From Janibacter sp. A1S7 (lineage in GTDB: Bacteria; Actinomycetota; Actinomycetes; Actinomycetales; Dermatophilaceae): DNA of 64,000 bases. Numbering within the stretch: the first letter of the stretch is position 1; each line of letters begins with the position of its first letter. Below, one piece after another: positions 1 through 64,000 of this stretch. The notes under the pieces are model-generated. The model made no database searches, had not been told where the DNA came from, and worked only from the letters and a program-made list of their open reading frames with translations. The stretch lies in the NCBI RefSeq assembly GCF_037198315.1, contig NZ_CP144913.1:2604001-2668000 (forward strand), written 5' to 3'. A program made the translations under genes and the position numbers.

Positions 1-253
1 CCACGGCACTGGGCCGCTGCGTCGCCTGCTTCGCCGAGGCCGCGCCGCTCACCTTCGTCCCGGTCGTCTTCTTCGCGGGGGTCGCCTTCTTGGTCCCGGC
101 CGCCTTCTTCGCGGGGGTCGTCTTTTTCGTCCCGGTCGTCTTCTTCGCGGGGGTCGCCTTCGTCGTGGGCGTCGCCCTCTTCGCGGTGGTCTTCCCGGTG
201 GACGTGGCGGACGTCGCCTTCGTCGAGGGCGACCGTCGGGTGCTGTCGGCCAT
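1..253 (-). CDS. N-terminal part of a Lys/Ala/Thr-rich protein, cut by the window edge
   Basis: Eighty-four codons are visible from the ATG before the left edge. The translation is almost entirely Lys, Ala, Thr and Pro, with three tandem 12-residue units of the type TPAKKTTGTKK around residues 38-72; it resembles a histone H1-like basic tail. The start codon overlaps the stop of the upstream epimerase gene by one base (TGATG), so the two are probably translationally coupled. In mycobacteria the gene after this epimerase is a membrane acyltransferase (established synteny, Rv0501-Rv0502), so this may be the basic N-terminal extension of such an enzyme, but no catalytic part is visible. The reading frame is secure; the function is not. 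Confidence 0.6.
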   Translation of the reverse strand, partial: MADSTRRSPSTKATSATSTGKTTAKRATPTTKATPAKKTTGTKKTTPAKKAAGTKKATPAKKTTGTKVSGAASAKQATQRPSAV

Positions 254-1305
254 CACTTCTCGCTCTCGCTGGTGGGCGTACCCGCGCGGATGGCGGCCTC
301 GGCCGCCTGCACGGCAGTCCAACCCGGCTGGGCGAAGGGCAGTCGGTCCATGATCCGCCCCTTCGTCGCCCGGGCAAAGTCCTCGTAGGCCGCGCGTGTG
401 GAGTACCCGGGCTCGAAGCCGAGGTGGTCACGCATTCGCGTGGTGTCCAGACCGCGACCGAAGGTGAGCATGTCCAGCTGGTCGGAGCCGATGTCCACGA
501 GCCCGAAGCGCTTCGCGAGGTCGGCGATCGTGCCGGTGGTCATCCGCGGCACGAGCACGAAGGGCCGCCCGGCGATGGTGGCCGCCTGGGATGCGGTGAC
601 GATCCCGTCCCCGGCGATGTTGACCGGGCCGAGGCCGGAGGTGTGCACGGCATGGGTCATCGCGGCGACGCAGTCGTCCTCGTGCACGAACTGCAACCGG
701 GCGTCGAAGCCGAAGGGGATCGGGATGACCGGCAGGGAGAAGTGGTCGGTGAAGGCGGTGCGGACCCGCGGACCGATGACGTTGGCGAAGCGCAACGTCG
801 TGACCTCGATGTCGGGGCGGCGGCGGGAGAGGCCGCGCACGTACCCCTCCACCTCGACGCTGTCCCGTGCCCAACCGGATCCGGGCATCTTCATCGCGGA
901 CATGTCCTCGGTGAACATCGCGGGGTCGCGAGGGCTGGAGCCGTAGACACCCGCCGTCGACTTCACCACGAGCCTCGTCACCGACTCCGCGCGCTGGCAC
1001 GCAGCGAGCAGCTGCATCGTGCCGATGACGTTGATCTCCTTCTGCGTCGCGCGCCCACCGCCGGCACGAGGGGTTGCGATGACTCCCATGTGCACGACCG
1101 TGTCGACGTCGTTGCCGGAGATGATCCTGCTGACCAGGGGGCTGCGGATGTCGGCCCGCATGAACTCGGCGCGGCCGATGCCGTGCCGCGGGGGCACGAC
1201 GTCGACGCCGATGATGCGGTCGATGCTCCCGTCACGGCTGAGGCGTCGGGCGAAGGCACCGCCGAGGTGGCGGGAGACACCCACCACGAGCACGGTCCTG
1301 GGCAC
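253..1305 (-). CDS. NAD-dependent epimerase/dehydratase family protein (GalE-like, extended SDR)
   Basis: A 350-residue extended short-chain dehydrogenase fold. A Rossmann start lies at residues 5-40 (VLVVGVSRHLGG, with a relaxed glycine motif), an acidic residue follows beta-2 (GVDVVP), and VYGSSPRDP occurs near residue 120. The usual YxxxK pair is not intact: Y155 is followed by VRGL, so classical epimerase chemistry is uncertain. The GTG start has a strong AGGAGGTG ribosome site 4 nt upstream. It lies in the order HTH protein, bS22, epimerase, as in the mycobacterial Rv0500A-Rv0500B-Rv0501 region. The substrate cannot be read from the sequence. Confidence 0.8.
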   Translation of the reverse strand: MPRTVLVVGVSRHLGGAFARRLSRDGSIDRIIGVDVVPPRHGIGRAEFMRADIRSPLVSRIISGNDVDTVVHMGVIATPRAGGGRATQKEINVIGTMQLLAACQRAESVTRLVVKSTAGVYGSSPRDPAMFTEDMSAMKMPGSGWARDSVEVEGYVRGLSRRRPDIEVTTLRFANVIGPRVRTAFTDHFSLPVIPIPFGFDARLQFVHEDDCVAAMTHAVHTSGLGPVNIAGDGIVTASQAATIAGRPFVLVPRMTTGTIADLAKRFGLVDIGSDQLDMLTFGRGLDTTRMRDHLGFEPGYSTRAAYEDFARATKGRIMDRLPFAQPGWTAVQAAEAAIRAGTPTSESEK

Positions 1306-1428
1306 GGAACACCTCCTGTCGGGGACGGCCGGATTGACCGCGTTGTCCGCAGCCTAACGAGCGGGGCGCCCGTGACGCAGGGAAAGGCCCTGTCGAGACA
1401 GGGATCACCCGCAGGCCCCCGGGGGACG

Positions 1429-1470
1429 GCGAAGGGGGCCGCACCGGATTTCCGGTGTGGCCCCCTTCGC
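1429..1470 (-). terminator. Hairpin terminator between bS22 and the epimerase gene
   Basis: Two 20-nt arms (1429-1448 and 1451-1470) pair with a single G-T wobble around a 2-nt loop. There is no T tract, as is common for actinobacterial I-shaped terminators. Each arm begins with the over-represented word GCGAAGGGGG or its complement. It follows the bS22 stop and should end or attenuate that transcript. Confidence 0.7.
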
Positions 1471-1476
1471 ACTGGG

Positions 1477-1575
1477 TCACTTCTTGTTGCGACGCTGGTG
1501 GCGCGTCTTGCGCAGCAGCTTGCGGTGCTTCTTCTTCGCCATGCGCTTGCGTCGCTTCTTGATGACAGAACCCAT
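1477..1575 (-). CDS. Small ribosomal subunit protein bS22 (AURKAIP1/COX24 type), 32 residues
   Basis: This 32-residue, very basic protein (MGSVIKKRRKRMAKKKH then an Arg/Lys/His tail) matches the short AURKAIP1/COX24-like protein that mycobacterial ribosome structures identified as bS22, bound to 16S rRNA near the decoding centre (established knowledge). A GGAAG ribosome site sits about 5 nt upstream of the ATG. It lies between the HTH gene and the epimerase gene, the same position as Rv0500B in Mycobacterium. It is easily missed because of its size. Identity is strongly supported by near-exact sequence recall and synteny. Confidence 0.9.
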   Translation of the reverse strand: MGSVIKKRRKRMAKKKHRKLLRKTRHQRRNKK

Positions 1576-1774
1576 GCAGTCTTCCTTCGTGTCGTCTTCG
1601 GGACATCGGTGACGGCTCGAGCGATGCCGGCCCTGCGGCAGGCTCCACCGAATGCGAGTCAGGCCGGAAGTCTAACGCCTCGCCGACGATGCTCGTACCC
1701 GTGTGCAGGGGTTGCCGGCGTCGGGCTCGCCCGACCAGTCACCGGCAGTGCCCCCTGCGCGTCCGGAGTCCGGC

Positions 1775-1972
1775 TCAGGCCGTCTCGATGAAGGAGCTCT
1801 CGAGGTACGTGTGGACCGCGTCCTCGGGCACGCGGAAACTGCGGCCGACGCGGACGGCGGGGAGGTCACCGTTGTGCACCATCCGGTAGACCGTCATCTT
1901 CGAGACACGCATGATCGACGCGACCTCAGCCACGGTGAGGAAGCGCACCTCACCCAGAAGATCGTTCGACAT
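1775..1972 (-). CDS. Excisionase/MerR-like helix-turn-helix DNA-binding protein (BldC/Rv0500A-like)
   Basis: A 65-residue protein consisting of one winged-helix domain: FLTVAEVASIMRVSKMTVYR (residues 11-30) is the helix-turn-helix, and the wing DLPAVRVGRSFRVPEDAV follows. The open frame extends 26 codons further upstream, but the ATG at 1972 has a GAGGTGA ribosome site at normal spacing and gives the typical length, so I chose it. Single-domain proteins of this type include the Streptomyces developmental regulator BldC and mycobacterial Rv0500A, which sits in the same gene order. The target genes are unknown. Confidence 0.85.
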   Translation of the reverse strand: MSNDLLGEVRFLTVAEVASIMRVSKMTVYRMVHNGDLPAVRVGRSFRVPEDAVHTYLESSFIETA

Positions 1973-2138
1973 GATCACCTCGATCTCTGCAGGGTCGCAC
2001 CGCCGGCCGATGCCGGCAGTCCTGGACGAACCCTTGCAGATGTCCACCATAGGTGCAGATGTGACGACTGGGAAGACGAAGTGCGAGATCGATCACGCAA
2101 AGTCCATGCGACACGCCGTTTGGTGGGAAAAATTCGTC

Positions 2139-3329
2139 TCAGTCGTACCAGACGTCGAGACCGTGCAGGGGGAAGATGGCCTCGCGGGCGGCCATGATCG
2201 CCCGGTCGACTCCGTGGTGGGGGTTGTACCCCATGGCCCACGGCTGCACCCAGATCGGCAGGTCCTTCTCGGCCAGGTCCCCCATCGTGGCCGGCCCCTG
2301 CTGCCCCGCCACGAGCTCGCAGTGGTCGCGCCACTCCTGCGGGATCTGCGTCGCCGGAGGCACGGGCCGGTGGGCAGCGATGGCGGTGAGGTGGGTCCAG
2401 GCCCGCGGGACGGCGTTGATGACGTCGTAGCCACCACCGCCCAGGGCCACCCACCGACCGTCGGCGACCTCGTGGGCGAGGCGGTGCAGGTTGACCGCGG
2501 CCTGGCGCTGCGCGTCGAGCGAGATCGACAGGTGCGCCAACGGGTCCTCACGGTAGGTGTCGCAGCCGTGCTGGGTCACCAGCACCCGGGGCTCGAAGGC
2601 ACGTACCACGGGCATCGCGACCGAGGTGATGGCCCGCAGCCACGGGCCGTCGGCGACACCGGGAGGCAGAGCGACGTTGACCGCAGTGCCCTCCGCGCCG
2701 GAGCCTCCCGTGTCCCCGGGCCACCCGGTCCCGGGAAAGAGGGTGCGGCCGGACTCGTGCACCGAGACGGTGAGCACGCGCGGGTCGTCGTAGAACATCG
2801 CCTCGACGCCGTCGCCGTGGTGCACGTCGACGTCGACGTAGGCGACCCGCTCGGCACCGTTGTCCAGCAGCCACTGGATCGCGGCGCCGATGTCGTTGTA
2901 GACGCAGAAGCCGGCCGCCCGGTCCGGCATGGCGTGATGCATGCCGCCGGTGAAGTTCACCCCGTGCTCGACCTGACCGGTCCACACCCGTCGCGCCACC
3001 TCGACGGAGCCGGAGACGATCCGGGCACTGGCCTCGTGGACACCGGCGAAGGCGGGCACGTCGTCCGTCCCGATCCCCCACTGTCCGTCGGCGGTCGTCG
3101 GGTCGCCCGAGATCGCCCTGACGGCGTCGATGTAGTCGCAGTCGTGGACCGTGCCCAGGACGTCGTCACCGGCAACGCCGACGTCGATGACGTCGACATG
3201 GTCGAAGACCCCGAGGGCCCGACACAGTCGCGCGGTGAGGTCCAGACGGACCGGCGCCATCGGGTGTCCGACCCCGAAGTCGTACTTCGTGAAGTCCTCG
3301 CCCCAGATGGCGCACGCCTGTGTGCTCAT
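2139..3329 (-). CDS. acuC: AcuC-like class I histone deacetylase family protein
   Basis: A 396-residue arginase/deacetylase-fold enzyme. The catalytic His pair is H131-H132 (GGMHHAM) and the zinc site includes D168 and H170 in YVDVDVHHGDG; QHGCDTYREDPL and GGGGYDV near the C-terminus are also typical. In Bacillus, AcuC deacetylates acetyl-CoA synthetase; a similar protein-lysine deacetylase role is inferred here. The start is the ATG at 3329, preceded at 7 nt by the hexamer TACGGT, so the mRNA is probably leaderless; the open frame continues upstream but without homologous sequence. It is divergent from ktrA, and a 720-codon frame antisense to it is only a shadow. Confidence 0.9.
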   Translation of the reverse strand: MSTQACAIWGEDFTKYDFGVGHPMAPVRLDLTARLCRALGVFDHVDVIDVGVAGDDVLGTVHDCDYIDAVRAISGDPTTADGQWGIGTDDVPAFAGVHEASARIVSGSVEVARRVWTGQVEHGVNFTGGMHHAMPDRAAGFCVYNDIGAAIQWLLDNGAERVAYVDVDVHHGDGVEAMFYDDPRVLTVSVHESGRTLFPGTGWPGDTGGSGAEGTAVNVALPPGVADGPWLRAITSVAMPVVRAFEPRVLVTQHGCDTYREDPLAHLSISLDAQRQAAVNLHRLAHEVADGRWVALGGGGYDVINAVPRAWTHLTAIAAHRPVPPATQIPQEWRDHCELVAGQQGPATMGDLAEKDLPIWVQPWAMGYNPHHGVDRAIMAAREAIFPLHGLDVWYD

Positions 3330-3336
3330 GCGAGTG

Positions 3337-3342
3337 ACCGTA
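3337..3342 (-). promoter_or_regulatory. -10 element of acuC (probable leaderless start)
   Basis: TACGGT lies 7 nt before the acuC ATG, placing the expected transcription start at or next to the start codon. Confidence 0.5.
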
Positions 3343-3349
3343 CCCCGGC

Positions 3350-3355
3350 TAGGGT
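3350..3355 (+). promoter_or_regulatory. -10 element upstream of ktrA
   Basis: TAGGGT on the plus strand, about 50 nt before the ktrA start; it would give a roughly 43-nt leader containing the GAAGGA ribosome site. It is back to back with the acuC promoter. Confidence 0.4.
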
Positions 3356-3404
3356 CGTGTCCGACGGACCACCCGACGACCACCCGACGACCGAAGGAAT
3401 GCTC

Positions 3405-4073
3405 GTGGCTCGAAACCGCCTGCACAACGAGGACGTGCTCGTGATCGGCCTGGGGCGCTTCGGCGGCGCCGTGGCGACCGAGCTGCACCGCCTCGGCAAC
3501 CGCGTGACCGCACTGGAGCTCGATCCGATGCTCGCGGAGACCTACCTGGGACGGGTCGGCCGGATCGTCCAGGGCGACGCGACGTCGGTGACGATGATCG
3601 AGGAGCTGAAACCACACACCTTCTCGGCGAGCGTGCTCGGGGTCGGTTCGTCGATCGAGGCCTCGGTGCTCGCGGCCGTCAACCTCATCGACAACGAGTC
3701 ACCCAAGGTGTGGGCCAAGGCCGTCTCGCCGGCCCATGCGCGCATCCTCAACCGGATCGGCGTGCACCACGTCCTCTCCCCCGAGATCGAGTCGGGCCAG
3801 CGACTCGCCCATCTCATCGGCAGCCGACTGATGGACTACATCGAGTTCGACGACGGCTTCGCCATCGTGAAGATGACCCCTCCCCAGGAGGCCGTCGGCT
3901 TCACCCTCCAGCAGACCCAGATCCGCCAGAAGTACGGCGTGACCGTCGTCGGTGTGAAATCACCCGGTCAGGACTTCACCTATGCCAAGCCGGAGACGAA
4001 GGTCCGCAGCGGCGACCTGATCATCGTCAGCGGACCGACCACGCTCATCGAGCGGATGGCCGCCCGGCCCTGA
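3405..4073 (+). CDS. ktrA: TrkA/KtrA-family potassium uptake regulatory protein
   Basis: A 222-residue cytosolic gating subunit of a Ktr/Trk potassium channel. The N-terminal RCK domain has the nucleotide motif VIGLGRFGG (GxGxxG at residues 15-20) and an acidic ribose ligand in ALELDP; the C-terminal RCK_C domain covers about residues 140-220. In other bacteria the RCK_C domain of KtrA binds c-di-AMP (established), of interest because disA lies 12 kb away. The GTG at 3405 was chosen because GAAGGA sits 6 nt upstream; the ATG at 3399 would touch that site. No membrane subunit (KtrB) is in the window. Confidence 0.88.
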   Translation: MARNRLHNEDVLVIGLGRFGGAVATELHRLGNRVTALELDPMLAETYLGRVGRIVQGDATSVTMIEELKPHTFSASVLGVGSSIEASVLAAVNLIDNESPKVWAKAVSPAHARILNRIGVHHVLSPEIESGQRLAHLIGSRLMDYIEFDDGFAIVKMTPPQEAVGFTLQQTQIRQKYGVTVVGVKSPGQDFTYAKPETKVRSGDLIIVSGPTTLIERMAARP

Positions 4074-4176
4074 CCGTCACGGCGATCGCCACCCCAGGAC
4101 GCAGACATCGGGTCAGGGCGTAGGAATGACTGCGTCTCGACTCGATTTCTGCGTCACGGACCGGGGGGGTCGTGCG

Positions 4177-4695
4177 TCAGGAGGCCCGGTCCTCGCCGAG
4201 GGCGAGCACGAGCGCGATCTCCTCCTCCGGGCCGCTCTCGCCGACGACGCGCATCGGGCGACGCTGGTCGGTGGGGCGGAAGCCGAAGCTCGAGGCGAAG
4301 GCCACCGCGCGACCGTTGTCCGAGCCGACCCAGTAGAACAGGCGGGCGAAGCCCTGCTCCTCGGCGATCCTGGCGCCCTGGCTGACGAGGTTCGCCGCGA
4401 CGCCGGCACCACGCCACGTCGGATTCACCCAGAGACCGAAGAGCTGACCACCGTCCTCCGACTCGCTCTCGGTCGCGTCACCGATGCTGGCAACGCCCAC
4501 GTACTCCCCCTCGGCCTCGCCGACGAGCCGCACGCTACGGCGCATCCGCGCCCGCCAGAAGTCCTCCGTCTGGTCGGCCTCGTCGGCGTGATCGGCAACG
4601 AATGCCTCGGGAGATTCCTGCAACGCTTCCAGCCGAAGGGTGCGGTAGATCTCCCACTCGTCCTCGGTCAGCGCGCGCACAGTGATCTCACTCAT
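4177..4695 (-). CDS. GNAT family N-acetyltransferase
   Basis: A 172-residue single-domain acetyltransferase. The acetyl-CoA pyrophosphate loop is RGAGVAANL (about residues 96-104), preceded by LFGLWVNPTW, a standard beta-4 to alpha-3 segment; the final strand contains FYWVGSDNGRAVAFASSFGFR. It is convergent with ktrA, and its ATG starts 60 nt below the next acetyltransferase gene on the same strand. The substrate is unknown; similar proteins acetylate amino acids, antibiotics or protein N-termini. Confidence 0.85.
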   Translation of the reverse strand: MSEITVRALTEDEWEIYRTLRLEALQESPEAFVADHADEADQTEDFWRARMRRSVRLVGEAEGEYVGVASIGDATESESEDGGQLFGLWVNPTWRGAGVAANLVSQGARIAEEQGFARLFYWVGSDNGRAVAFASSFGFRPTDQRRPMRVVGESGPEEEIALVLALGEDRAS

Positions 4696-4758
4696 GGCAG
4701 CACTCTCTCATCCCCGAGGGCCGAATGCGGGGCCGGTCCCCGGAATCGTGATGACAAT

Positions 4759-5259
4759 TCACGGATTCTCCGCCCTCATCGTCGCGGAATCGGCGCTCGG
4801 GCGCCACTGCATGGATGCACACCCGTCGACCTCGGCTCCCTCGTCGAAGTCGAACCCCAGGCGGGTGTAGCAGGCGACCGCACGCGGGTTGTCGAGCATG
4901 ACGTGCATCCGCACGCGATCGGCACCATCGGCGACGGCCCGCTCGCGACAGGCGTCGACGAGGGCGTCGGCGATGCCACCGCCGCGAGCGTGCCCGGCAA
5001 CCCACATCGCGACGATCTCCGGATCGTCCTTCGGGTCGAGGCGCAGCAGCGTCGCCACCCCGAGGGGCAGGCCGTCCGCACGATCTGCGAGGAAGACCGG
5101 CTGCTCGGTGCGTTCCTGCCAGATCTCCTCGGTGAAGGCTGCCTCGCGGGCGTAGGAGCTGCCGTACGCTCCCGGCGCGTCCAGGAGCATCGCCAGGCGC
5201 ACCGCCCGCAACACCGCCCAGTCCTCCCGGGTCAGGACCCGGACCGACCAGCCACTCAC
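4759..5259 (-). CDS. GNAT family N-acetyltransferase, coupled to proC
   Basis: A 166-residue acetyltransferase with the CoA-binding loop ARGGGIADALVD and the C-terminal DNPRAVACYTRLGF signature of the family. The GTG start overlaps the proC stop (GTGA), implying translational coupling with proline synthesis and fixing the start. The open frame runs on upstream inside proC in another phase, which is not coding. The substrate is not known; an amino-acid or small-molecule amine is plausible from the family. Confidence 0.85.
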   Translation of the reverse strand: MSGWSVRVLTREDWAVLRAVRLAMLLDAPGAYGSSYAREAAFTEEIWQERTEQPVFLADRADGLPLGVATLLRLDPKDDPEIVAMWVAGHARGGGIADALVDACRERAVADGADRVRMHVMLDNPRAVACYTRLGFDFDEGAEVDGCASMQWRPSADSATMRAENP

Positions 5260-6050
5260 CGGCCGGCGGACCGGTCCGCGCAGGCCCGCACGGCGTCGGC
5301 CAGGGCATGCCGCATCCCGTGGGCCTCGAGCCGGGCGAGGGCGGCCGCCGTCGATCCCCCCGGGGAGGTGACGTGAGTGCGCAGCAGAGCCGGGTCCTCG
5401 CCGGTCTCGACGAGCATCTCGCCGGCTCCCCGCACGGCCTGGGCGGCCATGGCCAGGGCCTGCGCACGCGGCAGCCCCTGGGCGACCCCGGCATCGACGA
5501 GGCCTTCGACGAAGAGGTAGACGTAGGCGGGCGCGGACCCGGAGACCGCCGTGGCGGCGTCCTGCTGCCACTCCGGAAGCACGATCGTGCGACCGGTCGG
5601 GGCCAACAGCTCACGCACCCGGGTGACCTGCTCGTCGGAGACGTCGTCGGCAGGACTGAGGACCGTCATGCCCTGACCGACCGTGGCCGGGGTGTTGGGC
5701 ATCGCCCGGATCGCCGCCGTCCCCGTGGGCAGGTGGCCGGCCAGGTCGGCGAGGGAGACGCCGAGGGCCATGGAGACGACGATCGCGTCGGGGCGAAGGG
5801 AGGGGGAGATCACCTCGAGCAGGTCCGCCACGCCGTACGGCTTGACGAGGACGAGGTGGACGTCGGCGCGGGCAGCCGCATCCGTCGGCTCGACGACCTC
5901 GACTCCCGGGTGGTCCGCGTACTGCTCGCGCAGCCGGTCGGCCTGCTCGGCCCGGCGCACCACCGCGAGAACCCGTCCACCACCACCTGCCACGAGCCCG
6001 TCGAGGACGGCTCCGCCCATCGAGCCGACTCCGTAGATCGCCGTCGTCAT
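5256..6050 (-). CDS. proC: Pyrroline-5-carboxylate reductase
   Basis: ProC catalyses the last step of proline synthesis, NAD(P)H-dependent reduction of pyrroline-5-carboxylate. The 264-residue length is normal. The dinucleotide motif YGVGSMGGAV lies at residues 5-14, the conserved RAMPNTPATVGQGMTVL segment is in the middle, and the C-terminal signature GSAPAYVYLFVEGLVDAGV and TSPGGSTAAALA are intact. The ATG at 6050 has a GAGGAG ribosome site; a longer frame upstream has no conserved sequence. It sits just after the PRODH-like gene and overlaps the acetyltransferase gene downstream. Confidence 0.95.
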   Translation of the reverse strand: MTTAIYGVGSMGGAVLDGLVAGGGGRVLAVVRRAEQADRLREQYADHPGVEVVEPTDAAARADVHLVLVKPYGVADLLEVISPSLRPDAIVVSMALGVSLADLAGHLPTGTAAIRAMPNTPATVGQGMTVLSPADDVSDEQVTRVRELLAPTGRTIVLPEWQQDAATAVSGSAPAYVYLFVEGLVDAGVAQGLPRAQALAMAAQAVRGAGEMLVETGEDPALLRTHVTSPGGSTAAALARLEAHGMRHALADAVRACADRSAGR

Positions 6051-6091
6051 CGCGCGCTCCTCGTTCTGGGGGTGTGGGTGGTCCAGCGTAG

Positions 6092-7045
6092 TCAGCCGCG
6101 TCCGGCGAGCATCGTGACCAGCCGGCGCACGCCGGAGGGGCGACAGGCCAGGTCGTGCAGGTACTCGAGCCACTGCGGCCCGTACGGCACGAGGACGCGC
6201 ACCCGGTTCCCCGCATCAGCCGTCCGCATCTGCAGGTCGGGCTGGGCCCCGAGGAAGAACTGGTACTCCAGACCCTCCGGACCACGACCGGACTGGTCGG
6301 CCAGACCGTCCGCGAGGTCGAGGAGCAGCGGCTCGTGCGTGGCCACGACGGTGTGCACACCCGAGCCCAGGAGGTCGGCGAGGCAGCGCACGAAGGCCAG
6401 GTCCGCCTCGTGGGAGTCCTGCCAGGCCTCGGCGGCAGGATCGCCCGCTCCGCCGCGCACCAGGCGGACGCGCGTGCCCGTGGCCGCCAGCCTCGCGACA
6501 TCGCTCTCGCTGCGATGGCGCCGGGCGACGACCGAGGCGGTCAGGCGTGGGTAGCGCTCACGGGTGCACTCCACGAGGCCCAGGACGGCATCGGCCACCG
6601 ATGTGGTCCCCGAGCGCAGCGTGATGTCGACGCGGTGCTCGTCGCCGGCGGCGCAGACCTCGGCGAGGGCTCGCGAGGCGCGGCCGGCATCGGCACCGAT
6701 GCCGAGCTGCTCGGGTGCCAGGTAGACCTCGGGCCGGTAGTCGCCACCGGCGGCGACAGGTGCGAGGCGCTCGATGGCGGTGACCGCCTCGGTGATCGTC
6801 GCATCGACCCCGGCGGCGTCCTCAGCCGGTGGCAGGAGTGGGTGGAGGGCCGCCAGCCGGTTGGTCCGCCGCAGTCGTTGCGCCTGGGTGACGGCGTCGT
6901 CGGTCGCCTCACCGGCGACGAAGCGTGCACGCGCGGCCGTGACCACACGGGAGGTCGTGACGCGGTCACGGGCATCGGGGGCGAGCAGCGCGTCCAGCGT
7001 GCGCGCTCGGAGTCGGTCGGTTCTCATCGGGCTCATGGGACTCAC
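6092..7045 (-). CDS. Degenerate proline dehydrogenase family protein
   Basis: A 317-residue protein with the PRODH TIM-barrel pattern (RVRLVRGGAGDP, FVRCLADLL, VVATHEP, RVRVLVPYGPQWLEYL), closest to actinobacterial PruB. Several hallmarks are altered: the strand motif RLVKGAY is RLVRGGA, the YQMLYG motif is YQFFLG, and the two arginines of YxxRRLAERP that hold the proline carboxylate are replaced (YLHDLACRP). Loss of proline oxidation is therefore likely (inference). The GTG start overlaps the lipid-kinase stop (GTGA), and proC follows 41 nt downstream. It could have a regulatory role in proline metabolism or act on another substrate. Confidence 0.75.
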   Translation of the reverse strand: MSPMSPMRTDRLRARTLDALLAPDARDRVTTSRVVTAARARFVAGEATDDAVTQAQRLRRTNRLAALHPLLPPAEDAAGVDATITEAVTAIERLAPVAAGGDYRPEVYLAPEQLGIGADAGRASRALAEVCAAGDEHRVDITLRSGTTSVADAVLGLVECTRERYPRLTASVVARRHRSESDVARLAATGTRVRLVRGGAGDPAAEAWQDSHEADLAFVRCLADLLGSGVHTVVATHEPLLLDLADGLADQSGRGPEGLEYQFFLGAQPDLQMRTADAGNRVRVLVPYGPQWLEYLHDLACRPSGVRRLVTMLAGRG

Positions 7046-7947
7046 GCGGTGGGTTCGGGAGAGTGCAGTCGGTAGGCGCCGGGGACGACGTGCCAGGTGC
7101 GCTCGCGTGCCGGCTCGAGCGCCTCACCGTCGGCGTTGGCCGCGAACTCGTGGTTCACGCCGGTGACGGTCACCGTCCGGGCCCGCAGGGAGATGACGTC
7201 GTCGAGACGCGTGTGGCGGCCCGTGTTGACCGTGGCGGCATAGAGCAGGCGGCGCCTCCAGGAGATCGCCCGGGAGACGACGACCTCCGCCTTGCCGTCA
7301 CCGGGAAGCGCATCGGGGGCGATGGGGGTGCCGCCGCCGACGCTCTGACCGATGGTCACGGCGACCTGGAGGCTGCGGTGCGTGCCGTCGACGACGACTT
7401 CGCCGTCCGCGACGACCTTCAGGTGCCGACCGGACCGACCGAAGCCTGCGGCGAGACCGCCGATGACGTAGCCGACCGGACCCAGCCGCTCCTTCCACGG
7501 AGCCGCGATGCGACCGGCCTCCTCCCCGACGCCGATGTGGACGGCATTGGCGACGAGCCGGTCCTCGTCGTCGAGGAGCACGTCCACGGGTCGTGGCGGG
7601 CTGTCGATGACGACCCGGGCGGCCTCGGCCGGGTCGGTGGGCATCTCGAGGGTGCGGGCGAAGTCGTTGCCCGTCCCCATCGGCAGCAGCCCGACGGTGG
7701 GCGGTTCCTCTCCGAGACTGCCTGCACGGCACAGGGCGGTGACGAAGGCATTGAGCGATCCGTCGCCGCCGGCGACGATGATCTCGCGGCCGTCCCTCCC
7801 GGCGATCGCCTCGGTCAGCTCCTCGATGGTGCTCGTGGTCACGACGTCGACGTCGCCGTGCTCGCGCAGCACTGCCAGGGCCGCATCCGTGCGCTCCTGG
7901 GCGCTGGTGCCGGCCGAGGAGTTCGCGATGAAGAGGAACCGTCTCAC
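7042..7947 (-). CDS. Diacylglycerol/lipid kinase family protein (YegS/DgkB type)
   Basis: A 301-residue soluble lipid kinase. The nucleotide-binding signature VAGGDGSLNAF is at residues 58-68 and GLLPMGTGNDFARTL at 86-100; both are characteristic of the DAGK catalytic domain. The C-terminal beta-sandwich domain includes VDGTHRSLQVAVTIGQ. It probably phosphorylates a membrane lipid such as diacylglycerol. The GTG start is preceded by TAGGCT at 6 nt, suggesting leaderless transcription of a kinase-PRODH pair. Confidence 0.88.
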   Translation of the reverse strand: MRRFLFIANSSAGTSAQERTDAALAVLREHGDVDVVTTSTIEELTEAIAGRDGREIIVAGGDGSLNAFVTALCRAGSLGEEPPTVGLLPMGTGNDFARTLEMPTDPAEAARVVIDSPPRPVDVLLDDEDRLVANAVHIGVGEEAGRIAAPWKERLGPVGYVIGGLAAGFGRSGRHLKVVADGEVVVDGTHRSLQVAVTIGQSVGGGTPIAPDALPGDGKAEVVVSRAISWRRRLLYAATVNTGRHTRLDDVISLRARTVTVTGVNHEFAANADGEALEPARERTWHVVPGAYRLHSPEPTA

Positions 7948-7953
7948 GCCGTC

Positions 7954-7959
7954 AGCCTA
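7954..7959 (-). promoter_or_regulatory. -10 element of the lipid kinase gene (leaderless)
   Basis: TAGGCT, then 6 nt, then the GTG start codon at 7947. Confidence 0.5.
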
Positions 7960-7968
7960 CGGCTGCGC

Positions 7969-8703
7969 TCACGGGGTGCGACGCCGGAGGGTCAGGCTTC
8001 CCAGGGCGAGCGCGACGGCGATCCAGATGGCGATGACCAGCAGCGGGAGACCGAGGTCCCCGGCCGGCTCGGCACTGGATGCGACGGCGTTCGCCGCATC
8101 CACGACATAGGACAGGGGCAGCACGTCGGACACGAGCTCGAGTGCCCGCGGAAGCTGGTCACGGGGCACGAGCAGACCGCACAGCAGGAACTGCGGCAGG
8201 ACCGTCGCCGGCATCAGCTGCACGGCCTGGAACTCCGTGCTGGCGAAGGCCGAGGCGAAGAGCCCGAGCACCGTCCCGAGCACCCCGCTGGCCACGACGA
8301 CGAGGACGAGCCAGGCCAGGGCACCGGCGATGTCGAGCCCGAAGAGCCACACCGTGATGGCGGTGACGATCGCGCCCTGGACGACGGCCAGGAGGCCGAA
8401 GGCCAGGGCGTAGCCCACGACGAGGTCACCCTTGCCCAGGGGCGTGGTGAGCAGGCGCTCGAGGGTGCCGCTCGTGCGCTCGCGAAGGGTGGCGACGCTC
8501 GTGACGACGAACATGATCACGAACGGAAAGATCGTCACCAGGACGGGACCGATGCGGTCGAAGAGCGGGCCGTCGACGTAGATCCACGCGAGCAGGCCCA
8601 TGAGCACGATCGGCATGACGATCAGCAGCGCGAGGGTGCGGTGGTCCCGTCCCACCTGCCGCAGCACCCGAGCAGCGGTGGCGAGGGTCAGACGCGGGTT
8701 CAT
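7969..8703 (-). CDS. ABC transporter permease (ABC-2 type)
   Basis: A 244-residue integral membrane protein with about six transmembrane segments and the ABC-2 pattern, including the amphipathic segment TLRERTSGTLERLLTTP between the second and third helices. It pairs with the ATPase gene, whose stop overlaps its ATG (ATGA). ABC-2 exporters of this size with a neighbouring TetR gene commonly export drugs or lipids. The substrate is unknown. Confidence 0.9.
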   Translation of the reverse strand: MNPRLTLATAARVLRQVGRDHRTLALLIVMPIVLMGLLAWIYVDGPLFDRIGPVLVTIFPFVIMFVVTSVATLRERTSGTLERLLTTPLGKGDLVVGYALAFGLLAVVQGAIVTAITVWLFGLDIAGALAWLVLVVVASGVLGTVLGLFASAFASTEFQAVQLMPATVLPQFLLCGLLVPRDQLPRALELVSDVLPLSYVVDAANAVASSAEPAGDLGLPLLVIAIWIAVALALGSLTLRRRTP

Positions 8704-9422
8704 GACGCCACCTCGTCGACGAGCGCGAGGAAGGCGCCCTCCGCGTCGGCGGCCCCGGTGCGTTCGAGGAGCCGGGCCGGGGTGTCGTCGGCGAGCACCA
8801 CCCCTTCGCGCAGCAGCAGCAGGCGGTCGCACCGGCCGGCCTCGTCCATGACGTGGCTGGAGACGAGCAGCGTGACCCCGTCGTCCGCGAGGCGACGGAA
8901 GAGGGCCCACAGGTCTCGCCGCAGCACCGGGTCGAGACCGACGGTCGGCTCGTCGAGGACGAGCAGCTCGGGGTCGCCGACGAGTGCGGCGGCCAGCGAG
9001 GCCCGACCGCGCTGTCCACCCGAGAGCGCGTCGGTGCGGTCGTCCGCGTGGTCGACCAGGTCGACACGGGCCACTGCGGTCTCGGCCGCAGCCCGCGGAT
9101 CGGCCACCCCGAGCAGTCGGGCGAAGTGGGTGACGTTCTCCCGGACGGTCAGGTCGCCGTAGACGCTCGGCGCCTGGGTGACGTACCCGACCCGCCTGCG
9201 GAGTCGACGGTGGCCGGCCGGCAGGGCGAGGACCTGCACGTCACCGGAGTCGATCCGCTGTACGCCGACGATCGCGCGCATCACCGTCGACTTGCCGCCG
9301 CCGCTGGGTCCGAGCAGCCCGACCACCTGTCCGGCGGGCACCCGCAGGTCCAGGTCGGGGATGACGAGCCGGCCACCGCGGGTGACCGTCAGTCCGGTGA
9401 TCTCGACCGCGCAATTCACCAT
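8700..9422 (-). CDS. ABC transporter ATP-binding protein
   Basis: A 240-residue ATPase with Walker A GPSGGGKS at residues 38-45, the signature LSGGQ at 133-137, Walker B LLVLDEP at 153-159 and the H-loop SSHVMDEA. It energises the permease encoded immediately downstream. The ATG and the next codon (GTG) lie inside a perfect palindrome that probably binds the TetR regulator encoded 50 nt upstream. A purine-rich GGAGGAGGAG ribosome site lies 10 nt before the start. Confidence 0.93.
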   Translation of the reverse strand: MVNCAVEITGLTVTRGGRLVIPDLDLRVPAGQVVGLLGPSGGGKSTVMRAIVGVQRIDSGDVQVLALPAGHRRLRRRVGYVTQAPSVYGDLTVRENVTHFARLLGVADPRAAAETAVARVDLVDHADDRTDALSGGQRGRASLAAALVGDPELLVLDEPTVGLDPVLRRDLWALFRRLADDGVTLLVSSHVMDEAGRCDRLLLLREGVVLADDTPARLLERTGAADAEGAFLALVDEVAS

Positions 9423-9432
9423 GTGGTGAATT
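9413..9432. promoter_or_regulatory. Probable TetR operator over the ABC transporter start codon
   Basis: AATTCACCATGTGGTGAATT is a perfect inverted repeat with 9-bp arms and a 2-bp centre. It covers the start codon of the ATPase gene and lies 41 nt after the tetR stop. Its size and symmetry fit a TetR-family dimer site. A bound repressor here would act as a roadblock or at an adjacent promoter; which is not visible. Confidence 0.7.
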
Positions 9433-9472
9433 CTCCTCCTCCTCGCCTCCTGTTCGCAACCCCCCGGCCACC

Positions 9473-10057
9473 TCAGGGGGTGAGAAGCGCCTGGATGGGT
9501 GGGGCCAGGACGGCGACGATCTCCTCCGGCTCGGCCTGGGCCATCGGTGGCACCTCGACCACGTAGCGCAGCAGGCCCATCCCCACCAGCTGCGCGCCGA
9601 CGGCCGCCACCGTCAACTCCGGGAGGACGTCGTCATCGCCGACGATGTGCCTCAGGCTCGTCAGGACGCTGCGGGAGACGAAGTCGCGCAGCAGGTGCGC
9701 CGCCTCCTCGTGGGAGGCGACGGCGCCGACCATCGCCTGGAACCGGGCGCGGCCCCCGGGGCTGTCCCAGACGCGCAGGAAGGTGCGCACGATCCGTTCT
9801 CCCGCGCCCTCGGGCGGACCGGCGACGGCCGCGGCGATCTGGCCCTCGATCCCGGCGGGCACGCCGAGGACCTCGGCGAAGAGACCGGACTTGCCGTCGA
9901 AGTAGTGGTGCACGAGGGCCGGGTCCACCCCGCTCTCCCGGGCGATACCACGGACCGAGGTGCCGTCGTACCCCTTCGCCGCGAACAGCCCGCGGGCCAC
10001 GTCGATGATCTGCGCCCTGGTGTCGCCTCCCCCGGACCGGCGACCGCGGGGGCTCAT
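9473..10057 (-). CDS. TetR family transcriptional regulator
   Basis: A 194-residue regulator. The helix-turn-helix TSVRGIARESGVDPALVHHY lies at about residues 33-52 with the following DGKSGLF helix, typical of TetR; the remaining helices form the ligand-binding domain and include GAVASHEEAAHLLRDF. It is encoded directly upstream of the ABC exporter and a 20-bp palindrome, so it is most simply the ligand-responsive repressor of that exporter. Its ATG overlaps the stop of the isomerase-like gene by 4 nt. Confidence 0.92.
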   Translation of the reverse strand: MSPRGRRSGGGDTRAQIIDVARGLFAAKGYDGTSVRGIARESGVDPALVHHYFDGKSGLFAEVLGVPAGIEGQIAAAVAGPPEGAGERIVRTFLRVWDSPGGRARFQAMVGAVASHEEAAHLLRDFVSRSVLTSLRHIVGDDDVLPELTVAAVGAQLVGMGLLRYVVEVPPMAQAEPEEIVAVLAPPIQALLTP

Positions 10058-10872
10058 GACGGGGCGACGTCGGAGGCAGGCACGACCTGACCGAGGTGCT
10101 CACGCGCGAAGTCGAGCGACTCACGCAGGTCGAGCTCGCGCTCCTTCGGTCGTCTGCGGGTCCCGACCTCCAGGACGACCGCCCCGGCGAACCCGCTGCC
10201 GGCGACGTGCTCGAGGACCTGCGCGCACGGCTGGGTTCCCCGCCCCGGGACGAGGTGGTCGTCCTTGAGCGTCGTCAGCATCCCGTCCGCCAGGTGGATG
10301 TGGGCCAGTCGGTCGCCGAGGTCCCGGACCATCTGCATCGCGTCGCTGCGCGCCGTCGCCGTGTGCGACAGATCGATGGTCACGTGGTCGTAGGGCTGCG
10401 GCACCGGGTCCCAGTGCGGCAGGTAGGCCTGCACCGACTGCCCACGGGCCGCCCACGGGAACATGTTCTCCACCGCGATGACGATGTCCGCGTCGTTCTC
10501 GCGCTCGGCGACACCGTCGGCGAAGGCACGGGCGTACTCCCGCTGCCAGCGGAACGGTGGGTGCAGCACGACCGTCGGCGCGCCCACCGCACGGGCCAGC
10601 TCGACCGAGCGGTCGACCTTGCCCCACGGGTCCGTCCCCATCACGCGCTGGGTCAGCAGCAGCGTCGGCGCGTGGATCGAGACGATGTCCAGGCCGTGGT
10701 GCTCGGCGAGCGCGTTGAGCGCCGGGGCGTTCTGCGAGATCGGGTCGTTCCAGACCATGACCTCGACACCGTCGTAGCCGAGGTCGGCCGCGTACTCGAA
10801 GGCCGCCGCCGTCCCCGCGGGGTACACGGATGCCGTGGACAGGGCCACCGGGATCGTGCGTGCGTCAGCCAT
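10054..10872 (-). CDS. Sugar phosphate isomerase/epimerase family protein (AP endonuclease 2 TIM barrel)
   Basis: A 272-residue TIM-barrel protein of the xylose-isomerase-like family. Metal-ligand positions are visible on successive strands: GVEVMVWND, VSIHAP, VAVENMFPW, VTIDLSHTA, AHIHLADG and VVLEVGTRR. The gene stands between Ppx/GppA and the proC block, as Rv0498 does in Mycobacterium. The ATG is preceded by TAGGCT at 6 nt, so it is likely leaderless and the promoter of a two-gene unit with tetR. The reaction cannot be deduced. Confidence 0.82.
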   Translation of the reverse strand: MADARTIPVALSTASVYPAGTAAAFEYAADLGYDGVEVMVWNDPISQNAPALNALAEHHGLDIVSIHAPTLLLTQRVMGTDPWGKVDRSVELARAVGAPTVVLHPPFRWQREYARAFADGVAERENDADIVIAVENMFPWAARGQSVQAYLPHWDPVPQPYDHVTIDLSHTATARSDAMQMVRDLGDRLAHIHLADGMLTTLKDDHLVPGRGTQPCAQVLEHVAGSGFAGAVVLEVGTRRRPKERELDLRESLDFAREHLGQVVPASDVAPS

Positions 10873-10878
10873 ACCTCG

Positions 10879-10884
10879 AGCCTA
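10879..10884 (-). promoter_or_regulatory. -10 element of the isomerase-tetR unit (leaderless)
   Basis: TAGGCT followed by 6 nt and the ATG at 10872. Confidence 0.55.
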
Positions 10885-10920
10885 GACCCGCTCGCGAGTC
10901 CGAACACGGCAACCGGGCCC

Positions 10921-11847
10921 TCACGTCATCAGGTCGAGGTAGCGCAGCAGCACGCCCTCGCGCATGGCCCAGGGGCAGATGCTCAGCTCATCGACGCCGA
11001 GCAGGTCCATCGACGCCTCGGCGATGATCCCGCCGGCGAGGATCTGTCGGGCTCGGGCGGATGAGACCCCGGCCAGTGTGGAGCGCTCCGCTCCGGTCAT
11101 CGGGGCGATCCGGGCGATCGTCGCGCGCACGTCGTCCACGTGCAGCGTGCGCAGTACGTAGGGCCCCTCACCGCTGGGTGCGGCACCGGCGATGCGCGCC
11201 AGCGAGCGCATCGTCTTGCTGGTGCCGACGACGCTGTCCGGGGATGCCGCCTTGGCATAGGGGCGGATCTCCCTGGCCAGGGCCGCACGGACCGTGCGGC
11301 GGGCGGCCCTGATGTCCTCGGCGCTCGGCGGGTCCCCCGGCAGGTGGTCCAGGGTCACCCGGCCCGCCCCGAGGAGGAGGGACTTGGCGACGTCCGGCTC
11401 CTCGTCATCGCCGAGTGTCAGCTCGAGGGAGCCGCCGCCGATGTCGATGACGAGCAACCTCCCGGCGGACCACCCGACCCAGCGACGCGCCGCCAGGAAG
11501 GTCAGCCGTGCCTCGTCGGTGCCCTCGAGGACCTGCAGGTCCACCCCCGTCTCGCGACGTACGCGCTCGAGGACGGCGTCACCGTTGGGCGCCTCGCGGA
11601 TGGCGCTCGTGGCGAAGGCGAGGATCTCCTCCACACCCTGGTCCTCGGCGATCCCGAGGCACTCGTGGACGAAGCGAGCGAGGTCCGCCGCCCCGGGCTC
11701 GTCGATGGCGCCGTCGGCGTCGACGTGCTCGGCGAGCCGGAGCACCATCTTGTGCTTGGTCGCCGGGATCGGGGCGGCACCGTGGTGGGCATCCACGACG
11801 AGCAGGTGGACGGTGTTCGATCCGATGTCGATGACCCCAAGACGCAC
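10921..11847 (-). CDS. Ppx/GppA family phosphatase (exopolyphosphatase/pppGpp hydrolase family)
   Basis: A 308-residue member of the sugar kinase/Hsp70 superfamily. The phosphate-1 loop [15 protein letters not shown] is at the N-terminus, [11 protein letters not shown] is the usual second motif, and the phosphate-2 loop [12 protein letters not shown] is at about residue 135. It hydrolyses polyphosphate or pppGpp in characterised relatives. The GTG at 11847 is chosen because the protein then begins at the conserved [12 protein letters not shown] and TACTGT lies 7 nt upstream; a GTG three codons earlier is possible. Mycobacterial Rv0496 holds the same position. The downstream intergenic gap is 48 nt. 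Confidence 0.9.
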
Positions 11848-11854
11848 GGGGGCC

Positions 11855-11860
11855 ACAGTA
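11855..11860 (-). promoter_or_regulatory. -10 element of ppx/gppA
   Basis: TACTGT 7 nt before the GTG at 11847; it overlaps an alternative upstream GTG codon. Confidence 0.45.
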
Positions 11861-11902
11861 GACCCCGAAGGAGATCGAGCGGTCGGGCGGCTGCGTCCCC
11901 AC

Positions 11903-11908
11903 TAGGGT
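11903..11908 (+). promoter_or_regulatory. -10 element of the Cys-rich protein gene (leaderless)
   Basis: TAGGGT, 7 nt, then the GTG at 11916. Confidence 0.45.
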
Positions 11909-11915
11909 GTTGCTC

Positions 11916-12755
11916 GTGGAGCAGGAGAGCGAGCAGCACCCCGGTGAGACCGACCTGGCAACGGCGCGGACGTGGGTCGAGTTCGAGGATCCGGCGCAGG
12001 AGGGGCAGCGCTTCCGTTGCGACCTGACGTGGCTGACCTCGTCGTGGACGTGCATCTTCGGCAACGGGTGCCACGGCATCGACTCCGACGAGCCGGACTT
12101 CGGCTGCTGCGTGCTCGGGGCGCACTTCACCGACAAGGACGACGTCACCCGGGTGAAGGCGATCGCCGACGAGCTCGGCGAGGACGAGTGGCAGCTGCAC
12201 CCGGGGACGACCCGCCGCTCGGCGTGGACGGAGAAGGAGGACGGCGCGCTGAAGACGAAGGTCGTCGACGGCGCCTGCATCTTCTTCAACCGGCCCGGTT
12301 TCCCCGCGGGGGCGGGCTGCGCGCTGCACCAGCACGCGATCCTCACCGGGGTCGAGCCGCACACCACCAAGCCGGACGTGTGCTGGCAGCTGCCGATCCG
12401 ACGCACCTACCGCGACGTCGAGCTGCCCGACGGGACCAGCTACCTCGAGGTCAGCATCGGCGAGTACGACCGACGCGGGTGGGGCGCCGGCGGGCACGAG
12501 CTCGACTGGTACTGCTCCGGCAGTCCCGACGCCCACAGCGCACCCGACCCGGTCTACGTCAGCGAGGGTCCCGGACTCATCGAGCTCATGGGTGAGCAGG
12601 GGTACGCACAGCTCGCCGAGCGCTGCGCGGCGCACCTGGCCCTCGTGGCCGCGGCGACCGGGGCGAAGGGGGCAGCGGGCCCCCCTTCGCCCGCCGGCCG
12701 GGACCTGCTCCCGCTGCTCGTGCATCCCGCGACCCTGGCCGCCCGGGAGCGGTGA
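11916..12755 (+). CDS. Conserved actinobacterial Cys-rich protein of unknown function
   Basis: A 279-residue soluble protein. Cysteines occur in clusters: [50 protein letters not shown] and WYCSG. The pattern recalls the YkgJ/UPF0153 Cys-cluster families that probably bind a metal (inference), and the segments [13 protein letters not shown] and [11 protein letters not shown] are typical of an uncharacterised actinobacterial family. The GTG start is favoured by TAGGGT 7 nt upstream. Near the end an inverted pair of the word GCGAAGGGGG (12663-12690) falls inside the coding sequence, in a low-complexity [15 protein letters not shown] linker. The stop overlaps the next start (TGATG). Confidence 0.75.
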
Positions 12756-14173
12756 TGGACCCGGCCGCCCTGCTGGCCCTGGTGCGTGACGAGCTCGCCC
12801 CGGATCTGGGCGACGGGGTGGTCACCACCGACGCCGACGTGGTCGCCGCGCACTCGCGGGACGAGGCGCTGTTCTGCCCGGACGACGGCGCCGTGGCCCT
12901 GGTGCGGGCGCGGACGGTGGCGGACGTGCAGGCGACGATGCGCTTCGCCTCCCGGCACGCAGTCCCGGTCGTCCCCCAAGGAGCCCGCACCGGCCTGTCC
13001 GGCGGCGCCAACGCCGTGCCCGGCTGCCTGCTGCTGTCCGTCGCATCGATGACGCGGGTCCTCGACCTCGACCCGGGCGAGCGCACCATCACCGTCGAGC
13101 CGGGGGTCATCAACGCCGACCTCAAGGAGGCCGTCGCCGAGCACGGCCTGTCCTACCCACCCGACCCGGGCTCGGTTGCGATCTCCTCCATCGGCGGCAA
13201 TGTCGCCACCAACGCCGGGGGCCTGTGCTGCGTGAAGTACGGCGTCACCCGCGACTACGTGCGGGCACTGCAGGTGGTGCTCGCCGACGGCACCCTGACG
13301 ACGATCGGTGCGCGGACGGCGAAGGGCGTGGCCGGGCTCGACGTGCGCTCTCTCTTCGTCGGGTCGGAGGGAACCCTCGGCATCATCGTCTCGATCACCC
13401 TGCGGCTCGTGCCGCTCGTGCCGCAACCACTGACGGCGGTGGCGACCTTCGCCGACGAGCGGGCCGGCGCGACGACCGTGTCGGCCTTCATGGCTGCGGG
13501 AGCGCAACCGTCGATGCTCGAGTCGCTGGACCGCACCAGCCTGCAGATGCTCAACGCCTACGGCGACTTCGGGCTGGACGCGCACGCCGGCGCGATGCTG
13601 CTCATCCAGTCCGACGGCGCGGGAAGCCGGGAGGCCGCGCTGGCGGAGGTCGAGACCTTCACCCGGCACGCCGAGGCACAGGGCGCGCTCGAGGTCGCCT
13701 TCTCCGACGACGCCGCCGACAGCGAGGCCCTCGTAGCGGCCCGCCGCCTGGCGCAGACGGCCTACGAGCACTACGCCCGCTCCCACGGCGGCGGTCAGCT
13801 GCTCGACGACGTGTGCGTGCCGCGCGAGCAGCTGCCGATCTTCTACGAGCGCCTCGACCGCATCCGCACCGCGACCGGCCTGACGATCGCGGCCGTGGCC
13901 CACGCCGGGGACGGCAACCTGCACCCGTCGATCTTCTTCTCCACCACCGACCCGGACGAGGTCGCCCGGGCCCGTCGGGCCTTCGACGAGATCATGCAGG
14001 TCGGGCTGGAGCTCGGCGGCACGATCACCGGCGAGCACGGGGTCGGTCACCTCAAGCGCGGGTGGCTCGCCCGTGAGCTCGACGAGGGCAATCGCGGCAT
14101 CCACCGGGCCGTCAAGGCAGCGCTCGACCCGCTCGGGATCCTCAACCCCGGCACGATGTTCGCCGACCTGTGA
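12755..14173 (+). CDS. FAD-binding oxidase (GlcD / D-2-hydroxyacid dehydrogenase type)
   Basis: A 472-residue flavoprotein with an N-terminal PCMH FAD domain: PVVPQGARTGLSGGANAV (about 72-89) contacts the pyrophosphate, and SSIGGNVATNAGG with GSEGTLGI are conserved FAD contacts. The C-terminal FAD-oxidase domain ends in AVAHAGDGNLHP, GTITGEHGVG and LDPLGILNPGT, a set typical of glycolate and D-lactate dehydrogenases. It probably oxidises a D-2-hydroxyacid and passes electrons to the respiratory chain. The ATG overlaps the preceding stop by one base, so the two genes are coupled. Confidence 0.88.
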   Translation: MDPAALLALVRDELAPDLGDGVVTTDADVVAAHSRDEALFCPDDGAVALVRARTVADVQATMRFASRHAVPVVPQGARTGLSGGANAVPGCLLLSVASMTRVLDLDPGERTITVEPGVINADLKEAVAEHGLSYPPDPGSVAISSIGGNVATNAGGLCCVKYGVTRDYVRALQVVLADGTLTTIGARTAKGVAGLDVRSLFVGSEGTLGIIVSITLRLVPLVPQPLTAVATFADERAGATTVSAFMAAGAQPSMLESLDRTSLQMLNAYGDFGLDAHAGAMLLIQSDGAGSREAALAEVETFTRHAEAQGALEVAFSDDAADSEALVAARRLAQTAYEHYARSHGGGQLLDDVCVPREQLPIFYERLDRIRTATGLTIAAVAHAGDGNLHPSIFFSTTDPDEVARARRAFDEIMQVGLELGGTITGEHGVGHLKRGWLARELDEGNRGIHRAVKAALDPLGILNPGTMFADL

Positions 14174-14263
14174 GGTCGCCCGGGGCTCGCGGTCGCTGCG
14201 CGACGTGCGCGGCCCGTGGAGCTCCTGGTTCCACCAGCGGAGATCGCTGTCACCGGTGGCGCG

Positions 14264-14269
14264 TAGGTT
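14264..14269 (+). promoter_or_regulatory. -10 element of radA (leaderless)
   Basis: TAGGTT, 6 nt, then the ATG at 14276. Confidence 0.6.
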
Positions 14270-14275
14270 GCCCCC

Positions 14276-15661
14276 ATGGCAAGCAGGAAGGCACCCGTCC
14301 ACCGGTGCAGCGAGTGCGGGTGGACGAGCGTGAAGTGGGTCGGTCGGTGCGGCGAGTGCCAGGCGTGGGGCACCGTCGAGGAGGTCGGCGGTGCGACGAC
14401 GCGGACGCTCGCAGCCGCTCGCGTGGAGCGCCCGGCCGTACCGATCCGTGAGGTCGACGGCAACCACGCCGCCCACCGCAGCTGCGGTGTCCCCGAGTTC
14501 GACCGTGTCCTCGGGGGTGGGCTCGTGCCGGGGTCGGTGGTCCTCGTGGCCGGTGAGCCGGGCATCGGCAAGTCGACCCTGCTGCTCGACGTGGCCGCCC
14601 GCGTCGGGGAGGGCCGTCGCGTGCTCTACATCAGCGGCGAGGAGTCAGCGGCGCAGGTGCGTGGTCGGGCCGAGCGCATCGGCGCGATCACCGACGGGCT
14701 CTACCTCGCCTCCGAGACCGACCTGGCGACGGTCCTCACCCAGATCGACCAGGTGAAGCCGGACCTCGTCGTCATCGACTCGGTGCAGACCGTCGCCTCG
14801 GGTGAGGTCGACGGCGCAGCCGGCAACGTCGGCCAGGTGCGCGAGGTCGCCGGCTCGCTCATCCAGGCGGCCAAGTCGGCCGGCTTCGCGATGCTTCTCG
14901 TCGGCCACGTGACCAAGGACGGGTCGATCGCCGGCCCGCGGGTGCTCGAGCACCTCGTCGACGTCGTCGTGCAGTTCGACGGCGACCGCCACTCCCGGCT
15001 GCGGCTGGTCCGCGCGGTGAAGAACCGCTACGGCCCCACCGACGAGGTCGGGTGCTTCGACCTGCACGACACCGGCATCGTCGGGCTGAGCGACCCGAGC
15101 GGCCTTTTCCTGTCCAGCCGGCACATCACCGTCCCGGGCACCTGCGCGACCGTCACCCTCGAAGGCCGTCGACCGCTCGTCGTCGAGATCCAGGCACTGG
15201 TCACCCCGTCGCAGATCCCCACACCGCGTCGGGCCAACGTCGGTCTGGACTCCGGTCGCGTGGCGATGATCATTGCGGTGCTCGACAAGCGCGCGGGAGC
15301 ACCGATCGTCAATGCCGACACCTATGTCTCGACCGTCGGCGGGGTGAAGATCACCGAGCCGTCGAGCGACCTGGCCGTCGCCGTGGCCATCGCGAGCGCC
15401 GTCCTCGAGCAACCGGTCGCCCACGACCTCCTCGCGCTCGGCGAGGTGGGACTCAGCGGCGAGGTGCGTCCGGCCGTCGGGGTGGCCCGTCGCCTGACCG
15501 AGGCCGCCCGGCTCGGATTCCGCACCGCGATGGTGCCCAAGGGGGCGCTGGCCGACACGCCCGCGCCCCGCGGCATGGAGGTCGTCGAGGTCGTCGACGT
15601 GGCCTCGGCGATCGAGCAGGTGCGGGCCCGCCCGCCCTCCAGCGGCCTTCGGTCCGTCTGA
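14276..15661 (+). CDS. radA: DNA repair protein RadA
   Basis: A 461-residue RecA-like branch-migration ATPase. The C4 zinc finger uses C11, C14, C25 and C28; Walker A is GEPGIGKST at 93-101; the RadA-specific KNRYG motif lies near residue 250; the C-terminal Lon-protease-like domain contains GGVKITEPSSDLAVA and GEVGLSGEVRP. It drives branch migration in recombinational repair. disA follows after 17 nt; in mycobacteria RadA binds DisA and inhibits c-di-AMP synthesis (established). The start is fixed by the -10 hexamer 6 nt before the ATG. Confidence 0.96.
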   Translation: MASRKAPVHRCSECGWTSVKWVGRCGECQAWGTVEEVGGATTRTLAAARVERPAVPIREVDGNHAAHRSCGVPEFDRVLGGGLVPGSVVLVAGEPGIGKSTLLLDVAARVGEGRRVLYISGEESAAQVRGRAERIGAITDGLYLASETDLATVLTQIDQVKPDLVVIDSVQTVASGEVDGAAGNVGQVREVAGSLIQAAKSAGFAMLLVGHVTKDGSIAGPRVLEHLVDVVVQFDGDRHSRLRLVRAVKNRYGPTDEVGCFDLHDTGIVGLSDPSGLFLSSRHITVPGTCATVTLEGRRPLVVEIQALVTPSQIPTPRRANVGLDSGRVAMIIAVLDKRAGAPIVNADTYVSTVGGVKITEPSSDLAVAVAIASAVLEQPVAHDLLALGEVGLSGEVRPAVGVARRLTEAARLGFRTAMVPKGALADTPAPRGMEVVEVVDVASAIEQVRARPPSSGLRSV

Positions 15662-15666
15662 CGACC

Positions 15667-15672
15667 TAGACT
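15667..15672 (+). promoter_or_regulatory. -10 element of disA, just after the radA stop
   Basis: TAGACT, 6 nt, then GTG at 15679. This gives disA its own promoter in addition to read-through from radA. Confidence 0.55.
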
Positions 15673-15678
15673 CGCCCC

Positions 15679-16755
15679 GTGACCGAAGCCGACGAGGACC
15701 TCTTCCGGGCGACCCTTGCTGCGGTCGCGCCCGGTACGCCGCTGCGCGACGGGCTATCCCGGATCATGCGCGGCAACACGGGCGCCCTCATCGTCATGGG
15801 CTACGACACGAGGGTCGATGCCCTGTGCACCGGCGGCTTCGACGTCAACATCGAGTTCTCGGCGACGCGACTGCGCGAGCTGGCGAAGATGGACGGCGCG
15901 ATCATCATCGACGCCAACGTCAGCCGGATCCACAAGGCTGCCGTGCAGCTCGTACCCGACCCGATGATCGAGACGACCGAGAGCGGCACCCGCCACCGCA
16001 CCGCAGAGCGGGTCGCCCGGCAGACCGGCAACCCCGTGCTGTCGGTGAGCCAGTCGATGCACATCATCGCGCTCTACGTCGACGGGCGTCGGCACGTGCT
16101 GCGCACCGCGTCCGAGCTGCTCTCGCAGGCCAACCAGGCGATGCAGACCCTCGAGCGGTACACGACCCGGCTGACGGAGGTCACCGGGGCGCTGTCCGCC
16201 CTGGAGATCGAGGACCTGGTCACCGTCCGCGACGTCGCCATCGTGCTCCAGCGCCTCGAGATGGTCCGGCGCATCCACGCCGAGATCGCCGAGTACGTCC
16301 TCGAGCTCGGGGTCGACGGGCGGCTGCTGAGCCTGCAGCTCGAGGAGCTGACGGCCGGGCTCGACGACAGCATGCGCACGGTGATCCTCGACTACCTCGA
16401 GCCCGACGGGGCGGTCGAGACGTACACCGACGTCCTGGACAACCTCGCGCAGCTCGACGCCGCAGAGCTGCTCGACCTCGGCCACGTGGCCAAGTCGCTC
16501 GGCTTCCCCATCGTCGGCGAGTCCCTCGACGCGAGCGTCGGTCCTCGCGGGCTGCGCATCCTGAGCAAGGTCCCGCGCCTCCCGGGCGCGATCACCGAGC
16601 GGCTGGTCGAGCACTTCGGCTCGCTGCAGCCCCTCCTCGCAGCCGGTCTGGACGACCTCATGGCGGTCGAGGGTGTCGGGGAGCTGCGCGCCCGGATGGT
16701 CCGAGAGGGTCTCTCCCGCCTCGCCGAGTCGTCGATCCTCGAGCGCTACGTCTAG
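15679..16755 (+). CDS. disA: DNA integrity scanning protein DisA, diadenylate cyclase
   Basis: A 358-residue protein that condenses two ATP into c-di-AMP. The DAC domain has the catalytic MDGA (D72) and GTRHRTAER (RHR 105-107) motifs; a helical spine follows, and the C-terminal HhH DNA-binding domain includes VEGVGELRARMVREGL. It forms an octamer that senses branched DNA in characterised relatives. It is paired with radA. A stop codon touches the next ATG, so the downstream gene is in the same transcript. Confidence 0.96.
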   Translation: MTEADEDLFRATLAAVAPGTPLRDGLSRIMRGNTGALIVMGYDTRVDALCTGGFDVNIEFSATRLRELAKMDGAIIIDANVSRIHKAAVQLVPDPMIETTESGTRHRTAERVARQTGNPVLSVSQSMHIIALYVDGRRHVLRTASELLSQANQAMQTLERYTTRLTEVTGALSALEIEDLVTVRDVAIVLQRLEMVRRIHAEIAEYVLELGVDGRLLSLQLEELTAGLDDSMRTVILDYLEPDGAVETYTDVLDNLAQLDAAELLDLGHVAKSLGFPIVGESLDASVGPRGLRILSKVPRLPGAITERLVEHFGSLQPLLAAGLDDLMAVEGVGELRARMVREGLSRLAESSILERYV

Positions 16756-18030
16756 ATGGGGCGGTTCCTCGCCTCCTACCTCGCCGGCATCATCGTGATC
16801 GTCGGCGGTTGGCTCGGGTGGACGAGTGCCGATCGCGTCGACGAAGCCGTCAGCGCCTCGGCCGACCTGGTCGTGCCGGGCCCGTCGGGTGACGCACGCG
16901 CGCAGGGCCGCGTGGCCCCGCGCGCGGACAGCGACTCCTCGCGTGCGCTCTCGATCGGGGGCACCGAGCCGAGCCCACCCTGCGGGATCCGGACACCGTC
17001 GAGCGCCTCCGGCATGAACCGGGTCATGGCGCGACTCGACGACCAGCCCATGCTGCGAGGCGGTGACCATGGCGGCAGCGTGCAGCTCGCCGACGGTCGT
17101 CGGATGTTCTTCTACGGCGACACCGTCCGGGACCCGACGACCGTCTCGCCCTTCATGGTCCGCAACTCCGCCCTGGTCCTCGACCGCGGTTGCCTCCGAC
17201 CGATGGACGGCCAGGACGGGGATGCCGTCATCCCGGACGATTCGGACAACACCGGGTACTGGCCGATGTCGATGCGCGCCGTCGAGGTCCCCGGCGGTAC
17301 CCGTGTCCGGGTGATCACCAACCGGGTGCAGGCCGTCGGTCCGCTCGAAGGCGACACCCTCCCCGACTCACCGGACGCCTTCCGGACACTGGGGTCCTCC
17401 ATGGCCACCTTCGAGGTCCCGACCGACCGCACGCCCCGCTTCGTCGGTCAGACCCCGCTGACCCCCGACACGACCGACCCCCGGGTCCCCGCGTGGGGTG
17501 CCGCCATGTGGGAGCACGACGGCACGCTCTACGTCTTCGGTACCGCGAGCAACGAGACGAAGACGACCGCCGGGTGGTCCCTCCACGTCGCCCGCACGAG
17601 CCCCGACGAGCTGGCCGACCCGGACGCGTGGGAGTACTGGGACGGCAACCGTTGGATCCCCGACGCGGCAGGGGCCGCTCGGACGGACAGCTCGCCACTG
17701 ATCCCCGCGGAGATGGGTGTCTCGCACGTGCTGTCGGTCTTCGAGCGTGCGGGCTCCTGGTACGCCGTGAGCAAGGAGGGTGACTTCCACGGCACCTCCT
17801 TGGCGGTGTGGAAGGCGCCCGAGGTCACCGGCCCCTGGACCAAGCACCTGGTCCGACCGCTGAAGAACTCTGCGGGACTCCGGCGGTACACGCCCCTGGC
17901 GCACCCGCACTTCACCCTCCCATCGGGCCGGCTGCTCATCTCGTGGAGCGAGGCGCCCACCGACGCCGGCCTGTACTACACCAACCCGGAGCTGTACCGC
18001 TCGATGTTCGACGAGATCAGGCTGCCGTGA
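16756..18030 (+). CDS. Secreted or membrane-anchored DUF4185-like beta-propeller protein
   Basis: A 424-residue protein with an N-terminal hydrophobic signal or anchor (LASYLAGIIVIVGGWLGW), then a Ser/Pro-rich linker, then blade-like repeats with sequences such as RRMFFYGDTV, YVFGTASNE, WYAVSKEG and LLISWSEAP. These resemble the five-bladed propeller of glycoside-hydrolase-like DUF4185 proteins. It starts directly after the disA stop (TAGATG) and ends over the mutY start (GTGA), so it belongs to the radA-disA-mutY run, which is unexpected for an extracytoplasmic protein. No catalytic residue can be assigned. Confidence 0.7.
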   Translation: MGRFLASYLAGIIVIVGGWLGWTSADRVDEAVSASADLVVPGPSGDARAQGRVAPRADSDSSRALSIGGTEPSPPCGIRTPSSASGMNRVMARLDDQPMLRGGDHGGSVQLADGRRMFFYGDTVRDPTTVSPFMVRNSALVLDRGCLRPMDGQDGDAVIPDDSDNTGYWPMSMRAVEVPGGTRVRVITNRVQAVGPLEGDTLPDSPDAFRTLGSSMATFEVPTDRTPRFVGQTPLTPDTTDPRVPAWGAAMWEHDGTLYVFGTASNETKTTAGWSLHVARTSPDELADPDAWEYWDGNRWIPDAAGAARTDSSPLIPAEMGVSHVLSVFERAGSWYAVSKEGDFHGTSLAVWKAPEVTGPWTKHLVRPLKNSAGLRRYTPLAHPHFTLPSGRLLISWSEAPTDAGLYYTNPELYRSMFDEIRLP

Positions 18031-18914
18031 CGGACGCCGCGGGACCGCTCCTCCACCACGCCGTCGCGTCCTGGTACGCCGACCACGGTCGCGACCTGCC
18101 GTGGCGCGAGCCCGACTGCTCTGCGTGGGGCGTCTACCTGTCCGAGGTGATGTCCCAGCAGACCCCCATCGCGCGGGTCCTCCCAATCTGGGAGCGCTGG
18201 ATGGAGCGCTGGCCGACCCCCTTCGACCTCGCGTCGGACGCGCCGGGTGAGGCGGTGCGCATGTGGGATCGCCTCGGCTACCCGCGCCGCGCGCTGCGCC
18301 TGTGGGAGTCGGCCACGGTGATGGTCGAGCAGCATGACGGGCAGGTCCCGCGCGAGCACGCGGACCTGCTCGCGCTGCCGGGCGTCGGCGCCTACACGGC
18401 CGCGGCGGTCGCCTCCTTCGCCTTCGGTGACCCGCGTACCGTCGTCGACACCAACGTCCGACGGGTCCTCGCCCGCACCGTCACGGGTCAGCAGCACGCC
18501 GCGGCGTCGCTCACGGTCGCCGAGACCCGGCTCGCGGAGCGCTCGATGCCACGCACAACGGACGAGGCCAACACGTGGAATGCCGCGGTCATGGAGCTGG
18601 GTGCGCTCGTGTGCACGGCCCGCTCCCCCGCGTGCGGGCAGTGCCCCGTCGCGTACCTGTGCGCCTGGCAGCTCGCCGGACGTCCCGAGCACGAGGGACC
18701 GCCGCGACGCGGCCAGGCGTGGCAGGGCACGGACCGGCAGGTGCGCGGGCGGATCGTGCAGCTGTTGCGGGAGAGCACGGACCCGGTGACGCGCACGGCG
18801 ATGGCTGCCGTGTGGCCCGACGACGAGTCGAAGGTCGAGCGCTGCCTCGCCGGTCTGCTCGAGGACGGGTTGGCCGAGCAGGACGCGGACGGGCGCTACT
18901 CGCTGCCCTCCTGA
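18027..18914 (+). CDS. mutY: A/G-specific adenine glycosylase
   Basis: MutY removes adenine mispaired with 8-oxoguanine. The 295-residue protein has the catalytic Glu (E40, LSEVMSQQTP), the helix-hairpin-helix LPGVGAYTAAAV, the catalytic Asp D141 (VVDTNVRR) and a 4Fe-4S loop C196-x6-C203-x2-C206-x5-C212. A full NUDIX-like C-terminal domain is not evident, only a short C-terminal region, as in several actinobacterial MutY. The GTG start overlaps the previous stop. The last 19 nt overlap the convergent argA-like gene. Confidence 0.93.
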   Translation: MTDAAGPLLHHAVASWYADHGRDLPWREPDCSAWGVYLSEVMSQQTPIARVLPIWERWMERWPTPFDLASDAPGEAVRMWDRLGYPRRALRLWESATVMVEQHDGQVPREHADLLALPGVGAYTAAAVASFAFGDPRTVVDTNVRRVLARTVTGQQHAAASLTVAETRLAERSMPRTTDEANTWNAAVMELGALVCTARSPACGQCPVAYLCAWQLAGRPEHEGPPRRGQAWQGTDRQVRGRIVQLLRESTDPVTRTAMAAVWPDDESKVERCLAGLLEDGLAEQDADGRYSLPS

Positions 18915-19414
18915 GTGGGCAGCTGGCGCAGCATGCGGGAGTTGCCGAGGGTGTTGGGCTTGACCCGCTCGAGGTCGAGGAACTCCGCCACGCCCTCGTC
19001 GTAGGAGTGCAGGAGCTCGACGTAGACCTCGGGGTCGACGGCCTGGCCGTCGATCTCCTCGAAGCCGTGACGGGTGAAGAACTCGGTCTCGAAGGTCAGG
19101 CAGAACAGGCGCCGCACACCCAGCGCGACGGCGTCCTCGGTGAGTGCCTGCAGCAGCCGGCCCCCGACGCCGTGGCCGAGGTGGGCGTCCGCGACGGCGA
19201 GCGTGCGGATCTCGGCGAGGTCCTCCCACATCACGTGCAGGGCGCCGCACCCGACCACGACGCCGTCGACCTCCGCCACGTGGAACTCCTGCAGCCCCTC
19301 GAAGTAGGCGACGGTGTCCTTGCTCACGAGTACCCGGCGCTCGGCCAGCGGGGCGACGAGGTCGCGGATGGCCCAGACGTCGTTGGTGCGGGCTCGACGG
19401 ATGGTGGCGCTCAT
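18896..19414 (-). CDS. argA: Amino-acid N-acetyltransferase (ArgA-like GNAT)
   Basis: A 172-residue GNAT closely resembling the short actinobacterial L-glutamate/L-glutamine acetyltransferase (mycobacterial Rv2747 type): GCGALHVMWEDLAEIRTLAV, the CoA loop HGVGGRLL, LTFETEFFTRHGF and the C-terminal EFLDLERVKPNTLGNSRM are all shared features. It supplies N-acetylglutamate for arginine synthesis. The ATG is leaderless (TAGGTT then 6 nt). The gene converges on mutY with a 19-nt overlap, and repeat copy A lies immediately upstream. Confidence 0.88.
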   Translation of the reverse strand: MSATIRRARTNDVWAIRDLVAPLAERRVLVSKDTVAYFEGLQEFHVAEVDGVVVGCGALHVMWEDLAEIRTLAVADAHLGHGVGGRLLQALTEDAVALGVRRLFCLTFETEFFTRHGFEEIDGQAVDPEVYVELLHSYDEGVAEFLDLERVKPNTLGNSRMLRQLPTQEGSE

Positions 19415-19420
19415 CCGGCC

Positions 19421-19426
19421 AACCTA
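19421..19426 (-). promoter_or_regulatory. -10 element of argA (leaderless), beside repeat copy A
   Basis: TAGGTT, 6 nt, then ATG at 19414. Repeat copy A begins 11 nt further upstream, where a -35 element would lie. Confidence 0.55.
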
Positions 19427-19436
19427 CGCCTGCCAA

Positions 19437-19521
19437 CCTCCCCGACGAACTGCTGCAGGCTCGAGTTCGTATTGCCTGCAGCACGACGAGGTGCTGCTGA
19501 CTCAACGAAGTGCTGCCAGGT
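19437..19521 (+). repeat. Dispersed repeat, copy A (three 17-bp units)
   Basis: Units matching ACGAAGTGCTGCTGGCT occur at 19445-19461, 19486-19502 and 19505-19521. The element opens with CCTCCCCGACGAACTGC, which reappears inverted at the far end of copy B. It fills most of the space between the argA-like gene and the AbiEi/Vsr-like gene. Confidence 0.85.
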
Positions 19522-19550
19522 CGTGACGGCTGCGCCGACGATGAAGGGAA

Positions 19551-20462
19551 TCAGGCGACGGCGACGCGCAGGGCGGCCTCGATGAGTCCACGGACGCGGC
19601 GCGGATGGCGCAGGTCTGACCACATCAACCGCACCACGACGTAACCGCGCCGGCGCAGATCGTCCTCGCGGCGCTTCTCGGCGACGAGGTCACCGCGGTC
19701 GTCGTACTTCGCGGCCCCATCGAATTCGAGGATCACCCGCGTGCCCGTGATGAGGAAGTCCACCCGCCACGGGCCGACCCACACCTGCGGCTCGAGCTCG
19801 TACCCGAGATCGGTGCAGACCTGCCGGGTCAGGGTCTCCCCCGGCGACTCGTGGCGCCCATCGACCGTGGAGAGAGCACGCCGTACCGCACCGATCCCCT
19901 TCACACCCCGGGAGACCTCTGCCGTGGCGACCGCGATCTCGGCCGGGGTGACGAGCTGGCGTGCCACGGCGGCGTCGGCGGCCACGAGGGCGGTGTTCGG
20001 CGTGCCCACGAGACCCGCGTGCACGAGCGAGACCGCCACCGGGGCGCAGGGTACCGGCACCTCGATGCGCGGTGGCTTCTCGACCGGGACGAGGTTGCCG
20101 ACCGGGCTCCACACGGTGAAGTCGCTGCCGCGTCGGGTGGTTCGCACGTCCCCACGCACGAGGTGCACGCGGCTGAGGTCCGCGTCGACGAGCGGGAGGC
20201 CCCGCAGCAGGATGGCCGAGTGGGCGGTCGCCCCGGACCTGTGAGCATGTCTGCGCGTGATCGCGATCGTGCGCAGCAGGTGGCGCTCCACCGGGTCCTC
20301 TGGCGTCTCGGTCGACCACCCGCCGCGGGTGAGGTGGGTCAGCGCTCGCTCCCTGGCGAGCTCGACCAGACGCAGTCTGGGCACCCCGGCCTGCTCTGCA
20401 TCCTTGGTCATGAAGACCCTGTTGACCGACAACTCCCGCAGGATCTCGACTTCGTCATCCAT
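19551..20462 (-). CDS. AbiEi-like N-terminal domain protein with Vsr/DUF559-type nuclease domain
   Basis: A 303-residue protein. The first 50 residues (VNRVFMTKDAEQAGVPRLRL, LVELARERALTHLTRGGW) look like the winged-helix domain of AbiEi-type antitoxins. The C-terminal part (about 225-290) resembles the very-short-patch-repair/DUF559 nuclease fold: WRVDFLITGTRVILEFDG, EKRREDDLRRRGYVVVRLMW, with D and E in positions of a PD-(D/E)xK site. Such proteins are abundant orphans in actinobacteria; function is unproven and could be defence or DNA repair. It is bracketed by inverted repeat copies A and B. The ATG at 20462 removes an unsupported upstream extension. Confidence 0.75.
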   Translation of the reverse strand: MDDEVEILRELSVNRVFMTKDAEQAGVPRLRLVELARERALTHLTRGGWSTETPEDPVERHLLRTIAITRRHAHRSGATAHSAILLRGLPLVDADLSRVHLVRGDVRTTRRGSDFTVWSPVGNLVPVEKPPRIEVPVPCAPVAVSLVHAGLVGTPNTALVAADAAVARQLVTPAEIAVATAEVSRGVKGIGAVRRALSTVDGRHESPGETLTRQVCTDLGYELEPQVWVGPWRVDFLITGTRVILEFDGAAKYDDRGDLVAEKRREDDLRRRGYVVVRLMWSDLRHPRRVRGLIEAALRVAVA

Positions 20463-20550
20463 GGCAGCAGTCTGCTCAGGACGAAGGGGGTGCCCCTCGA
20501 CTTTTCCACAGGCTCCGCCCGCGGCAGCCACGCACCTGACATCTGCGCCG

Positions 20551-20628
20551 CACGTCGTTGAGTCAGCAGTATCACGAGGTGGTGCTGGCTATACGAAGTG
20601 CTGCCTGCAGCAGTTCGTTCGGGGAGGG
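20551..20628 (-). repeat. Dispersed repeat, copy B (inverted relative to copy A)
   Basis: Units at 20574-20590 (ACGAGGTGGTGCTGGCT) and 20593-20609. Read on the minus strand it runs parallel to copy A for about 75 bp, sharing the opening CCTCCCCGA, GAACTGCTGCAGGC, TTCGTAT and CTGCTGACTCAACGA. Confidence 0.85.
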
Positions 20629-20632
20629 CATG

Positions 20633-20674
20633 GCGAAGGGGAGGTGGCCAGCGATCTGGCCACCTCCCCTTCGC
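20633..20674 (-). terminator. Terminator hairpin of clpC
   Basis: Perfect 19-bp arms (20633-20651 and 20656-20674) with the tetraloop CGAT lie 39 nt after the clpC stop. The outer ends are the word GCGAAGGGG and its complement. No T tract follows. Copy B of the repeat begins 5 nt beyond. Confidence 0.85.
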
Positions 20675-20712
20675 AACGGTCGCTGAGCGACCTCCTCAGG
20701 GACCGGTCACGG

Positions 20713-23238
20713 TCAGTCGGCGGAGGACCCGCCGACGCCCCCTTCGAGGAGCGGGACGTCGAGATCGCCGACGTTGGGCGTGCCGTGGAAGGTGAACTTC
20801 GCCGACTTGCCCTCGCCCTCGACGTCGACCGCGACGATCTCGCCGGCGGACAGTTCGCCGAAGAGGATCTTCTCGGAGAGCACGTCCTCGATCTCGCGCT
20901 GGATGGTGCGCTTGAGCGGACGGGCACCCAGCACCGGGTCGTAGCCGCGCTTGGCCAGCAGCTCCTTGGCCGCGGACGTGAGCTCCATGCCCATGTCCTT
21001 GTCCTTCAGACGCTTGTCCAGCTTGGCGACCTCGAGGTCGACGATCTGCACCAGCTCGTCCTGGCTCAGCTGCGGGAAGACGATCGTGTCGTCGACGCGG
21101 TTGAGGAACTCCGGACGGAAGTGGTTCTTCAGCTCGTCGATGACCTTGCCCTTCATCCGCTCGTAGTCGGTGCGGTCGTCCTTGTTGGCGACGAAGCCCA
21201 TCGACCCCTTGGAGATGTCCCGGGTACCGAGGTTCGTCGTCATCAGGATGATGGTGTTCTTGAAGTCGACCATCCGGCCCTGCGAGTCGGTCAGACGGCC
21301 GTCCTCGAGCACCTGGAGCAGCGAGTTGAAGATCTCCGGGTGGGCCTTCTCGACCTCGTCGAAGAGGACCACCGAGAACGGCTTGCGGCGCACCTTCTCC
21401 GTCAGCTGGCCACCCTCGTCGTACCCGACGTAGCCGGGAGGCGAGCCGAAGAGACGGCTGACCGTGTGCTTCTCGGAGTACTCCGACATGTCGAGGGTGA
21501 TCAGGCTGTCCTCGTCGCCGAAGAGGAACTCCGCCAAGGCCTTGGCCAGCTCGGTCTTACCGACCCCCGTCGGACCGGCGAAGATGAACGAGCCACCGGG
21601 GCGGTGCGGGTCCTTCAGACCGGCGCGGGTACGACGGATCGCTGCCGAGAGGCCGTTGATCGCGTCATCGTTACCGATGACCCGCTTGTGCAGCTCGGCC
21701 TCCATGTTGAGCAGCCGGGTCGACTCCTCCTCGGAGAGCTTGAAGACCGGGATACCGGTCGACGCGGCGAGCACCTCGGCGATCAGCTCTTCGTCGACCT
21801 CGGCCACGACGTCCATGTCGCCGGCCTTCCACTCCTCCTCGCGCTTGGCCTTGTCCGCGAGCAGGTTCTTCTCGTCGTCGCGCAGACCGGCGGCCTTCTC
21901 GAAGTCCTGGCCGTCGATGGCCGACTCCTTCTCCAGACGGACCTGGGCGATCCTGTCGTCGAACTCCTTCAGCTCCGGCGGAGCCGTCATCCGGCGGATG
22001 CGCAGACGTGCGCCGGCCTCGTCGATGAGGTCGATCGCCTTGTCCGGCAGGAAGCGGTCGTTGACGTACCGGTCGGCCATCGTGACCGCGGCCACGATCG
22101 CCGGGTCGGTGATGGTCACCTTGTGGTGCGCCTCGTAGCGGTCGCGCAGGCCCTTGAGCATCTCGATGGCGTGCGCCAGGGAGGGCTCGTCGACCTGGAT
22201 CGGCTGGAAACGGCGCTCCAGCGCGGAGTCCTTCTCGATGTGCTTGCGGTACTCCTCGAGCGTGGTCGCACCGATCGTCTGCAACTCACCGCGGGCCAGC
22301 ATCGGCTTCAGGATGCTGGCGGCGTCGATGGCGCCCTCTGCCGCCCCGGCACCGACGAGGGTGTGGATCTCGTCGATGAAGAGGATGATGTCGCCGCGGG
22401 TCTTGATCTCCTTGAGCACCTTCTTCAGGCGCTCCTCGAAGTCACCTCGGTAACGGCTACCGGCGACGAGCGAGCCGAGGTCGAGCGTGTAGAGCTGCTT
22501 GTCCTTCAGCGGCTCCGGGACGTTCTCGTCGACGATGTCCTGCGCCAGGCCCTCGACGACGGCGGACTTGCCGACGCCGGGCTCACCGATGAGCACCGGG
22601 TTGTTCTTCGTGCGACGCGAGAGCACCTGCATGATGCGCTCGATCTCCTTGGTGCGCCCGATGACCGGGTCGATCTGACCGTCACGGGCAGCCTGGGTCA
22701 GGTTGCGACCGAACTGGTCGAGCACGAGGGAGCCGGCCGGCTGGCCCTCCTGCTGGCCCGATCCGGCGCCGACACCCGCTGCCTGGCCCTCCTTGCCACC
22801 CTGGTAGCCGGAGATCAGCTGGATGACGGTCTGGCGCACCCGGCCGAGGTCCGCGCCGAGCTTGACGAGCACCTGGGCGGCCACCCCTTCGCCCTCGCGG
22901 ATGAGGCCGAGCAGGATGTGCTCGGTGCCGATGTAGTTGTGACCGAGCTGCAAGGCCTCGCGCAGGGAGAGCTCGAGCACCTTCTTGGCGCGCGGGGTGA
23001 AGGGGATGTGCCCCGACGGCGCCTGCTGGCCCGGACCGATGATGTCCTGGACCTGCTCGCGGACGGCATCGAGGGAGACCCCGAGGGACTCGAGTGCCTT
23101 GCTCGCCACCCCTTCGCCCTCGTGGATGAGGCCGAGCAGGATGTGCTCGGTGCCGATGTAGTTGTGGTTGAGGAGGCGTGCCTCCTCCTGGGCCAGGACC
23201 ACGACCCGGCGGGCCCGGTCGGTGAACCGTTCGAACAT
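20713..23238 (-). CDS. clpC: ATP-dependent Clp protease ATP-binding subunit ClpC
   Basis: An 841-residue AAA+ unfoldase. Two Clp_N repeats ([20 protein letters not shown] and [17 protein letters not shown]) are followed by AAA-1 (Walker [15 protein letters not shown]), a middle region with a UVR-type segment, and AAA-2 ([14 protein letters not shown], then [10 protein letters not shown]). It feeds substrates to ClpP1P2 and is essential in mycobacteria. The ATG at 23238 starts the conserved [11 protein letters not shown]; a GAAGGGG ribosome site is upstream. A ClgR-like site lies about 140 nt upstream. The 1101-codon open frame on the opposite strand is a shadow. Confidence 0.97.
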
Positions 23239-23273
23239 GGGATCTACCCCTTCAATGTGTCGCTCAGACCACG

Positions 23274-23279
23274 ATGCTA
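23274..23279 (-). promoter_or_regulatory. Possible -10 element of clpC
   Basis: TAGCAT on the minus strand about 35 nt before the ATG; it would give a short leader with the GAAGGGG ribosome site. Confidence 0.35.
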
Positions 23280-23373
23280 CGTGCCCGCCCCGTGTTCTTC
23301 GGGGTCGAGCCATGTCTTGGATGCCAACGCCGGCCAGGACGCGGCTGTTCCACCGCGGGGGCCGTACCGCCCG

Positions 23374-23391
23374 TGTTCGCTCTCAGCGCAC
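23374..23391 (-). promoter_or_regulatory. ClgR-like activator site upstream of clpC
   Basis: Read on the minus strand, TGTGCGCTGAGAGCGAAC matches the corynebacterial ClgR consensus as I recall it (WNNWCGCYNANRGCGWWS) at all but one position; the core CGCTGAGAGCG is exact. ClgR activates clpC and clpP genes in Corynebacterium and Mycobacterium (established). The site lies between the monooxygenase stop and the clpC promoter region. Confidence 0.5.
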
Positions 23392-23396
23392 AGGCG

Positions 23397-23711
23397 TCAG
23401 TCGGTGGCGGGCCGCGGTACGTCGATGACGACGTCGAAACCCATGAGGTCAGCACCGGAGGCGACCGGCTTCTTCCCCTCGCCCGCGTGCGCGGCCCGCG
23501 CGTCACCGTCGCGCCACGCGACGAAGGACTCCTCGTCGGCCCACCAGGTGATCACGAAGTAGCGGTCCTCCCCCTCCGTCGGTCGCAGCAGCTGGAAGCC
23601 CTCGAACCCCGGCGACTCGTCCACGGTGCCCTTGCGCTCGGCGAACCGACGCTCGAGCTCTTCGCGCGCCTGCTCGGGCACGGTGATCGTGTTGATCTTG
23701 ACGATGCTCAT
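23397..23711 (-). CDS. Antibiotic biosynthesis monooxygenase (ABM) family protein, MhuD-like
   Basis: A 104-residue dimeric ferredoxin-like fold protein: VKINTITVPEQAREELERRF, ESPGFEGFQLLRPTEGEDRY and ITWWADEESFVAWRDG are classic ABM segments. Mycobacterial MhuD, a haem-degrading member, is encoded close to clpC1 (Rv3592 and Rv3596c), so haem degradation is a reasonable guess, but the ligand residues cannot be verified here. The ATG is leaderless (TACGGT then 6 nt). Confidence 0.8.
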   Translation of the reverse strand: MSIVKINTITVPEQAREELERRFAERKGTVDESPGFEGFQLLRPTEGEDRYFVITWWADEESFVAWRDGDARAAHAGEGKKPVASGADLMGFDVVIDVPRPATD

Positions 23712-23717
23712 GGCTCG

Positions 23718-23723
23718 ACCGTA
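23718..23723 (-). promoter_or_regulatory. -10 element of the ABM protein gene (leaderless)
   Basis: TACGGT, 6 nt, then ATG at 23711. Confidence 0.55.
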
Positions 23724-23774
23724 TCGCCCCCCGAGTGGCGTGCCGGGCGGCGGGAGCCCGAGACGGTGTGGGCC

Positions 23775-25286
23775 TCAGCCGCCGCCACTGGTCGAGGTCA
23801 GCTCGCCGTCGACCGGACATGCGTGGCGCTGGACCGTCCGCCCCGCGGCGACGTCCTCTCGCGTGTCGTCCGCAGGTCCTGCCGCGAGGTCATCACTGCG
23901 CAACAGGAAGAGAGCCAGGACACCACCACCGGCGACGACGGCGGCCGAGACCCACATCGCGCGGTCGAATCCGGGATCGAGCAGCGCCGGGGTCGACAAG
24001 GCGTCGCCGGTCAGGCCCACGAGGCTCGGGATGGCCGCGACGGCAAGCAGCCCACCGGTGCGGGCGACGGCGTTGTTGGTTCCCGAGGCGGCACCGGCCC
24101 GTTCGTCCGGAGCCGCACCGAGTGCGGTGGTCGTCACCGGGGCGACGATGCTCGTCAGACCGAACCCGAAGACGGTCACCGCAGGGAGCACATCGGTGAG
24201 GAAGGAGGCGTCGGGGCCGGCCCGGGTCATCATCACCATGCCCACCGCCATCACGATCGGCCCGATCGTCAACGGCCACCGGGGACCGATCTTCTGCGAC
24301 AGGTCCCCCGCACGGGAGGACAGGACCAGCATGATCAGGGTCACCGGCAGCAGCGCGGTCCCGGCCTCGAGCGCCGACCAGCCGGCGGTGACCTGCAGCT
24401 GGATCGACAGCAGGAAGAACATCACGCCCATCCCGCCGTAGATGACGAAGGTCAGCACGTTGGCCACCGCGAACGCACGCACGCCGAACAGGTCCAGCGG
24501 CAGCATCGGCTGCTCGTGCCGACGCTCGGCAACCCACAGGGCGACGACACCGAGCGCACCCACGACGACGGCGCCCTTCTCGACGATCGAGAATCCCCTC
24601 TCGGGGCCCTCGATGAAGGCATACGACACCGCCCCGAGCACGAGGGCGGACAGCGCCGCCCCGCGAAGATCCAATCTGGAGTGGCGGGCACGGGGGTCGA
24701 TCGTCTCGGGCACCCACCGCGAGAGCACGACCACGGCGATGGCCACGGGCACGTTCACGACGAACACCCACCGCCACGAGATCTCCACCAGCAGACCGCC
24801 GAGCAGGGGGCCGATCGCCCCGGCCAGGCCGGTGATGCCCGACCACGCGCCGACGCCGCGGCCGCGATCGGCCCGGCGCAGCGACGACTCGATGATCGCC
24901 AGACTGCCCGGCGTCAGCAGCGCACCACCGACACCCTGCAGCAGTCGGAACCCGACAAGGGCCTCGGTGTTCCAGGCGAGGGCACACAGCAACGAAGCCA
25001 CGGCGAACCACACCACGCCGACCCGATAGATGCGCAGCCTCCCGTACCGGTCCCCCAGGGACCCGCCGACGAGGATGAACGCGGCCAGGGTGAGCGTGTA
25101 GCCGTTGATGATCCACTTCTGGCCGGAGGAGTTCGCCCCCAGATCGGCGGCCAGCGCGGGAAGAGCGACGTTGACGACCGTGGCCGTCAACGAGGCCACT
25201 GCGGAGCCGAGGACCACGGTGGACAGCACGGTGCGGCCCTTCGGCGAGTCGAGCTCGATCCCCGGCTCGTCTCCGTTCACCGCCAC
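23775..25286 (-). CDS. MFS transporter, DHA2 (EmrB/QacA) family
   Basis: A 503-residue drug:proton antiporter-type protein with about 14 hydrophobic helices. The loop 2-3 motif GSLGDRYGRLRIYRVGV and motif C (ITGLAGAIGPLLGGLLVE) are intact, and TATVVNVALPALAADL marks helix 1. The GTG at 25286 was chosen because GGGAGGAG lies 5 nt upstream. The open frame extends 200 codons further but runs antisense through the divergent reductase gene. Substrates are unknown; the cytosolic tail is short and acidic. Confidence 0.9.
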   Translation of the reverse strand: MAVNGDEPGIELDSPKGRTVLSTVVLGSAVASLTATVVNVALPALAADLGANSSGQKWIINGYTLTLAAFILVGGSLGDRYGRLRIYRVGVVWFAVASLLCALAWNTEALVGFRLLQGVGGALLTPGSLAIIESSLRRADRGRGVGAWSGITGLAGAIGPLLGGLLVEISWRWVFVVNVPVAIAVVVLSRWVPETIDPRARHSRLDLRGAALSALVLGAVSYAFIEGPERGFSIVEKGAVVVGALGVVALWVAERRHEQPMLPLDLFGVRAFAVANVLTFVIYGGMGVMFFLLSIQLQVTAGWSALEAGTALLPVTLIMLVLSSRAGDLSQKIGPRWPLTIGPIVMAVGMVMMTRAGPDASFLTDVLPAVTVFGFGLTSIVAPVTTTALGAAPDERAGAASGTNNAVARTGGLLAVAAIPSLVGLTGDALSTPALLDPGFDRAMWVSAAVVAGGGVLALFLLRSDDLAAGPADDTREDVAAGRTVQRHACPVDGELTSTSGGG

Positions 25287-25316
25287 GATGGCTCCTCCCG
25301 GTCGCGAGAATGCACC

Positions 25317-25322
25317 TACGCT
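25317..25322 (+). promoter_or_regulatory. -10 element of the flavin reductase gene (leaderless)
   Basis: TACGCT, 6 nt, then ATG at 25329. Confidence 0.6.
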
Positions 25323-25328
25323 GCCTCC

Positions 25329-25916
25329 ATGCGCACGGTCTTCGACACCAGCGATCCTTCCACGGCCAGCTACGACCTGCTCACGAGCATCGTCGTCCCG
25401 AGGCCCATCGCCTGGATCACGACCGTGGGCGCCGACGGTGTCGGCAACCTCGCGCCGCACTCCTTCTTCACCGTCGCCTGCCAAGAACCGCCGATGGTCA
25501 GCTTCTCCTCGGTGGGGCGCAAGGACACCCTGCGCAACATCCTCGCGACCGGGTACTTCGTGGTGAACCTCGTCTCCGAGGGGATGGAGGACCTCGCCAA
25601 CGCGAGCAGCGCTCCCTTCGCCGCCGGTGTGGACGAGGCCGACGCCCTGCACATCCCGCTCGAGCCGAGCGAGGTCGTGCCCGTCCCCCGCGTCGCCGAC
25701 TCCGCCACCTCCATCGAGTGCCGGCTGCACTCGAGCCTCAAGCTCGGCAACTCCCACCTCGTCATCGGGGAGGTCAAGGCCATCACCGTGCGGGAGGACG
25801 CCCTCGAGGACGGGCGACCGACGATGGCTGCGCTGCGGCCCCTCTCCCGACTGGGGCGCGACGAGTGGGGCTGCTCTCCGGAGGTCATGCACCTCACCCG
25901 GCCCACGCGGCCGTGA
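25329..25916 (+). CDS. Flavin reductase family protein (FMN-binding split barrel)
   Basis: A 195-residue protein with the split-barrel flavin fold: VVPRPIAWITTVGADGVGNL, APHSFFTVACQEPPMVSFSS, KDTLRNILATGYFVVNLV and LGNSHLVIGEV are the expected FMN contact segments. It may reduce flavins for a monooxygenase; the partner is not evident. It is divergent from the MFS gene, with only 42 nt between starts, and its stop codon directly abuts the stop of the convergent nei gene with no terminator visible. Confidence 0.85.
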   Translation: MRTVFDTSDPSTASYDLLTSIVVPRPIAWITTVGADGVGNLAPHSFFTVACQEPPMVSFSSVGRKDTLRNILATGYFVVNLVSEGMEDLANASSAPFAAGVDEADALHIPLEPSEVVPVPRVADSATSIECRLHSSLKLGNSHLVIGEVKAITVREDALEDGRPTMAALRPLSRLGRDEWGCSPEVMHLTRPTRP

Positions 25917-26741
25917 TCAGCTGCGCCGCTGGCAGTTCCCGCACCAGTAGAGGGTGCGCCCGGCGACGTCCTTGGCTCTGATCACCGAGCCGCACCGGTC
26001 GCACTGCTGGCCGGTCCGCTTGTAGACGTAGGAGGTCCGCTCGTCGAGGTGCACGTCCTCCCCCTCCAGCAGGGCGGACTCGATCTCCTGCACCTCGTGG
26101 GCGACCGTCACGATCCGACCCGTCGCCACCCCCAGCGGCAGCAGCCGACGCAGATCGGACCAGATCAGCTCCCAGGAGGTGCGCTTGAGCCGCTCCCCCG
26201 GTGTCATCGGGTTGATCCGGTGCCGGTGCAGCACCTCGCAGCGGTAGACGTTGCCGATCCCCGCCAACACGTCCTGCTCCATCAGCAGCGCCGCGACGGA
26301 CTTGCGCGATCGGCGGATGCGCTCCCAGGCCGGGTCACCATCGATGTCCCGCAGCGGATCCGGGCCGAGCTTGTGGTGCACTGCCGACTCCTCGTCCGGG
26401 GTGATGACCCGGCAGGTGATCGGCCCACGCAGGTCGGCCGCGTGGTCGTCGGTGGCGATGCGGCACCGCACCTGGCCGACCACCGGGCGCTCCCCGACGT
26501 ACGCCGTCGCGTCGATGGTGAAGGTCCCGATCAGCCCCAGGTGGACGTGCAGCACCCGCTCGCCGGCGAACTCGACGAAGAGGTGCTTGCCGTGGGCGCG
26601 CGCTTCGACCACCGCGTGCTCGTCGAGGAGCGCTGCGCCGGCGGCGAAGCGGCCCTGCGGGGAGGACACGGACACGACCCGGCCGGCAAAGGCGGCGTGG
26701 AGGTCGCGGGCGATCCGGTGGAGGGTGTGACCTTCAGGCAT
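25917..26741 (-). CDS. nei: Endonuclease VIII-type DNA glycosylase (Nei1)
   Basis: A 274-residue Fpg/Nei family enzyme. The catalytic N-terminus is MPEGHTLHRIA (P2, E3), as in mycobacterial Nei1, rather than the MPELPE of Fpg. The helix-two-turn-helix segment DVLAGIGNVYRCEVL is intact, and the C-terminal zinc finger has CDRCG and WCGNC. It excises oxidised pyrimidines and cleaves the strand. Its ATG is 10 nt after the Ku stop, so the two are co-transcribed. The longer open frame upstream is the Ku gene in another phase. Confidence 0.93.
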   Translation of the reverse strand: MPEGHTLHRIARDLHAAFAGRVVSVSSPQGRFAAGAALLDEHAVVEARAHGKHLFVEFAGERVLHVHLGLIGTFTIDATAYVGERPVVGQVRCRIATDDHAADLRGPITCRVITPDEESAVHHKLGPDPLRDIDGDPAWERIRRSRKSVAALLMEQDVLAGIGNVYRCEVLHRHRINPMTPGERLKRTSWELIWSDLRRLLPLGVATGRIVTVAHEVQEIESALLEGEDVHLDERTSYVYKRTGQQCDRCGSVIRAKDVAGRTLYWCGNCQRRS

Positions 26742-26751
26742 GGCGAAGGGG

Positions 26752-27714
26752 TCAGCCCGCCTTCTTCTTGGCGCTCGACTTCTTCGCCGGTGCCTTCGTC
26801 GACGACTTCTTCGAGGAAGCGGACTTCGCGGCCGTCGACTTCTTCGACGACTGCTTCGTGGCAGCGGCCTTCTTCGACGGCGTCTTCTTCGCGGTGGACT
26901 TCTGCGTCTCCTCGGTGGGGGCGCTCGTGCTCTCCCCACGGGACTTCTTGGCCTTGTCGACCGACTTCGCCAGCGCCGCGAGCAGGTCGACGACCTCGCC
27001 ACCCTCATCCTCCTCGACCTCGGGCGCGCGGACCTCGCCCCCCTCGATCTTCGCCTTGACGAGGTTCTCGACGGCGATGGCGTAGTCGTCCTCGAACTCG
27101 TCGGCGTCGTAGTCACCGGCGAGCTCGTCGATGAGCAGCCGGGCCATCGACATCTCCTTCTCGCTGGCCTCCCCCGCCTCGTCGACGGCGGCGAAGTCGG
27201 CGCTGCGGATCTCGTCGGGCCACAGCATCGTCTGCATGACGATGACCCCGTCACGCACGCGCAGGACGGCCATCGTCATCCGGGTGCGGATGGAGACGGT
27301 GACGACCGCCATCCGACCCTGCGCCCGGAGTGCCTCGCGCAGCAGGACGTATGGCTTGGTGGCCGACCTGTCCGGCTCCAGGTAGTAGCTCTTGTCCAGG
27401 AGCATCGGGTCGATCTGGTCCTCGGGGACGAACTTCTCGACGCTGATCTCCTTGCTGGAGCGCGTCGGCAGACCGGCCATGTCCTCGTCGGTGAGCACGA
27501 CCATCTCGCCGTCCTCGGTCTCGTAACCCTTGGCGATGTCGTCGTAGGAGACCTCCTCGCCGTCGATGCTGCAGAAACGCTTGTAGCGGATCCGCCCTCC
27601 GTCGGTGCGGTGCACCTGGCGGAACTGCACGTCGTGGTTCTCCGTCGCGGAGTACAACCGGACCGGGACGTTGACGAGACCGAAGGAGACGGCCCCCTTC
27701 CAGATTGCGCGCAT
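26752..27714 (-). CDS. ku: Non-homologous end-joining protein Ku
   Basis: A 320-residue bacterial Ku homodimer subunit that binds broken DNA ends. The core beta-barrel spans residues 1-260 (MRAIWKGAVSFGLVNVPVRL, YKRFCSIDGEEV, YYLEPD, KPYVLLREAL, MLWPDEIR). The last 60 residues are a repetitive Lys/Ser/Thr/Ala tail like the C-terminal extension of mycobacterial Ku, which tunes DNA binding. The ATG has CATGCT 6 nt upstream. The frame extends upstream in the track but without Ku similarity. The ligase and polymerase partners lie 0.5 kb away on the other strand. Confidence 0.96.
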   Translation of the reverse strand: MRAIWKGAVSFGLVNVPVRLYSATENHDVQFRQVHRTDGGRIRYKRFCSIDGEEVSYDDIAKGYETEDGEMVVLTDEDMAGLPTRSSKEISVEKFVPEDQIDPMLLDKSYYLEPDRSATKPYVLLREALRAQGRMAVVTVSIRTRMTMAVLRVRDGVIVMQTMLWPDEIRSADFAAVDEAGEASEKEMSMARLLIDELAGDYDADEFEDDYAIAVENLVKAKIEGGEVRAPEVEEDEGGEVVDLLAALAKSVDKAKKSRGESTSAPTEETQKSTAKKTPSKKAAATKQSSKKSTAAKSASSKKSSTKAPAKKSSAKKKAG

Positions 27715-27720
27715 GGTCCC

Positions 27721-27726
27721 AGCATG
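27721..27726 (-). promoter_or_regulatory. Possible -10 element of ku
   Basis: CATGCT, 6 nt, then ATG at 27714; an imperfect but correctly spaced hexamer. Confidence 0.35.
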
Positions 27727-27745
27727 CCCGTTGTCGGTGCGCACG

Positions 27746-28217
27746 TCAGCCCCACGGCCGCCCAGGTGGCTGCGCCAGGGACATCCGCCGCGCCCCGGCG
27801 CCGGGAACCGCCACGACGACGGTGGGTGCGTCGTGACCGAGGTCGGCGAAGGCCCGGGCCACTGCCTCCTGCGTGTGCACCCGGGCATCCTGCTCGACGA
27901 GCGCGAGGACGCCGCCACCGAACCCGCCGCCGGTCATGCGGGCACCGTGCGCCCGCCGAGAGCGCTGCACGGACCGCAACGTCCACCTGGGGAACGGTGA
28001 TCTCGACGTCATCGCGCATGGAGGCGTGCGAGGCCGCCAGCACCGGACCGATGACACGTGGATCGCAGCAGACGAAGACAGATCCGCCCCGGCAGGTATG
28101 GAGCTGGCGATCGCGACATCCAGCCCGGGGACGTCGTGGCCCTGCTGCTGCAGGGCCCAGCCCACACCCGCGAGGTAGCCGGAGCGGACCTGAGCCGCCA
28201 CGACGCGGCAACCACCC
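27746..28217 (-). pseudogene. galK: Galactokinase remnant with deletions and a frameshift
   Basis: Three GHMP-kinase fragments read in order on the minus strand. At about 28190-28075 GLDVAIASSIPAGADLSSSA matches the galactokinase ATP loop. Directly after it, in a shifted phase, LAASHASMRDDVEITVPQVD (about 28050-27960) matches a region normally some 150 residues further on. Near 27946-27953 a single-base shift leads into GARMTGGGFGGGVLALVEQD and the C-terminus, ending at 27746. The first 80-90 residues, including the substrate motif, are absent. It is therefore a decayed galK fossil lying between ku and the ligase gene. Confidence 0.85.
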
Positions 28218-28225
28218 CATGAGGG

Positions 28226-28231
28226 CAGGAT
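28226..28231 (+). promoter_or_regulatory. Possible -10 element of the ligase gene
   Basis: CAGGAT, 6 nt, then ATG at 28238. Confidence 0.35.
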
Positions 28232-28237
28232 GGAGGC

Positions 28238-29170
28238 ATGCGCCCGATGCTCGCCACGCTCACCGAGTCGGTCCCTGCGGGGCCGCAGTGGGTGCACGAG
28301 GTCAAGTGGGACGGCATGCGCGTCCTCGTCGAGGCGAAGGGGGGCGCCCTCACCGTGACGAGTCGCACGGACCGCGACGTCACGGTCGCCTACCCCGAGC
28401 TCGTACCCCTGGCCGACCTGTACGACGACATGGTGCTCGACGGTGAGCTCGTCGCCCTCGTTGACGGGCGCCCGTCCTTCGCCGGTCTGGCCGAGCGGAT
28501 GCACGTCGGCAACGCGCGTCGGGCAGCGGCGCTCGCCTCGAGCCGACCCGTGACGCTCATGGCCTTCGACCTGCTCCGCCTGCTCGGGCAGGACCTCACC
28601 TCCCAGCCGTGGGCGGCCCGGCGGCAGCTCCTCGAGCAGCTCGAGATCGACGGTCCACGCTGGCAGGTCCCCCCGACCTACGACGACGGCGAGGGCCTGC
28701 TCGACGCGACCGCCGACCAGGGCCTGGAGGGCATCGTCAGCAAGCGCCGCGCCTCCGCCTACGCCAGCGGGCGCCGCTCCCCCGACTGGCTCAAGCTGCC
28801 GCACCGGCACAGCGAGTCGGTCGTCATCGGTGGTTGGCGCAGGGAGGTCGGCGGCTCCCTCCTGGGCGCGGTGCTCGTCGGCGTGCCGGGCCCGGACGGG
28901 TGGGACTTCGTCGGTCGGGTCGGTGCCGGCCTCGCCGGCCGCGCGGGGGCCGCCGTGCTCCACCGGCTGCGCCCGATCGAGCGGGGGGGCTCCCCCTTCG
29001 CCTCGCACGTGCCACGGGAGGACGCGACCGGGACGACGTGGGTCGAGCCCGAGGTCGTCATCGACGTCGCGAGCCTCGGCCGGGCCAGCGGGCGGCTGCG
29101 CCAGCCGTCGTACCTGCGGGTGCGCACCGACCTCACCTCCGCCGACCTGTGGGAGACCACCGATGGCTGA
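28238..29170 (+). CDS. ATP-dependent DNA ligase (LigC/LigD ligase-domain type)
   Basis: A 310-residue ligase. The adenylated lysine is K23 in EVKWDGMRVL; the other nucleotidyltransferase motifs include VLDGELVALVDGRPSF, EGIVSKRRASAYASGRRS and WLKLPH. An OB-fold domain follows (GWRREVGGSLLGAVLVG). The family seals nicks in end joining. No 3-prime-phosphoesterase domain is present. It is translationally coupled to the polymerase gene, whose ATG lies 8 nt inside its 3-prime end. Confidence 0.92.
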   Translation: MRPMLATLTESVPAGPQWVHEVKWDGMRVLVEAKGGALTVTSRTDRDVTVAYPELVPLADLYDDMVLDGELVALVDGRPSFAGLAERMHVGNARRAAALASSRPVTLMAFDLLRLLGQDLTSQPWAARRQLLEQLEIDGPRWQVPPTYDDGEGLLDATADQGLEGIVSKRRASAYASGRRSPDWLKLPHRHSESVVIGGWRREVGGSLLGAVLVGVPGPDGWDFVGRVGAGLAGRAGAAVLHRLRPIERGGSPFASHVPREDATGTTWVEPEVVIDVASLGRASGRLRQPSYLRVRTDLTSADLWETTDG

Positions 29171-30056
29171 TGCACACGGGTCCGTCACCCGGGTCGAGGT
29201 GGCCGGTCGCACGTTACGGCTGACCTCGCTGGAGAAGGTCATGTACCCCGCCACCGAGACCACCAAGGGGGAACTGCTCTCCTACTACGCCCGCGCCGGC
29301 GAGACGATCCTGGCCCACCTGGCGCAGCGGCCGGTCACGCGCGTGCGGTGGCCGCACGGGACCGGGGAGCAGAGCTTCTTCGAGAAGAACCTGCCCTCGG
29401 GGGCCCCGAGCTGGTTGCCGCGGGTACAGGTCGAGGACGTCACCTATCCGCTCGTGGAGGACCTGGCGCAGCTGACCTACCTGGTCAACCTGAACAGCAT
29501 CGAGCTGCACGTCCCGCAGTGGCGGGTCGACGACGACGGCTCGCGGCTCAACCCCGACCGGCTCGTCATCGACCTGGACCCCGGGAAGCCGGCCGGGCTG
29601 CACGAGTGTGCGACGGTGGCCCTCCTGCTGCGTGAGCGGCTCGAGGGGCTCGGGCTCGACCTGTACCCGGTGACCTCCGGCAGCAAGGGGATGCAGCTCT
29701 ACGCGCGGCTGGGCGGCGACCTCACGAGCGAGCAGGTCCGCGACCTGGCGCAGCAGCTCGCCCAGGAGATGACCCGGAAGCACCCCGACCTCGTGCTGTG
29801 GAAGATGACGAAGTCGCTGCGCCCGGGCAAGATCTTCCTCGACTGGAGCCAGAACGTCGCCGCCAAGACGACCGTGTGCCCCTACTCGATGCGCGGGCGG
29901 GACGACCCGTGGGTGGCGGCTCCGCGCACGTGGGACGAGGTCGAGGCGGGCGCTCAGGACGCCGGCGCACTGCGGCAGCTGGACTTCGAGGAGGTCGTCT
30001 CCCGGCTTCAGGAGCACGGCGACCTGCTGGCGCCACTGTTGCCCACCGACCGCTGA
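29163..30056 (+). CDS. LigD-type primase-polymerase (PolDom), stand-alone
   Basis: A 297-residue AEP-superfamily polymerase. The start VAGRTLRLTSLEKVMYP is the canonical beginning of the LigD polymerase domain; the metal-binding motif is VIDLDPGKP; TSGSKGMQLYARL and SLRPGKIFLDWSQN are the nucleotide-binding segments. In mycobacteria this domain is fused in LigD to nuclease and ligase domains; here it is a separate gene following the ligase. It fills gaps during Ku-dependent end joining. The start at 29163 overlaps the ligase gene by 8 nt. Confidence 0.93.
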   Translation: MADAHGSVTRVEVAGRTLRLTSLEKVMYPATETTKGELLSYYARAGETILAHLAQRPVTRVRWPHGTGEQSFFEKNLPSGAPSWLPRVQVEDVTYPLVEDLAQLTYLVNLNSIELHVPQWRVDDDGSRLNPDRLVIDLDPGKPAGLHECATVALLLRERLEGLGLDLYPVTSGSKGMQLYARLGGDLTSEQVRDLAQQLAQEMTRKHPDLVLWKMTKSLRPGKIFLDWSQNVAAKTTVCPYSMRGRDDPWVAAPRTWDEVEAGAQDAGALRQLDFEEVVSRLQEHGDLLAPLLPTDR

Positions 30057-30096
30057 GCGTCTCCGAAACGTCCAAGACACCACCGGTCGAGGACGA

Positions 30097-30102
30097 CAGA
30101 GT
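30097..30102 (+). promoter_or_regulatory. Possible -10 element of the VOC protein gene
   Basis: CAGAGT, 6 nt, then ATG at 30109. Confidence 0.3.
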
Positions 30103-30108
30103 GGGGCC

Positions 30109-30483
30109 ATGAACGAGATCCAGGTGTCCCCGAAGCTCGTCGTCAGCGACGCGAGCGCCGCCATTGCCTTCCTGGTCGAGGTCTTCGACGCCACCGAGGG
30201 ACCGGTCCACCGGCACGACGGGTCGATCCAGCACGCCACCGTGCACCTCGGGGGGCGCACCCTCAGCCTCAAGGACGCCGACGAGCACGACCCCGTCCCG
30301 ACACCGGGCGCGATCATCGAGGTCGTCTGCGCCGACCCGGACACCACCGCCGAGCGCGCTGTCGCCCACGGCGCCGAGGTGATCTTCCCGGTGGACGACC
30401 AGTTCTACGGGGCTCGCGCCGGGCGACTCGTCGATCCGTGGGGCACGCAGTGGCTGGTGACGACCCCGGTGGCTTCGGCCTAG
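30109..30483 (+). CDS. VOC/glyoxalase superfamily protein (PhnB-like)
   Basis: A 124-residue protein of the vicinal-oxygen-chelate fold. It has two beta-alpha-beta-beta-beta modules: LVVSDASAAIAFLVEVFDA then ATVHLGGRTLSLKD, and AIIEVVCADPDTTAERAVAHGAEV then AGRLVDPWGTQWLV. The C-terminal GRLVDPWGTQW is typical of PhnB-like proteins. A function is not inferable; it stands alone between the polymerase gene and the convergent FhuF-like gene. Confidence 0.8.
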   Translation: MNEIQVSPKLVVSDASAAIAFLVEVFDATEGPVHRHDGSIQHATVHLGGRTLSLKDADEHDPVPTPGAIIEVVCADPDTTAERAVAHGAEVIFPVDDQFYGARAGRLVDPWGTQWLVTTPVASA

Positions 30484-30555
30484 CGCCCGCGCCCCGTGGA
30501 GGTGATGCGACGACGGATCACCCGCCAGTCGCCGTCCGCCCACCGAGGTGAGGTC

Positions 30556-31266
30556 TTACACCTGCCGCGGGCAGCCTGCGCAGGGGGCGAGTCCCGGCAG
30601 GGCGTACATCAGACAGCACGACGTCCGCTCGGGTGGTGGCGCGCCGGCGAGCCGGGCGAGGGCGATCTCCCACATGTCCTCGACCATGCCCAGGCGCTGT
30701 CGGCTGCTCATCTTCGTCGGCGTCGGCAGCTGGGTGGCCAGGGCGGTTCCGGTCTCCCGATAGCCGGCCCAGGCCGTGTCCAGACGATCGATGTCGTCGC
30801 CGACCCGCCGGTGGCCACCCGGCCGGACCTGCACCGCGACCGGGTAGAGGTAGGTCGGGTCGAGGTCCAGCGACCAGAGCCGCGGGTCCGCGTCGAGGGC
30901 GAAGGGGGTGTGCACCGCAGCCGTCGCAATGACCGTCGCGAGCGGGTCGAGCAGGTACTGCAGGACGAACGCCGAGGGCATCCCGGCGGGGGCGGTCCCC
31001 GACTGGGCGACCGTCACCTCGCGGTAGGCCGCGATCCACTCGGGTGCGATCGTCGTCGCTCGGGCCAGGGGAATGCCACGGTCCGGGTCACCGTCGTCGG
31101 CGACCCGGACCGTGAGGAAGGCAAGGTGCCGGTCGAGCTGCGCGAGCGCGGCGCGCAGCTCACCGGTGCTGAGCTCGCTCAGCCCTTGGCCTTGGCGTAG
31201 GCGTCGCGCACCTTCTTGCTGATCCGCCCACGATCGGACACGTCGTAGCCGTTGGCGCGGGCCCAC
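30556..31266 (-). CDS. FhuF-like (2Fe-2S) protein; start uncertain
   Basis: The C-terminus SCCLMYALPGLAPCAGCP has the CC-x10-C-x2-C pattern of the FhuF ferric-siderophore reductase family, and LDPTYLYPVAVQVRPGGHRR fits the body of that family. The open frame begins with an ATG at 31266, but its first 29 codons lie antisense-free inside the lsr2 3-prime end in another phase and are probably not translated. No ATG, GTG or TTG occurs between there and about residue 80, so the true start may be a CTG at the lsr2 stop (around 31187) or the gene may be damaged. A role in iron release from siderophores is suggested. Confidence 0.6.
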   Translation of the reverse strand: MGPRQRLRRVRSWADQQEGARRLRQGQGLSELSTGELRAALAQLDRHLAFLTVRVADDGDPDRGIPLARATTIAPEWIAAYREVTVAQSGTAPAGMPSAFVLQYLLDPLATVIATAAVHTPFALDADPRLWSLDLDPTYLYPVAVQVRPGGHRRVGDDIDRLDTAWAGYRETGTALATQLPTPTKMSSRQRLGMVEDMWEIALARLAGAPPPERTSCCLMYALPGLAPCAGCPRQV

Positions 31267-31505
31267 TCTCGGATCTTGGCCAGCTCGTTGCTGTTGGAGC
31301 GGGTGGAGGACGCACCGCTGCTGCGTCGACCGGCCACGCGGCGACCGGCGCCGACGTACCCGGCGAGCGCGTCGCGCAGGGCGGTCGCGTTCTTCTCGTT
31401 GAGGTCGATCTCGTAACTGACGCCATCGAGACCGAAGGTGACGGTCTCGGTCGCGTCGCCGCCGTCGATGTCGTCCTCGAGGATGATCTGGACACGCTGG
31501 GCCAT
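31179..31505 (-). CDS. lsr2: Nucleoid-associated protein Lsr2
   Basis: A 108-residue actinobacterial H-NS analogue. The N-terminal oligomerisation domain (AQRVQIILEDDIDGG, VSYEIDLNEKNATALRDAL) is followed by a basic linker and the C-terminal DNA-binding domain, with the AT-hook-like RGR at residues 92-94 inside NGYDVSDRGRISKKV. It silences AT-rich, often acquired DNA. A CGGAG ribosome site is 6 nt from the ATG. The gene order clpC, lsr2, lysS matches mycobacteria, though more genes intervene here. Its upstream region is among the most AT-rich in the window. Confidence 0.97.
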   Translation of the reverse strand: MAQRVQIILEDDIDGGDATETVTFGLDGVSYEIDLNEKNATALRDALAGYVGAGRRVAGRRSSGASSTRSNSNELAKIREWARANGYDVSDRGRISKKVRDAYAKAKG

Positions 31506-31579
31506 GTCGGACTCCGTTTCACTTGAAGAATGTCTTTGGTTGCATTCCACGATAGTCAAGAATCCCATGAATCACCCAA

Positions 31580-31792
31580 TCAGTCGTCCACAGGCCCGTC
31601 CTTCTTCGGAAGAGGCTGGCGATTTCCCTTCAGGTCATCACCATGCTCCGCATTCCATTTCGCAATTGCCTTTCGTTCACTGCGGTCCGCCTCGATCATG
31701 TACCGGATGACCCAGTAGAAGAGATATGCGACTCCGACGGTGGGCAACAGCGCGGCAAGATACGGCCAGAAGTCGGAAAGGAACTCGCCCAT
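31580..31792 (-). CDS. Small membrane protein of unknown function, coupled to lysS
   Basis: A 70-residue protein with one long hydrophobic segment (FWPYLAALLPTVGVAYLFYWVI, broken here at about residues 8-29) and a charged cytosolic tail rich in Lys, Asp and Glu. The ATG follows the lysS stop by 2 nt and uses GGAGG within the end of lysS as its ribosome site, so it is co-translated with lysS. I do not recognise the family. Confidence 0.75.
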   Translation of the reverse strand: MGEFLSDFWPYLAALLPTVGVAYLFYWVIRYMIEADRSERKAIAKWNAEHGDDLKGNRQPLPKKDGPVDD

Positions 31793-31794
31793 GG

Positions 31795-33303
31795 TCAGGC
31801 CTCCGGCTTGGTGTGCGGGAAGAGGATGGTCTCGCGGATCCCGACCCCGGTGAAGAGCATGATCAGGCGATCGATCCCCAGACCGAGGCCGCCCATCGGT
31901 GGGGCACCGAACTCCAGTGCCCGCAGGAAGTCCTCGTCCAGCTGCATCGCTTCGTCATCACCCGCGGCCGCCCGACGGGACTGGTCCTCCAGCACCTCGC
32001 GTTGGATCAGCGGGTCGATGAGCTCGGAGAATGCCGTGCCGCGCTCGACGCCACCGATGAAGAGGTCCCAGGCCTCGATGAGGCCCTCCTTCCCCTGCTC
32101 CCGGTGCGGGCGCGCCAGGGGTTGGGCGATGGCGGGGTAGTCGCAGATGAAGGTCGGCTGGACGCAGGTCGGCTCCACCAGCTCGGCGACCAGCTCCATG
32201 GCGACCTTGCCGGCGTCCCACGCCGGGTCGAGGGCCACTCCCTTCGCCTGCGCGATCGCACGCAGACGCTCGATCGGGGTGGTCACGTCGACGTCCTCAC
32301 CGACTGCCTCGCTCAGGGCCGGGTAGAACGAGAGCCACCGCCACTCGCCGTCGAGGTCGACATCTCCCGCAGGAGTGGTCACCTGACGGGTCCCGGCCAC
32401 ATCGGCGGCGGCGAGGACGAGCGACTGGATCAGCTCGGCCATCGTGAACTGGTCACCCCAGGCCTCGTACACCTCGAGCGAGGTGAATTCCGGGGAGTGG
32501 GTGGAGTCCACACCCTCGTTGCGGAAAAGGCGCCCCATCTCGTAGACGCGGTCCACGCCCCCGACAACCGCCTTCTTCAGCGGCAGCTCGAGAGCAATAC
32601 GCAATGACATCCCCTGGTCGAAGGCATTCATGTGCGTCTCGAACGGGCGCGCCGCCGCACCACCGTGAATGAGCTGCAGCACCGGCGTCTCGATCTCGAT
32701 GAATTCGCGCGCGTGCAACGTCTCGCGAATGGCCCGCACGATCCCCGCGCGCAGGCGGACCATGTCTCGGGCGTCCTGACGCACCACGAGGTCCGCATAA
32801 CGCTGGCGCACGCGCGCCTCCTCCGACAGCTCCTTGTGCAGGACGGGAAGGGGGCGCAGCGCCTTCGAGGCCATCACCCATGAGGAGGCCATGACCGACA
32901 GCTCCCCGCGACGGGAGCGGATGACGCGGCCGGTGACCGCGACGTGGTCCCCCAGGTCCACGTCGTGCTTCCACGCATCGAGGGACTCCTGCCCGACCTC
33001 GGCCAGGGAGAGCATGACCTGCAGCCGCGTTCCGATCCCCTCCTGCAGCGCAGCGAAGGCGAGCTTGCCGGTGTTGCGGATGAACATCACGCGGCCGGCG
33101 ACGGTGACGACGTCCTGGGTCTCCTCGCCGGTCTCGAGATGCCCCCAGGTGTCGCCCACCTGCGCAAGCGTGTGGGTGCGGGAGGTCCCGGCCGGGTAGG
33201 CCTGCTTGCCGTCGGCGAGGATGCGGTCGCGCTTCTCGCGCCGGATGCGCATCTGCTCCGGCAGCTCGTCGTCGGCAGGGGGCTCGGTCGGCTCGTCACT
33301 CAC
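31795..33303 (-). CDS. lysS: Lysyl-tRNA synthetase, class II
   Basis: A 502-residue aminoacyl-tRNA synthetase. The N-terminal OB-fold anticodon domain (VTVAGRVMFIRNTGKLAFAAL) precedes the class II core: motif 2 includes VYEMGRLFRNEGVDSTHSPE and motif 3 is GGLGLGIDRLIMLFTG. Compared with common bacterial LysS, some pocket residues differ (LRIALELPLKK for LRIAPELYLKR; GTAFSEL for ANAFSEL), partly like the mycobacterial form, so it is somewhat divergent. Codons between about 32440 and 32800 are less GC-rich than in neighbours. Repeat copy C lies just upstream. Confidence 0.94.
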   Translation of the reverse strand: MSDEPTEPPADDELPEQMRIRREKRDRILADGKQAYPAGTSRTHTLAQVGDTWGHLETGEETQDVVTVAGRVMFIRNTGKLAFAALQEGIGTRLQVMLSLAEVGQESLDAWKHDVDLGDHVAVTGRVIRSRRGELSVMASSWVMASKALRPLPVLHKELSEEARVRQRYADLVVRQDARDMVRLRAGIVRAIRETLHAREFIEIETPVLQLIHGGAAARPFETHMNAFDQGMSLRIALELPLKKAVVGGVDRVYEMGRLFRNEGVDSTHSPEFTSLEVYEAWGDQFTMAELIQSLVLAAADVAGTRQVTTPAGDVDLDGEWRWLSFYPALSEAVGEDVDVTTPIERLRAIAQAKGVALDPAWDAGKVAMELVAELVEPTCVQPTFICDYPAIAQPLARPHREQGKEGLIEAWDLFIGGVERGTAFSELIDPLIQREVLEDQSRRAAAGDDEAMQLDEDFLRALEFGAPPMGGLGLGIDRLIMLFTGVGIRETILFPHTKPEA

Positions 33304-33351
33304 GGGTCACCACGATATCCGCGGTCCCTCCCCCACTCGAATCGCCGTCAA

Positions 33352-33466
33352 GCCCTCCTCCTCCCACCCAGCGAACTGCTGCAGGCTCGAGTTCGTGTTG
33401 CCAGCAGCACGACGTGGTGCTGCTCGCTCAACCAAATAGAGCCAGCAGCACTTCGTCGGGGAGGGC
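33352..33466 (-). repeat. Dispersed repeat, copy C (both inverted ends present)
   Basis: Units at 33371-33387 (GCGAACTGCTGCAGGCT), 33412-33428 (ACGTGGTGCTGCTCGCT) and, inverted, 33440-33456 (AGCCAGCAGCACTTCGT). The left half matches copy A with the same 41-bp unit spacing; the right end GTCGGGGAGGGC is the inverted form of the opening of copy A. It reaches the nadC stop codon and lies 48 nt upstream of the lysS start. Confidence 0.85.
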
Positions 33467-34351
33467 TCAGACCAGGTCGAGCGCGAGGTCGACGATCGGC
33501 GAGGAGTGGGTGAGCCCACCGACGCTCAGGTAGTCGATGCCGGTCGCGCCGTACTCGGCCGCGTCGTCGAGGGTCAGTCCGCCGGTCGCCTCGATCTCGA
33601 CGCTCTCACCGCGCCCGGCGACCCACTCCCGCGCCGCGACGACGGTCGCACGCAGCAGATCCACGGACATGTTGTCGCACATGAGGAACCGCGCCCCCGC
33701 CGCCAACGCCTCCAGCGCCTGCTCGGTGGACTCCACCTCGACCTCGATCGTGACGTCGGGGTATCGCTCCCGGATCGCGGTGTAGGCGGGCGCCACTCCC
33801 CCGGCGGCGACGACGTGGTTGTCCTTGACCATCGCGACGTCGTACAGGCCCATCCGCTTGTTCGTCCCGCCACCGGCGCGCACGGCGTACTTCTCCAGCT
33901 CACGCAGCCCGGGGGTCGTCTTGCGGGTGTCCAGGACGGTGCACCCGGTGCCGGCGAGCGCGTCGGCCCACCGGCGCGTGTGCGAGGCGATGCCGGTCAG
34001 GCGCGACATGACGTTGAGCAACGTGCGCTCGGCCATGAGCACCTGTTGCGTCGAGCCGCGGAGCAGGGCGATGACGTCACCGACACCCAGCCGGGCGCCG
34101 TCGGTGATCCGCACCTCGAGCGAAGGGGGCGTCCCCGACGTCAGCGAGGCCACGCCGTCGAGGACGAGCGCGATCACCGGCCCACCGGCGAGGACACCGG
34201 GCTCCCGGGCGACGACGTGGCCGGTCGTCACCTGGTCGAGGGGGATGGTCGCGGAGCTGGTGACGTCGAGCCCGTCGGGCCCGAGGTCCTCGGCGAGCGC
34301 GGTGGTCACGAGCCGTTGAGCGGCCTCGATCGGGAAGTCCGGGTCGGTCAC
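33467..34351 (-). CDS. nadC: Nicotinate-nucleotide pyrophosphorylase (quinolinate phosphoribosyltransferase)
   Basis: NadC converts quinolinate and PRPP to nicotinate mononucleotide in de novo NAD synthesis. The 294-residue protein shows LNVMSRLTGIASHTRRW, TVLDTRKTTPGLRELEKYAV, AGGGTNKRMGLYD and VAMVKDNHV, the conserved substrate-binding stretches, and the C-terminal GIDYLSVGGLTHS. The GTG start overlaps the nadB stop (GTGA), confirming an operon. Confidence 0.96.
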   Translation of the reverse strand: MTDPDFPIEAAQRLVTTALAEDLGPDGLDVTSSATIPLDQVTTGHVVAREPGVLAGGPVIALVLDGVASLTSGTPPSLEVRITDGARLGVGDVIALLRGSTQQVLMAERTLLNVMSRLTGIASHTRRWADALAGTGCTVLDTRKTTPGLRELEKYAVRAGGGTNKRMGLYDVAMVKDNHVVAAGGVAPAYTAIRERYPDVTIEVEVESTEQALEALAAGARFLMCDNMSVDLLRATVVAAREWVAGRGESVEIEATGGLTLDDAAEYGATGIDYLSVGGLTHSSPIVDLALDLV

Positions 34352-36102
34352 GGCACACCCTCCAGCGCCTCGGTCTCGTCTGCGTCGCTCACGTCCTGCG
34401 GCCAGGCGAGGTCGACGTCCAGCCGGATCACCACGAGCTCGCCGTCACCCGGGTCGCGTACGTGGACGAGATGCGCGGACCAGTCCTCGTCGTCGCTGTC
34501 CGGGTGGTCGCGGCGCACGTGGCCGCCGCGGGTCTCCTCGCGCAGGTGCGCGGCGGTGGCCAGCGCCTGCCCGAGGTGGAGCAGGTTGGTCGTCTCCCAG
34601 CTGTGCGGTCCCGGCTCGGCATCGGACGTGGTCCCGGCCAGCTCCACCAAGGAGGCCAGCGCCGAGGACGTCGACTCGCGCGAGCGAAGGGGGCCGACCC
34701 CCTTCGTCATCGTCGCCTGCAGGACGTCACGCTGACCGGCGTCGAGCAGGCCGGCGCTCCCTTCGCCCGAAGCGCCCACGAGGGGCAGCTCACCGGCTGC
34801 CAGCCGCGCCACGAGGTCATCGGCAATCCGGTGGGCGAAGACGAGGCCCTCGAGCAGGGAGTTGCTCGCGAGCCGGTTGGCACCGTGCACGCCGGTGCAC
34901 GAGGCCTCCCCGCAGGCGTAGAGGCCGGGCAGGTTGGTGCGTCCGCGCAGATCCGTGCGGACCCCGCCGGAGGCGTAGTGCTGCGCCGGGGCAACGGGGA
35001 TGGGTTCGGTCGCGGGGTCGATGCCCAGCTCTCGGCACCGGGCGACGATCGTCGGGAAGCGCAGCTCGAGGAACTGACTGCCGAGGTGCCGCGCGTCGAG
35101 GAGGACGTGATCGGTCTCGGTCGCCTGCATCCGCTCGAGGATGGCGCGGGCGACGACATCACGCGGGGCGAGATCGGCCATCGGGTGCACATCGGCCATG
35201 AAGGCCCTGCCGGTCGAGTCGACCAGGACCGCGCCCTCGCCTCGCACCGCCTCGGAGATCAGCGGTTGCTGACCACTGGCCCCGGGGCCCAGGTGCAGGA
35301 CGGTGGGGTGGAACTGCACGAATTCGACGTCCACGAGCGCCGCCCCGGCTCGCAGCGCGGCAGCCATACCGTCCCCGGTGGCGACGGAGGGGTTGGTGGT
35401 CGCGGAGTAGATCTGCCCCAGACCACCGGTGGCGAGGACGACAGCCCTCGCCCGTGCTGCCCCGACCCCGTCGATCTCGCCCTCGCCGATGACGTGGACG
35501 GTGGCACCACACACACTGCCCTCGTCCGAGGTGAGCAGGTCGACCACGAGCGCGTTCTCGATGATCTCGATCCCGGGGTCGGCCCGCACCGCCTCGAGCT
35601 GGGCGATGAGCGCCCGGGAGATCTCTGCCCCGGTGGCGTCACCGCCGGCGTGCGCGATCCGGTCGCGGCGGTGGCCACCCTCGCGGGTGAGGGTGATCGC
35701 GCCGGAGTCGTCGGTGTCGAAGCGAGCCCCGAGACCGATGAGCTCGCGCACCCGCGCCGGCCCCTCGGTGACGAGCACCTCGACGGCCGACTCGTCACAC
35801 AGGCCGATGCCGGCGACGAGGGTGTCGTCGAGGTGCTCGTGCGGGGAGTCCTCGGGGGCGAGCGCGGCGGCGATCCCGCCCTGGGCCCACGCGGTCGACC
35901 CGGCGGACAGCTCGGTCTTGGTCACGAGCAGCACCCGAGCGACGTGCTCGCGCAGCCGCAGCGCGCAGGTCAGGCCGGCGATGCCGGAGCCGACGACGAG
36001 GACGTCGGCCTCGGCCGTCCAACCGGGCAGTGGGGAGGTCAGGAACCGCGGCAGGACGACCGGAGCCGCCCCCGCCGGCTCATGCACCGCTGGTTCCGCC
36101 AC
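34348..36102 (-). CDS. nadB: L-aspartate oxidase
   Basis: A 584-residue FAD enzyme that oxidises aspartate to iminoaspartate for quinolinate synthesis. The FAD motif is [20 protein letters not shown] near residue 35; [32 protein letters not shown] and [19 protein letters not shown] are hallmark segments shared with the succinate dehydrogenase flavoprotein family. It overlaps panD by 23 nt upstream and nadC downstream. No nadA lies in the window, so quinolinate synthase must be elsewhere. An inverted CGAAGGGGG pair occurs within the coding region (34686-34707). Confidence 0.96.
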
Positions 36103-36526
36103 CCGGGTGCTCGCGGTGGGTGACCGCCGAGGTCATCAGCCCGTATCCCTCGGGTACGTCGCCGGCGTCGTGGTACTGCTGCACGATCCGATTGTCCTCG
36201 TCGACGAAGACGACCTGCGGCTCGAAAGTCCGTGCCTCGTGGTCGTCCATGGACGCATAGGCGATGATGATGATCGTGTCACCGGGCTGCACCAGACGCG
36301 CGGCGGCGCCGTTGATGCAGATGGTCCCGGAGCCGCGATCGCCCTCGATGGCGTAGGTGGTCAGCCGGCTGCCGTTGTCGACGTCGACGATGTCGACCTG
36401 CTGGCCGGGGAGCATGTCCGCGGCGTCCATGAGGTCGCGGTCGATCGTCAGCGACCCGACGTAGTGCAGATCTGCCTGGGTGACCGTGGCCCGGTGGATC
36501 TTGCTGTGGAGCATGTAGCGCTGCAC
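36080..36526 (-). CDS. panD: Aspartate 1-decarboxylase proenzyme
   Basis: PanD makes beta-alanine for pantothenate. The 148-residue proenzyme contains the self-cleavage site in [18 protein letters not shown] (G24-S25, giving the pyruvoyl group). A GTG at 36526 is preferred: GAAGGA lies at usable spacing and the product then begins [17 protein letters not shown] as in relatives, whereas the ATG four codons later has no ribosome site at normal distance. It overlaps nadB by 23 nt, and 164 nt separate it from panC. Confidence 0.93.
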
Positions 36527-36690
36527 GACGGTTTGTCCTTCGTCTCGGCGGTTGACCGTCGTCCAGTCTCTCAGAGGCGCGGGGGTGGAGTCACCGCCGC
36601 TCCGAGGAGATCTGCCCCACGACTGGATCGGACCGACCCCTGGTGGCCCGGAAATCGCCCCTGCCCCGGTCGCAGGCGCCTTCGCCCAGC

Positions 36691-37599
36691 TCAGGCGTGC
36701 AGGTCGGCGTGCGGGACGTCGGAGAAGACCTCGAGCGCCCCACCGCCCGGGCCGACGAGGACCGGGATGTTGTCGATGAGGCGGGTGGTGCCGACCCGCG
36801 CGGCGACGGCCAGCAGGGCCTCTCCGCGATACCACTCGGGCACCTCCGCCAGGCTCGACGGGTGGACGAGCACGAGGTAGTCCGAGAGCGCGAGCGGCTC
36901 GGTGACGAGCACCTCCCGGGCGGCCCGACGGATCGCCGAGGGCCCCTCCTCCGCGCGGTCCGCACCGGCCCGCAGGGCACGGGAGAGCACCAACGCGGCC
37001 TCCCGGTCGCTCCCGGAGAGATAGGTGTTGCGACTGCTCATGGCCAGGCCGTCCTCCTCGCGCACCGTCGGCACGGAGACCACCGTCGCGGGGAAGTCGA
37101 TGTCGCGCACCATCCGCCGGATGAGCAGCAGCTGCTGGGCGTCCTTCTGCCCGTAGTAGAAGCGGTCACCACGGGTGAGGTGCATCAGCTTGGCGACGAC
37201 CGTGAGCATCCCGTCGAAGTGGCCGGGGCGCGACTGACCCTCGAGGACGTCCCCGAGCGGACCGGCGGAGATGCGCACGCCGGGGTCCCCGTCCGGGTAG
37301 ATCACGTCCGGGGTGGGCGCGAAGACGAGGTCGACGCCCTCGCGCCTGCAGATCGCCAGGTCGTCGTCGAAGGTCCGCGGGTACTTCGACAGGTCCTCCC
37401 CCACCCCGAACTGCAAGGGGTTGAGGAAGATCGTCACGAGCACGTGGCGAGCCCGCTCGCGAGCGGTGCGGATGAGCCGGGCGTGCCCCTCGTGGAGGGC
37501 GCCCATGGTCATCACGACGGCCACCTCGCCGTCGGCGAGGTCGGCCCGGGCGGCGGCGAGCTCGTCCCGACTGCGGGTGACGAGGGGTTCGGTGGTCAT
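36691..37599 (-). CDS. panC: Pantothenate synthetase (pantoate-beta-alanine ligase)
   Basis: A 302-residue ATP-dependent ligase. The HIGH-type motif is [14 protein letters not shown] (about 30-43), [19 protein letters not shown] binds pantoate, and [13 protein letters not shown] and [10 protein letters not shown] are the remaining signatures. Its product joins pantoate with the beta-alanine made by PanD. The ATG overlaps the stop of the Rossmann-like gene (ATGA), so the two are coupled. Confidence 0.96.
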
Positions 37600-38489
37600 C
37601 GGGTCTCCTCGTGGAGGGTGTTCAGGATCGTCTCGGCCACGTCCCCACGCAGTCGACCTGCCCGGGTGGCACGCAGTGCGGTGGCCCTGGCCTGGGCGCG
37701 GTAGGCGGATCGGATGTCCTGCGGCAGGTCCGCCAGCTCGTCCAGGTGCGCGGCAACGGTGCCGGCATCACCTCGCGCGACCGGCCCGGTCAGGGCCGCA
37801 TCACCGGAGGCCAGCGCGTTGTCCAGGCTGGCCTGCAGCAGCGGGCGCAACACCCGGTCCGCGGGGTCGATGTCGGCCGAGCGCAGGATCTCCATCGCCT
37901 GGGCGACGAGGGTGACCATGTGGTTGCTGCCGTGGGCGAGGGCGGCGTGGTAGCGACCGCGGGACTCCTCGGGCACCCACACCGGTTCGCCCCCCATCTC
38001 GACGACCAGGGTCTCGGCGACGGGCCGCATCGCCTCCGGCGCGGTGACCCCGAAGCAGCACTCGTGCAGCCGCGTCAGGTCGAGACTGGTCCCGGTGAAG
38101 GTCATCGCCGGATGGATCGCCATCGGCAGGACCTCGTCGGCGATCGGGGCGAAGGGGGCCAGTCCGTGCCGGCCCGAGGTGTGGGCCACGAGCTGTCCGG
38201 GGCGCCAGGTGCCGGTGGCGTGCAGGCCGGCGACGAGGTCGTCCAGGGCGTCGTCGGGCACGGCGAGGACCACCAGCTGGGCTGCGGTGACCACCTCGGG
38301 CACGGGCACCACCGGGACGCCGGGCAGGAGCAGCTCCGCACGGTCCCGGCTGGCCTCGGACACCGCCGACACACCGACGACCTCGTGGCCGGCCCCGCGG
38401 AGGGCGGCGCCGAGGACGGCGCCGACACGGCCGGATCCGACGACCCCGACGCGCAGGGTGGGCCGCTCGGGCACGTGTGGGGTGTTCAC
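37596..38489 (-). CDS. Rossmann-like and DUF2520 domain protein (Rv3603c-like)
   Basis: A 297-residue protein with an NAD-type Rossmann motif LRVGVVGSGRVGAVLGAAL, VLAVPDDALDDLVAGL and HTSGRHGL, then the DUF2520 helical domain (PMAIHPAMTF, CFGVTAPE, GRYHAALAHGSNHMVTLVAQ). It resembles a ketopantoate reductase or hydroxyacid dehydrogenase fold and is found beside panC in many actinobacteria, so a role in pantoate supply is suspected but unproven. The GTG at 38489 is leaderless (TAGCGT then 7 nt); the much longer frame upstream is antisense to the methyltransferase gene. Confidence 0.85.
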   Translation of the reverse strand: MNTPHVPERPTLRVGVVGSGRVGAVLGAALRGAGHEVVGVSAVSEASRDRAELLLPGVPVVPVPEVVTAAQLVVLAVPDDALDDLVAGLHATGTWRPGQLVAHTSGRHGLAPFAPIADEVLPMAIHPAMTFTGTSLDLTRLHECCFGVTAPEAMRPVAETLVVEMGGEPVWVPEESRGRYHAALAHGSNHMVTLVAQAMEILRSADIDPADRVLRPLLQASLDNALASGDAALTGPVARGDAGTVAAHLDELADLPQDIRSAYRAQARATALRATRAGRLRGDVAETILNTLHEETR

Positions 38490-38496
38490 CGGCCCG

Positions 38497-38502
38497 ACGC
38501 TA
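38497..38502 (-). promoter_or_regulatory. -10 element heading the DUF2520-panC unit
   Basis: TAGCGT, 7 nt, then GTG at 38489. Confidence 0.5.
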
Positions 38503-38579
38503 CCGGCCGGGCCGCCCCCTTCGTCCATCCGCCCGGGCCGCGCCAGGAGTCGGCGCCCCCGAGCCCTCGAGGACTCCGC

Positions 38580-38585
38580 GACAAT
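38580..38585 (+). promoter_or_regulatory. Possible -10 element of the MidA-like gene
   Basis: GACAAT, 6 nt, then GTG at 38592. Confidence 0.4.
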
Positions 38586-38591
38586 GCGGGG

Positions 38592-39614
38592 GTGCGGACA
38601 TGGCAGGAGGCGTGGGCGGAGGCCCTCTACGGCGAAGGGGGGTTCTACCGTCGCGCGGAAGGGCCAGCCGGCCACTTCGCCACCGCCACGCACGGCCCTG
38701 ACGGCGAACTCCTTGCGGACGCACTGCTGCGGCTGGTGGAGAAGGAAGGTCTGCGGACGGTCGTCGACGTGGGCTGCGGCCGGGGTGAGCTGCTGACCGC
38801 CCTCGCCGCTGTGTCGCGGCACACCCACCCGGACCTCGATCTCCTCGGCGTCGACGTCGTCGACCGCCCCGCCGACCTCGACCCGCGCATCGGCTGGCTG
38901 GTCGCCCCCGGCGGCCCCGAGCTGCCCGACCTCGGCACCCCGACCGAGGCACTCGTCCTCGCGCACGAGTGGCTCGACGTGGTGCCGTGCGGCATCACCC
39001 GCGCGGACGAGGCCGGGACTCTGCGCACGGTCCACGTCGACGAGGACGGCGCCGAGCACCTCGGCGAGCCACTGGACGAGGCGGACAGCGGCTGGGTGGG
39101 GCGGTGGTGGCCCGGGCCGCACCCTCCGGGCGCGGTCGTCGAGATCGGCCGCGCTCGAGACGAGGCATTCGAGCGCCTCGTGGCACGGACGGGGTCGGGC
39201 CTGGTCGTCGCCGTCGACTACGGCCACCGGGCGGGTAGGCGACCCATCGACGGGACGCTCATGGGCTATCGCGACGGAAGCGCCTGCCCACCGCTGCCGG
39301 ACGGGTCGTGTGACCTGACCGCCCACGTGGCGATGGACTCCCTTCGCGCCGATCTCGTGCGCACCCAACGGGAGATGCTGCGGGGCCTGGGGGTCGACGG
39401 CGCCCGACCACCGCTCGACCGGGCGCACAGCGACCCCGCCGGCTATCTGGCGGCACTCTCCCGCGCCTCCCACGCCGCAGCGCTCACCGGGCCGGGACCC
39501 GGGGACTTCCTGTGGGCGATCCGGCGCGTCGACCGGATCACGGGGTCCGCGGCGCGTTCGTCCCCTCGAGGTCGGATCGCGGGGCCAGCGCCTCGAGGAG
39601 GCTCTCGGCGATGA
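38592..39614 (+). CDS. Class I SAM-dependent methyltransferase, MidA/NDUFAF7 (COG1565) family
   Basis: A 340-residue protein. The early GEGGFYRRAEGPAGHFATA is a short form of the MidA N-terminus, VVDVGCGRGELLTALAAV is the SAM-binding motif I, VLAHEWLDVVPCGI is the characteristic NEFLD-like loop, and VVAVDYGHRAGRRPIDGTLMGY matches the DYG segment of the family. The eukaryotic member NDUFAF7 methylates an arginine of complex I subunit NDUFS2 (established). An orphan nuoD lies 1.2 kb downstream. The last 77 nt overlap the convergent SGNH gene. The GTG start has GACAAT at 6 nt. Confidence 0.8.
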   Translation: MRTWQEAWAEALYGEGGFYRRAEGPAGHFATATHGPDGELLADALLRLVEKEGLRTVVDVGCGRGELLTALAAVSRHTHPDLDLLGVDVVDRPADLDPRIGWLVAPGGPELPDLGTPTEALVLAHEWLDVVPCGITRADEAGTLRTVHVDEDGAEHLGEPLDEADSGWVGRWWPGPHPPGAVVEIGRARDEAFERLVARTGSGLVVAVDYGHRAGRRPIDGTLMGYRDGSACPPLPDGSCDLTAHVAMDSLRADLVRTQREMLRGLGVDGARPPLDRAHSDPAGYLAALSRASHAAALTGPGPGDFLWAIRRVDRITGSAARSSPRGRIAGPAPRGGSRR

Positions 39615-40800
39615 GCACCTGCCCGCGCGGTCCGGGGTGCAGGCGGTCCAGGTACACCCCGTCGGGGGCGGTTGCCACCGGCGGCAGCACCGCGGACAGG
39701 TCGACGAAGCTGACGCCCTCGTGCTCGGTGCGCTCGGCCATCTGGTCGAGGTACTGGCTCCAGGGCGGGATCTCGTCGCGCCAGTCCGGCACGAACCAGC
39801 CGACGAGCAGCACCGGGCCCTCGTACCCCTGCTCACGCGTCTGCTCGATGAGCGAGTCGAGGACACGACCGAACTCCGCCGGGCCCACACCGCGCAACGC
39901 GTCGTTGAAGCCGAGCGGCACGAGCAACAGGTCCGGGTCGAGCGAGAGGCTGTCGGCGAGGTAGGTCGGAGTCCGCTCGATGAAGCTCGCCATGACCCCG
40001 GCACGGGAGGCATCGAGGACGTGTACGCAGCGATCGCGGTCACCGCGGTAGGGAGTGAGGTCCGTGACGGTCACGGGCGCCGCGCTGCCCGACTCGCTGG
40101 CGTTGGTCGCGGTGACCGTGTGCCGACCCCGGCCGAGCCCTTCGGAGGACCACACCCTGCGCTCACCGGTGCTGCGCGGGATCGGCTCCTCCGCGTCCGT
40201 GGCGCTGGGTGCCGTCGACCTCGTCGCCGTCGGGATGGCCAGGGCCGGGGTGGGAGCGACGCCGTCGATCTCGACGCGCAGGGTCCCGCCGTCGGGGCGG
40301 GTGCGGTAACCGACGTCGACGGAACGGGCATCGACCTGCCAGGTGATGCTGGCGCCGGGGCCGAGCTGGAGGGCGCGGCCGCCCGGCCCGACATCCGTCA
40401 GCGGCGTGACCTCACCCCGGGTCACCGGGTCGGGCAGGCTGTCGGCGCGGTATTCGGCGGGCACGACGGACGAGGTGCCGTGGTACCCGGCGGACCGCGT
40501 CGGGCAGTCCGGCGTCCCGACCCGCTCCCGCAGGCCCCGCTGCAGTCGGTCGACCCAGCGGTTGTCCATCTGGTCCGTCACGCCCGTGCCCTCGCTGACC
40601 GAGTCACCGAGCACGACGATGTTCGCAGCGTCCTCGCCGGCCCTCTGCACGGCCTGCGTCCACGGGTCGAGGACGGGGTAACCGTCGAAGGTGCGGGTCG
40701 AGGTGGGCTGCGGGCCGGTGGGTGCGCAGCCGGCCACCCCCAGCAGGGCGAGGCCGACGGCGGCAGCCCAGGCTGCCTTCCAGCGGGTCCGTGTCGACAC
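39538..40800 (-). CDS. SGNH/GDSL hydrolase family lipoprotein
   Basis: A 420-residue secreted esterase-like protein. A signal peptide ends in the lipobox GVAGC (C25). Block I is VVLGDSVSEGTG (S67 nucleophile), block III is the GFND segment, and block V YLDRLHPGP supplies Asp and His. A beta-rich insert of about 150 residues (RALQLGPGASITWQVDARSV) lies between blocks I and III and may bind carbohydrate. The GTG at 40800 gives a proper signal peptide; the frame extends upstream over the nuoD start. It probably removes acyl groups from cell-envelope glycans (inference). Overlaps the MidA-like gene by 77 nt at the 3-prime end. Confidence 0.85.
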   Translation of the reverse strand: MSTRTRWKAAWAAAVGLALLGVAGCAPTGPQPTSTRTFDGYPVLDPWTQAVQRAGEDAANIVVLGDSVSEGTGVTDQMDNRWVDRLQRGLRERVGTPDCPTRSAGYHGTSSVVPAEYRADSLPDPVTRGEVTPLTDVGPGGRALQLGPGASITWQVDARSVDVGYRTRPDGGTLRVEIDGVAPTPALAIPTATRSTAPSATDAEEPIPRSTGERRVWSSEGLGRGRHTVTATNASESGSAAPVTVTDLTPYRGDRDRCVHVLDASRAGVMASFIERTPTYLADSLSLDPDLLLVPLGFNDALRGVGPAEFGRVLDSLIEQTREQGYEGPVLLVGWFVPDWRDEIPPWSQYLDQMAERTEHEGVSFVDLSAVLPPVATAPDGVYLDRLHPGPRGQVLIAESLLEALAPRSDLEGTNAPRTP

Positions 40801-40819
40801 CGTGCCATGGTGCCTGACG

Positions 40820-40825
40820 CATACT
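40820..40825 (+). promoter_or_regulatory. Possible -10 element of nuoD
   Basis: CATACT, 7 nt, then ATG at 40833; only 32 nt separate this start from the divergent SGNH gene. Confidence 0.4.
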
Positions 40826-40832
40826 TGCGGGC

Positions 40833-42023
40833 ATGACGAGCACACCGGGACCCGGCACTGGCCCCGGGACGCAGACGCTGGACGTCGGCGTCGGGGACGC
40901 GACCCTGGCCAGCGCGGACATGGTGCTGAACATCGGTCCGCAGCATCCCGCGACCCACGGCGTCCTACGGCTGCGGGTGGTCCTCGACGGCGAGCGGGTC
41001 ATCTCGGCCGACCCGATCGTCGGGTACATGCACCGCGGGGCGGAGAAACTCTTCGAGGTCCGCGACTACCGGCAGATCACGATGCTGGCCAACCGCCACG
41101 ACTGGCTCTCGGCCTTCGGCAACGAACTCGGGGTCGTCCTCGGGGTCGAGGCGATGCTCGGCATGGAGGTCCCGGAGCGTGCGACGTGGGCGCGCACCCT
41201 TCTGGCGGAGCTGAACCGCGTGCTCAATCACCTGATGTTCCTGGGGTCGTACCCGCTCGAGCTCGGTGCGATCACGCCGATCTTCTACTCCTTCCGGGAG
41301 CGCGAGGACATCCAGGCGGTCATGGAGGAGATCTCCGGCGGCCGGATGCACTTCATGTTCAACCGGGTCGGCGGCCTCAAGGAGGACCTGCCGGCGGGGT
41401 GGTTGGACCGCGTTGCGCGAGCCGTGGCGGACGTGCGCGCCCGGATGCCACAGCTGGAGGCGCTGATCATCGGCAACGAGATCCTCGAGGCGAGGACGAA
41501 GGGGGTCGGTCCCCTCTCCCACGACCTCGCCTGTGCCTACGGCGTCTCCGGGCCGATCGCCCGGGCCTCGGGGGTCGATGTGGACCTGCGTCGTGATGAC
41601 CCGTACCTCGCGTACGGGGAACTCTTCGGCGAAGGGGGGCCCGGCCGGGTCGTCACCCGCACCGCCGGCGACAGCCTGGCGCGGCTGGAGGTGCTGCTGG
41701 AGCAGACGCACGTCAGCCTCGACCTCGCCGACGCGTGCGTGGAGCGGATGCGCTCCTTGGAGCGTGGTCCGGTCAACCAGCGCCTGCCCAAGGTCCTCAA
41801 GGTGCCCGAGGGTGACCGGTACACCGCGACGGAGAACCCGCTGGGCTTCAACGGCTACCACCTGGTCTCACGTGGGGAGAAGACACCGTGGCGGCTGAAG
41901 CTGCGGTCCGCGTCCTTCGGCAACGTCCAGGTGCTCTCGCAGGTGCTGCCCGGGTGTCTCGTGTCCGACCTCGTCGCGGTCCTGGGATCGATGTTCTTCG
42001 TGGTGGGGGACATCGACAAGTAG
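40833..42023 (+). CDS. nuoD: NADH-quinone oxidoreductase subunit D-like protein (orphan 49-kDa subunit)
   Basis: A 396-residue member of the complex I 49-kDa/NiFe-hydrogenase large-subunit family. Signatures: [29 protein letters not shown] (R68), [37 protein letters not shown] and [12 protein letters not shown]. The C-terminal [18 protein letters not shown] is as expected. No other nuo genes are nearby, so it is either a second copy or works with distant subunits. It is a single gene, leaderless by the -10 hexamer 7 nt upstream. A MidA-like methyltransferase gene, whose eukaryotic counterpart modifies this subunit, lies upstream. Confidence 0.9.
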
Positions 42024-42083
42024 GACACCCTCGGACCGTGGCCCATGTCACTTCGGCAGAGCCAGGACGGGTCCGGGGATCTC

Positions 42084-42112
42084 TTGAGAACTCGTTCAAC
42101 CCTCGGTACCTT
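42084..42112 (+). promoter_or_regulatory. Promoter P1 of the first surface protein gene
   Basis: TTGAGA (42084-42089), a 17-bp spacer and TACCTT (42107-42112). The second surface-protein gene has the same arrangement with TTGAGC and TACCTT, and GGTACCTT is shared. The leader is about 55 nt and contains GGGGAG before the ATG. Confidence 0.65.
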
Positions 42113-42173
42113 TCCTTGTGGTACTTACCGACCGGTAGGCAACCAGGACTGAACCACAAGGGGAGTCACACAC

Positions 42174-43106
42174 ATGGCCAAGCGCCTCACATCCCGCCTG
42201 TCCGCGGGCGCCGCCCTCGTCACGGGCCTCGGCATGATGGGCATCGCCACCGCCGTCCCGGCCCAGGCCGCGATCGCCAGCGACCTCGAGTACTCGTGCG
42301 AGTTGACGAACGAGGGTCTAGCCAAGGAATTCACCGACCCGTGGAAGGTCAACCTGTCCGTCGACGCGCCCGATCAGGTTGACCCGAGCGCCGCGATCGA
42401 CGCACCGGAGATCGTCGCCACGGTCGTGCCCGGCGCGGACGCCGCGGCGCAGCTGCGCAGCCTCAACGTCATGACCCTCGAGGGCACCTCCACCGCCAAC
42501 TACACCTTCGGTGAGCAGGAGCGGGAGGTCGAGCTGACCATTCCGACGTCAGATGTCCCGGCCGAGGGTGACATCACGAACGTCGCCACCGGCACGGGTC
42601 AGGCCGAGACCGCCCCCGACGCAGACGGCACGATCGACATCACCGCCGGCGACTTCACTGCGGATCTGACCACCGACACCGGCTTCGTCCTCAACATCAG
42701 CTGCACTGCCCCACAGGACGCCACGGTCGGCAGCATCATCGTCGGCGCCGGCGACGGCGACGGCCAGGGCGGCGGAAACGGCGACGGCGACGGCGACGGC
42801 CAGGACGGCACCGACGGCCAGGACGGCCAGGACGGCCAGGACGGCCAGGACGGCACCGACGGCCAAGACGGCACCGACGGCCAAGACGGCACCGACGGCC
42901 AAGACGGCACGGACGGCACCGACGGGCAAGACGGCCAGGACGCCGGCTCTCCCGAGGTCCCGGCGGTCGTCCAGACTGACGGTCTGACCCCGGCGATGAC
43001 CTCGCAGGAGGACAACACGGCCGCGCTCGCGCTCGGCGGCATGCTCCTCGCGGGCGCTGGCGCCGGCACCGTGCTGGTCGCGCGTCGCCGCGGGCAGCAG
43101 CACTGA
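42174..43106 (+). CDS. Secreted surface protein with collagen-like GQD/GTD repeats (DUF6801-like)
   Basis: A 310-residue exported protein. A signal peptide (ends about AQA, residue 33) is followed by a beta-rich domain with two cysteines (YSCELTNEG, NISCTAPQD) that resembles DUF6801-type domains. Residues about 190-256 are low complexity, with 16 exact GXD triplets (GQD or GTD). The C-terminus has VVQTDGLTP, about 13 residues, a hydrophobic stretch (GGMLLAGAGAGTVLVA) and RRR, the layout of a cell-wall sorting signal but without LPXTG. A paralogue and a class F sortase gene follow. The ribosome site is GGGGAG. Confidence 0.8.
   Translation: MAKRLTSRLSAGAALVTGLGMMGIATAVPAQAAIASDLEYSCELTNEGLAKEFTDPWKVNLSVDAPDQVDPSAAIDAPEIVATVVPGADAAAQLRSLNVMTLEGTSTANYTFGEQEREVELTIPTSDVPAEGDITNVATGTGQAETAPDADGTIDITAGDFTADLTTDTGFVLNISCTAPQDATVGSIIVGAGDGDGQGGGNGDGDGDGQDGTDGQDGQDGQDGQDGTDGQDGTDGQDGTDGQDGTDGTDGQDGQDAGSPEVPAVVQTDGLTPAMTSQEDNTAALALGGMLLAGAGAGTVLVARRRGQQH
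42798..42941 (+). repeat. 16 tandem 9-bp units (GGCCAGGAC / GGCACCGAC)
   Basis: Sixteen in-frame 9-bp units encode GQD or GTD triplets. Synonymous differences (GGCCAAGAC, GGGCAAGAC, GGCACGGAC) cluster in the later units. A degenerate GDG run precedes it (about 42750-42797). Such tracts change copy number readily. Confidence 0.9.
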
Positions 43107-43139
43107 GCAGTACGCCACCGACCTCGCGTCGGTGAGTGT

Positions 43140-43179
43140 GGCGACGGGCCGCCGACCACAGGGTCGGCGGCCCGTCGCC
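43140..43179 (+). terminator. Strong hairpin after the first surface protein gene
   Basis: Perfect 18-bp arms (43140-43157, 43162-43179) with a 4-nt loop; a smaller hairpin (43116-43134) precedes it. No T tract. Confidence 0.85.
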
Positions 43180-43269
43180 ATGGTGCAGACGACCTCGACA
43201 CGTGGGTCACGAACCCGTCGGCGCCTGGTCACCAACACATGACGATCCGGTCCTGACCCGGGCCCCGCG

Positions 43270-43298
43270 TTGAGCGTGACCCAACTCACCGGTACCTT
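43270..43298 (+). promoter_or_regulatory. Promoter P2 of the second surface protein gene
   Basis: TTGAGC (43270-43275), a 17-bp spacer and TACCTT (43293-43298), matching P1 in both boxes and spacing. Confidence 0.65.
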
Positions 43299-43352
43299 CC
43301 TCTCAGGGCATCCGCGACCAGCGGGTGCTGTCGACGACTGGGGAGATTGACC

Positions 43353-44189
43353 ATGGCTGCACGCCTGAAGACCCGCCTTTCGGCGGGTGCCGCACTCGTC
43401 ACCGGCATCGGCCTGATGGGCGTCGCCACCGCCCTGCCGGCGCAGGCGGAGACGACCGTCAGCTACACGTGCACGGTTCCCGGCCCCGAGGTCCCGACGT
43501 CCGAGGACATCACCGTCACCTTCGATACCAACGCACCAGCGACCGTGGCACCCGGCAACACGTTGAGCGTCGACTCCGTCACCGGTGCCGCGACGATCCC
43601 GCTGCTGGGCGCCTCCACCCCGTCCGAGGGGGCCGAGGTCACGGTTCCCGTCACCGCGCCGGTGCGCACCGGCGGCACGACGATCGGCACCGTCGACACC
43701 ACTCTCACCTCCGAGGGGTTCACCGTGGGTGAGAGCGAGGTGCAGGTCTCCATGGCGAGCCACGAGGCACGGTCCATCGTCGTTCCCGTCGAAGCTGCCG
43801 GTCAGACCTTCGAGGTCCTGGTGCCGGAATCCTTCGAGGCCACGCTTAGCGGCTTCAGCCAAGGGGGACCGGTCACTGTGCCGTGCAGCACTGACGAGAC
43901 GGACAAGGTCATCGACACGGTCACCGTCACCTCCCCGGAGATGGCCGAGGAGCCCGATGACGCCGAGGACACCGCCGAGATCCACGATCCGGCCGACGCG
44001 CAGCCGCCCGCCGGAGACGTCCCCGCTGATCAGCCGACGGTCCCCCAGGTCGTCCAGACCGACGGCCTGACCCCGCAGATGCTGCGCCAGCAGGACAACA
44101 CCCTCGGGTACGCCCTGGGTGGTCTGCTCCTCGCCGGAGCCGGCGCCGGGACGGTCCTCGTGGTCCGTCGCCGGTCCACCCAGCACTGA
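43353..44189 (+). CDS. Secreted surface protein paralogue (DUF6801-like)
   Basis: A 278-residue exported protein paralogous to its upstream neighbour: the signal peptide (RLSAGAALVTGIGLMGVATA) and C-terminal tail (PQVVQTDGLTPQM, then LGGLLLAGAGAGTVLV and RRR) are nearly the same, and the beta-rich domain keeps the two cysteines (YTCTVPG, VPCSTDE). The collagen-like tract is replaced by a short acidic linker. The ATG at 43353 is chosen because GGGGAGA lies 6 nt upstream; a TTG two codons earlier is unlikely. It is probably anchored by the sortase encoded next. Confidence 0.8.
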   Translation: MAARLKTRLSAGAALVTGIGLMGVATALPAQAETTVSYTCTVPGPEVPTSEDITVTFDTNAPATVAPGNTLSVDSVTGAATIPLLGASTPSEGAEVTVPVTAPVRTGGTTIGTVDTTLTSEGFTVGESEVQVSMASHEARSIVVPVEAAGQTFEVLVPESFEATLSGFSQGGPVTVPCSTDETDKVIDTVTVTSPEMAEEPDDAEDTAEIHDPADAQPPAGDVPADQPTVPQVVQTDGLTPQMLRQQDNTLGYALGGLLLAGAGAGTVLVVRRRSTQH

Positions 44190-44211
44190 GGTCGTCCGAC
44201 ACCATCACGGC

Positions 44212-44254
44212 ACGGGCCGTCGGCACCGGGAGCGTCCCGGCACCGGCGGCCCGT
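44212..44254 (+). terminator. Imperfect hairpin after the second surface protein gene
   Basis: Arms 44212-44231 and 44235-44254 pair apart from about three positions; GC-rich, no T tract. TAGCCT at 44254-44259, at its foot, may be the -10 of the sortase gene. Confidence 0.6.
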
Positions 44255-44330
44255 AGCCTTGCCCCGGGGGGAACTCCACGACGAGGACACACGTTCTCCC
44301 ACGTGATGTTGAAGTGAGCAGGAGGAGTAC

Positions 44331-45098
44331 GTGACGACACCACCCACGCGTGGCGAGAAGCGCCGTGAGGGCAAGCGCTACCGTCGCACGACTGCGATCA
44401 TGGCGGCCTGTGCGGCGCTCCTCGTCGGCGCGGGCGCCGTGGGCATCTGGTGGGCGCAGCGCGACGAGCCGGCGATGAACGTCGACGTGGACGCCTACGT
44501 GCCACCGAGCGAGATCATGCCGTCCCCGCAGAATCCATCTCCACCGACGAGCGAGTCGACCACGAAGACGAAGCCGGCGGAGACCTCCACCTCGACGAAG
44601 TCCGCCACGCAGGGCAACGTCGTCCAGGGCGCTCCCGACGGCAACCCCACCCGGGTCCAGGTGACCTCCGGGGGCCGATCCATCGTCGACGCCTCACTCC
44701 AGGCCACGAAGCTCGACTCCGAGAACGTCCTGGCGCCCCCCTTCGGCACGGCCGGTTGGTATGCGGAGCCGGGCTGGCCCAAGCCGGGGTTCCAGGGTGC
44801 GAGCATCCTCGTCGGCCACATCAACCACGGCAGCAACCCGGACGTCTTCTGGAACCTGCCCCGGGTCGACCTCGGTGACGTCGTCACGGTCACCTACAGC
44901 TCCGGCGAGCAGGTGACCTTCGAGATCACCCGGTCCGAGCCGGCGACCAAGGACGGCGTCCCCCGGGACGACTCGATCTGGGACTACGACAACCCCGAGC
45001 CGGTGCTGCGCCTGATCACCTGTGATCCGCAGACGTCCTTCAGCAACGGGCACTACGACGGCAACTGGGTCGTCTGGGCGAAGAGGCTCTCGGCCTGA
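44331..45098 (+). CDS. Class F sortase
   Basis: A 255-residue membrane-anchored transpeptidase. A basic N-terminus and one transmembrane helix (about 22-41) precede a Ser/Thr/Pro linker and the sortase barrel. The catalytic residues are H163 (ILVGHINHG), C231 (LRLITCDPQ) and R252 (VVWAKRL). Class F enzymes are typical of actinobacteria. It stands directly after two secreted proteins with sorting-signal-like tails, so these are its likely substrates. The GTG start has GGAGGAG 3 nt upstream. Confidence 0.9.
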   Translation: MTTPPTRGEKRREGKRYRRTTAIMAACAALLVGAGAVGIWWAQRDEPAMNVDVDAYVPPSEIMPSPQNPSPPTSESTTKTKPAETSTSTKSATQGNVVQGAPDGNPTRVQVTSGGRSIVDASLQATKLDSENVLAPPFGTAGWYAEPGWPKPGFQGASILVGHINHGSNPDVFWNLPRVDLGDVVTVTYSSGEQVTFEITRSEPATKDGVPRDDSIWDYDNPEPVLRLITCDPQTSFSNGHYDGNWVVWAKRLSA

Positions 45099-45123
45099 GT
45101 GGGTCGGCTTGAAGCCGGCCCAC
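45099..45123 (+). terminator. Hairpin after the sortase gene
   Basis: GTGGGTCGGC at the stop codon pairs with GCCGGCCCAC (one wobble) around TTGAA, directly after the TGA. Confidence 0.75.
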
Positions 45124-45258
45124 CATGGTCTGACGGCCTCAGCCCACCCCCTTCGCACGCCGAATCGGGTCCTGTCCGCACTGATCTGGTGCCGGACCGG
45201 CCGGGGGGCACCGGCTGGTCCCATGCGGTTTCGCCTGGGCGAGTGGCGCATCTGGCCG

Positions 45259-46230
45259 TCAGGCAGGTGTCCGGCCCTGGTGGACGGTGGTCGGTAGTCC
45301 GGCCAGACGGAACAGGTGGGGCTCGAACCAGCCGATGACGTCGTCAATGCGGCCATCGGCAGTGACGTGGAGTGCCTGCAGCTGGAAGGCCTCCCACTCC
45401 CGTCCCTTGCGCAGATACATGCCCACGGCAGGGCCGCTGTTGAGGCGTGCCCTGAGGAAACGCAGGTCGCCGGCCTGCGTGGCGGGGCAGTGAGTCCAGG
45501 AGAGCTCGGCGGCGGCGCGTGCACCGAAGTACCACTGGTCGAACGGCGGCATCTGCCACGTCACGTCGTCAGCGAGGATGTCGACGACGGCGTCGAAGTC
45601 GTGTCGTTCGAACGCCTCGACGAACGCCTCGACCGCGTCGTCCACGGTCGCGTCGCCGGTGACGGGGTCGGGAAGCCCGCTGCCGACCGTGGCCCGACTC
45701 CGCTGGAGTGCGGAATTCACCGCAGCGCTGGTGGTCTCCAGGGTCTCGGCGAGTTCCTCCGTGCTGAGTCCGAGCACCTCTCGCAGCAGCAGCGTGGCGC
45801 GTTGGTTGGGTGGGAGATTCTGCAGCGCCGCGGTCCATGCGAGCGTGACGTTCTCCCGAGCGAGCAACCTCTCCTCGGGCGTGGGACTGGCGCTGTGCCA
45901 CAGCACCGCGTCAGGCAGCGGTTCCAGCCAAGGCACGTCCTGTCGGGGGTTGATCGGCCCCTTGGGGTCGCCGGGCGGACCGCCCAGACCGGTGGGGAGC
46001 ACCCGCTTCGCAGACGACGACAGCGCGGACAGGCACGCGTTGGTGGCGATGCGATACATCCAGGTCCGAACCGAGGAGCGGCCGTCGAAGTCGTGGAACG
46101 CCCGCCAGGCGCGCAGGTATGTCTCCTGGACCTGGTCCTCGGCGTCGACGGCCGAACCCATCATCCGGTAGCAGTGCGCAACCAACTCGGGGCGCAGCGA
46201 CGCGGTCGCCCCCTCGAAGTCGATGCTCAC
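45259..46230 (-). CDS. ECF sigma factor with SnoaL-like C-terminal domain (SigG/TIGR02960-like)
   Basis: A 323-residue extracytoplasmic-function sigma factor. Region 2 is AHCYRMMGSAVDAEDQVQET with YLRAWRAFHDFDGRSSVRTW, region 4 is LPPNQRATLLLREVLGLSTE with an HTH following, and a C-terminal SnoaL/NTF2-like domain (about 200-310) contains DILADDVTWQMPPFDQWY. Such factors usually lack an anti-sigma gene and use the C-terminal domain for control. No anti-sigma factor is nearby. The GTG has a GGAGGA site. The VOC gene is immediately upstream on the same strand (10 nt), so they form one unit. Confidence 0.88.
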   Translation of the reverse strand: MSIDFEGATASLRPELVAHCYRMMGSAVDAEDQVQETYLRAWRAFHDFDGRSSVRTWMYRIATNACLSALSSSAKRVLPTGLGGPPGDPKGPINPRQDVPWLEPLPDAVLWHSASPTPEERLLARENVTLAWTAALQNLPPNQRATLLLREVLGLSTEELAETLETTSAAVNSALQRSRATVGSGLPDPVTGDATVDDAVEAFVEAFERHDFDAVVDILADDVTWQMPPFDQWYFGARAAAELSWTHCPATQAGDLRFLRARLNSGPAVGMYLRKGREWEAFQLQALHVTADGRIDDVIGWFEPHLFRLAGLPTTVHQGRTPA

Positions 46231-46240
46231 GAGATCCTCC

Positions 46241-46702
46241 TCAGGCGAAGGTGCCGGCGGCGCGCGCCTTGTCGACGTCCATCCACATGATCTCCCAGAT
46301 GTGATCGTCGAGATCAGCGTAGGAGCGGCCGTACATGAAGTCCCCGAACTCGTCGGTACGTACATCACGCCCACCAGCCTCGAGGGCGCGATCGACCAGG
46401 TCGTCGACATCCTCGCGACTGTCGGCCGACAGACACGTCAGCACCTCATGGCGGCCCCGGCCGGCGACCCGGGCGTCGTGGAACGTGGCGAAGAACTCGG
46501 TCTGCAGCAGCATCGCGTAGTGATTCGGACCGAGCTCGAGGGCCAACGCGCCCTCGTTGCACATCTCCTCGTTGAACCCGTATCCCAGCGCGGTGAAGAA
46601 GTCACGGCTGCGCTGCGGGTCCGCCACCGGCAGGTTGACGAAAATCATCTGGTGGACGCGCGTTCCGACCGTGGTGTCCGACATGGTGGTCTGCTTGGCC
46701 AT
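46241..46702 (-). CDS. VOC family protein (glyoxalase/bleomycin-resistance fold)
   Basis: A 153-residue protein: MIFVNLPVADPQRSRDFFTA, LELGPNHYAMLLQTEFFATF, VDDLVDRALEAGGRD and YGRSYADLDDHIWEIMWMD are typical of the extradiol-like VOC group that often neighbours ECF sigma genes. GAGGAG lies 7 nt before the ATG. The reading frame is open for a further 177 codons upstream, where a possible membrane protein is encoded in phase. Substrate unknown. Confidence 0.85.
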   Translation of the reverse strand: MAKQTTMSDTTVGTRVHQMIFVNLPVADPQRSRDFFTALGYGFNEEMCNEGALALELGPNHYAMLLQTEFFATFHDARVAGRGRHEVLTCLSADSREDVDDLVDRALEAGGRDVRTDEFGDFMYGRSYADLDDHIWEIMWMDVDKARAAGTFA

Positions 46703-46979
46703 GCTGCTCTCCTCGAACGAAGGGGCACCCCGTCGGCACCCTGTCCAGTATCGACCCACCGGACGACCCGAAATCATCGCTCGACCCGGGACGATTTCCT
46801 CGATCGTCGACGATGACCAGTTGGCGGTCGGCACACGACGACTCATCCCCCGTCCGCTCATCCACTGCTGCCGCGCGGGACCGCACCTCGGCACGGGGAT
46901 CCGGAGACGGGACGATCGTGCTCCCGGGCGAGGGGTCCAGCGGTCGTCGTGGGGTCCGCCGACCGGCAGGCTCGATCGG

Positions 46980-47233
46980 CCGAGTCGGGGCTCATGGTGG
47001 CGGATGGCTTGCAGGGTCCGCCACGCCAGGGACAGCCAGCAGCCCACCGCGACGGCCGCGAAGGCGGCCGGGACCCAGTGGTGGAGGAGAAGTGAGGCCG
47101 CCACGGCGCAGGAGAAGGCTGTCAGGTTCGCCACCACGTCGTAGATCGGAGCCACGAAACGTCGGTTCAGGACATGGATGCCGGCCACCGTCAGGCCGCA
47201 TGCAAAGGTCACGGAGAGGAGGAAGCTCACCAC
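46980..47233 (-). other. Possible small membrane protein frame lacking its own stop
   Basis: From the GTG at 47233 the minus strand encodes about 80 residues with plausible membrane helices (FLLSVTFACGLTVAGIHVL; AFSCAVAASLLLHHWVP; AAFAAVAVGCWLSLAW). After this the frame continues through Arg/Pro-rich sequence that looks non-coding and joins the VOC gene in phase without a stop. It may be a decayed or mis-terminated membrane protein gene, or a chance frame. Otherwise the 606-nt gap between the VOC gene and the DUF3180 gene holds nothing I recognise. Confidence 0.35.
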
Positions 47234-47308
47234 AACGGCCAGTATCCTCCGCCGAGCACCGCAGACCCTCGGGCAGTCGACCTCGTGGATCGACGCCGGG
47301 CCCGGGCG

Positions 47309-47779
47309 TCAGGCGGCGCCGCCGTCCTCGCCCTCGTCGTCGTCGCGGTCGATCCGGCACCAGGACTGCACGAGCAGACCCGCGACGGCCATGAGCAGGC
47401 CGCCCAGCGCCGCCAGGCCGTGCTGGAGAGCCAGGACGCCCCGACCACCGAAGTCGTGGTCCGGCAGCAGGGCAAGCGCCTGCCCGAGGTAGAACCCGCC
47501 GGTGATCGCGCCGGTGAGGGCGCTGGCCTGGGCCAGACCGAGCAGGCGGGCTGCGACGACGGGCTCGACGTGGGTGCGGCCGCGCCGCATCCGCCACATC
47601 CGCGAGCCGGCCACGACGACCACGACCGCCATACCCACGAGCAGGACGCCGGCCACCCAACCGACGCGCAGCCCTGAGTGACCACCGGTGAGCCACCAGC
47701 GGCCGAAGCCCCAGCTGAGGACCATCACGGCGACGGTGACGAACGCCGTCGTCGAGATCTTCAGGCCGGTCCTCAGCAC
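47309..47779 (-). CDS. DUF3180 family membrane protein
   Basis: A 156-residue protein with four hydrophobic helices (TAFVTVAVMVLSWGFGRWWL, VGWVAGVLLVGMAVVVVVAG, ALTGAITGGFYLGQAL, GLAALGGLLMAVAGLLVQSW) and an acidic C-terminus. DUF3180 proteins sit beside folK in actinobacteria, as Rv3605c does. The GTG start overlaps the end of folBK by 7 nt, so it is the last gene of the folate operon. Function unknown. Confidence 0.85.
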   Translation of the reverse strand: MLRTGLKISTTAFVTVAVMVLSWGFGRWWLTGGHSGLRVGWVAGVLLVGMAVVVVVAGSRMWRMRRGRTHVEPVVAARLLGLAQASALTGAITGGFYLGQALALLPDHDFGGRGVLALQHGLAALGGLLMAVAGLLVQSWCRIDRDDDEGEDGGAA

Positions 47780-48642
47780 AGGCCGGCCTCGCCGTCGCGC
47801 AGGTCGCAGGTGTCGACGTCCGCGAGCAGCTCGTTCACGGCGACGACCGAGCCGCCGACACGCAGGACCGCCTGCGGGTCGATCCGGGCCCACGGGGCGA
47901 GCACGAAACCGCGCTCGTGCGCCCGTGGATGCGGCAGCGTCAGGTGCGGGTCGTCGCTGACGACGTCGGTCCCGGTCGCGGGGTCGCCGTACTGGATGAG
48001 GTCCAGGTCGAGGCTGCGTGCCCCCCAGCGCACCTCGCGCACCCGGCCGTGACGTGCCTCGACGGCGTGCAGCCGTGCGATCAGCACGGTCGGGCGCAGC
48101 GCCGTCGTGGCCAGCAGGACGGTGTTGGTGTAGCGCGGCTGGTCGGGACCGCCGACCGGGTCCGTCGTGACGAAGGGAGCTCGACGCACCTCGTCGAGAT
48201 CACCGACGAGGTCGTCGATCGCGGCGTCGAGACGCCGCTCGGGGTCCCCGAGGTTGGCGCCCAGGGCGATCACCACGGGAACGGACCGACGGCGCTCGAT
48301 GGTCACCGCGACGTCGCCGAAGGCCACCCCGACGGGTGCCTGGGGCTTGTGGACGGTCACCTCGACGGTCTGCACGTCCGCACGTGCGAGGGCATCCTCG
48401 GCGATCCGCTCGGCGAGCGACTCGATGAGGTCGAGCGAGGGCCCCTCGATCCGGGCGACGACGTCGGCACCGACCTCGGCGTAGTTGATCGTGCGGGCCA
48501 GGTCGTCGGTGGCCCCGGCGGGCGCCAGGTCGAGGTGCAGGACGACGTCGACGACGAACTCCTGACCGTCGCGCTTCTCCCGGGCCAGCACCCCGTGGTG
48601 ACCGTGGGCACGCACGCCCAGCAGGCTGATCCGGTCAGCCAC
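47773..48642 (-). CDS. folBK: Bifunctional dihydroneopterin aldolase / HPPK
   Basis: A 289-residue fusion of two consecutive folate enzymes. Residues 1-118 are FolB (ISLLGVRAHGHHGVLAREKR, NYAEVGADVV, SLDLIESLAERIAE, VTVHKPQAPV); residues 120-289 are FolK (VIALGANLGDPERRLDAAID, RWGARSLDLDLIQYGD, LTLPHPRAHERGFVLAPW). The first cleaves dihydroneopterin and the second pyrophosphorylates the product. The GTG start overlaps the folP stop by 8 nt. In mycobacteria the two are separate adjacent genes; here they are fused. Confidence 0.94.
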   Translation of the reverse strand: MADRISLLGVRAHGHHGVLAREKRDGQEFVVDVVLHLDLAPAGATDDLARTINYAEVGADVVARIEGPSLDLIESLAERIAEDALARADVQTVEVTVHKPQAPVGVAFGDVAVTIERRRSVPVVIALGANLGDPERRLDAAIDDLVGDLDEVRRAPFVTTDPVGGPDQPRYTNTVLLATTALRPTVLIARLHAVEARHGRVREVRWGARSLDLDLIQYGDPATGTDVVSDDPHLTLPHPRAHERGFVLAPWARIDPQAVLRVGGSVVAVNELLADVDTCDLRDGEAGLC

Positions 48643-49558
48643 GCTCCGGCCCTCCGGCAGTTCGCAACTGCTTGGGCTCTTGCGACGGGTGGGGGGCGAG
48701 TCCGGCGGGCAGCTCACCCATCGCCGTGGTCACGTCGATCGCGTCGACCGTGGCGGTGACGTCGTGGACACGGACGCTCCACACCCCTGCTCGTGCGGCT
48801 CGGGCACTGGTGGTGGCCGTCGCCACCGCCCGGGCGTCGAGCGGGCGCTCGTCGCCCTCCCTTCGCCCCACCCTGCCCAGGAATCCCTTGCGGGAGGTCC
48901 CGAGCAGGACCGGGTGGCCGAGGCCGACGACCTCCTCCAGGCCCGCGAGGAGCTCCCAGTTGTGCTCGGCGGTCTTGCTGAAGCCGATGCCCGGATCGAG
49001 GACCAGCTGGTCGGCAGTGGCACCGGCCCCGCGGAGCGCGCCGACGCGCTCTCGCAGTTCGGCACACACCTCGGCGACGACGTCGTCGTAGACGGCCTTC
49101 GACTGCATGTCGTGCGAGTGCCCGCGCCAGTGCATCACGACGAAGGGGACACCGCTCTCGGCGACGAGGGCCGGCATCTGCGGGTCGGCCAGTCCCCCGC
49201 TCACGTCGTTGATGATGGCGCCGCCCGCCTCGAGGGCGGCGCGCGCCACGTCGGCACGCATGGTGTCCACGGAGACGACGACGCCCTCCTTCGCGAGGGC
49301 AGCGACGACGGGCACGACCCGGCGACGCTCCTCCTGAGCCGAGGGACGCTCGGCGCCGGGGCGGGTGGACTCACCGCCGACGTCGACGACGCCGGCACCG
49401 GCAGCGACGAGCTCACGGCCGTGGTCGACCGCCGCCCCGGTCTCGATCCACCGGCCGCCGTCGCTGAAGGAGTCGGGCGTGACGTTGACGACGCCCATGA
49501 CCACCGGTCCGGGCCGGGTCGCCCGGCCCGCGAGGTGCTCGATGACGGCGTGGGTCAC
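48635..49558 (-). CDS. folP: Dihydropteroate synthase
   Basis: A 307-residue sulfonamide-target enzyme joining hydroxymethyldihydropterin pyrophosphate and p-aminobenzoate. Signatures: [15 protein letters not shown] (about residues 21-35), [39 protein letters not shown] and [10 protein letters not shown]. The GTG start overlaps the folE stop (GTGA). It has about 20 extra C-terminal residues rich in Pro and Gln. Confidence 0.96.
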
Positions 49559-50133
49559 CGGGCGGCCCCGGACATCAGCGCCATGGCCTCGGCGCGCGTG
49601 GTCGCGTCCCGCAGCTGGCCCCGCACGGCGGAGGTGATGGTCTTGGCACCCGGCTTGCGCACGCCACGCATCGACATGCACAGGTGCTCCGCCTCGACCA
49701 CGACGATCGCCCCGGCGACGTCGAGGTGCTCGACGAGTGCATCGGCGATCTGGCTGGTCAGGCGCTCCTGCACCTGCGGGCGCCTGGCGAACATGTCGAC
49801 GAGGCGAGCGAGCTTCGACAAGCCGGTGACCTTGCCGGTCTTGCCGGGCAGGTAGCCCAGGTGCGCGACCCCGTGGAAGGGCACGAGGTGGTGCTCACAG
49901 GTGGAGTACAGCTCGATGTCGCGCACGATCACCAGCTCGTCGTGGTCGATGTCGAAGGTCGTCGCGAGCAGTTCCGCGGGGTCCGCGTGCAGCCCGGCGA
50001 AGACCTCCTGGTACGAGCGGGCGACGCGCGCGGGGGTCTCGGTGAGCCCGTCGCGGTCGGGGTCCTCCCCGACCGCGAGCAGGATCTCGCGCACGGCCGC
50101 CTCGATGCGAGCCCGATCGACGTCGCCGGCCAT
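49555..50133 (-). CDS. folE: GTP cyclohydrolase I
   Basis: A 192-residue enzyme that opens the folate pathway by converting GTP to dihydroneopterin triphosphate. The zinc and substrate motifs [18 protein letters not shown] and [20 protein letters not shown] are intact, as is [18 protein letters not shown]. It starts 3 nt after the ftsH stop, in the order ftsH, folE, folP, folBK known from mycobacteria. Confidence 0.97.
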
Positions 50134-50136
50134 GGG

Positions 50137-52263
<2,127 letters not shown>

Positions 52264-52468
52264 ACGGGTACGGGGCTTCCCGGACTTCCTGACTCGACGA
52301 CGTGGCAGCCTCCGGACAACCCGGGGCGAACAGAACGAAACTACCTGAACGCGGGTCGACCACGGCTATGAGGCCAACGAGCATCCTGTCACGGGTGTTC
52401 CCGCTCCCGGCAATTCACGCCCTCGGCAACTCACCCGTCGGTGGCGCCGGCATCAGCCGGTGGGCCGG

Positions 52469-53020
<552 letters not shown>

Positions 53021-53044
53021 GGCTCTCCTTGGGGTCGGCGCTAG

Positions 53045-54061
53045 TCATTGTCCACCAGCTGCGGGGGCCAGGTGCACGCGCCCGTCGGCCCGGCTCGCGC
53101 GCAGGTCGCCGGGCAGGTGCAGCGGCCCCTGCCCGTGCCAGTCGGTGACGAGCCGGTCGCAGGCGGCGACGTGACCGGCGGTGAGCGCCCCGGCGGGCGC
53201 GCCGGCAGCCAGGAGCAGTCGGCGCCAGACCCGGGAGCGAAGGGCGGGTGCCAGGTCCGCGAGCTCGGTCACCGCGACACCCTCCGGGCCCTGGTCGGGC
53301 ACCGCGTCGTCGGCGAGCGCGTCGAGGAGGTCGGCGTCGTCGCGCAGCAGGTCCGCGGTGCGGGTGAGCGCCTCACCGATCCCCGGCCCGAGGGCGCTCT
53401 CCAGCTCGGCCAGCGCGGTGCGGGCCCGCACCCGGGCGAAGGCCGCGTCGTCGTTCATCGGGTCGGTCCACGGCGTCAGGCCCCATGCGGCGCACGCCTC
53501 GTGGGTGGTCCGTCGCGACAGGTGCAGCAGCGGTCGGGCGAAGGGGGTGCCCTCCCGGACGGTGAGCACCGGCATCCCGGCGAGGGAACGGGCGCCGGAG
53601 CCGCGCGCGAGACCGAGGAGAACCTGCTCGGCCTGGTCGTCGCGGGTGTGCCCGAGGAGGACGAGCGTGAGCGGGTTCCCACCGTCGTTCGAGGAACCCA
53701 TCGCTGCCGCCGTCTCCGCGAGGGCGGCGTAGCGGGCGTCGCGGGCGGCTGCCTCGAGGCCCTCCCCCGTCCCGACGACCTCGACGGGGACGACCGCCAC
53801 CGGAGCGAGGCCGACGTCCGCGCACTGCTGTGCGGCGAGCAGGGCGACGTCCGTGGACTCCTCCTGCAGTCCGTGGTCGACGATGATCGCGCCGGCGGTC
53901 ACGTCGTGGTTCGCGGCCTCGGCGGCCAACGCAGCGGCGAGCGCGAGGGAGTCCCCGCCGCCGCTCACCGCGGCGAGCGCCAGCGAGCCGGCGGGCAGCC
54001 CCTCGAGGGCCGCGCGGACCCCCCTTCGGCAGTCTGCTTGGGCGGGGTGACCGGCTCCCAT
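53045..54061 (-). CDS. tilS: tRNA(Ile)-lysidine synthetase
   Basis: A 338-residue N-type ATP pyrophosphatase that converts C34 of tRNA-Ile2 to lysidine. The PP-loop is AVSGGGDSLALA (residues 31-42); IIVDHGLQEES and LLGHTRDDQAEQVLLGLARG are the other motifs. The C-terminal domain is short, as usual in actinobacteria. The ATG overlaps the stop of the metalloprotease gene by one base (TGATG); the longer upstream frame is antisense-free but is the protease gene in another phase. Confidence 0.93.
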   Translation of the reverse strand: MGAGHPAQADCRRGVRAALEGLPAGSLALAAVSGGGDSLALAAALAAEAANHDVTAGAIIVDHGLQEESTDVALLAAQQCADVGLAPVAVVPVEVVGTGEGLEAAARDARYAALAETAAAMGSSNDGGNPLTLVLLGHTRDDQAEQVLLGLARGSGARSLAGMPVLTVREGTPFARPLLHLSRRTTHEACAAWGLTPWTDPMNDDAAFARVRARTALAELESALGPGIGEALTRTADLLRDDADLLDALADDAVPDQGPEGVAVTELADLAPALRSRVWRRLLLAAGAPAGALTAGHVAACDRLVTDWHGQGPLHLPGDLRASRADGRVHLAPAAGGQ

Positions 54062-55104
54062 CAGCCGTGCACCCGGCGCACCCACGCGGCCGGGTCGGTG
54101 ATCTCGAGCGGGGTGGGCAGGGTCTGGGGGGAGGTCCACACGGCGTTGAACCCCTCGACGCCCACCTGCTCCTGGACGGAGCGCACGAAGACCGCGCCGT
54201 CGCGGTACTGGCGCATCTTCGCCTCGAGGCCGAGGAGGCGGCGCAGCAGACGGTCGACGGCCCCGGCCCCCTTCCGTCTCTCGGTGAAGCGGCGCCGGAT
54301 CGCGCGGACGGTCGGCACGTGCGCGGGACCCACGTCGTCCATGACCACGTCCGCATGGCCCTCGAGCAGCGACATGACCGCGGTGACCTTGGCCATCTGT
54401 TCGCGCTGCTCGGGCGTGATGACCAGCTCGGCGAGGCCTTGGCTGTCCCCGCTGAAGACCTTGGGCAGCTGTGTGGCGATCTGCTCGACGCGCTCGCGCA
54501 ACTCGGTCGTGTCGGGCACGAGGTCGACGGCGAGGGTGCGGGCGGAGTCGATGATGTGCTCGCGCAGCCACGGCACCGCGGTGAACTGCACGCGGTGGGT
54601 TTCCTCGTGCAGGCACACCCACAGCCGGAAGTCACGCGGGACGGCCTTGATCTCGCGCTCGGTGTGCACGATGTTCGGCGCGACGAGCAGCAGCGCCGGG
54701 GTGCCGCCGGGGGCGATGTCGTACTGGCCGAGGACCTTGGTGGACAGGAAGGCGAGCATCCCACCGGCCTCGGTGCCGGTGATCTTGCTGCCGACCGCCT
54801 GGGCCAGGCCCGAGGGCTCCTTGTCGCGCCGCTTGGCGACCGCCTCGAGCGCCGGGTCGAGCATCGCGGCCATCGAGTCGGCGTTGACGTCGATCCAGGT
54901 GGGGCGATCGATCACCAGTGGCGGTGGCGCGTCACCGGGGGCGGTCAGGCGGGAGGTGGCCGCGACGGGATCGACGGCCATGGCCGCCAGCTCGCGGATC
55001 TCCTCGACGACCTGGGTGGCCTCCTCCGGCGACACGTCGGGTCCGGGGGGCACGAGGCGGGCTCCGGCGCTCTTGGCGAATGTCCAGTCGACGTAGTTCG
55101 GCAC
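54061..55104 (-). CDS. Zinc-dependent metalloprotease family protein (DUF2342/F420-associated type)
   Basis: A 347-residue protein with the zincin motif HEETH (H166, H170 in WVCLHEETHRVQF) and a downstream LLEGHAD that may supply the third ligand. The start NYVDWTFAKSAGARL and the central APNIVHTEREIKAVPRDFRL are features of an actinobacterial family near tilS (mycobacterial Rv3626c-like; the family also includes proteins named coenzyme F420 biosynthesis-associated). Activity is unproven. The GTG at 55104 is chosen as the first codon of the conserved sequence; copy D of the repeat begins 12 nt upstream. Confidence 0.82.
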   Translation of the reverse strand: MPNYVDWTFAKSAGARLVPPGPDVSPEEATQVVEEIRELAAMAVDPVAATSRLTAPGDAPPPLVIDRPTWIDVNADSMAAMLDPALEAVAKRRDKEPSGLAQAVGSKITGTEAGGMLAFLSTKVLGQYDIAPGGTPALLLVAPNIVHTEREIKAVPRDFRLWVCLHEETHRVQFTAVPWLREHIIDSARTLAVDLVPDTTELRERVEQIATQLPKVFSGDSQGLAELVITPEQREQMAKVTAVMSLLEGHADVVMDDVGPAHVPTVRAIRRRFTERRKGAGAVDRLLRRLLGLEAKMRQYRDGAVFVRSVQEQVGVEGFNAVWTSPQTLPTPLEITDPAAWVRRVHG

Positions 55105-55112
55105 GCCCCCAC

Positions 55113-55202
55113 CATACGAAGTGCTGCTGGCTCTAGTTCGTTTCGTCAGCCGCACCTCGTGCTGAGGCCGGCTCGACGACGTGGTGCTGGCTCTGGTCCG
55201 CG
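55113..55202 (+). repeat. Dispersed repeat, copy D, filling the gap upstream of the metalloprotease gene
   Basis: Units at 55116-55132 (ACGAAGTGCTGCTGGCT, the best match to consensus) and 55176-55192 (ACGACGTGGTGCTGGCT), with AGTTCGT between. The flanking CCTCCCC end is not present. It occupies the whole space between the dacB stop and the metalloprotease start. Confidence 0.8.
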
Positions 55203-56600
55203 TCACCGACAGCCGCAGTCGGTCAGGTCGGCGACCATGCGGTCGAGCACCGCGCGGGCACCGAGCGTGCCCGTGGTCGAGGGCACCCGGTCGGCGAGGA
55301 GCACGAAGGTGAGCAGCCGCCCGTCGGCGGTCGTCGTCGTGCCGGCGAGCGCGGAGGTGCCCGTCAGGGTGCCGGTCTTGGCGCGGGCGAGCCCGGCGGC
55401 ACTGCGGCTGTCATCGGTGTCGAAGCGGTCGTGCAGCGTGCCGGTCAGGCCCGCGACGGGCAGCTCGGCCAGCATCGAGGTCAGCTCCTGCGCCGAGCCG
55501 GTGATGCCCAACTGCATGACATCGGAGATCACCCGCGCGGGCACCTTCTGCCCCGAGCTGAGCCCGCTGTTGTCCTTGAGTGTGACGCCGGTGAGGTCGA
55601 CGCCGGCGCTGGTGAGGGTCTGTCTGACCCAGTCGGAGACCTCCGCGGTCGAGGTGCCGGCGCCGTGCGCGGCCGCGACCTGACGGGCGACGTTCTCGGT
55701 CAGGGCGTTGTCGCTCTCGTCGAGCGCCAGGGCGAGCACGTCCCCGATCGGGGCGGAGTCCACGGCACCGAGCACCTCGGCGTCCTCGGGCGCGGGCGTC
55801 TGCCACTGCTTCGTGGAGGTGTCCGTCTCGACGTCGATCCCGACGGCCTTCAGCTCCTTGGCCAGCGCCTTGAGCACCTCGCGCTCGGGGAACTTCGGCG
55901 CCGCGTCGAAGGGCTTGGGGCGTTGCCCCGCCAGACCGATCATCGTCACGCCCTGGGTGTACCCGGCCGCGACGTCCGCCATGTCCCACGTCGGCGGGTA
56001 CCGCTCCCCGTGGGCATACGTCATGTCGAGGCGAAGGGAGTAGTCCGCCTCCCCCTTCGCCTCGACCGAGGCGGCCACCTGGCGGGCGAGGTCCGCGAGG
56101 CCGGCCCGGCCCTCGACGGACTTGGGGTCACCGTCGCCGCGGGCGAGCATCGTGTCACCGGCCGCGACGAGAACCAGTTCGCCGGGCTGGTCGCCGGCCA
56201 CGACCTGCGTCGTCATGACCCGGGTGAGGTCGGCGGTCTCGGCCACCGCAGCGGCGGTGAGCAGCTTCGCGGTCGAGGCCGGGGTGATCGGCGCGTCGCT
56301 GTCGTGGGCGTAGAGGATCTCACCGGTGAGCGCGTCGCGCACCACGACACCGACACGTTTGCCGAGCGCCGTGGCCTCGGCGTCCTCCTCGAGGGCAGCA
56401 GTCAGACCGGCCGTCGTGGGCACGGGCGCCTCGGTCGACGCCGCGGGCAGGACGGGGGTCGTCGCAGGGGCCTTCCGGACCTGCTGGGTGGCCTCCTCGT
56501 CGATCGTCAGCACACCCGGGACGCGGTCGTACGCGTCTGCGGTGCCGTACCCGATGAGCAACGCTGCGAGGCAGATCACGGCGATGAGTGTGCGGCGCAC
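55203..56600 (-). CDS. dacB: D-alanyl-D-alanine carboxypeptidase/endopeptidase (PBP4 type)
   Basis: A 465-residue penicillin-binding protein. A signal anchor (TLIAVICLAALLIGYGTADA) is followed by a linker and the peptidase: SxxK is S109-T-A-K112 in TPASTAKLLTAAAV, SxN is in LDESDNALTENVA near residue 300, and KTG is in ARAKTGTLTGTSALAG near 418. It trims or cleaves peptidoglycan cross-links outside the cell. The GTG at 56600 has an AGGGGGG site at 6 nt and starts the signal peptide; an earlier start adds an unlikely His/Arg stretch. It is the first gene of the dacB-metalloprotease-tilS-hpt-ftsH-fol run. Confidence 0.92.
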   Translation of the reverse strand: MRRTLIAVICLAALLIGYGTADAYDRVPGVLTIDEEATQQVRKAPATTPVLPAASTEAPVPTTAGLTAALEEDAEATALGKRVGVVVRDALTGEILYAHDSDAPITPASTAKLLTAAAVAETADLTRVMTTQVVAGDQPGELVLVAAGDTMLARGDGDPKSVEGRAGLADLARQVAASVEAKGEADYSLRLDMTYAHGERYPPTWDMADVAAGYTQGVTMIGLAGQRPKPFDAAPKFPEREVLKALAKELKAVGIDVETDTSTKQWQTPAPEDAEVLGAVDSAPIGDVLALALDESDNALTENVARQVAAAHGAGTSTAEVSDWVRQTLTSAGVDLTGVTLKDNSGLSSGQKVPARVISDVMQLGITGSAQELTSMLAELPVAGLTGTLHDRFDTDDSRSAAGLARAKTGTLTGTSALAGTTTTADGRLLTFVLLADRVPSTTGTLGARAVLDRMVADLTDCGCR

Positions 56601-56700
56601 GCGCTGCCCCCCTGCGTGAAATGGTCGACGGTGGTGGAACACTGACACCGAGACTAGATCACGGTCATCACATCACCGTCACCGAACAAAGGGGCACCTA

Positions 56701-57333
56701 GTGGAGTTCGACGTCACCATCGAGATCCCGAAGGGTCAGAAGAACAAGTACGAGGTCGACCACGAGACCGGCCGGATCCGCTTGGACCGGATGCTCTTCA
56801 CCTCCATGGCCTACCCGAGCGACTACGGCTACGTCGAGGACAGCCTCGGCGAGGACGGGGACCCGCTGGACGCGCTCGTCCTGCTCGACGAGCCGACCTG
56901 GCCCGGCTGCCTCGTGCGGGCCCGGCCGATCGGCATGTTCCGGATGCGCGACGAGGCCGGCGGGGACGACAAGATCCTGTGCGTGCCGGCCGGCGACCCC
57001 CGCAAGGAGGGCATCAAGGAGCTCGAGGACATCAGCGAGTTCTGGCGCCTGGAGATCCAGCACTTCTTCGAGACGTACAAGGACCTCGAGCCCGGCAAGT
57101 CCGTCGAGGGCGCCCACTGGGTCGCCAGGGACGAGGCCGAGCAGACCGTGCTCGAGGCTCTCGAGCGGGCGAAGGCCAACGGCATGAGCACCGCTCGCTG
57201 GACGATGCCCTCCTCCGGCCACATTCCCGAGCCCGAGGACGTGACGCACTCCGAGGAGGACATCAAGGCGGCGGCCTCCCGTGCCCGTGAGCTGCTGGCC
57301 ACCGAGGAGAGCCCCCTCAGCGACGACGAGTGA
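56701..57333 (+). CDS. ppa: Inorganic pyrophosphatase with extended C-terminus
   Basis: A 210-residue soluble family I pyrophosphatase: [38 protein letters not shown] with its metal-binding aspartates, and [18 protein letters not shown] [18 protein letters not shown] are conserved. Typical actinobacterial enzymes are about 160-170 residues; here roughly 45 extra residues ([19 protein letters not shown] and an acidic end) follow. GTG start with AAAGGGG 6 nt upstream. It is divergent from dacB, in the order known from Mycobacterium (Rv3627c-Rv3628), and overlaps the convergent gene by 17 nt. Confidence 0.94.
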
Positions 57334-57778
57334 TCTCCCGGGCCAACCCCCGGCGGCCCTGCCGCATCATCCACGCGTGGTTGGCCCGCAGCACGACCGA
57401 GGCGAGGGTCGCGGCACGTTCCAGCCGTGGCGCGACCCTCACCTCTTGCTCGAAGACGGCGACGGATCCCCCGTCGTGCGGATGCACCGTCCACCGGGCC
57501 CACCCGACGAGGTCACCGGACAGGCGCACCCGCAGCACACCCCCGTCGCGGTCCTCGACCTCCCGGGTGAGGACGACGTCCAGGGTGAGCGGGAGCAGAC
57601 TGCGGATCCGCGCCCGACCGCTCGCGGCGTCGAGCCTCTCGACCGACCGCACCTGGGGCCACCACCGCGGATAGCCCTCGGCGTCGGCGAGCAGGCGGAC
57701 CACCTCCTGTGGTGACTGCGCGAGTGGCCAGCGGTCATGGAAGACGAAGACGGGGGTCACCTCCCCATCCAACCCCAC
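57317..57778 (-). CDS. SRPBCC superfamily protein (polyketide cyclase-like)
   Basis: A 153-residue hot-dog-like START-fold protein: [52 protein letters not shown] and a final helix [20 protein letters not shown]. The fold binds hydrophobic ligands; no catalytic assignment is possible. The GTG at 57778 is uncertain; a GTG six codons later is equally possible. It overlaps the 3-prime end of ppa. Confidence 0.75.
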
Positions 57779-57846
57779 ACCACCTCGTTGCCCTGTGACT
57801 CCACCCTGCGGGCGATCCCCGAAACCACGCCCGCCCCACGCCCGGA

Positions 57847-57852
57847 TACCGT
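57847..57852 (+). promoter_or_regulatory. -10 element of the alpha/beta hydrolase gene (leaderless)
   Basis: TACCGT, 6 nt, then GTG at 57859. Confidence 0.55.
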
Positions 57853-57858
57853 GTCACC

Positions 57859-58755
57859 GTGCGCTACTACTCCCGTGACGGGCTGACCTTCGACGTCGAC
57901 GACAGCGGACCCCGGGGCGGTGAGGTCGTCGTCCTGCTCCACGGCTGGCCCCAGGACCGCACTGCCTGGGACAAGGTGGCCCCGCCTCTCGAGGCCGCTG
58001 GGCTGCGCGTGCTCGCGCCGGACCTGCGGGGCTACTCCCCCGGGGCCCGTCCGCCGCACCACCTCGACTACGAGATCTCCGAGCTCGTCGGCGACGTCAT
58101 CGCCCTGCTCGACGAGGCGGGCGCCGCGCGGGCGCACATCGTCGGGCACGACTGGGGCGGCGCCCTCGCCTGGGCCGTGGCCGCCCGTCACCCCGACCGC
58201 GTGCAGACGCTGACCGTCCTGTCGACGCCGAGCCCCTCCGGGATGGCGTACGGCTTCCGTCGCGGTGACCAGCTCAAGGCCAGCTGGTACATGGGCTTCT
58301 TCGCGTTGCCGGTCCTGCCGGTGCTGTTCTTCCGGCTCTTCGCCCAGCAGGTCCTGGAGAAGGTCGGGATGCCTCACCAGCGCGCCGTGTACGACGCGAA
58401 GCGACTGAAGGCGAAGAGCTCGGCCCAGGGATCGCTCAACTGGTACCGCGCGGCACTGTCACCGACCCTGCTGTGGCGCAAGCGATCCCGCCCGGGACGG
58501 CCCCGCCGCAGCAAGCACCGGGAGATGCTCCCGACCGCCTTCGTCTGGGGCGCGAAGGACCCTGCCTTCGCGGACGCGTCGACCCGACACACGGTCAACC
58601 GGCTGCGCGAACGCGCCGGCGAGCAGGTCGACCTCGTGCACACCCTCGAGCTGGACACCGGCCACTGGCTGATGGAGACCCACCCCGACACGATCGCCGA
58701 GGTCATCATCGAGCGAGCGGGTCGGGCGGCTCCCGGCGAGCAGCGCGCCGGCTGA
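57859..58755 (+). CDS. Alpha/beta hydrolase, epoxide hydrolase-like
   Basis: A 298-residue hydrolase. The oxyanion motif is LLHGWPQDRTAW (27-38), the nucleophile elbow is VGHDWGGALAW with Asp98 in place of Ser, and the catalytic His lies in LDTGHWLMETHP near residue 276. An Asp nucleophile points to the epoxide hydrolase/haloalkane dehalogenase branch. A cap domain of about 80 residues includes SWYMGFFALPVLPVLFFRLF. Leaderless GTG. Substrate unknown. Confidence 0.85.
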   Translation: MRYYSRDGLTFDVDDSGPRGGEVVVLLHGWPQDRTAWDKVAPPLEAAGLRVLAPDLRGYSPGARPPHHLDYEISELVGDVIALLDEAGAARAHIVGHDWGGALAWAVAARHPDRVQTLTVLSTPSPSGMAYGFRRGDQLKASWYMGFFALPVLPVLFFRLFAQQVLEKVGMPHQRAVYDAKRLKAKSSAQGSLNWYRAALSPTLLWRKRSRPGRPRRSKHREMLPTAFVWGAKDPAFADASTRHTVNRLRERAGEQVDLVHTLELDTGHWLMETHPDTIAEVIIERAGRAAPGEQRAG

Positions 58756-58800
58756 TGACGGCGGGGGCCCTGCCTTCGCCGCGTCCTGCCTGGTGGTGGG

Positions 58801-59187
58801 TCAGCGTTGCGCGGCGGCCTCGAGCGCGGCCGACCAGCCGCCGAGAGCGTTGCGGACGGTGTTGGCCGACGGTGCGCCCTCCTGCTCGCGCAGCCAGGCG
58901 CCGAATCGCCCGTACGAGGGCTGCTCCTCCTCGATGAGGTAGCGCCGGACCCAGTCGACGAGATCCTCCTCGCTCCACGCGCGGCGGTAGGAGGACCGGG
59001 AGGCGCGGTTGGACTCGACGCCTGCGGCGGCGCACGCCTCCCGCCACGTGCCGTGCCGCTGGATGATCCGCGCCGAGGTGAGTGCACCCTCCGCGCGGTG
59101 CCCGTCGTAGAACGTCACGGACAGGGGCGAGCCTCCGGGCAGCCCCGCCACCCGGCGCATCTCCGTCATCACGGTCTCGTCGCCCAC
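58801..59187 (-). CDS. Homing-endonuclease-associated (HNH) repeat protein
   Basis: A 128-residue protein containing two copies of the short helical HNH-associated repeat: IIQRHGTWREACAAAGV (about 42-58) and TVRNALGGWSAALEAAA (about 109-125), with YRRAWSEEDLVDWVRRYLIE between. Such repeats are DNA-binding accessory domains; there is no nuclease motif. The GTG at 59187 has AGGAGG four nt upstream; the longer frame upstream is Ser/Arg noise. It is convergent with the hydrolase gene. Confidence 0.75.
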   Translation of the reverse strand: MGDETVMTEMRRVAGLPGGSPLSVTFYDGHRAEGALTSARIIQRHGTWREACAAAGVESNRASRSSYRRAWSEEDLVDWVRRYLIEEEQPSYGRFGAWLREQEGAPSANTVRNALGGWSAALEAAAQR

Positions 59188-59206
59188 CGTGCCTCCTGTC
59201 AGTGCG

Positions 59207-59617
59207 TCAGTGGGCCGTCGAGCTGTGGAGGTCGTCGTGCGTGAGGACCCCGTGCTCGCGCAGGAACTGCACCCTGGGGATGAGGCGCTTGTCCTCGTCC
59301 GTGAGGGTGATGGCCTCGGCCGCACCGAGCGTCAGCGCCCGCACGGCGGGAATCATCACGAGGGCGACGGCCGCCAGCAGGAGCGCCTTTCCCGTACTCA
59401 GGTCGGAAGCGGTAAGAAGGAGCACGATGAAGGCGACATAGAACCCCAACGCCACGAGCCACACGAGTCGGGTGACCTTCCCTGCCTTGGCCAGGACGCC
59501 CTTGATGTCAGGGATCAGGTCCTCTCCACTGACGAAGTGCTCGCAGTCATCGACCCGGGCGTGGAAGTCCAGACTCGCATCCGACTGACTCGTGACGTGA
59601 GCATCACACCAGCCCAT
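59207..59617 (-). CDS. Membrane protein of unknown function
   Basis: A 136-residue protein with two adjacent hydrophobic helices (VTRLVWLVALGFYVAFIVLL and LLLAAVALVMIPAVRALTL) separated by a short loop, and hydrophilic ends; the C-terminus contains ITLTDEDKRLIPRVQFLREHG. I do not recognise it. The ATG at 59617 is the best start; the frame extends upstream over the next gene. It lies 19 nt after the HNH-repeat gene start and forms a group with the 107-residue gene upstream. Confidence 0.65.
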   Translation of the reverse strand: MGWCDAHVTSQSDASLDFHARVDDCEHFVSGEDLIPDIKGVLAKAGKVTRLVWLVALGFYVAFIVLLLTASDLSTGKALLLAAVALVMIPAVRALTLGAAEAITLTDEDKRLIPRVQFLREHGVLTHDDLHSSTAH

Positions 59618-59633
59618 GGTCTTGTCCACGGGC

Positions 59634-59957
59634 TCAGACCGCCTCATCGAGCGTCTTGAGCAACTTCTCCCCTGCCTTCTGGTTCTTCCATCCGTCGAGC
59701 AGCGCCTTGGGGGTGTTGTCACCCGTGTGGACGTTCAGGGACACGTGTGTGCCCTCACCGCCCTGCGTCATCTCGGCCGCGAAGACGTAGTGCCCCATGG
59801 ACGTGATGCCGCCGCCGCTCTCGAACTCCAGCTTCTTGCCGTCCGGGTCGGCGAGGTTGAGCGTGTAGGGCTTGTCGGTGACGATCCCCTTCAGCCTGTC
59901 GAAAACCACATCCGGAGACTGTGCGAACGACTTCTCCAAGGTCTTGAGTGCGCGCAT
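59634..59957 (-). CDS. Uncharacterised 107-residue protein, possibly SRPBCC-like
   Basis: A 107-residue soluble protein beginning MRALKTLEKSFAQSPDVVFD and containing LEFESGGGITSMGHYVFAAE, GTHVSLNVHTGDNTPKALLD and a C-terminal Lys-rich helix. The strand pattern suggests a small START-like fold, but this is a weak guess. No leaderless hexamer or strong ribosome site is obvious. The next 372 nt upstream, to the lipoprotein start, hold only divergent regulatory sequence as far as I can see. Confidence 0.6.
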   Translation of the reverse strand: MRALKTLEKSFAQSPDVVFDRLKGIVTDKPYTLNLADPDGKKLEFESGGGITSMGHYVFAAEMTQGGEGTHVSLNVHTGDNTPKALLDGWKNQKAGEKLLKTLDEAV

Positions 59958-60329
59958 CTTCTACCCCTTCATCAAGATCGCGAGCCATTGGTCGATGTGG
60001 ACGGCGTCGCTCTCCCGTCAACGGTGGGCGACGCTACCAACATCTCGTTGACCTCGCCCGTCGACGGGCGACGGGACGTCGACGCAGCCACTCGGCCTGC
60101 GGCATCCGCCGTCGAAGGGTGGCGACGCACCCATCGGACACGGAACGCAATGCCTTTCGTCACGCGCGCGGAGAGGTGGCGCCGGCAGCATCGTGTGGTC
60201 GGCGACACCGGGCCGGCGAGTCCGACGGTGGCTGGCCCACGAACCGGGGGTGTCCTTGCACCGGCACGAGCAGGTGGGCTCGTAGCCTTGGGAGTTCCTG
60301 TTCTTCGTTTCGAGATGGGTTGCTGTGGA

Positions 60330-62036
60330 ATGAACCGCTTTGCCCGGCGCAGGGTCGTCGCCGTCGTCTCGACCTGTGTGATGGCATCGGTACTGCTGGG
60401 CGCGTGCTCCGGCAGTGGCAGCGATGACGAGACAGCCTCCGATGGCAGTCGCGGCGGCTCTGACGAGCGGGCTGCTGTGGCGATGACCAAGCAGCCCCCT
60501 CGTGCCGTGAGCAAGGGCGCCTCGCAGATGTCGGTCAGCGCCAGTGCTGCCTTGTTCTCCTCGAGCCCGGTGGTCGTGCTCGTGGCGGGGTCGAAGGAGC
60601 AGGACATCGCCATGGCTTCGTCGGCGGGAGTGGCACTGGGCATCCCTGTTCTGGCGGCCGGTTCCCCGGAGCTGCAGGAGGAGATCGAGCGACTCGGCGC
60701 GACCACGTTCCTGACCTACGGCGATCTGAAGGGCGGGTGGGATCAGCTCGCCCAGAGCGATGATCGGCTCGCCGGCCCGCGAGACGTCGAGGAATTCGAC
60801 GACATGCTCGACATCGACGCCGAGGTCTCCTCCGTTTCCGGCAGGAACCTGCTTGGCAAGGTCGCTGCACTCGACCCGATGGCTGACCCTGCGGTCCTCA
60901 CGCACTCATCGGGCCGGGCCCCTTCATCGTCCGGGACCTCATCGACCTCGCCCTCGGCGGGCGGCTCGGGTGAGCTACCGCAGCTGAAGCATCCGCAGGA
61001 TCGCTCCCCGGCGCTGGTGCTCGTCGACTCAGGCGATGCACACAGCGTGCCGGCGGTGGCGACCGCCCGCGCAGCAGGCGCCGAGGTCATCACCATGGAC
61101 ATCGCTGATCCACGCGCGAACGCCAAGAGCGTTGCTGCGGTGAAGAAGGCCGGGGACGCCACAGTCCTCGCGCTCGGCAGCGGCTTCGGCTCCTCCGACG
61201 TCTTCGCCGAGAACCTCTCGACCGCACGGACCGCTCCGCAGCTGCCGGGAGGAGGACAACTCGCCCTGCCCGGCAAGCTGTACGTCGCGCTGTACGGCAA
61301 CGTGCTCACCGCTGACCTGGGCCTTCTCGGTGAACAGGACGCCCAGGCCAGCATCCACCGCGCCAAGGAGTACGCGACGAAGTACGCGGACATCAGTGAG
61401 GTCCCCGTCATCCCGACCTTCGAGATCATCGTCACGGTCGCCTCCGGCTCTGCGGGCGCAGACGGGTCCTACTCCTCGAAGGGCGATGTCGCCGACATCG
61501 AACCCTGGGTGAAGAAGGCGCAGGAGGAAGGCGTGTACGTCATCCTCGACCTGCAGTCAGGACGCGAGGACTCCCTCAGCCAAGCCAAGAGGTACGAGAA
61601 GCTGCTGACGTACCCCAACGTCGGTCTGGCCGTCGACCCGGAATGGCGCCTGGAACCGCACGAGCAACCGCTGCAGCAGATCGGCCACATCGACGCCGAG
61701 GAGATCAACCGGACCCAGGACTGGCTGGCAGACCTGGTGCAGGAGAACGACCTCCCGCAGAAGATCTTCACCCTCCACCAGTTCAAGTCGCACTCACTGC
61801 CCGACCGCTCCAAGATCAACTTCTCCACCCGTCCGGAAGTCGCAACGCTGCTGCACGCCGATGGCCAAGGCACTCAGGGACAAAAGCAGGACACCTGGCG
61901 CGTGCTGAAGCAGGACCTGCCCGAGAGCGCCTTCCTGGGCTGGAAGAACTTCATCGACGAGGACCAGCCCATGCTCACCCCTGAAGAGACGATGAACCAG
62001 GTCAACCCCATCCCGAACTTCATCTCCTACCAGTAG
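60330..62036 (+). CDS. Large lipoprotein with cell-wall-binding-repeat-like N-terminal region
   Basis: A 568-residue exported lipoprotein; the signal peptide ends in SVLLGAC (lipid Cys26), followed by a Ser/Asp/Gly linker. Residues 70-140 (VVVLVAGSKEQDIAMASSAG, VALGIPVLAAGSPELQEEIE, FLTYGD) resemble the alternating pattern of cell-wall-binding repeat 2 domains. The C-terminal half (about 320-560) has TIM-barrel-like strands (VIPTFEIIVTVASG, VYVILDLQSGRED, VGLAVDPEWRLEP, KIFTLHQFKSHSLPDR) reminiscent of a polysaccharide-degrading or sugar-binding barrel; no activity can be assigned. The ATG at 60330 is chosen at the signal peptide; one at 60315 is possible. TAGCCT at 60283-60288 may be its -10. 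Confidence 0.75.
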   Translation: MNRFARRRVVAVVSTCVMASVLLGACSGSGSDDETASDGSRGGSDERAAVAMTKQPPRAVSKGASQMSVSASAALFSSSPVVVLVAGSKEQDIAMASSAGVALGIPVLAAGSPELQEEIERLGATTFLTYGDLKGGWDQLAQSDDRLAGPRDVEEFDDMLDIDAEVSSVSGRNLLGKVAALDPMADPAVLTHSSGRAPSSSGTSSTSPSAGGSGELPQLKHPQDRSPALVLVDSGDAHSVPAVATARAAGAEVITMDIADPRANAKSVAAVKKAGDATVLALGSGFGSSDVFAENLSTARTAPQLPGGGQLALPGKLYVALYGNVLTADLGLLGEQDAQASIHRAKEYATKYADISEVPVIPTFEIIVTVASGSAGADGSYSSKGDVADIEPWVKKAQEEGVYVILDLQSGREDSLSQAKRYEKLLTYPNVGLAVDPEWRLEPHEQPLQQIGHIDAEEINRTQDWLADLVQENDLPQKIFTLHQFKSHSLPDRSKINFSTRPEVATLLHADGQGTQGQKQDTWRVLKQDLPESAFLGWKNFIDEDQPMLTPEETMNQVNPIPNFISYQ

Positions 62037-62065
62037 GCGACGAACACGATCGACACCGTGGACTC

Positions 62066-62381
62066 ACCTCGGGGTGGGGCTCGGCGACGACACTCTCGCC
62101 GAGGGGCCCTACGACACTCCCTTCGGCAGCACGACCGTCGGCGGTGCCTTCGACCGGTTCTACGGCTTCGACCTGCTGGTCCACCGCTGGGACATCGGCC
62201 GGACCGCGGGCATCGACGTGGTCTTCAGCGACCGCGAGCTCGACCAGATCGAGGAGGCCATCGCCGGTTTCGGTGAGGCGATCCGGGGCGAAGGGGTGTG
62301 TGCGCCGGCGGTGGACCTCCCCGCCGACGCCTCCCGCCAGGAGCCGTCTCATCGGCCTCACCGGCCGCGACTCCCGCTGAC
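62066..62381 (+). pseudogene. C-terminal remnant of a TIGR03086-type (mycothiol-dependent) protein
   Basis: The plus strand reads GPYDTPFGSTTVGGAFDRFY, FDLLVHRWDIGRTAGIDVVF and QIEEAIAGFGEAIRGEGVC, matching the C-terminal half of DinB-like TIGR03086/maleylpyruvate isomerase-fold proteins. About 100 N-terminal residues are missing. Near 62340 the phase must change for the usual end RLIGLTGRDSR, which reads to a stop at 62379-62381. The copy is therefore truncated and frameshifted. Confidence 0.75.
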
Positions 62382-62610
62382 TCGTCTGGCCCCCGCCTGT
62401 TTGCGCCCGTGCTCCCGGTGGTGGGGTGCGCGAGCGGTTTGCTGGGTTGGTCGAGGAGTGTGATGGGTGGTATGACCCGGATCCGGTGTGATGGGTGGGT
62501 CGGGGGTGGGACGTTACGTGCGGGGGTCGCGTTGTGCCACGATGTCGGGTGATATCTGCCCAGGGGCGCGTTGAGGACGTCCACGGGAGCGAGCGCGAAG
62601 GGTGGCACCT
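62382..62610. other. Intergenic region before the LCP gene
   Basis: A G/T-rich stretch without a supported gene. GTGTGATGGGTGG occurs twice, about 30 nt apart (near 62458 and 62488), and may be a direct-repeat regulatory site; nothing else was recognised. Confidence 0.3.
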
Positions 62611-64000
62611 GTGGCTTCTCAGGACGAGACTGCCCGGGGTCATCGTGGGCCCGGGGTGCGTGGGGCGCATGCTCGGCGTGCGGCGCGTCAGGTCCGTCGG
62701 TACTACGCGCTGACTGCGGCCAGCACGATCGTTCCGGGTCTGGGGTTGATCCGCACCCGGCGCCGGGTGGGGCAGGGGCTGGTTGCCGTGTTCGTGGTCG
62801 CGTTCGTCGTCCTGGTTGGTTACCTGGTGGCCAGGGGGTTGATGGGTCTGATTCGTGTCGTGGTCAGTCGTAGCGCGTTGAGTGTGGTCATCTCGGTCCT
62901 GGTGGTCGTGGCGGTGGTGTGGATCGGGGCGATCCTGCTGACGGCCAGGGACAACATGCCCGAGGGCGCGCATGGTCGTCCGAAGGTCGCGATGGTGGTC
63001 TTTGCTGCGTTGGCTGCCGTGCTGGTCCTGGCGCCCGCGGCGCAGGCGGTGCGTTACGCGGTGATCCAGCACTCGTTGATCGGTAGTGTCTTCGACACGT
63101 TGCGTCCCGATGGTGCGGTGGGGCCCGGTGGTGGTCAGGACCCGTGGGCCGGTACCGATCGGGTCAACATGTTGTTGTTGGGGTCGGACGCCGGCAAGGG
63201 CCGGATCGGGACCCGGCCGGATGCGATCATGGTTGCGAGTATCGATCCGCAGTCCGGTGAGACGGTCTTGTTCGGGATCCCGCGCAACCTGCAGGACATT
63301 CCCTTCTCGCAGGACAATCCCCTCTCGCAGCTCTACCCGCAGGGGTACGACTGCGGTGACCAGTGCCTGATGGAGTTCGTCTGGACGCTGGGCAAGGACC
63401 ACGCCGATCTCTTCCCTGATGACCCGAACCCGGGCCTGACGGTGACCAAGGACGCGGTCTCGCAGATCCTGGGTCTGGACGTGGACTACACGACGGTGGT
63501 CAACCTCGAGGGTTTCACCCAGCTGGTGGACGCGATGGGCGGCGTCGAGGTCGATGTGCAGGAGCGGGTCTGCATCGGGTGCAAGCTGGATGCGTACGGC
63601 AACGTGGTGGGGACCACGGGGTGGATCGAGCCCGGTGTGCAGCAGCTCGATGGCTTCCACGCGTTGTGGTACTCGCGTTCGCGGGCGGCTTCGCGTGATG
63701 GGGACTTCTCCCGGATGCGTCGACAGCGGTGCATGGTCGGAGCGCTGCTCAACCAGGTCAACCCGACGTCGATGCTCGTGCGCTACCCGGCGCTGGCCTC
63801 GACGCTGGAGGACAACGTGCGGGTGGACGTCCCCGAGCAGGACCTCGATGAGTGGGCCGAGCTGGTGCTGCGGATCCAGCACGGCGGCTCGATCAAGTCG
63901 CTGCCGCTGACCAACGACGTCATCGACGTCGTCAACCCCGACTACCCGAAGATCCACCAGATGGTCACCGACGCGATCACCCCGCCCGAGCCGACACCCC
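62611..64000 (+). CDS. LytR-CpsA-Psr (LCP) family glycopolymer transferase, incomplete
   Basis: Four hundred and sixty-three residues are visible before the window ends. About four N-terminal transmembrane segments (VGQGLVAVFVVAFVVLVGYL, LSVVISVLVVVAVVWIGAIL, VAMVVFAALAAVLVLAPAA) precede the LCP domain at about residue 175: VNMLLLGSDAGKGRIGTRPD, AIMVASIDPQSGETVLFGIP and RNL, then VDAMGGVEVDVQERV, DGFHALWYSRSRAASRDGDF and RMRRQRCMV. LCP enzymes attach polymers such as arabinogalactan or teichoic acids to peptidoglycan. The GTG at 62611 has GAAGG 9 nt upstream. Codon third positions carry more G and T than neighbouring genes. Confidence 0.92.
   Translation, partial: MASQDETARGHRGPGVRGAHARRAARQVRRYYALTAASTIVPGLGLIRTRRRVGQGLVAVFVVAFVVLVGYLVARGLMGLIRVVVSRSALSVVISVLVVVAVVWIGAILLTARDNMPEGAHGRPKVAMVVFAALAAVLVLAPAAQAVRYAVIQHSLIGSVFDTLRPDGAVGPGGGQDPWAGTDRVNMLLLGSDAGKGRIGTRPDAIMVASIDPQSGETVLFGIPRNLQDIPFSQDNPLSQLYPQGYDCGDQCLMEFVWTLGKDHADLFPDDPNPGLTVTKDAVSQILGLDVDYTTVVNLEGFTQLVDAMGGVEVDVQERVCIGCKLDAYGNVVGTTGWIEPGVQQLDGFHALWYSRSRAASRDGDFSRMRRQRCMVGALLNQVNPTSMLVRYPALASTLEDNVRVDVPEQDLDEWAELVLRIQHGGSIKSLPLTNDVIDVVNPDYPKIHQMVTDAITPPEPTP

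What the first reader, a model, noticed from the sequence alone, without database searches (positions are those of the whole stretch)
19437..55202. A dispersed family of intergenic repeats built from a 17-bp unit
Four intergenic regions (A 19437-19521, B 20551-20628, C 33352-33466, D 55113-55202) contain units close to ACGAAGTGCTGCTGGCT. I count at least ten: 19445, 19486, 19505, 20574, 20593, 33371, 33412, 33440 (inverted), 55116 and 55176. Spacing is not random: 41 bp separates units in both A and C, 19 bp in A and B. Copies A, B and C also share CCTCCCC-type ends and inverted symmetry. They match no element I can name. They may be REP-like or MITE-like elements, or multi-site protein-binding regions.
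Basis: seen in the sequence. Interest (0 to 1): 0.72.

Follow-up and report, generated by a model that had tools for sequence, protein, structure and literature searches.

The report
Nuclease genes with own palindromic repeats
The repeats are real and belong to a small selfish-looking genetic system, in which a gene for a DNA-cutting type of enzyme sits between copies of a palindromic DNA repeat that is also scattered over the genome, and relatives of this gene in other actinomycete bacteria carry their own, different repeats.

Summary
They are parts of one rigid 86-bp element (26-bp palindrome, 2 bp, 30-bp palindrome, 2 bp, 26-bp palindrome) with 34 places in the genome. Copies A and B are the ends of one 1.17-kb unit: they flank a gene (19551-20462, minus) for an AbiEi-like DNA-binding module fused to a Vsr/homing-endonuclease-type domain. 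The same unit sits between two genes read as dapE and dapD in three relatives; there this genome has only a solo 86-bp copy. The arrangement is general: 40 of 52 such genes tested in the genus (probably Janibacter) and 24 of 29 tested across the class lie between matching repeats, whose sequence follows the protein clade. In the two further families searched, the repeat was also dispersed (13 and 22 extra places). I read this as a REPIN/RAYT-like selfish system run by an unrelated nuclease. Binding, cutting and movement are inferred, not shown. My literature searches found no description.

The parts
19445..19521 (.). Copy A, the end of the unit downstream of the gene: 26-bp palindrome 19445-19470, 30-bp palindrome 19473-19502, 17-bp half palindrome 19505-19521
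19551..20462 (-). Gene for a 303-aa protein: AbiEi-like N-terminal part (about residues 1-201) and Vsr / homing-endonuclease-type nuclease domain (about 203-303)
20504..20510 (-). TGTGGAA motif 48 bp upstream of the start codon, kept in part of the gene family
   Evidence: 24 of 52 genes of the family in the genus, 0 of 152 control genes
20547..20618 (.). Copy B, the end of the unit upstream of the gene: remnant of a half palindrome 20547-20558, 30-bp palindrome 20561-20590, 26-bp palindrome 20593-20618
33371..33456 (.). Copy C, solo 86-bp element; its place is empty in G014 and G007
55116..55201 (.). Copy D, solo 86-bp element, degenerate

Best explanation
The repeats and the enclosed gene are one genetic system. 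Shown by sequence: the nuclease gene and its two end repeats occur as a unit of about 1.15-1.17 kb at two different genomic sites; solo repeats are dispersed in the same genome; repeat sequence goes with protein clade; orthologous sites differ by presence or absence, by solo or full unit, and by a 60-bp step. Inferred: the AbiEi-like module binds the inverted 17-bp units, the Vsr/homing-type domain cuts at or near them, and repair of the break from another copy spreads the unit and solo repeats into intergenic sites and homogenises copies within a genome. Recombination between the two 30-bp palindromes of a full unit would leave exactly the 86-bp solo element; recombination between 26-bp palindromes would give the 60-bp steps. 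It would work like RAYT/REPIN, or like a free-standing homing endonuclease gene whose target has become a dispersed repeat. My split: one cognate and mobile system about 0.85; break repair or homing as the way it moves about 0.45.
Against: No binding, cutting or movement was tested. 12 of 52 genes in the genus score below the threshold for a shared flanking repeat. G014 has the most uniform copies of the two genomes compared (85.8% within the genome) although its closest protein is 39% identical. Some units keep the same neighbours in several species (L173, L191, L167), so movement is rare. No target-site duplication was recognised, and only one solo site gave clean empty alleles. Within the genome the palindromes show no covariation. 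One of four orthologous pairs (1082676 with L119) is more alike (77.9%) than that copy is to other G014 copies (71.7%).
Confidence: 0.7

Rival explanations
1. The repeats are operator sites: the AbiEi-like protein represses its own gene by binding inverted repeats, and the dispersed copies are a regulon or chromosome-organising sites kept by host selection.
For: AbiEi-family antitoxins autoregulate through inverted repeats (PMC7319586, abstract); no covariation, as expected for sites read as double-stranded DNA; 34 places are absent from 1.184-2.062 Mb (p 0.0016 for random places).
Against: Repeats also stand downstream of the gene; only 3 of 27 clear places lie between divergent genes, where shared promoters would be; sites come and go between species; the nuclease residues are conserved.
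Confidence: 0.12
2. The repeats are miniature elements moved by an ordinary transposase, and the nuclease gene was only caught between two copies.
For: Short, palindromic, dispersed elements with presence-absence differences; transposases other than Y1 were not searched.
Against: The catch would have to be repeated in many clades with different repeats; the unit has the same truncated ends at two sites; no Y1 transposase in the genome.
Confidence: 0.06
3. Domesticated system: the nuclease and its repeats serve the host, for instance in repair or phage defence, and no longer move.
For: Some units keep the same neighbours in several species; a Vsr-like DUF559 protein of Caulobacter is described as a predicted mismatch-repair endonuclease (PMC12907096, passages).
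Against: Solo or full unit and empty sites differ between species of one genus.
Confidence: 0.1
4. The repeats act as bidirectional terminators or RNA hairpins of the host.
For: Palindromes near gene ends; C-rich and G-rich flanks.
Against: Neither pairing scheme shows covariation beyond shuffles within the genome; no terminator-like site in the simple scan of 19000-21000; no Rfam match in ten loci.
Confidence: 0.05

Closest known systems
RAYT / REPIN (REP-associated tyrosine transposase and REP doublets)
   Same: Dispersed extragenic inverted repeat doublets, singlets and tandem forms in a genome that also holds a gene associated with the repeat; REPIN description from PMC3116915 (abstract and outline).
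   Different: The enzyme is a Vsr/homing-type nuclease with an AbiEi-like part, not a Y1 transposase; no GTAG or CGTC tag at the ends.
EDxHD / Vsr-like homing endonucleases (I-Bth0305I)
   Different: AbiEi-like N-terminal module; intergenic unit flanked by palindromic arrays that are also dispersed as solo copies; target and cleavage unproven.
AbiEi antitoxins (type IV toxin-antitoxin)
   Different: A nuclease domain is fused at the C-terminus; repeats lie on both sides of the gene and are dispersed.
Vsr-like DUF559 proteins such as Caulobacter VsrA
   Same: DUF559 domain, PD-(D/E)XK superfamily (PMC12907096, passages read).
   Different: VsrA is linked there to cytosine methylation and mismatch repair; the passages read do not mention flanking repeats.

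Membership tests
RAYT / REPIN | Y1 (HUH) transposase of the RAYT type in the genome | tested here: not met
   PF01797: 0 matches in this genome; the same search rings in 5 of 14 control genomes
RAYT / REPIN | GTAG or CGTC tag at one end of the REP | tested here: not met
   Consensus of 26 copies begins ACGA and ends TCGT and the adjoining bases are not a fixed tag; tags as described in passages of PMC3733652
RAYT / REPIN | Dispersed extragenic inverted doublets, many copies | tested here: met
   34 places; 27 of 32 examined lie between called ORFs
RAYT / REPIN | Enzyme gene flanked by the repeat | tested here: met
   with a different enzyme
EDxHD / Vsr-like homing endonuclease | Vsr-like catalytic fold | tested here: met
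EDxHD / Vsr-like homing endonuclease | Gene inserted in its own recognition site, with empty alleles in relatives | tested here: inconclusive
   Gene lies between half palindromes; the orthologous dapE-dapD place here holds an 86-bp solo copy, but a recognition site was not shown
EDxHD / Vsr-like homing endonuclease | Site-specific DNA cleavage | not testable with these tools
   needs the purified protein
AbiE type IV toxin-antitoxin | Partner toxin gene of the AbiEii (DUF1814) type next to it | not tested
   Neighbours were read only by eye (clpC and GNAT; dapE and dapD), not searched with a toxin profile
AbiE type IV toxin-antitoxin | AbiEi-like fold of the N-terminal part | tested here: met
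MITE of a DDE transposon | Target-site duplication and a transposase with the same ends | tested here: inconclusive
   No duplication seen at site C, the one solo site with a clean empty allele; DDE transposases not searched

The most novel reading that the evidence does not exclude
AbiEi-Vsr nucleases are a large, undescribed class of minimal selfish elements of actinomycetes: each nuclease recognises its own palindromic repeat, spreads it over intergenic sites and homogenises it by break-induced copying, so that repeat and DNA-binding module co-diversify into many separate nuclease-target pairs. Relatives of the protein occur in 119 of 197 genomes drawn across the class.
Probability: 0.5. 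Interest if true: 0.92.

Novelty: categorically new. Interest (0 to 1): 0.85.

Why it matters
If right, a common and, as far as my searches show, uncharacterised actinomycete gene family (named AbiEi-family antitoxin domain protein, endonuclease domain protein or very-short-patch-repair endonuclease by the sources) is the enzyme half of a repeat-spreading system, so dispersed palindromic repeats in these bacteria would have an identified driver that is not a RAYT. It also gives many natural pairs of a nuclease and its presumed DNA target, each target beside its own gene, which makes recognition rules and the way the repeats move directly testable.

Tried and rejected
RAYT as driver: no PF01797 member. 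All genes of the family flanked by this same repeat: wrong; of 52 loci only four have this type, while most others have their own. Hairpin under selection: no covariation within the genome in a three-hairpin or one long-hairpin scheme. Copies inserted into loops of pre-existing terminator stems: suggested by the CCTCCCC/GGGGAGG flanks, rejected as a rule because own flanks pair no better than swapped flanks (a few copies, such as 2847477 and 2431848, do have 11-12-bp stems). A clean empty site for the window's own unit: not found, because the GNAT-clpC interval holds other DNA of 1.7-5.1 kb in all 15 relatives. NCBIfam: no match for the two proteins. Rfam: no match in ten loci. Literature: DUF559+AbiEi 0 papers; REPIN+RAYT+Actinobacteria 0; DUF559+endonuclease 9, listing read and one paper opened for passages, listings read, nothing on point. 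Two background searches. The held library lacks most subscription papers and has no bioRxiv holdings of its own, so absence there is weak.

Rows dropped before counts: of 61 matches of the protein in the genus, 52 loci were tested for flanking repeats; 9 weak or partial matches were not. At class level, fetched 30 loci, one of them the window's own; the other 29 were tested, many further listed matches were not. One search used 43 of 52 loci (those scoring 25 or more). Model searches over genomes scored 150 of about 3,500-7,800 candidates per genome, so copy counts are lower bounds. The 34 places include one weak one (3120705, E 7e-4).

Full report
WHAT IS THERE. The finding's 17-bp units are real: 12 in the window with up to 3 mismatches against 0.21 expected from shuffles, and 57 in the whole 3.36-Mb genome with up to 2 mismatches against 3 for the pattern read backwards. 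Read side by side, the places show one rigid design. Four 17-mers stand at 0 (plus), +28 (minus), +41 (plus) and +69 (minus), making an 86-bp element: a 26-bp palindrome, 2 bp, a 30-bp palindrome, 2 bp, a 26-bp palindrome. Twenty-six full copies align without a gap, with 29 invariant columns. A sequence model of these copies finds 34 places in the genome, one of them weak, including a tandem form near 68.1 kb with a 60-bp period. Of 32 places examined, 27 lie between called ORFs (12 convergent, 12 tandem, 3 divergent; one touches an ORF by 2 bp); 5 are overlapped by ORF calls and unresolved.

THE UNIT OCCURS AT TWO SITES. The same unit is found in three relatives, G005, G009 and G012. G012's contig C96 has the same length (4,743 bp) as NZ_BCSQ01000096.1 of Janibacter anophelis, which one search returned for the same gene; the genus is therefore probably Janibacter. 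The proteins are 57-64% identical to the window's; units measure 1,174 bp here and in G005 and 1,153 bp in G009, and G012's is cut by the contig end. In these species the unit lies between two genes that I read by eye as dapE and dapD; for G012 only one flank could be compared. At the orthologous place this genome has a solo 86-bp element (position 691512). This genome's unit lies between clpC and a GNAT gene (named by eye); among 15 relatives, that interval holds this repeat type only in G012, as a solo copy. Site C of the window is empty in G014 and G007: 12 and 16 bp stand where this genome has about 115. At 2502072 this genome has 86 bp and G005 26 bp, with both flanks aligned to the base, a difference of one 60-bp step. 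Position 710529, a solo here, corresponds on both flanks to places in G012 and G006 that hold genes of the same protein family with other flanking repeats; in G014, G005, G004 and G007 only one flank could be compared.

IT IS GENERAL. Of 61 relatives of the gene in 16 genomes of the genus, 52 were compared flank to flank. Forty of 52 have a strong shared repeat left and right, against 2 of 131 control genes, one of which (L117) is itself a member of the family, and against 34 of 600 swapped flank pairs, some from loci that share a repeat. The repeats differ by clade (examples). Protein pairs at or above 60% identity share the repeat in 40 of 73 cases, pairs below 60% in 0 of 830; part of this is common descent at one locus. 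Across the class, 119 of 197 genomes have a relative of the protein, and 24 of 29 loci tested have matching flanking repeats (24 of 28 with ORF-based bounds, against 13 of 600 swapped pairs). A second family in this genome (gene at 1497960) has 13 dispersed places beside its two flanks, and a family in G118, a genome of another order in the class, has 22. These two were the only further families searched genome-wide.

CONCERTED CHANGE. Four orthologous copies in this genome and G014, whose flanks are 83-92% identical, are 62.8-77.9% alike (mean 68.9), no more than non-orthologous cross-species pairs (69.9%, 266 pairs); copies within a genome are 77.1% (351 pairs) and 85.8% (45 pairs) alike. 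One of the four, 1082676, is the exception: 77.9% to its ortholog against 71.7% to other G014 copies. Either copies convert one another, or sites are re-occupied.

HOW IT MOST LIKELY WORKS. Inferred: the AbiEi-like part binds the inverted 17-mers (AbiEi and Rv2827c bind inverted repeats; PMC7319586, abstract read), and the Vsr/homing-type domain, in which several acidic, K and R columns are invariant in 80 aligned sequences, cuts there. Break repair then copies unit or solo repeats and homogenises them. Recombination between the two 30-bp palindromes of a unit would give the 86-bp solo form. None of this is shown biochemically.

AGAINST. Twelve of 52 genus loci score below 30. G014 has many uniform copies, but its closest protein is 39% identical. 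No covariation supports a hairpin. No target duplication was recognised. Some units seem to have stayed at one place (L173, L191 and L167 share neighbours, read by eye). These facts fit a mostly vertical, RAYT-like way of life better than a vigorous transposon.

COMPARED WITH THE KNOWN. It works like RAYT/REPIN (PMC3116915, abstract and outline) but is not a member: no Y1 transposase and no GTAG or CGTC tag. It has a homing-endonuclease-type domain, but no proven target; group I introns and inteins are the hosts of such genes that I recall, and Rfam found no RNA family in the ten loci searched. My searches of the held library found no description of flanking repeats for this protein family; that library is incomplete, so the rating 'categorically new' rests on those searches and on the enzyme being unrelated to RAYTs.

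Noticed in passing
window 20504-20510; upstream of related genes in the genus: TGTGGA[AT], resembling a DnaA box (recall), stands mostly 48-49 bp upstream of the start codon in 24 of 52 genes of the family, against 0 of 152 control genes; in the wider class 3 of 29. It may tie expression to replication.
   Followed up: partly
whole genome, G000:C1:1184167-2062419: No copy of the element in this 0.88-Mb stretch; 34 places otherwise spread; p 0.0016 for random places. Whether it is the terminus half was not determined.
   Followed up: partly
L264 (G009) and L262 (G006), just before the clpC terminator: The place of copy B holds what look like repeats of other families of the same system in two other species, suggesting a shared insertion hot spot.
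   Followed up: no
window 20674-20710; L263, L266, L267, L269: Another dispersed-looking repeat of the type TTCGAGACGCTCGCTGCGCGAGCTCCTCAGGGAGC in the GNAT-clpC interval of G004, G011, G013 and G015; a similar sequence stands in the window.
   Followed up: no
L125 and L126 (G014, contig positions 29612 and 3434293): Two elements of G014 have identical sequence and flanks, and two gene-family matches at 56946 and 3461627 score the same: the contig ends may be duplicated in the assembly.
   Followed up: no
L062:1667-2635 (G001): One control gene, whose reading frame looks like a 3-hydroxyacyl-CoA dehydrogenase (by eye), also has a strong inverted repeat on both flanks (score 53).
   Followed up: no
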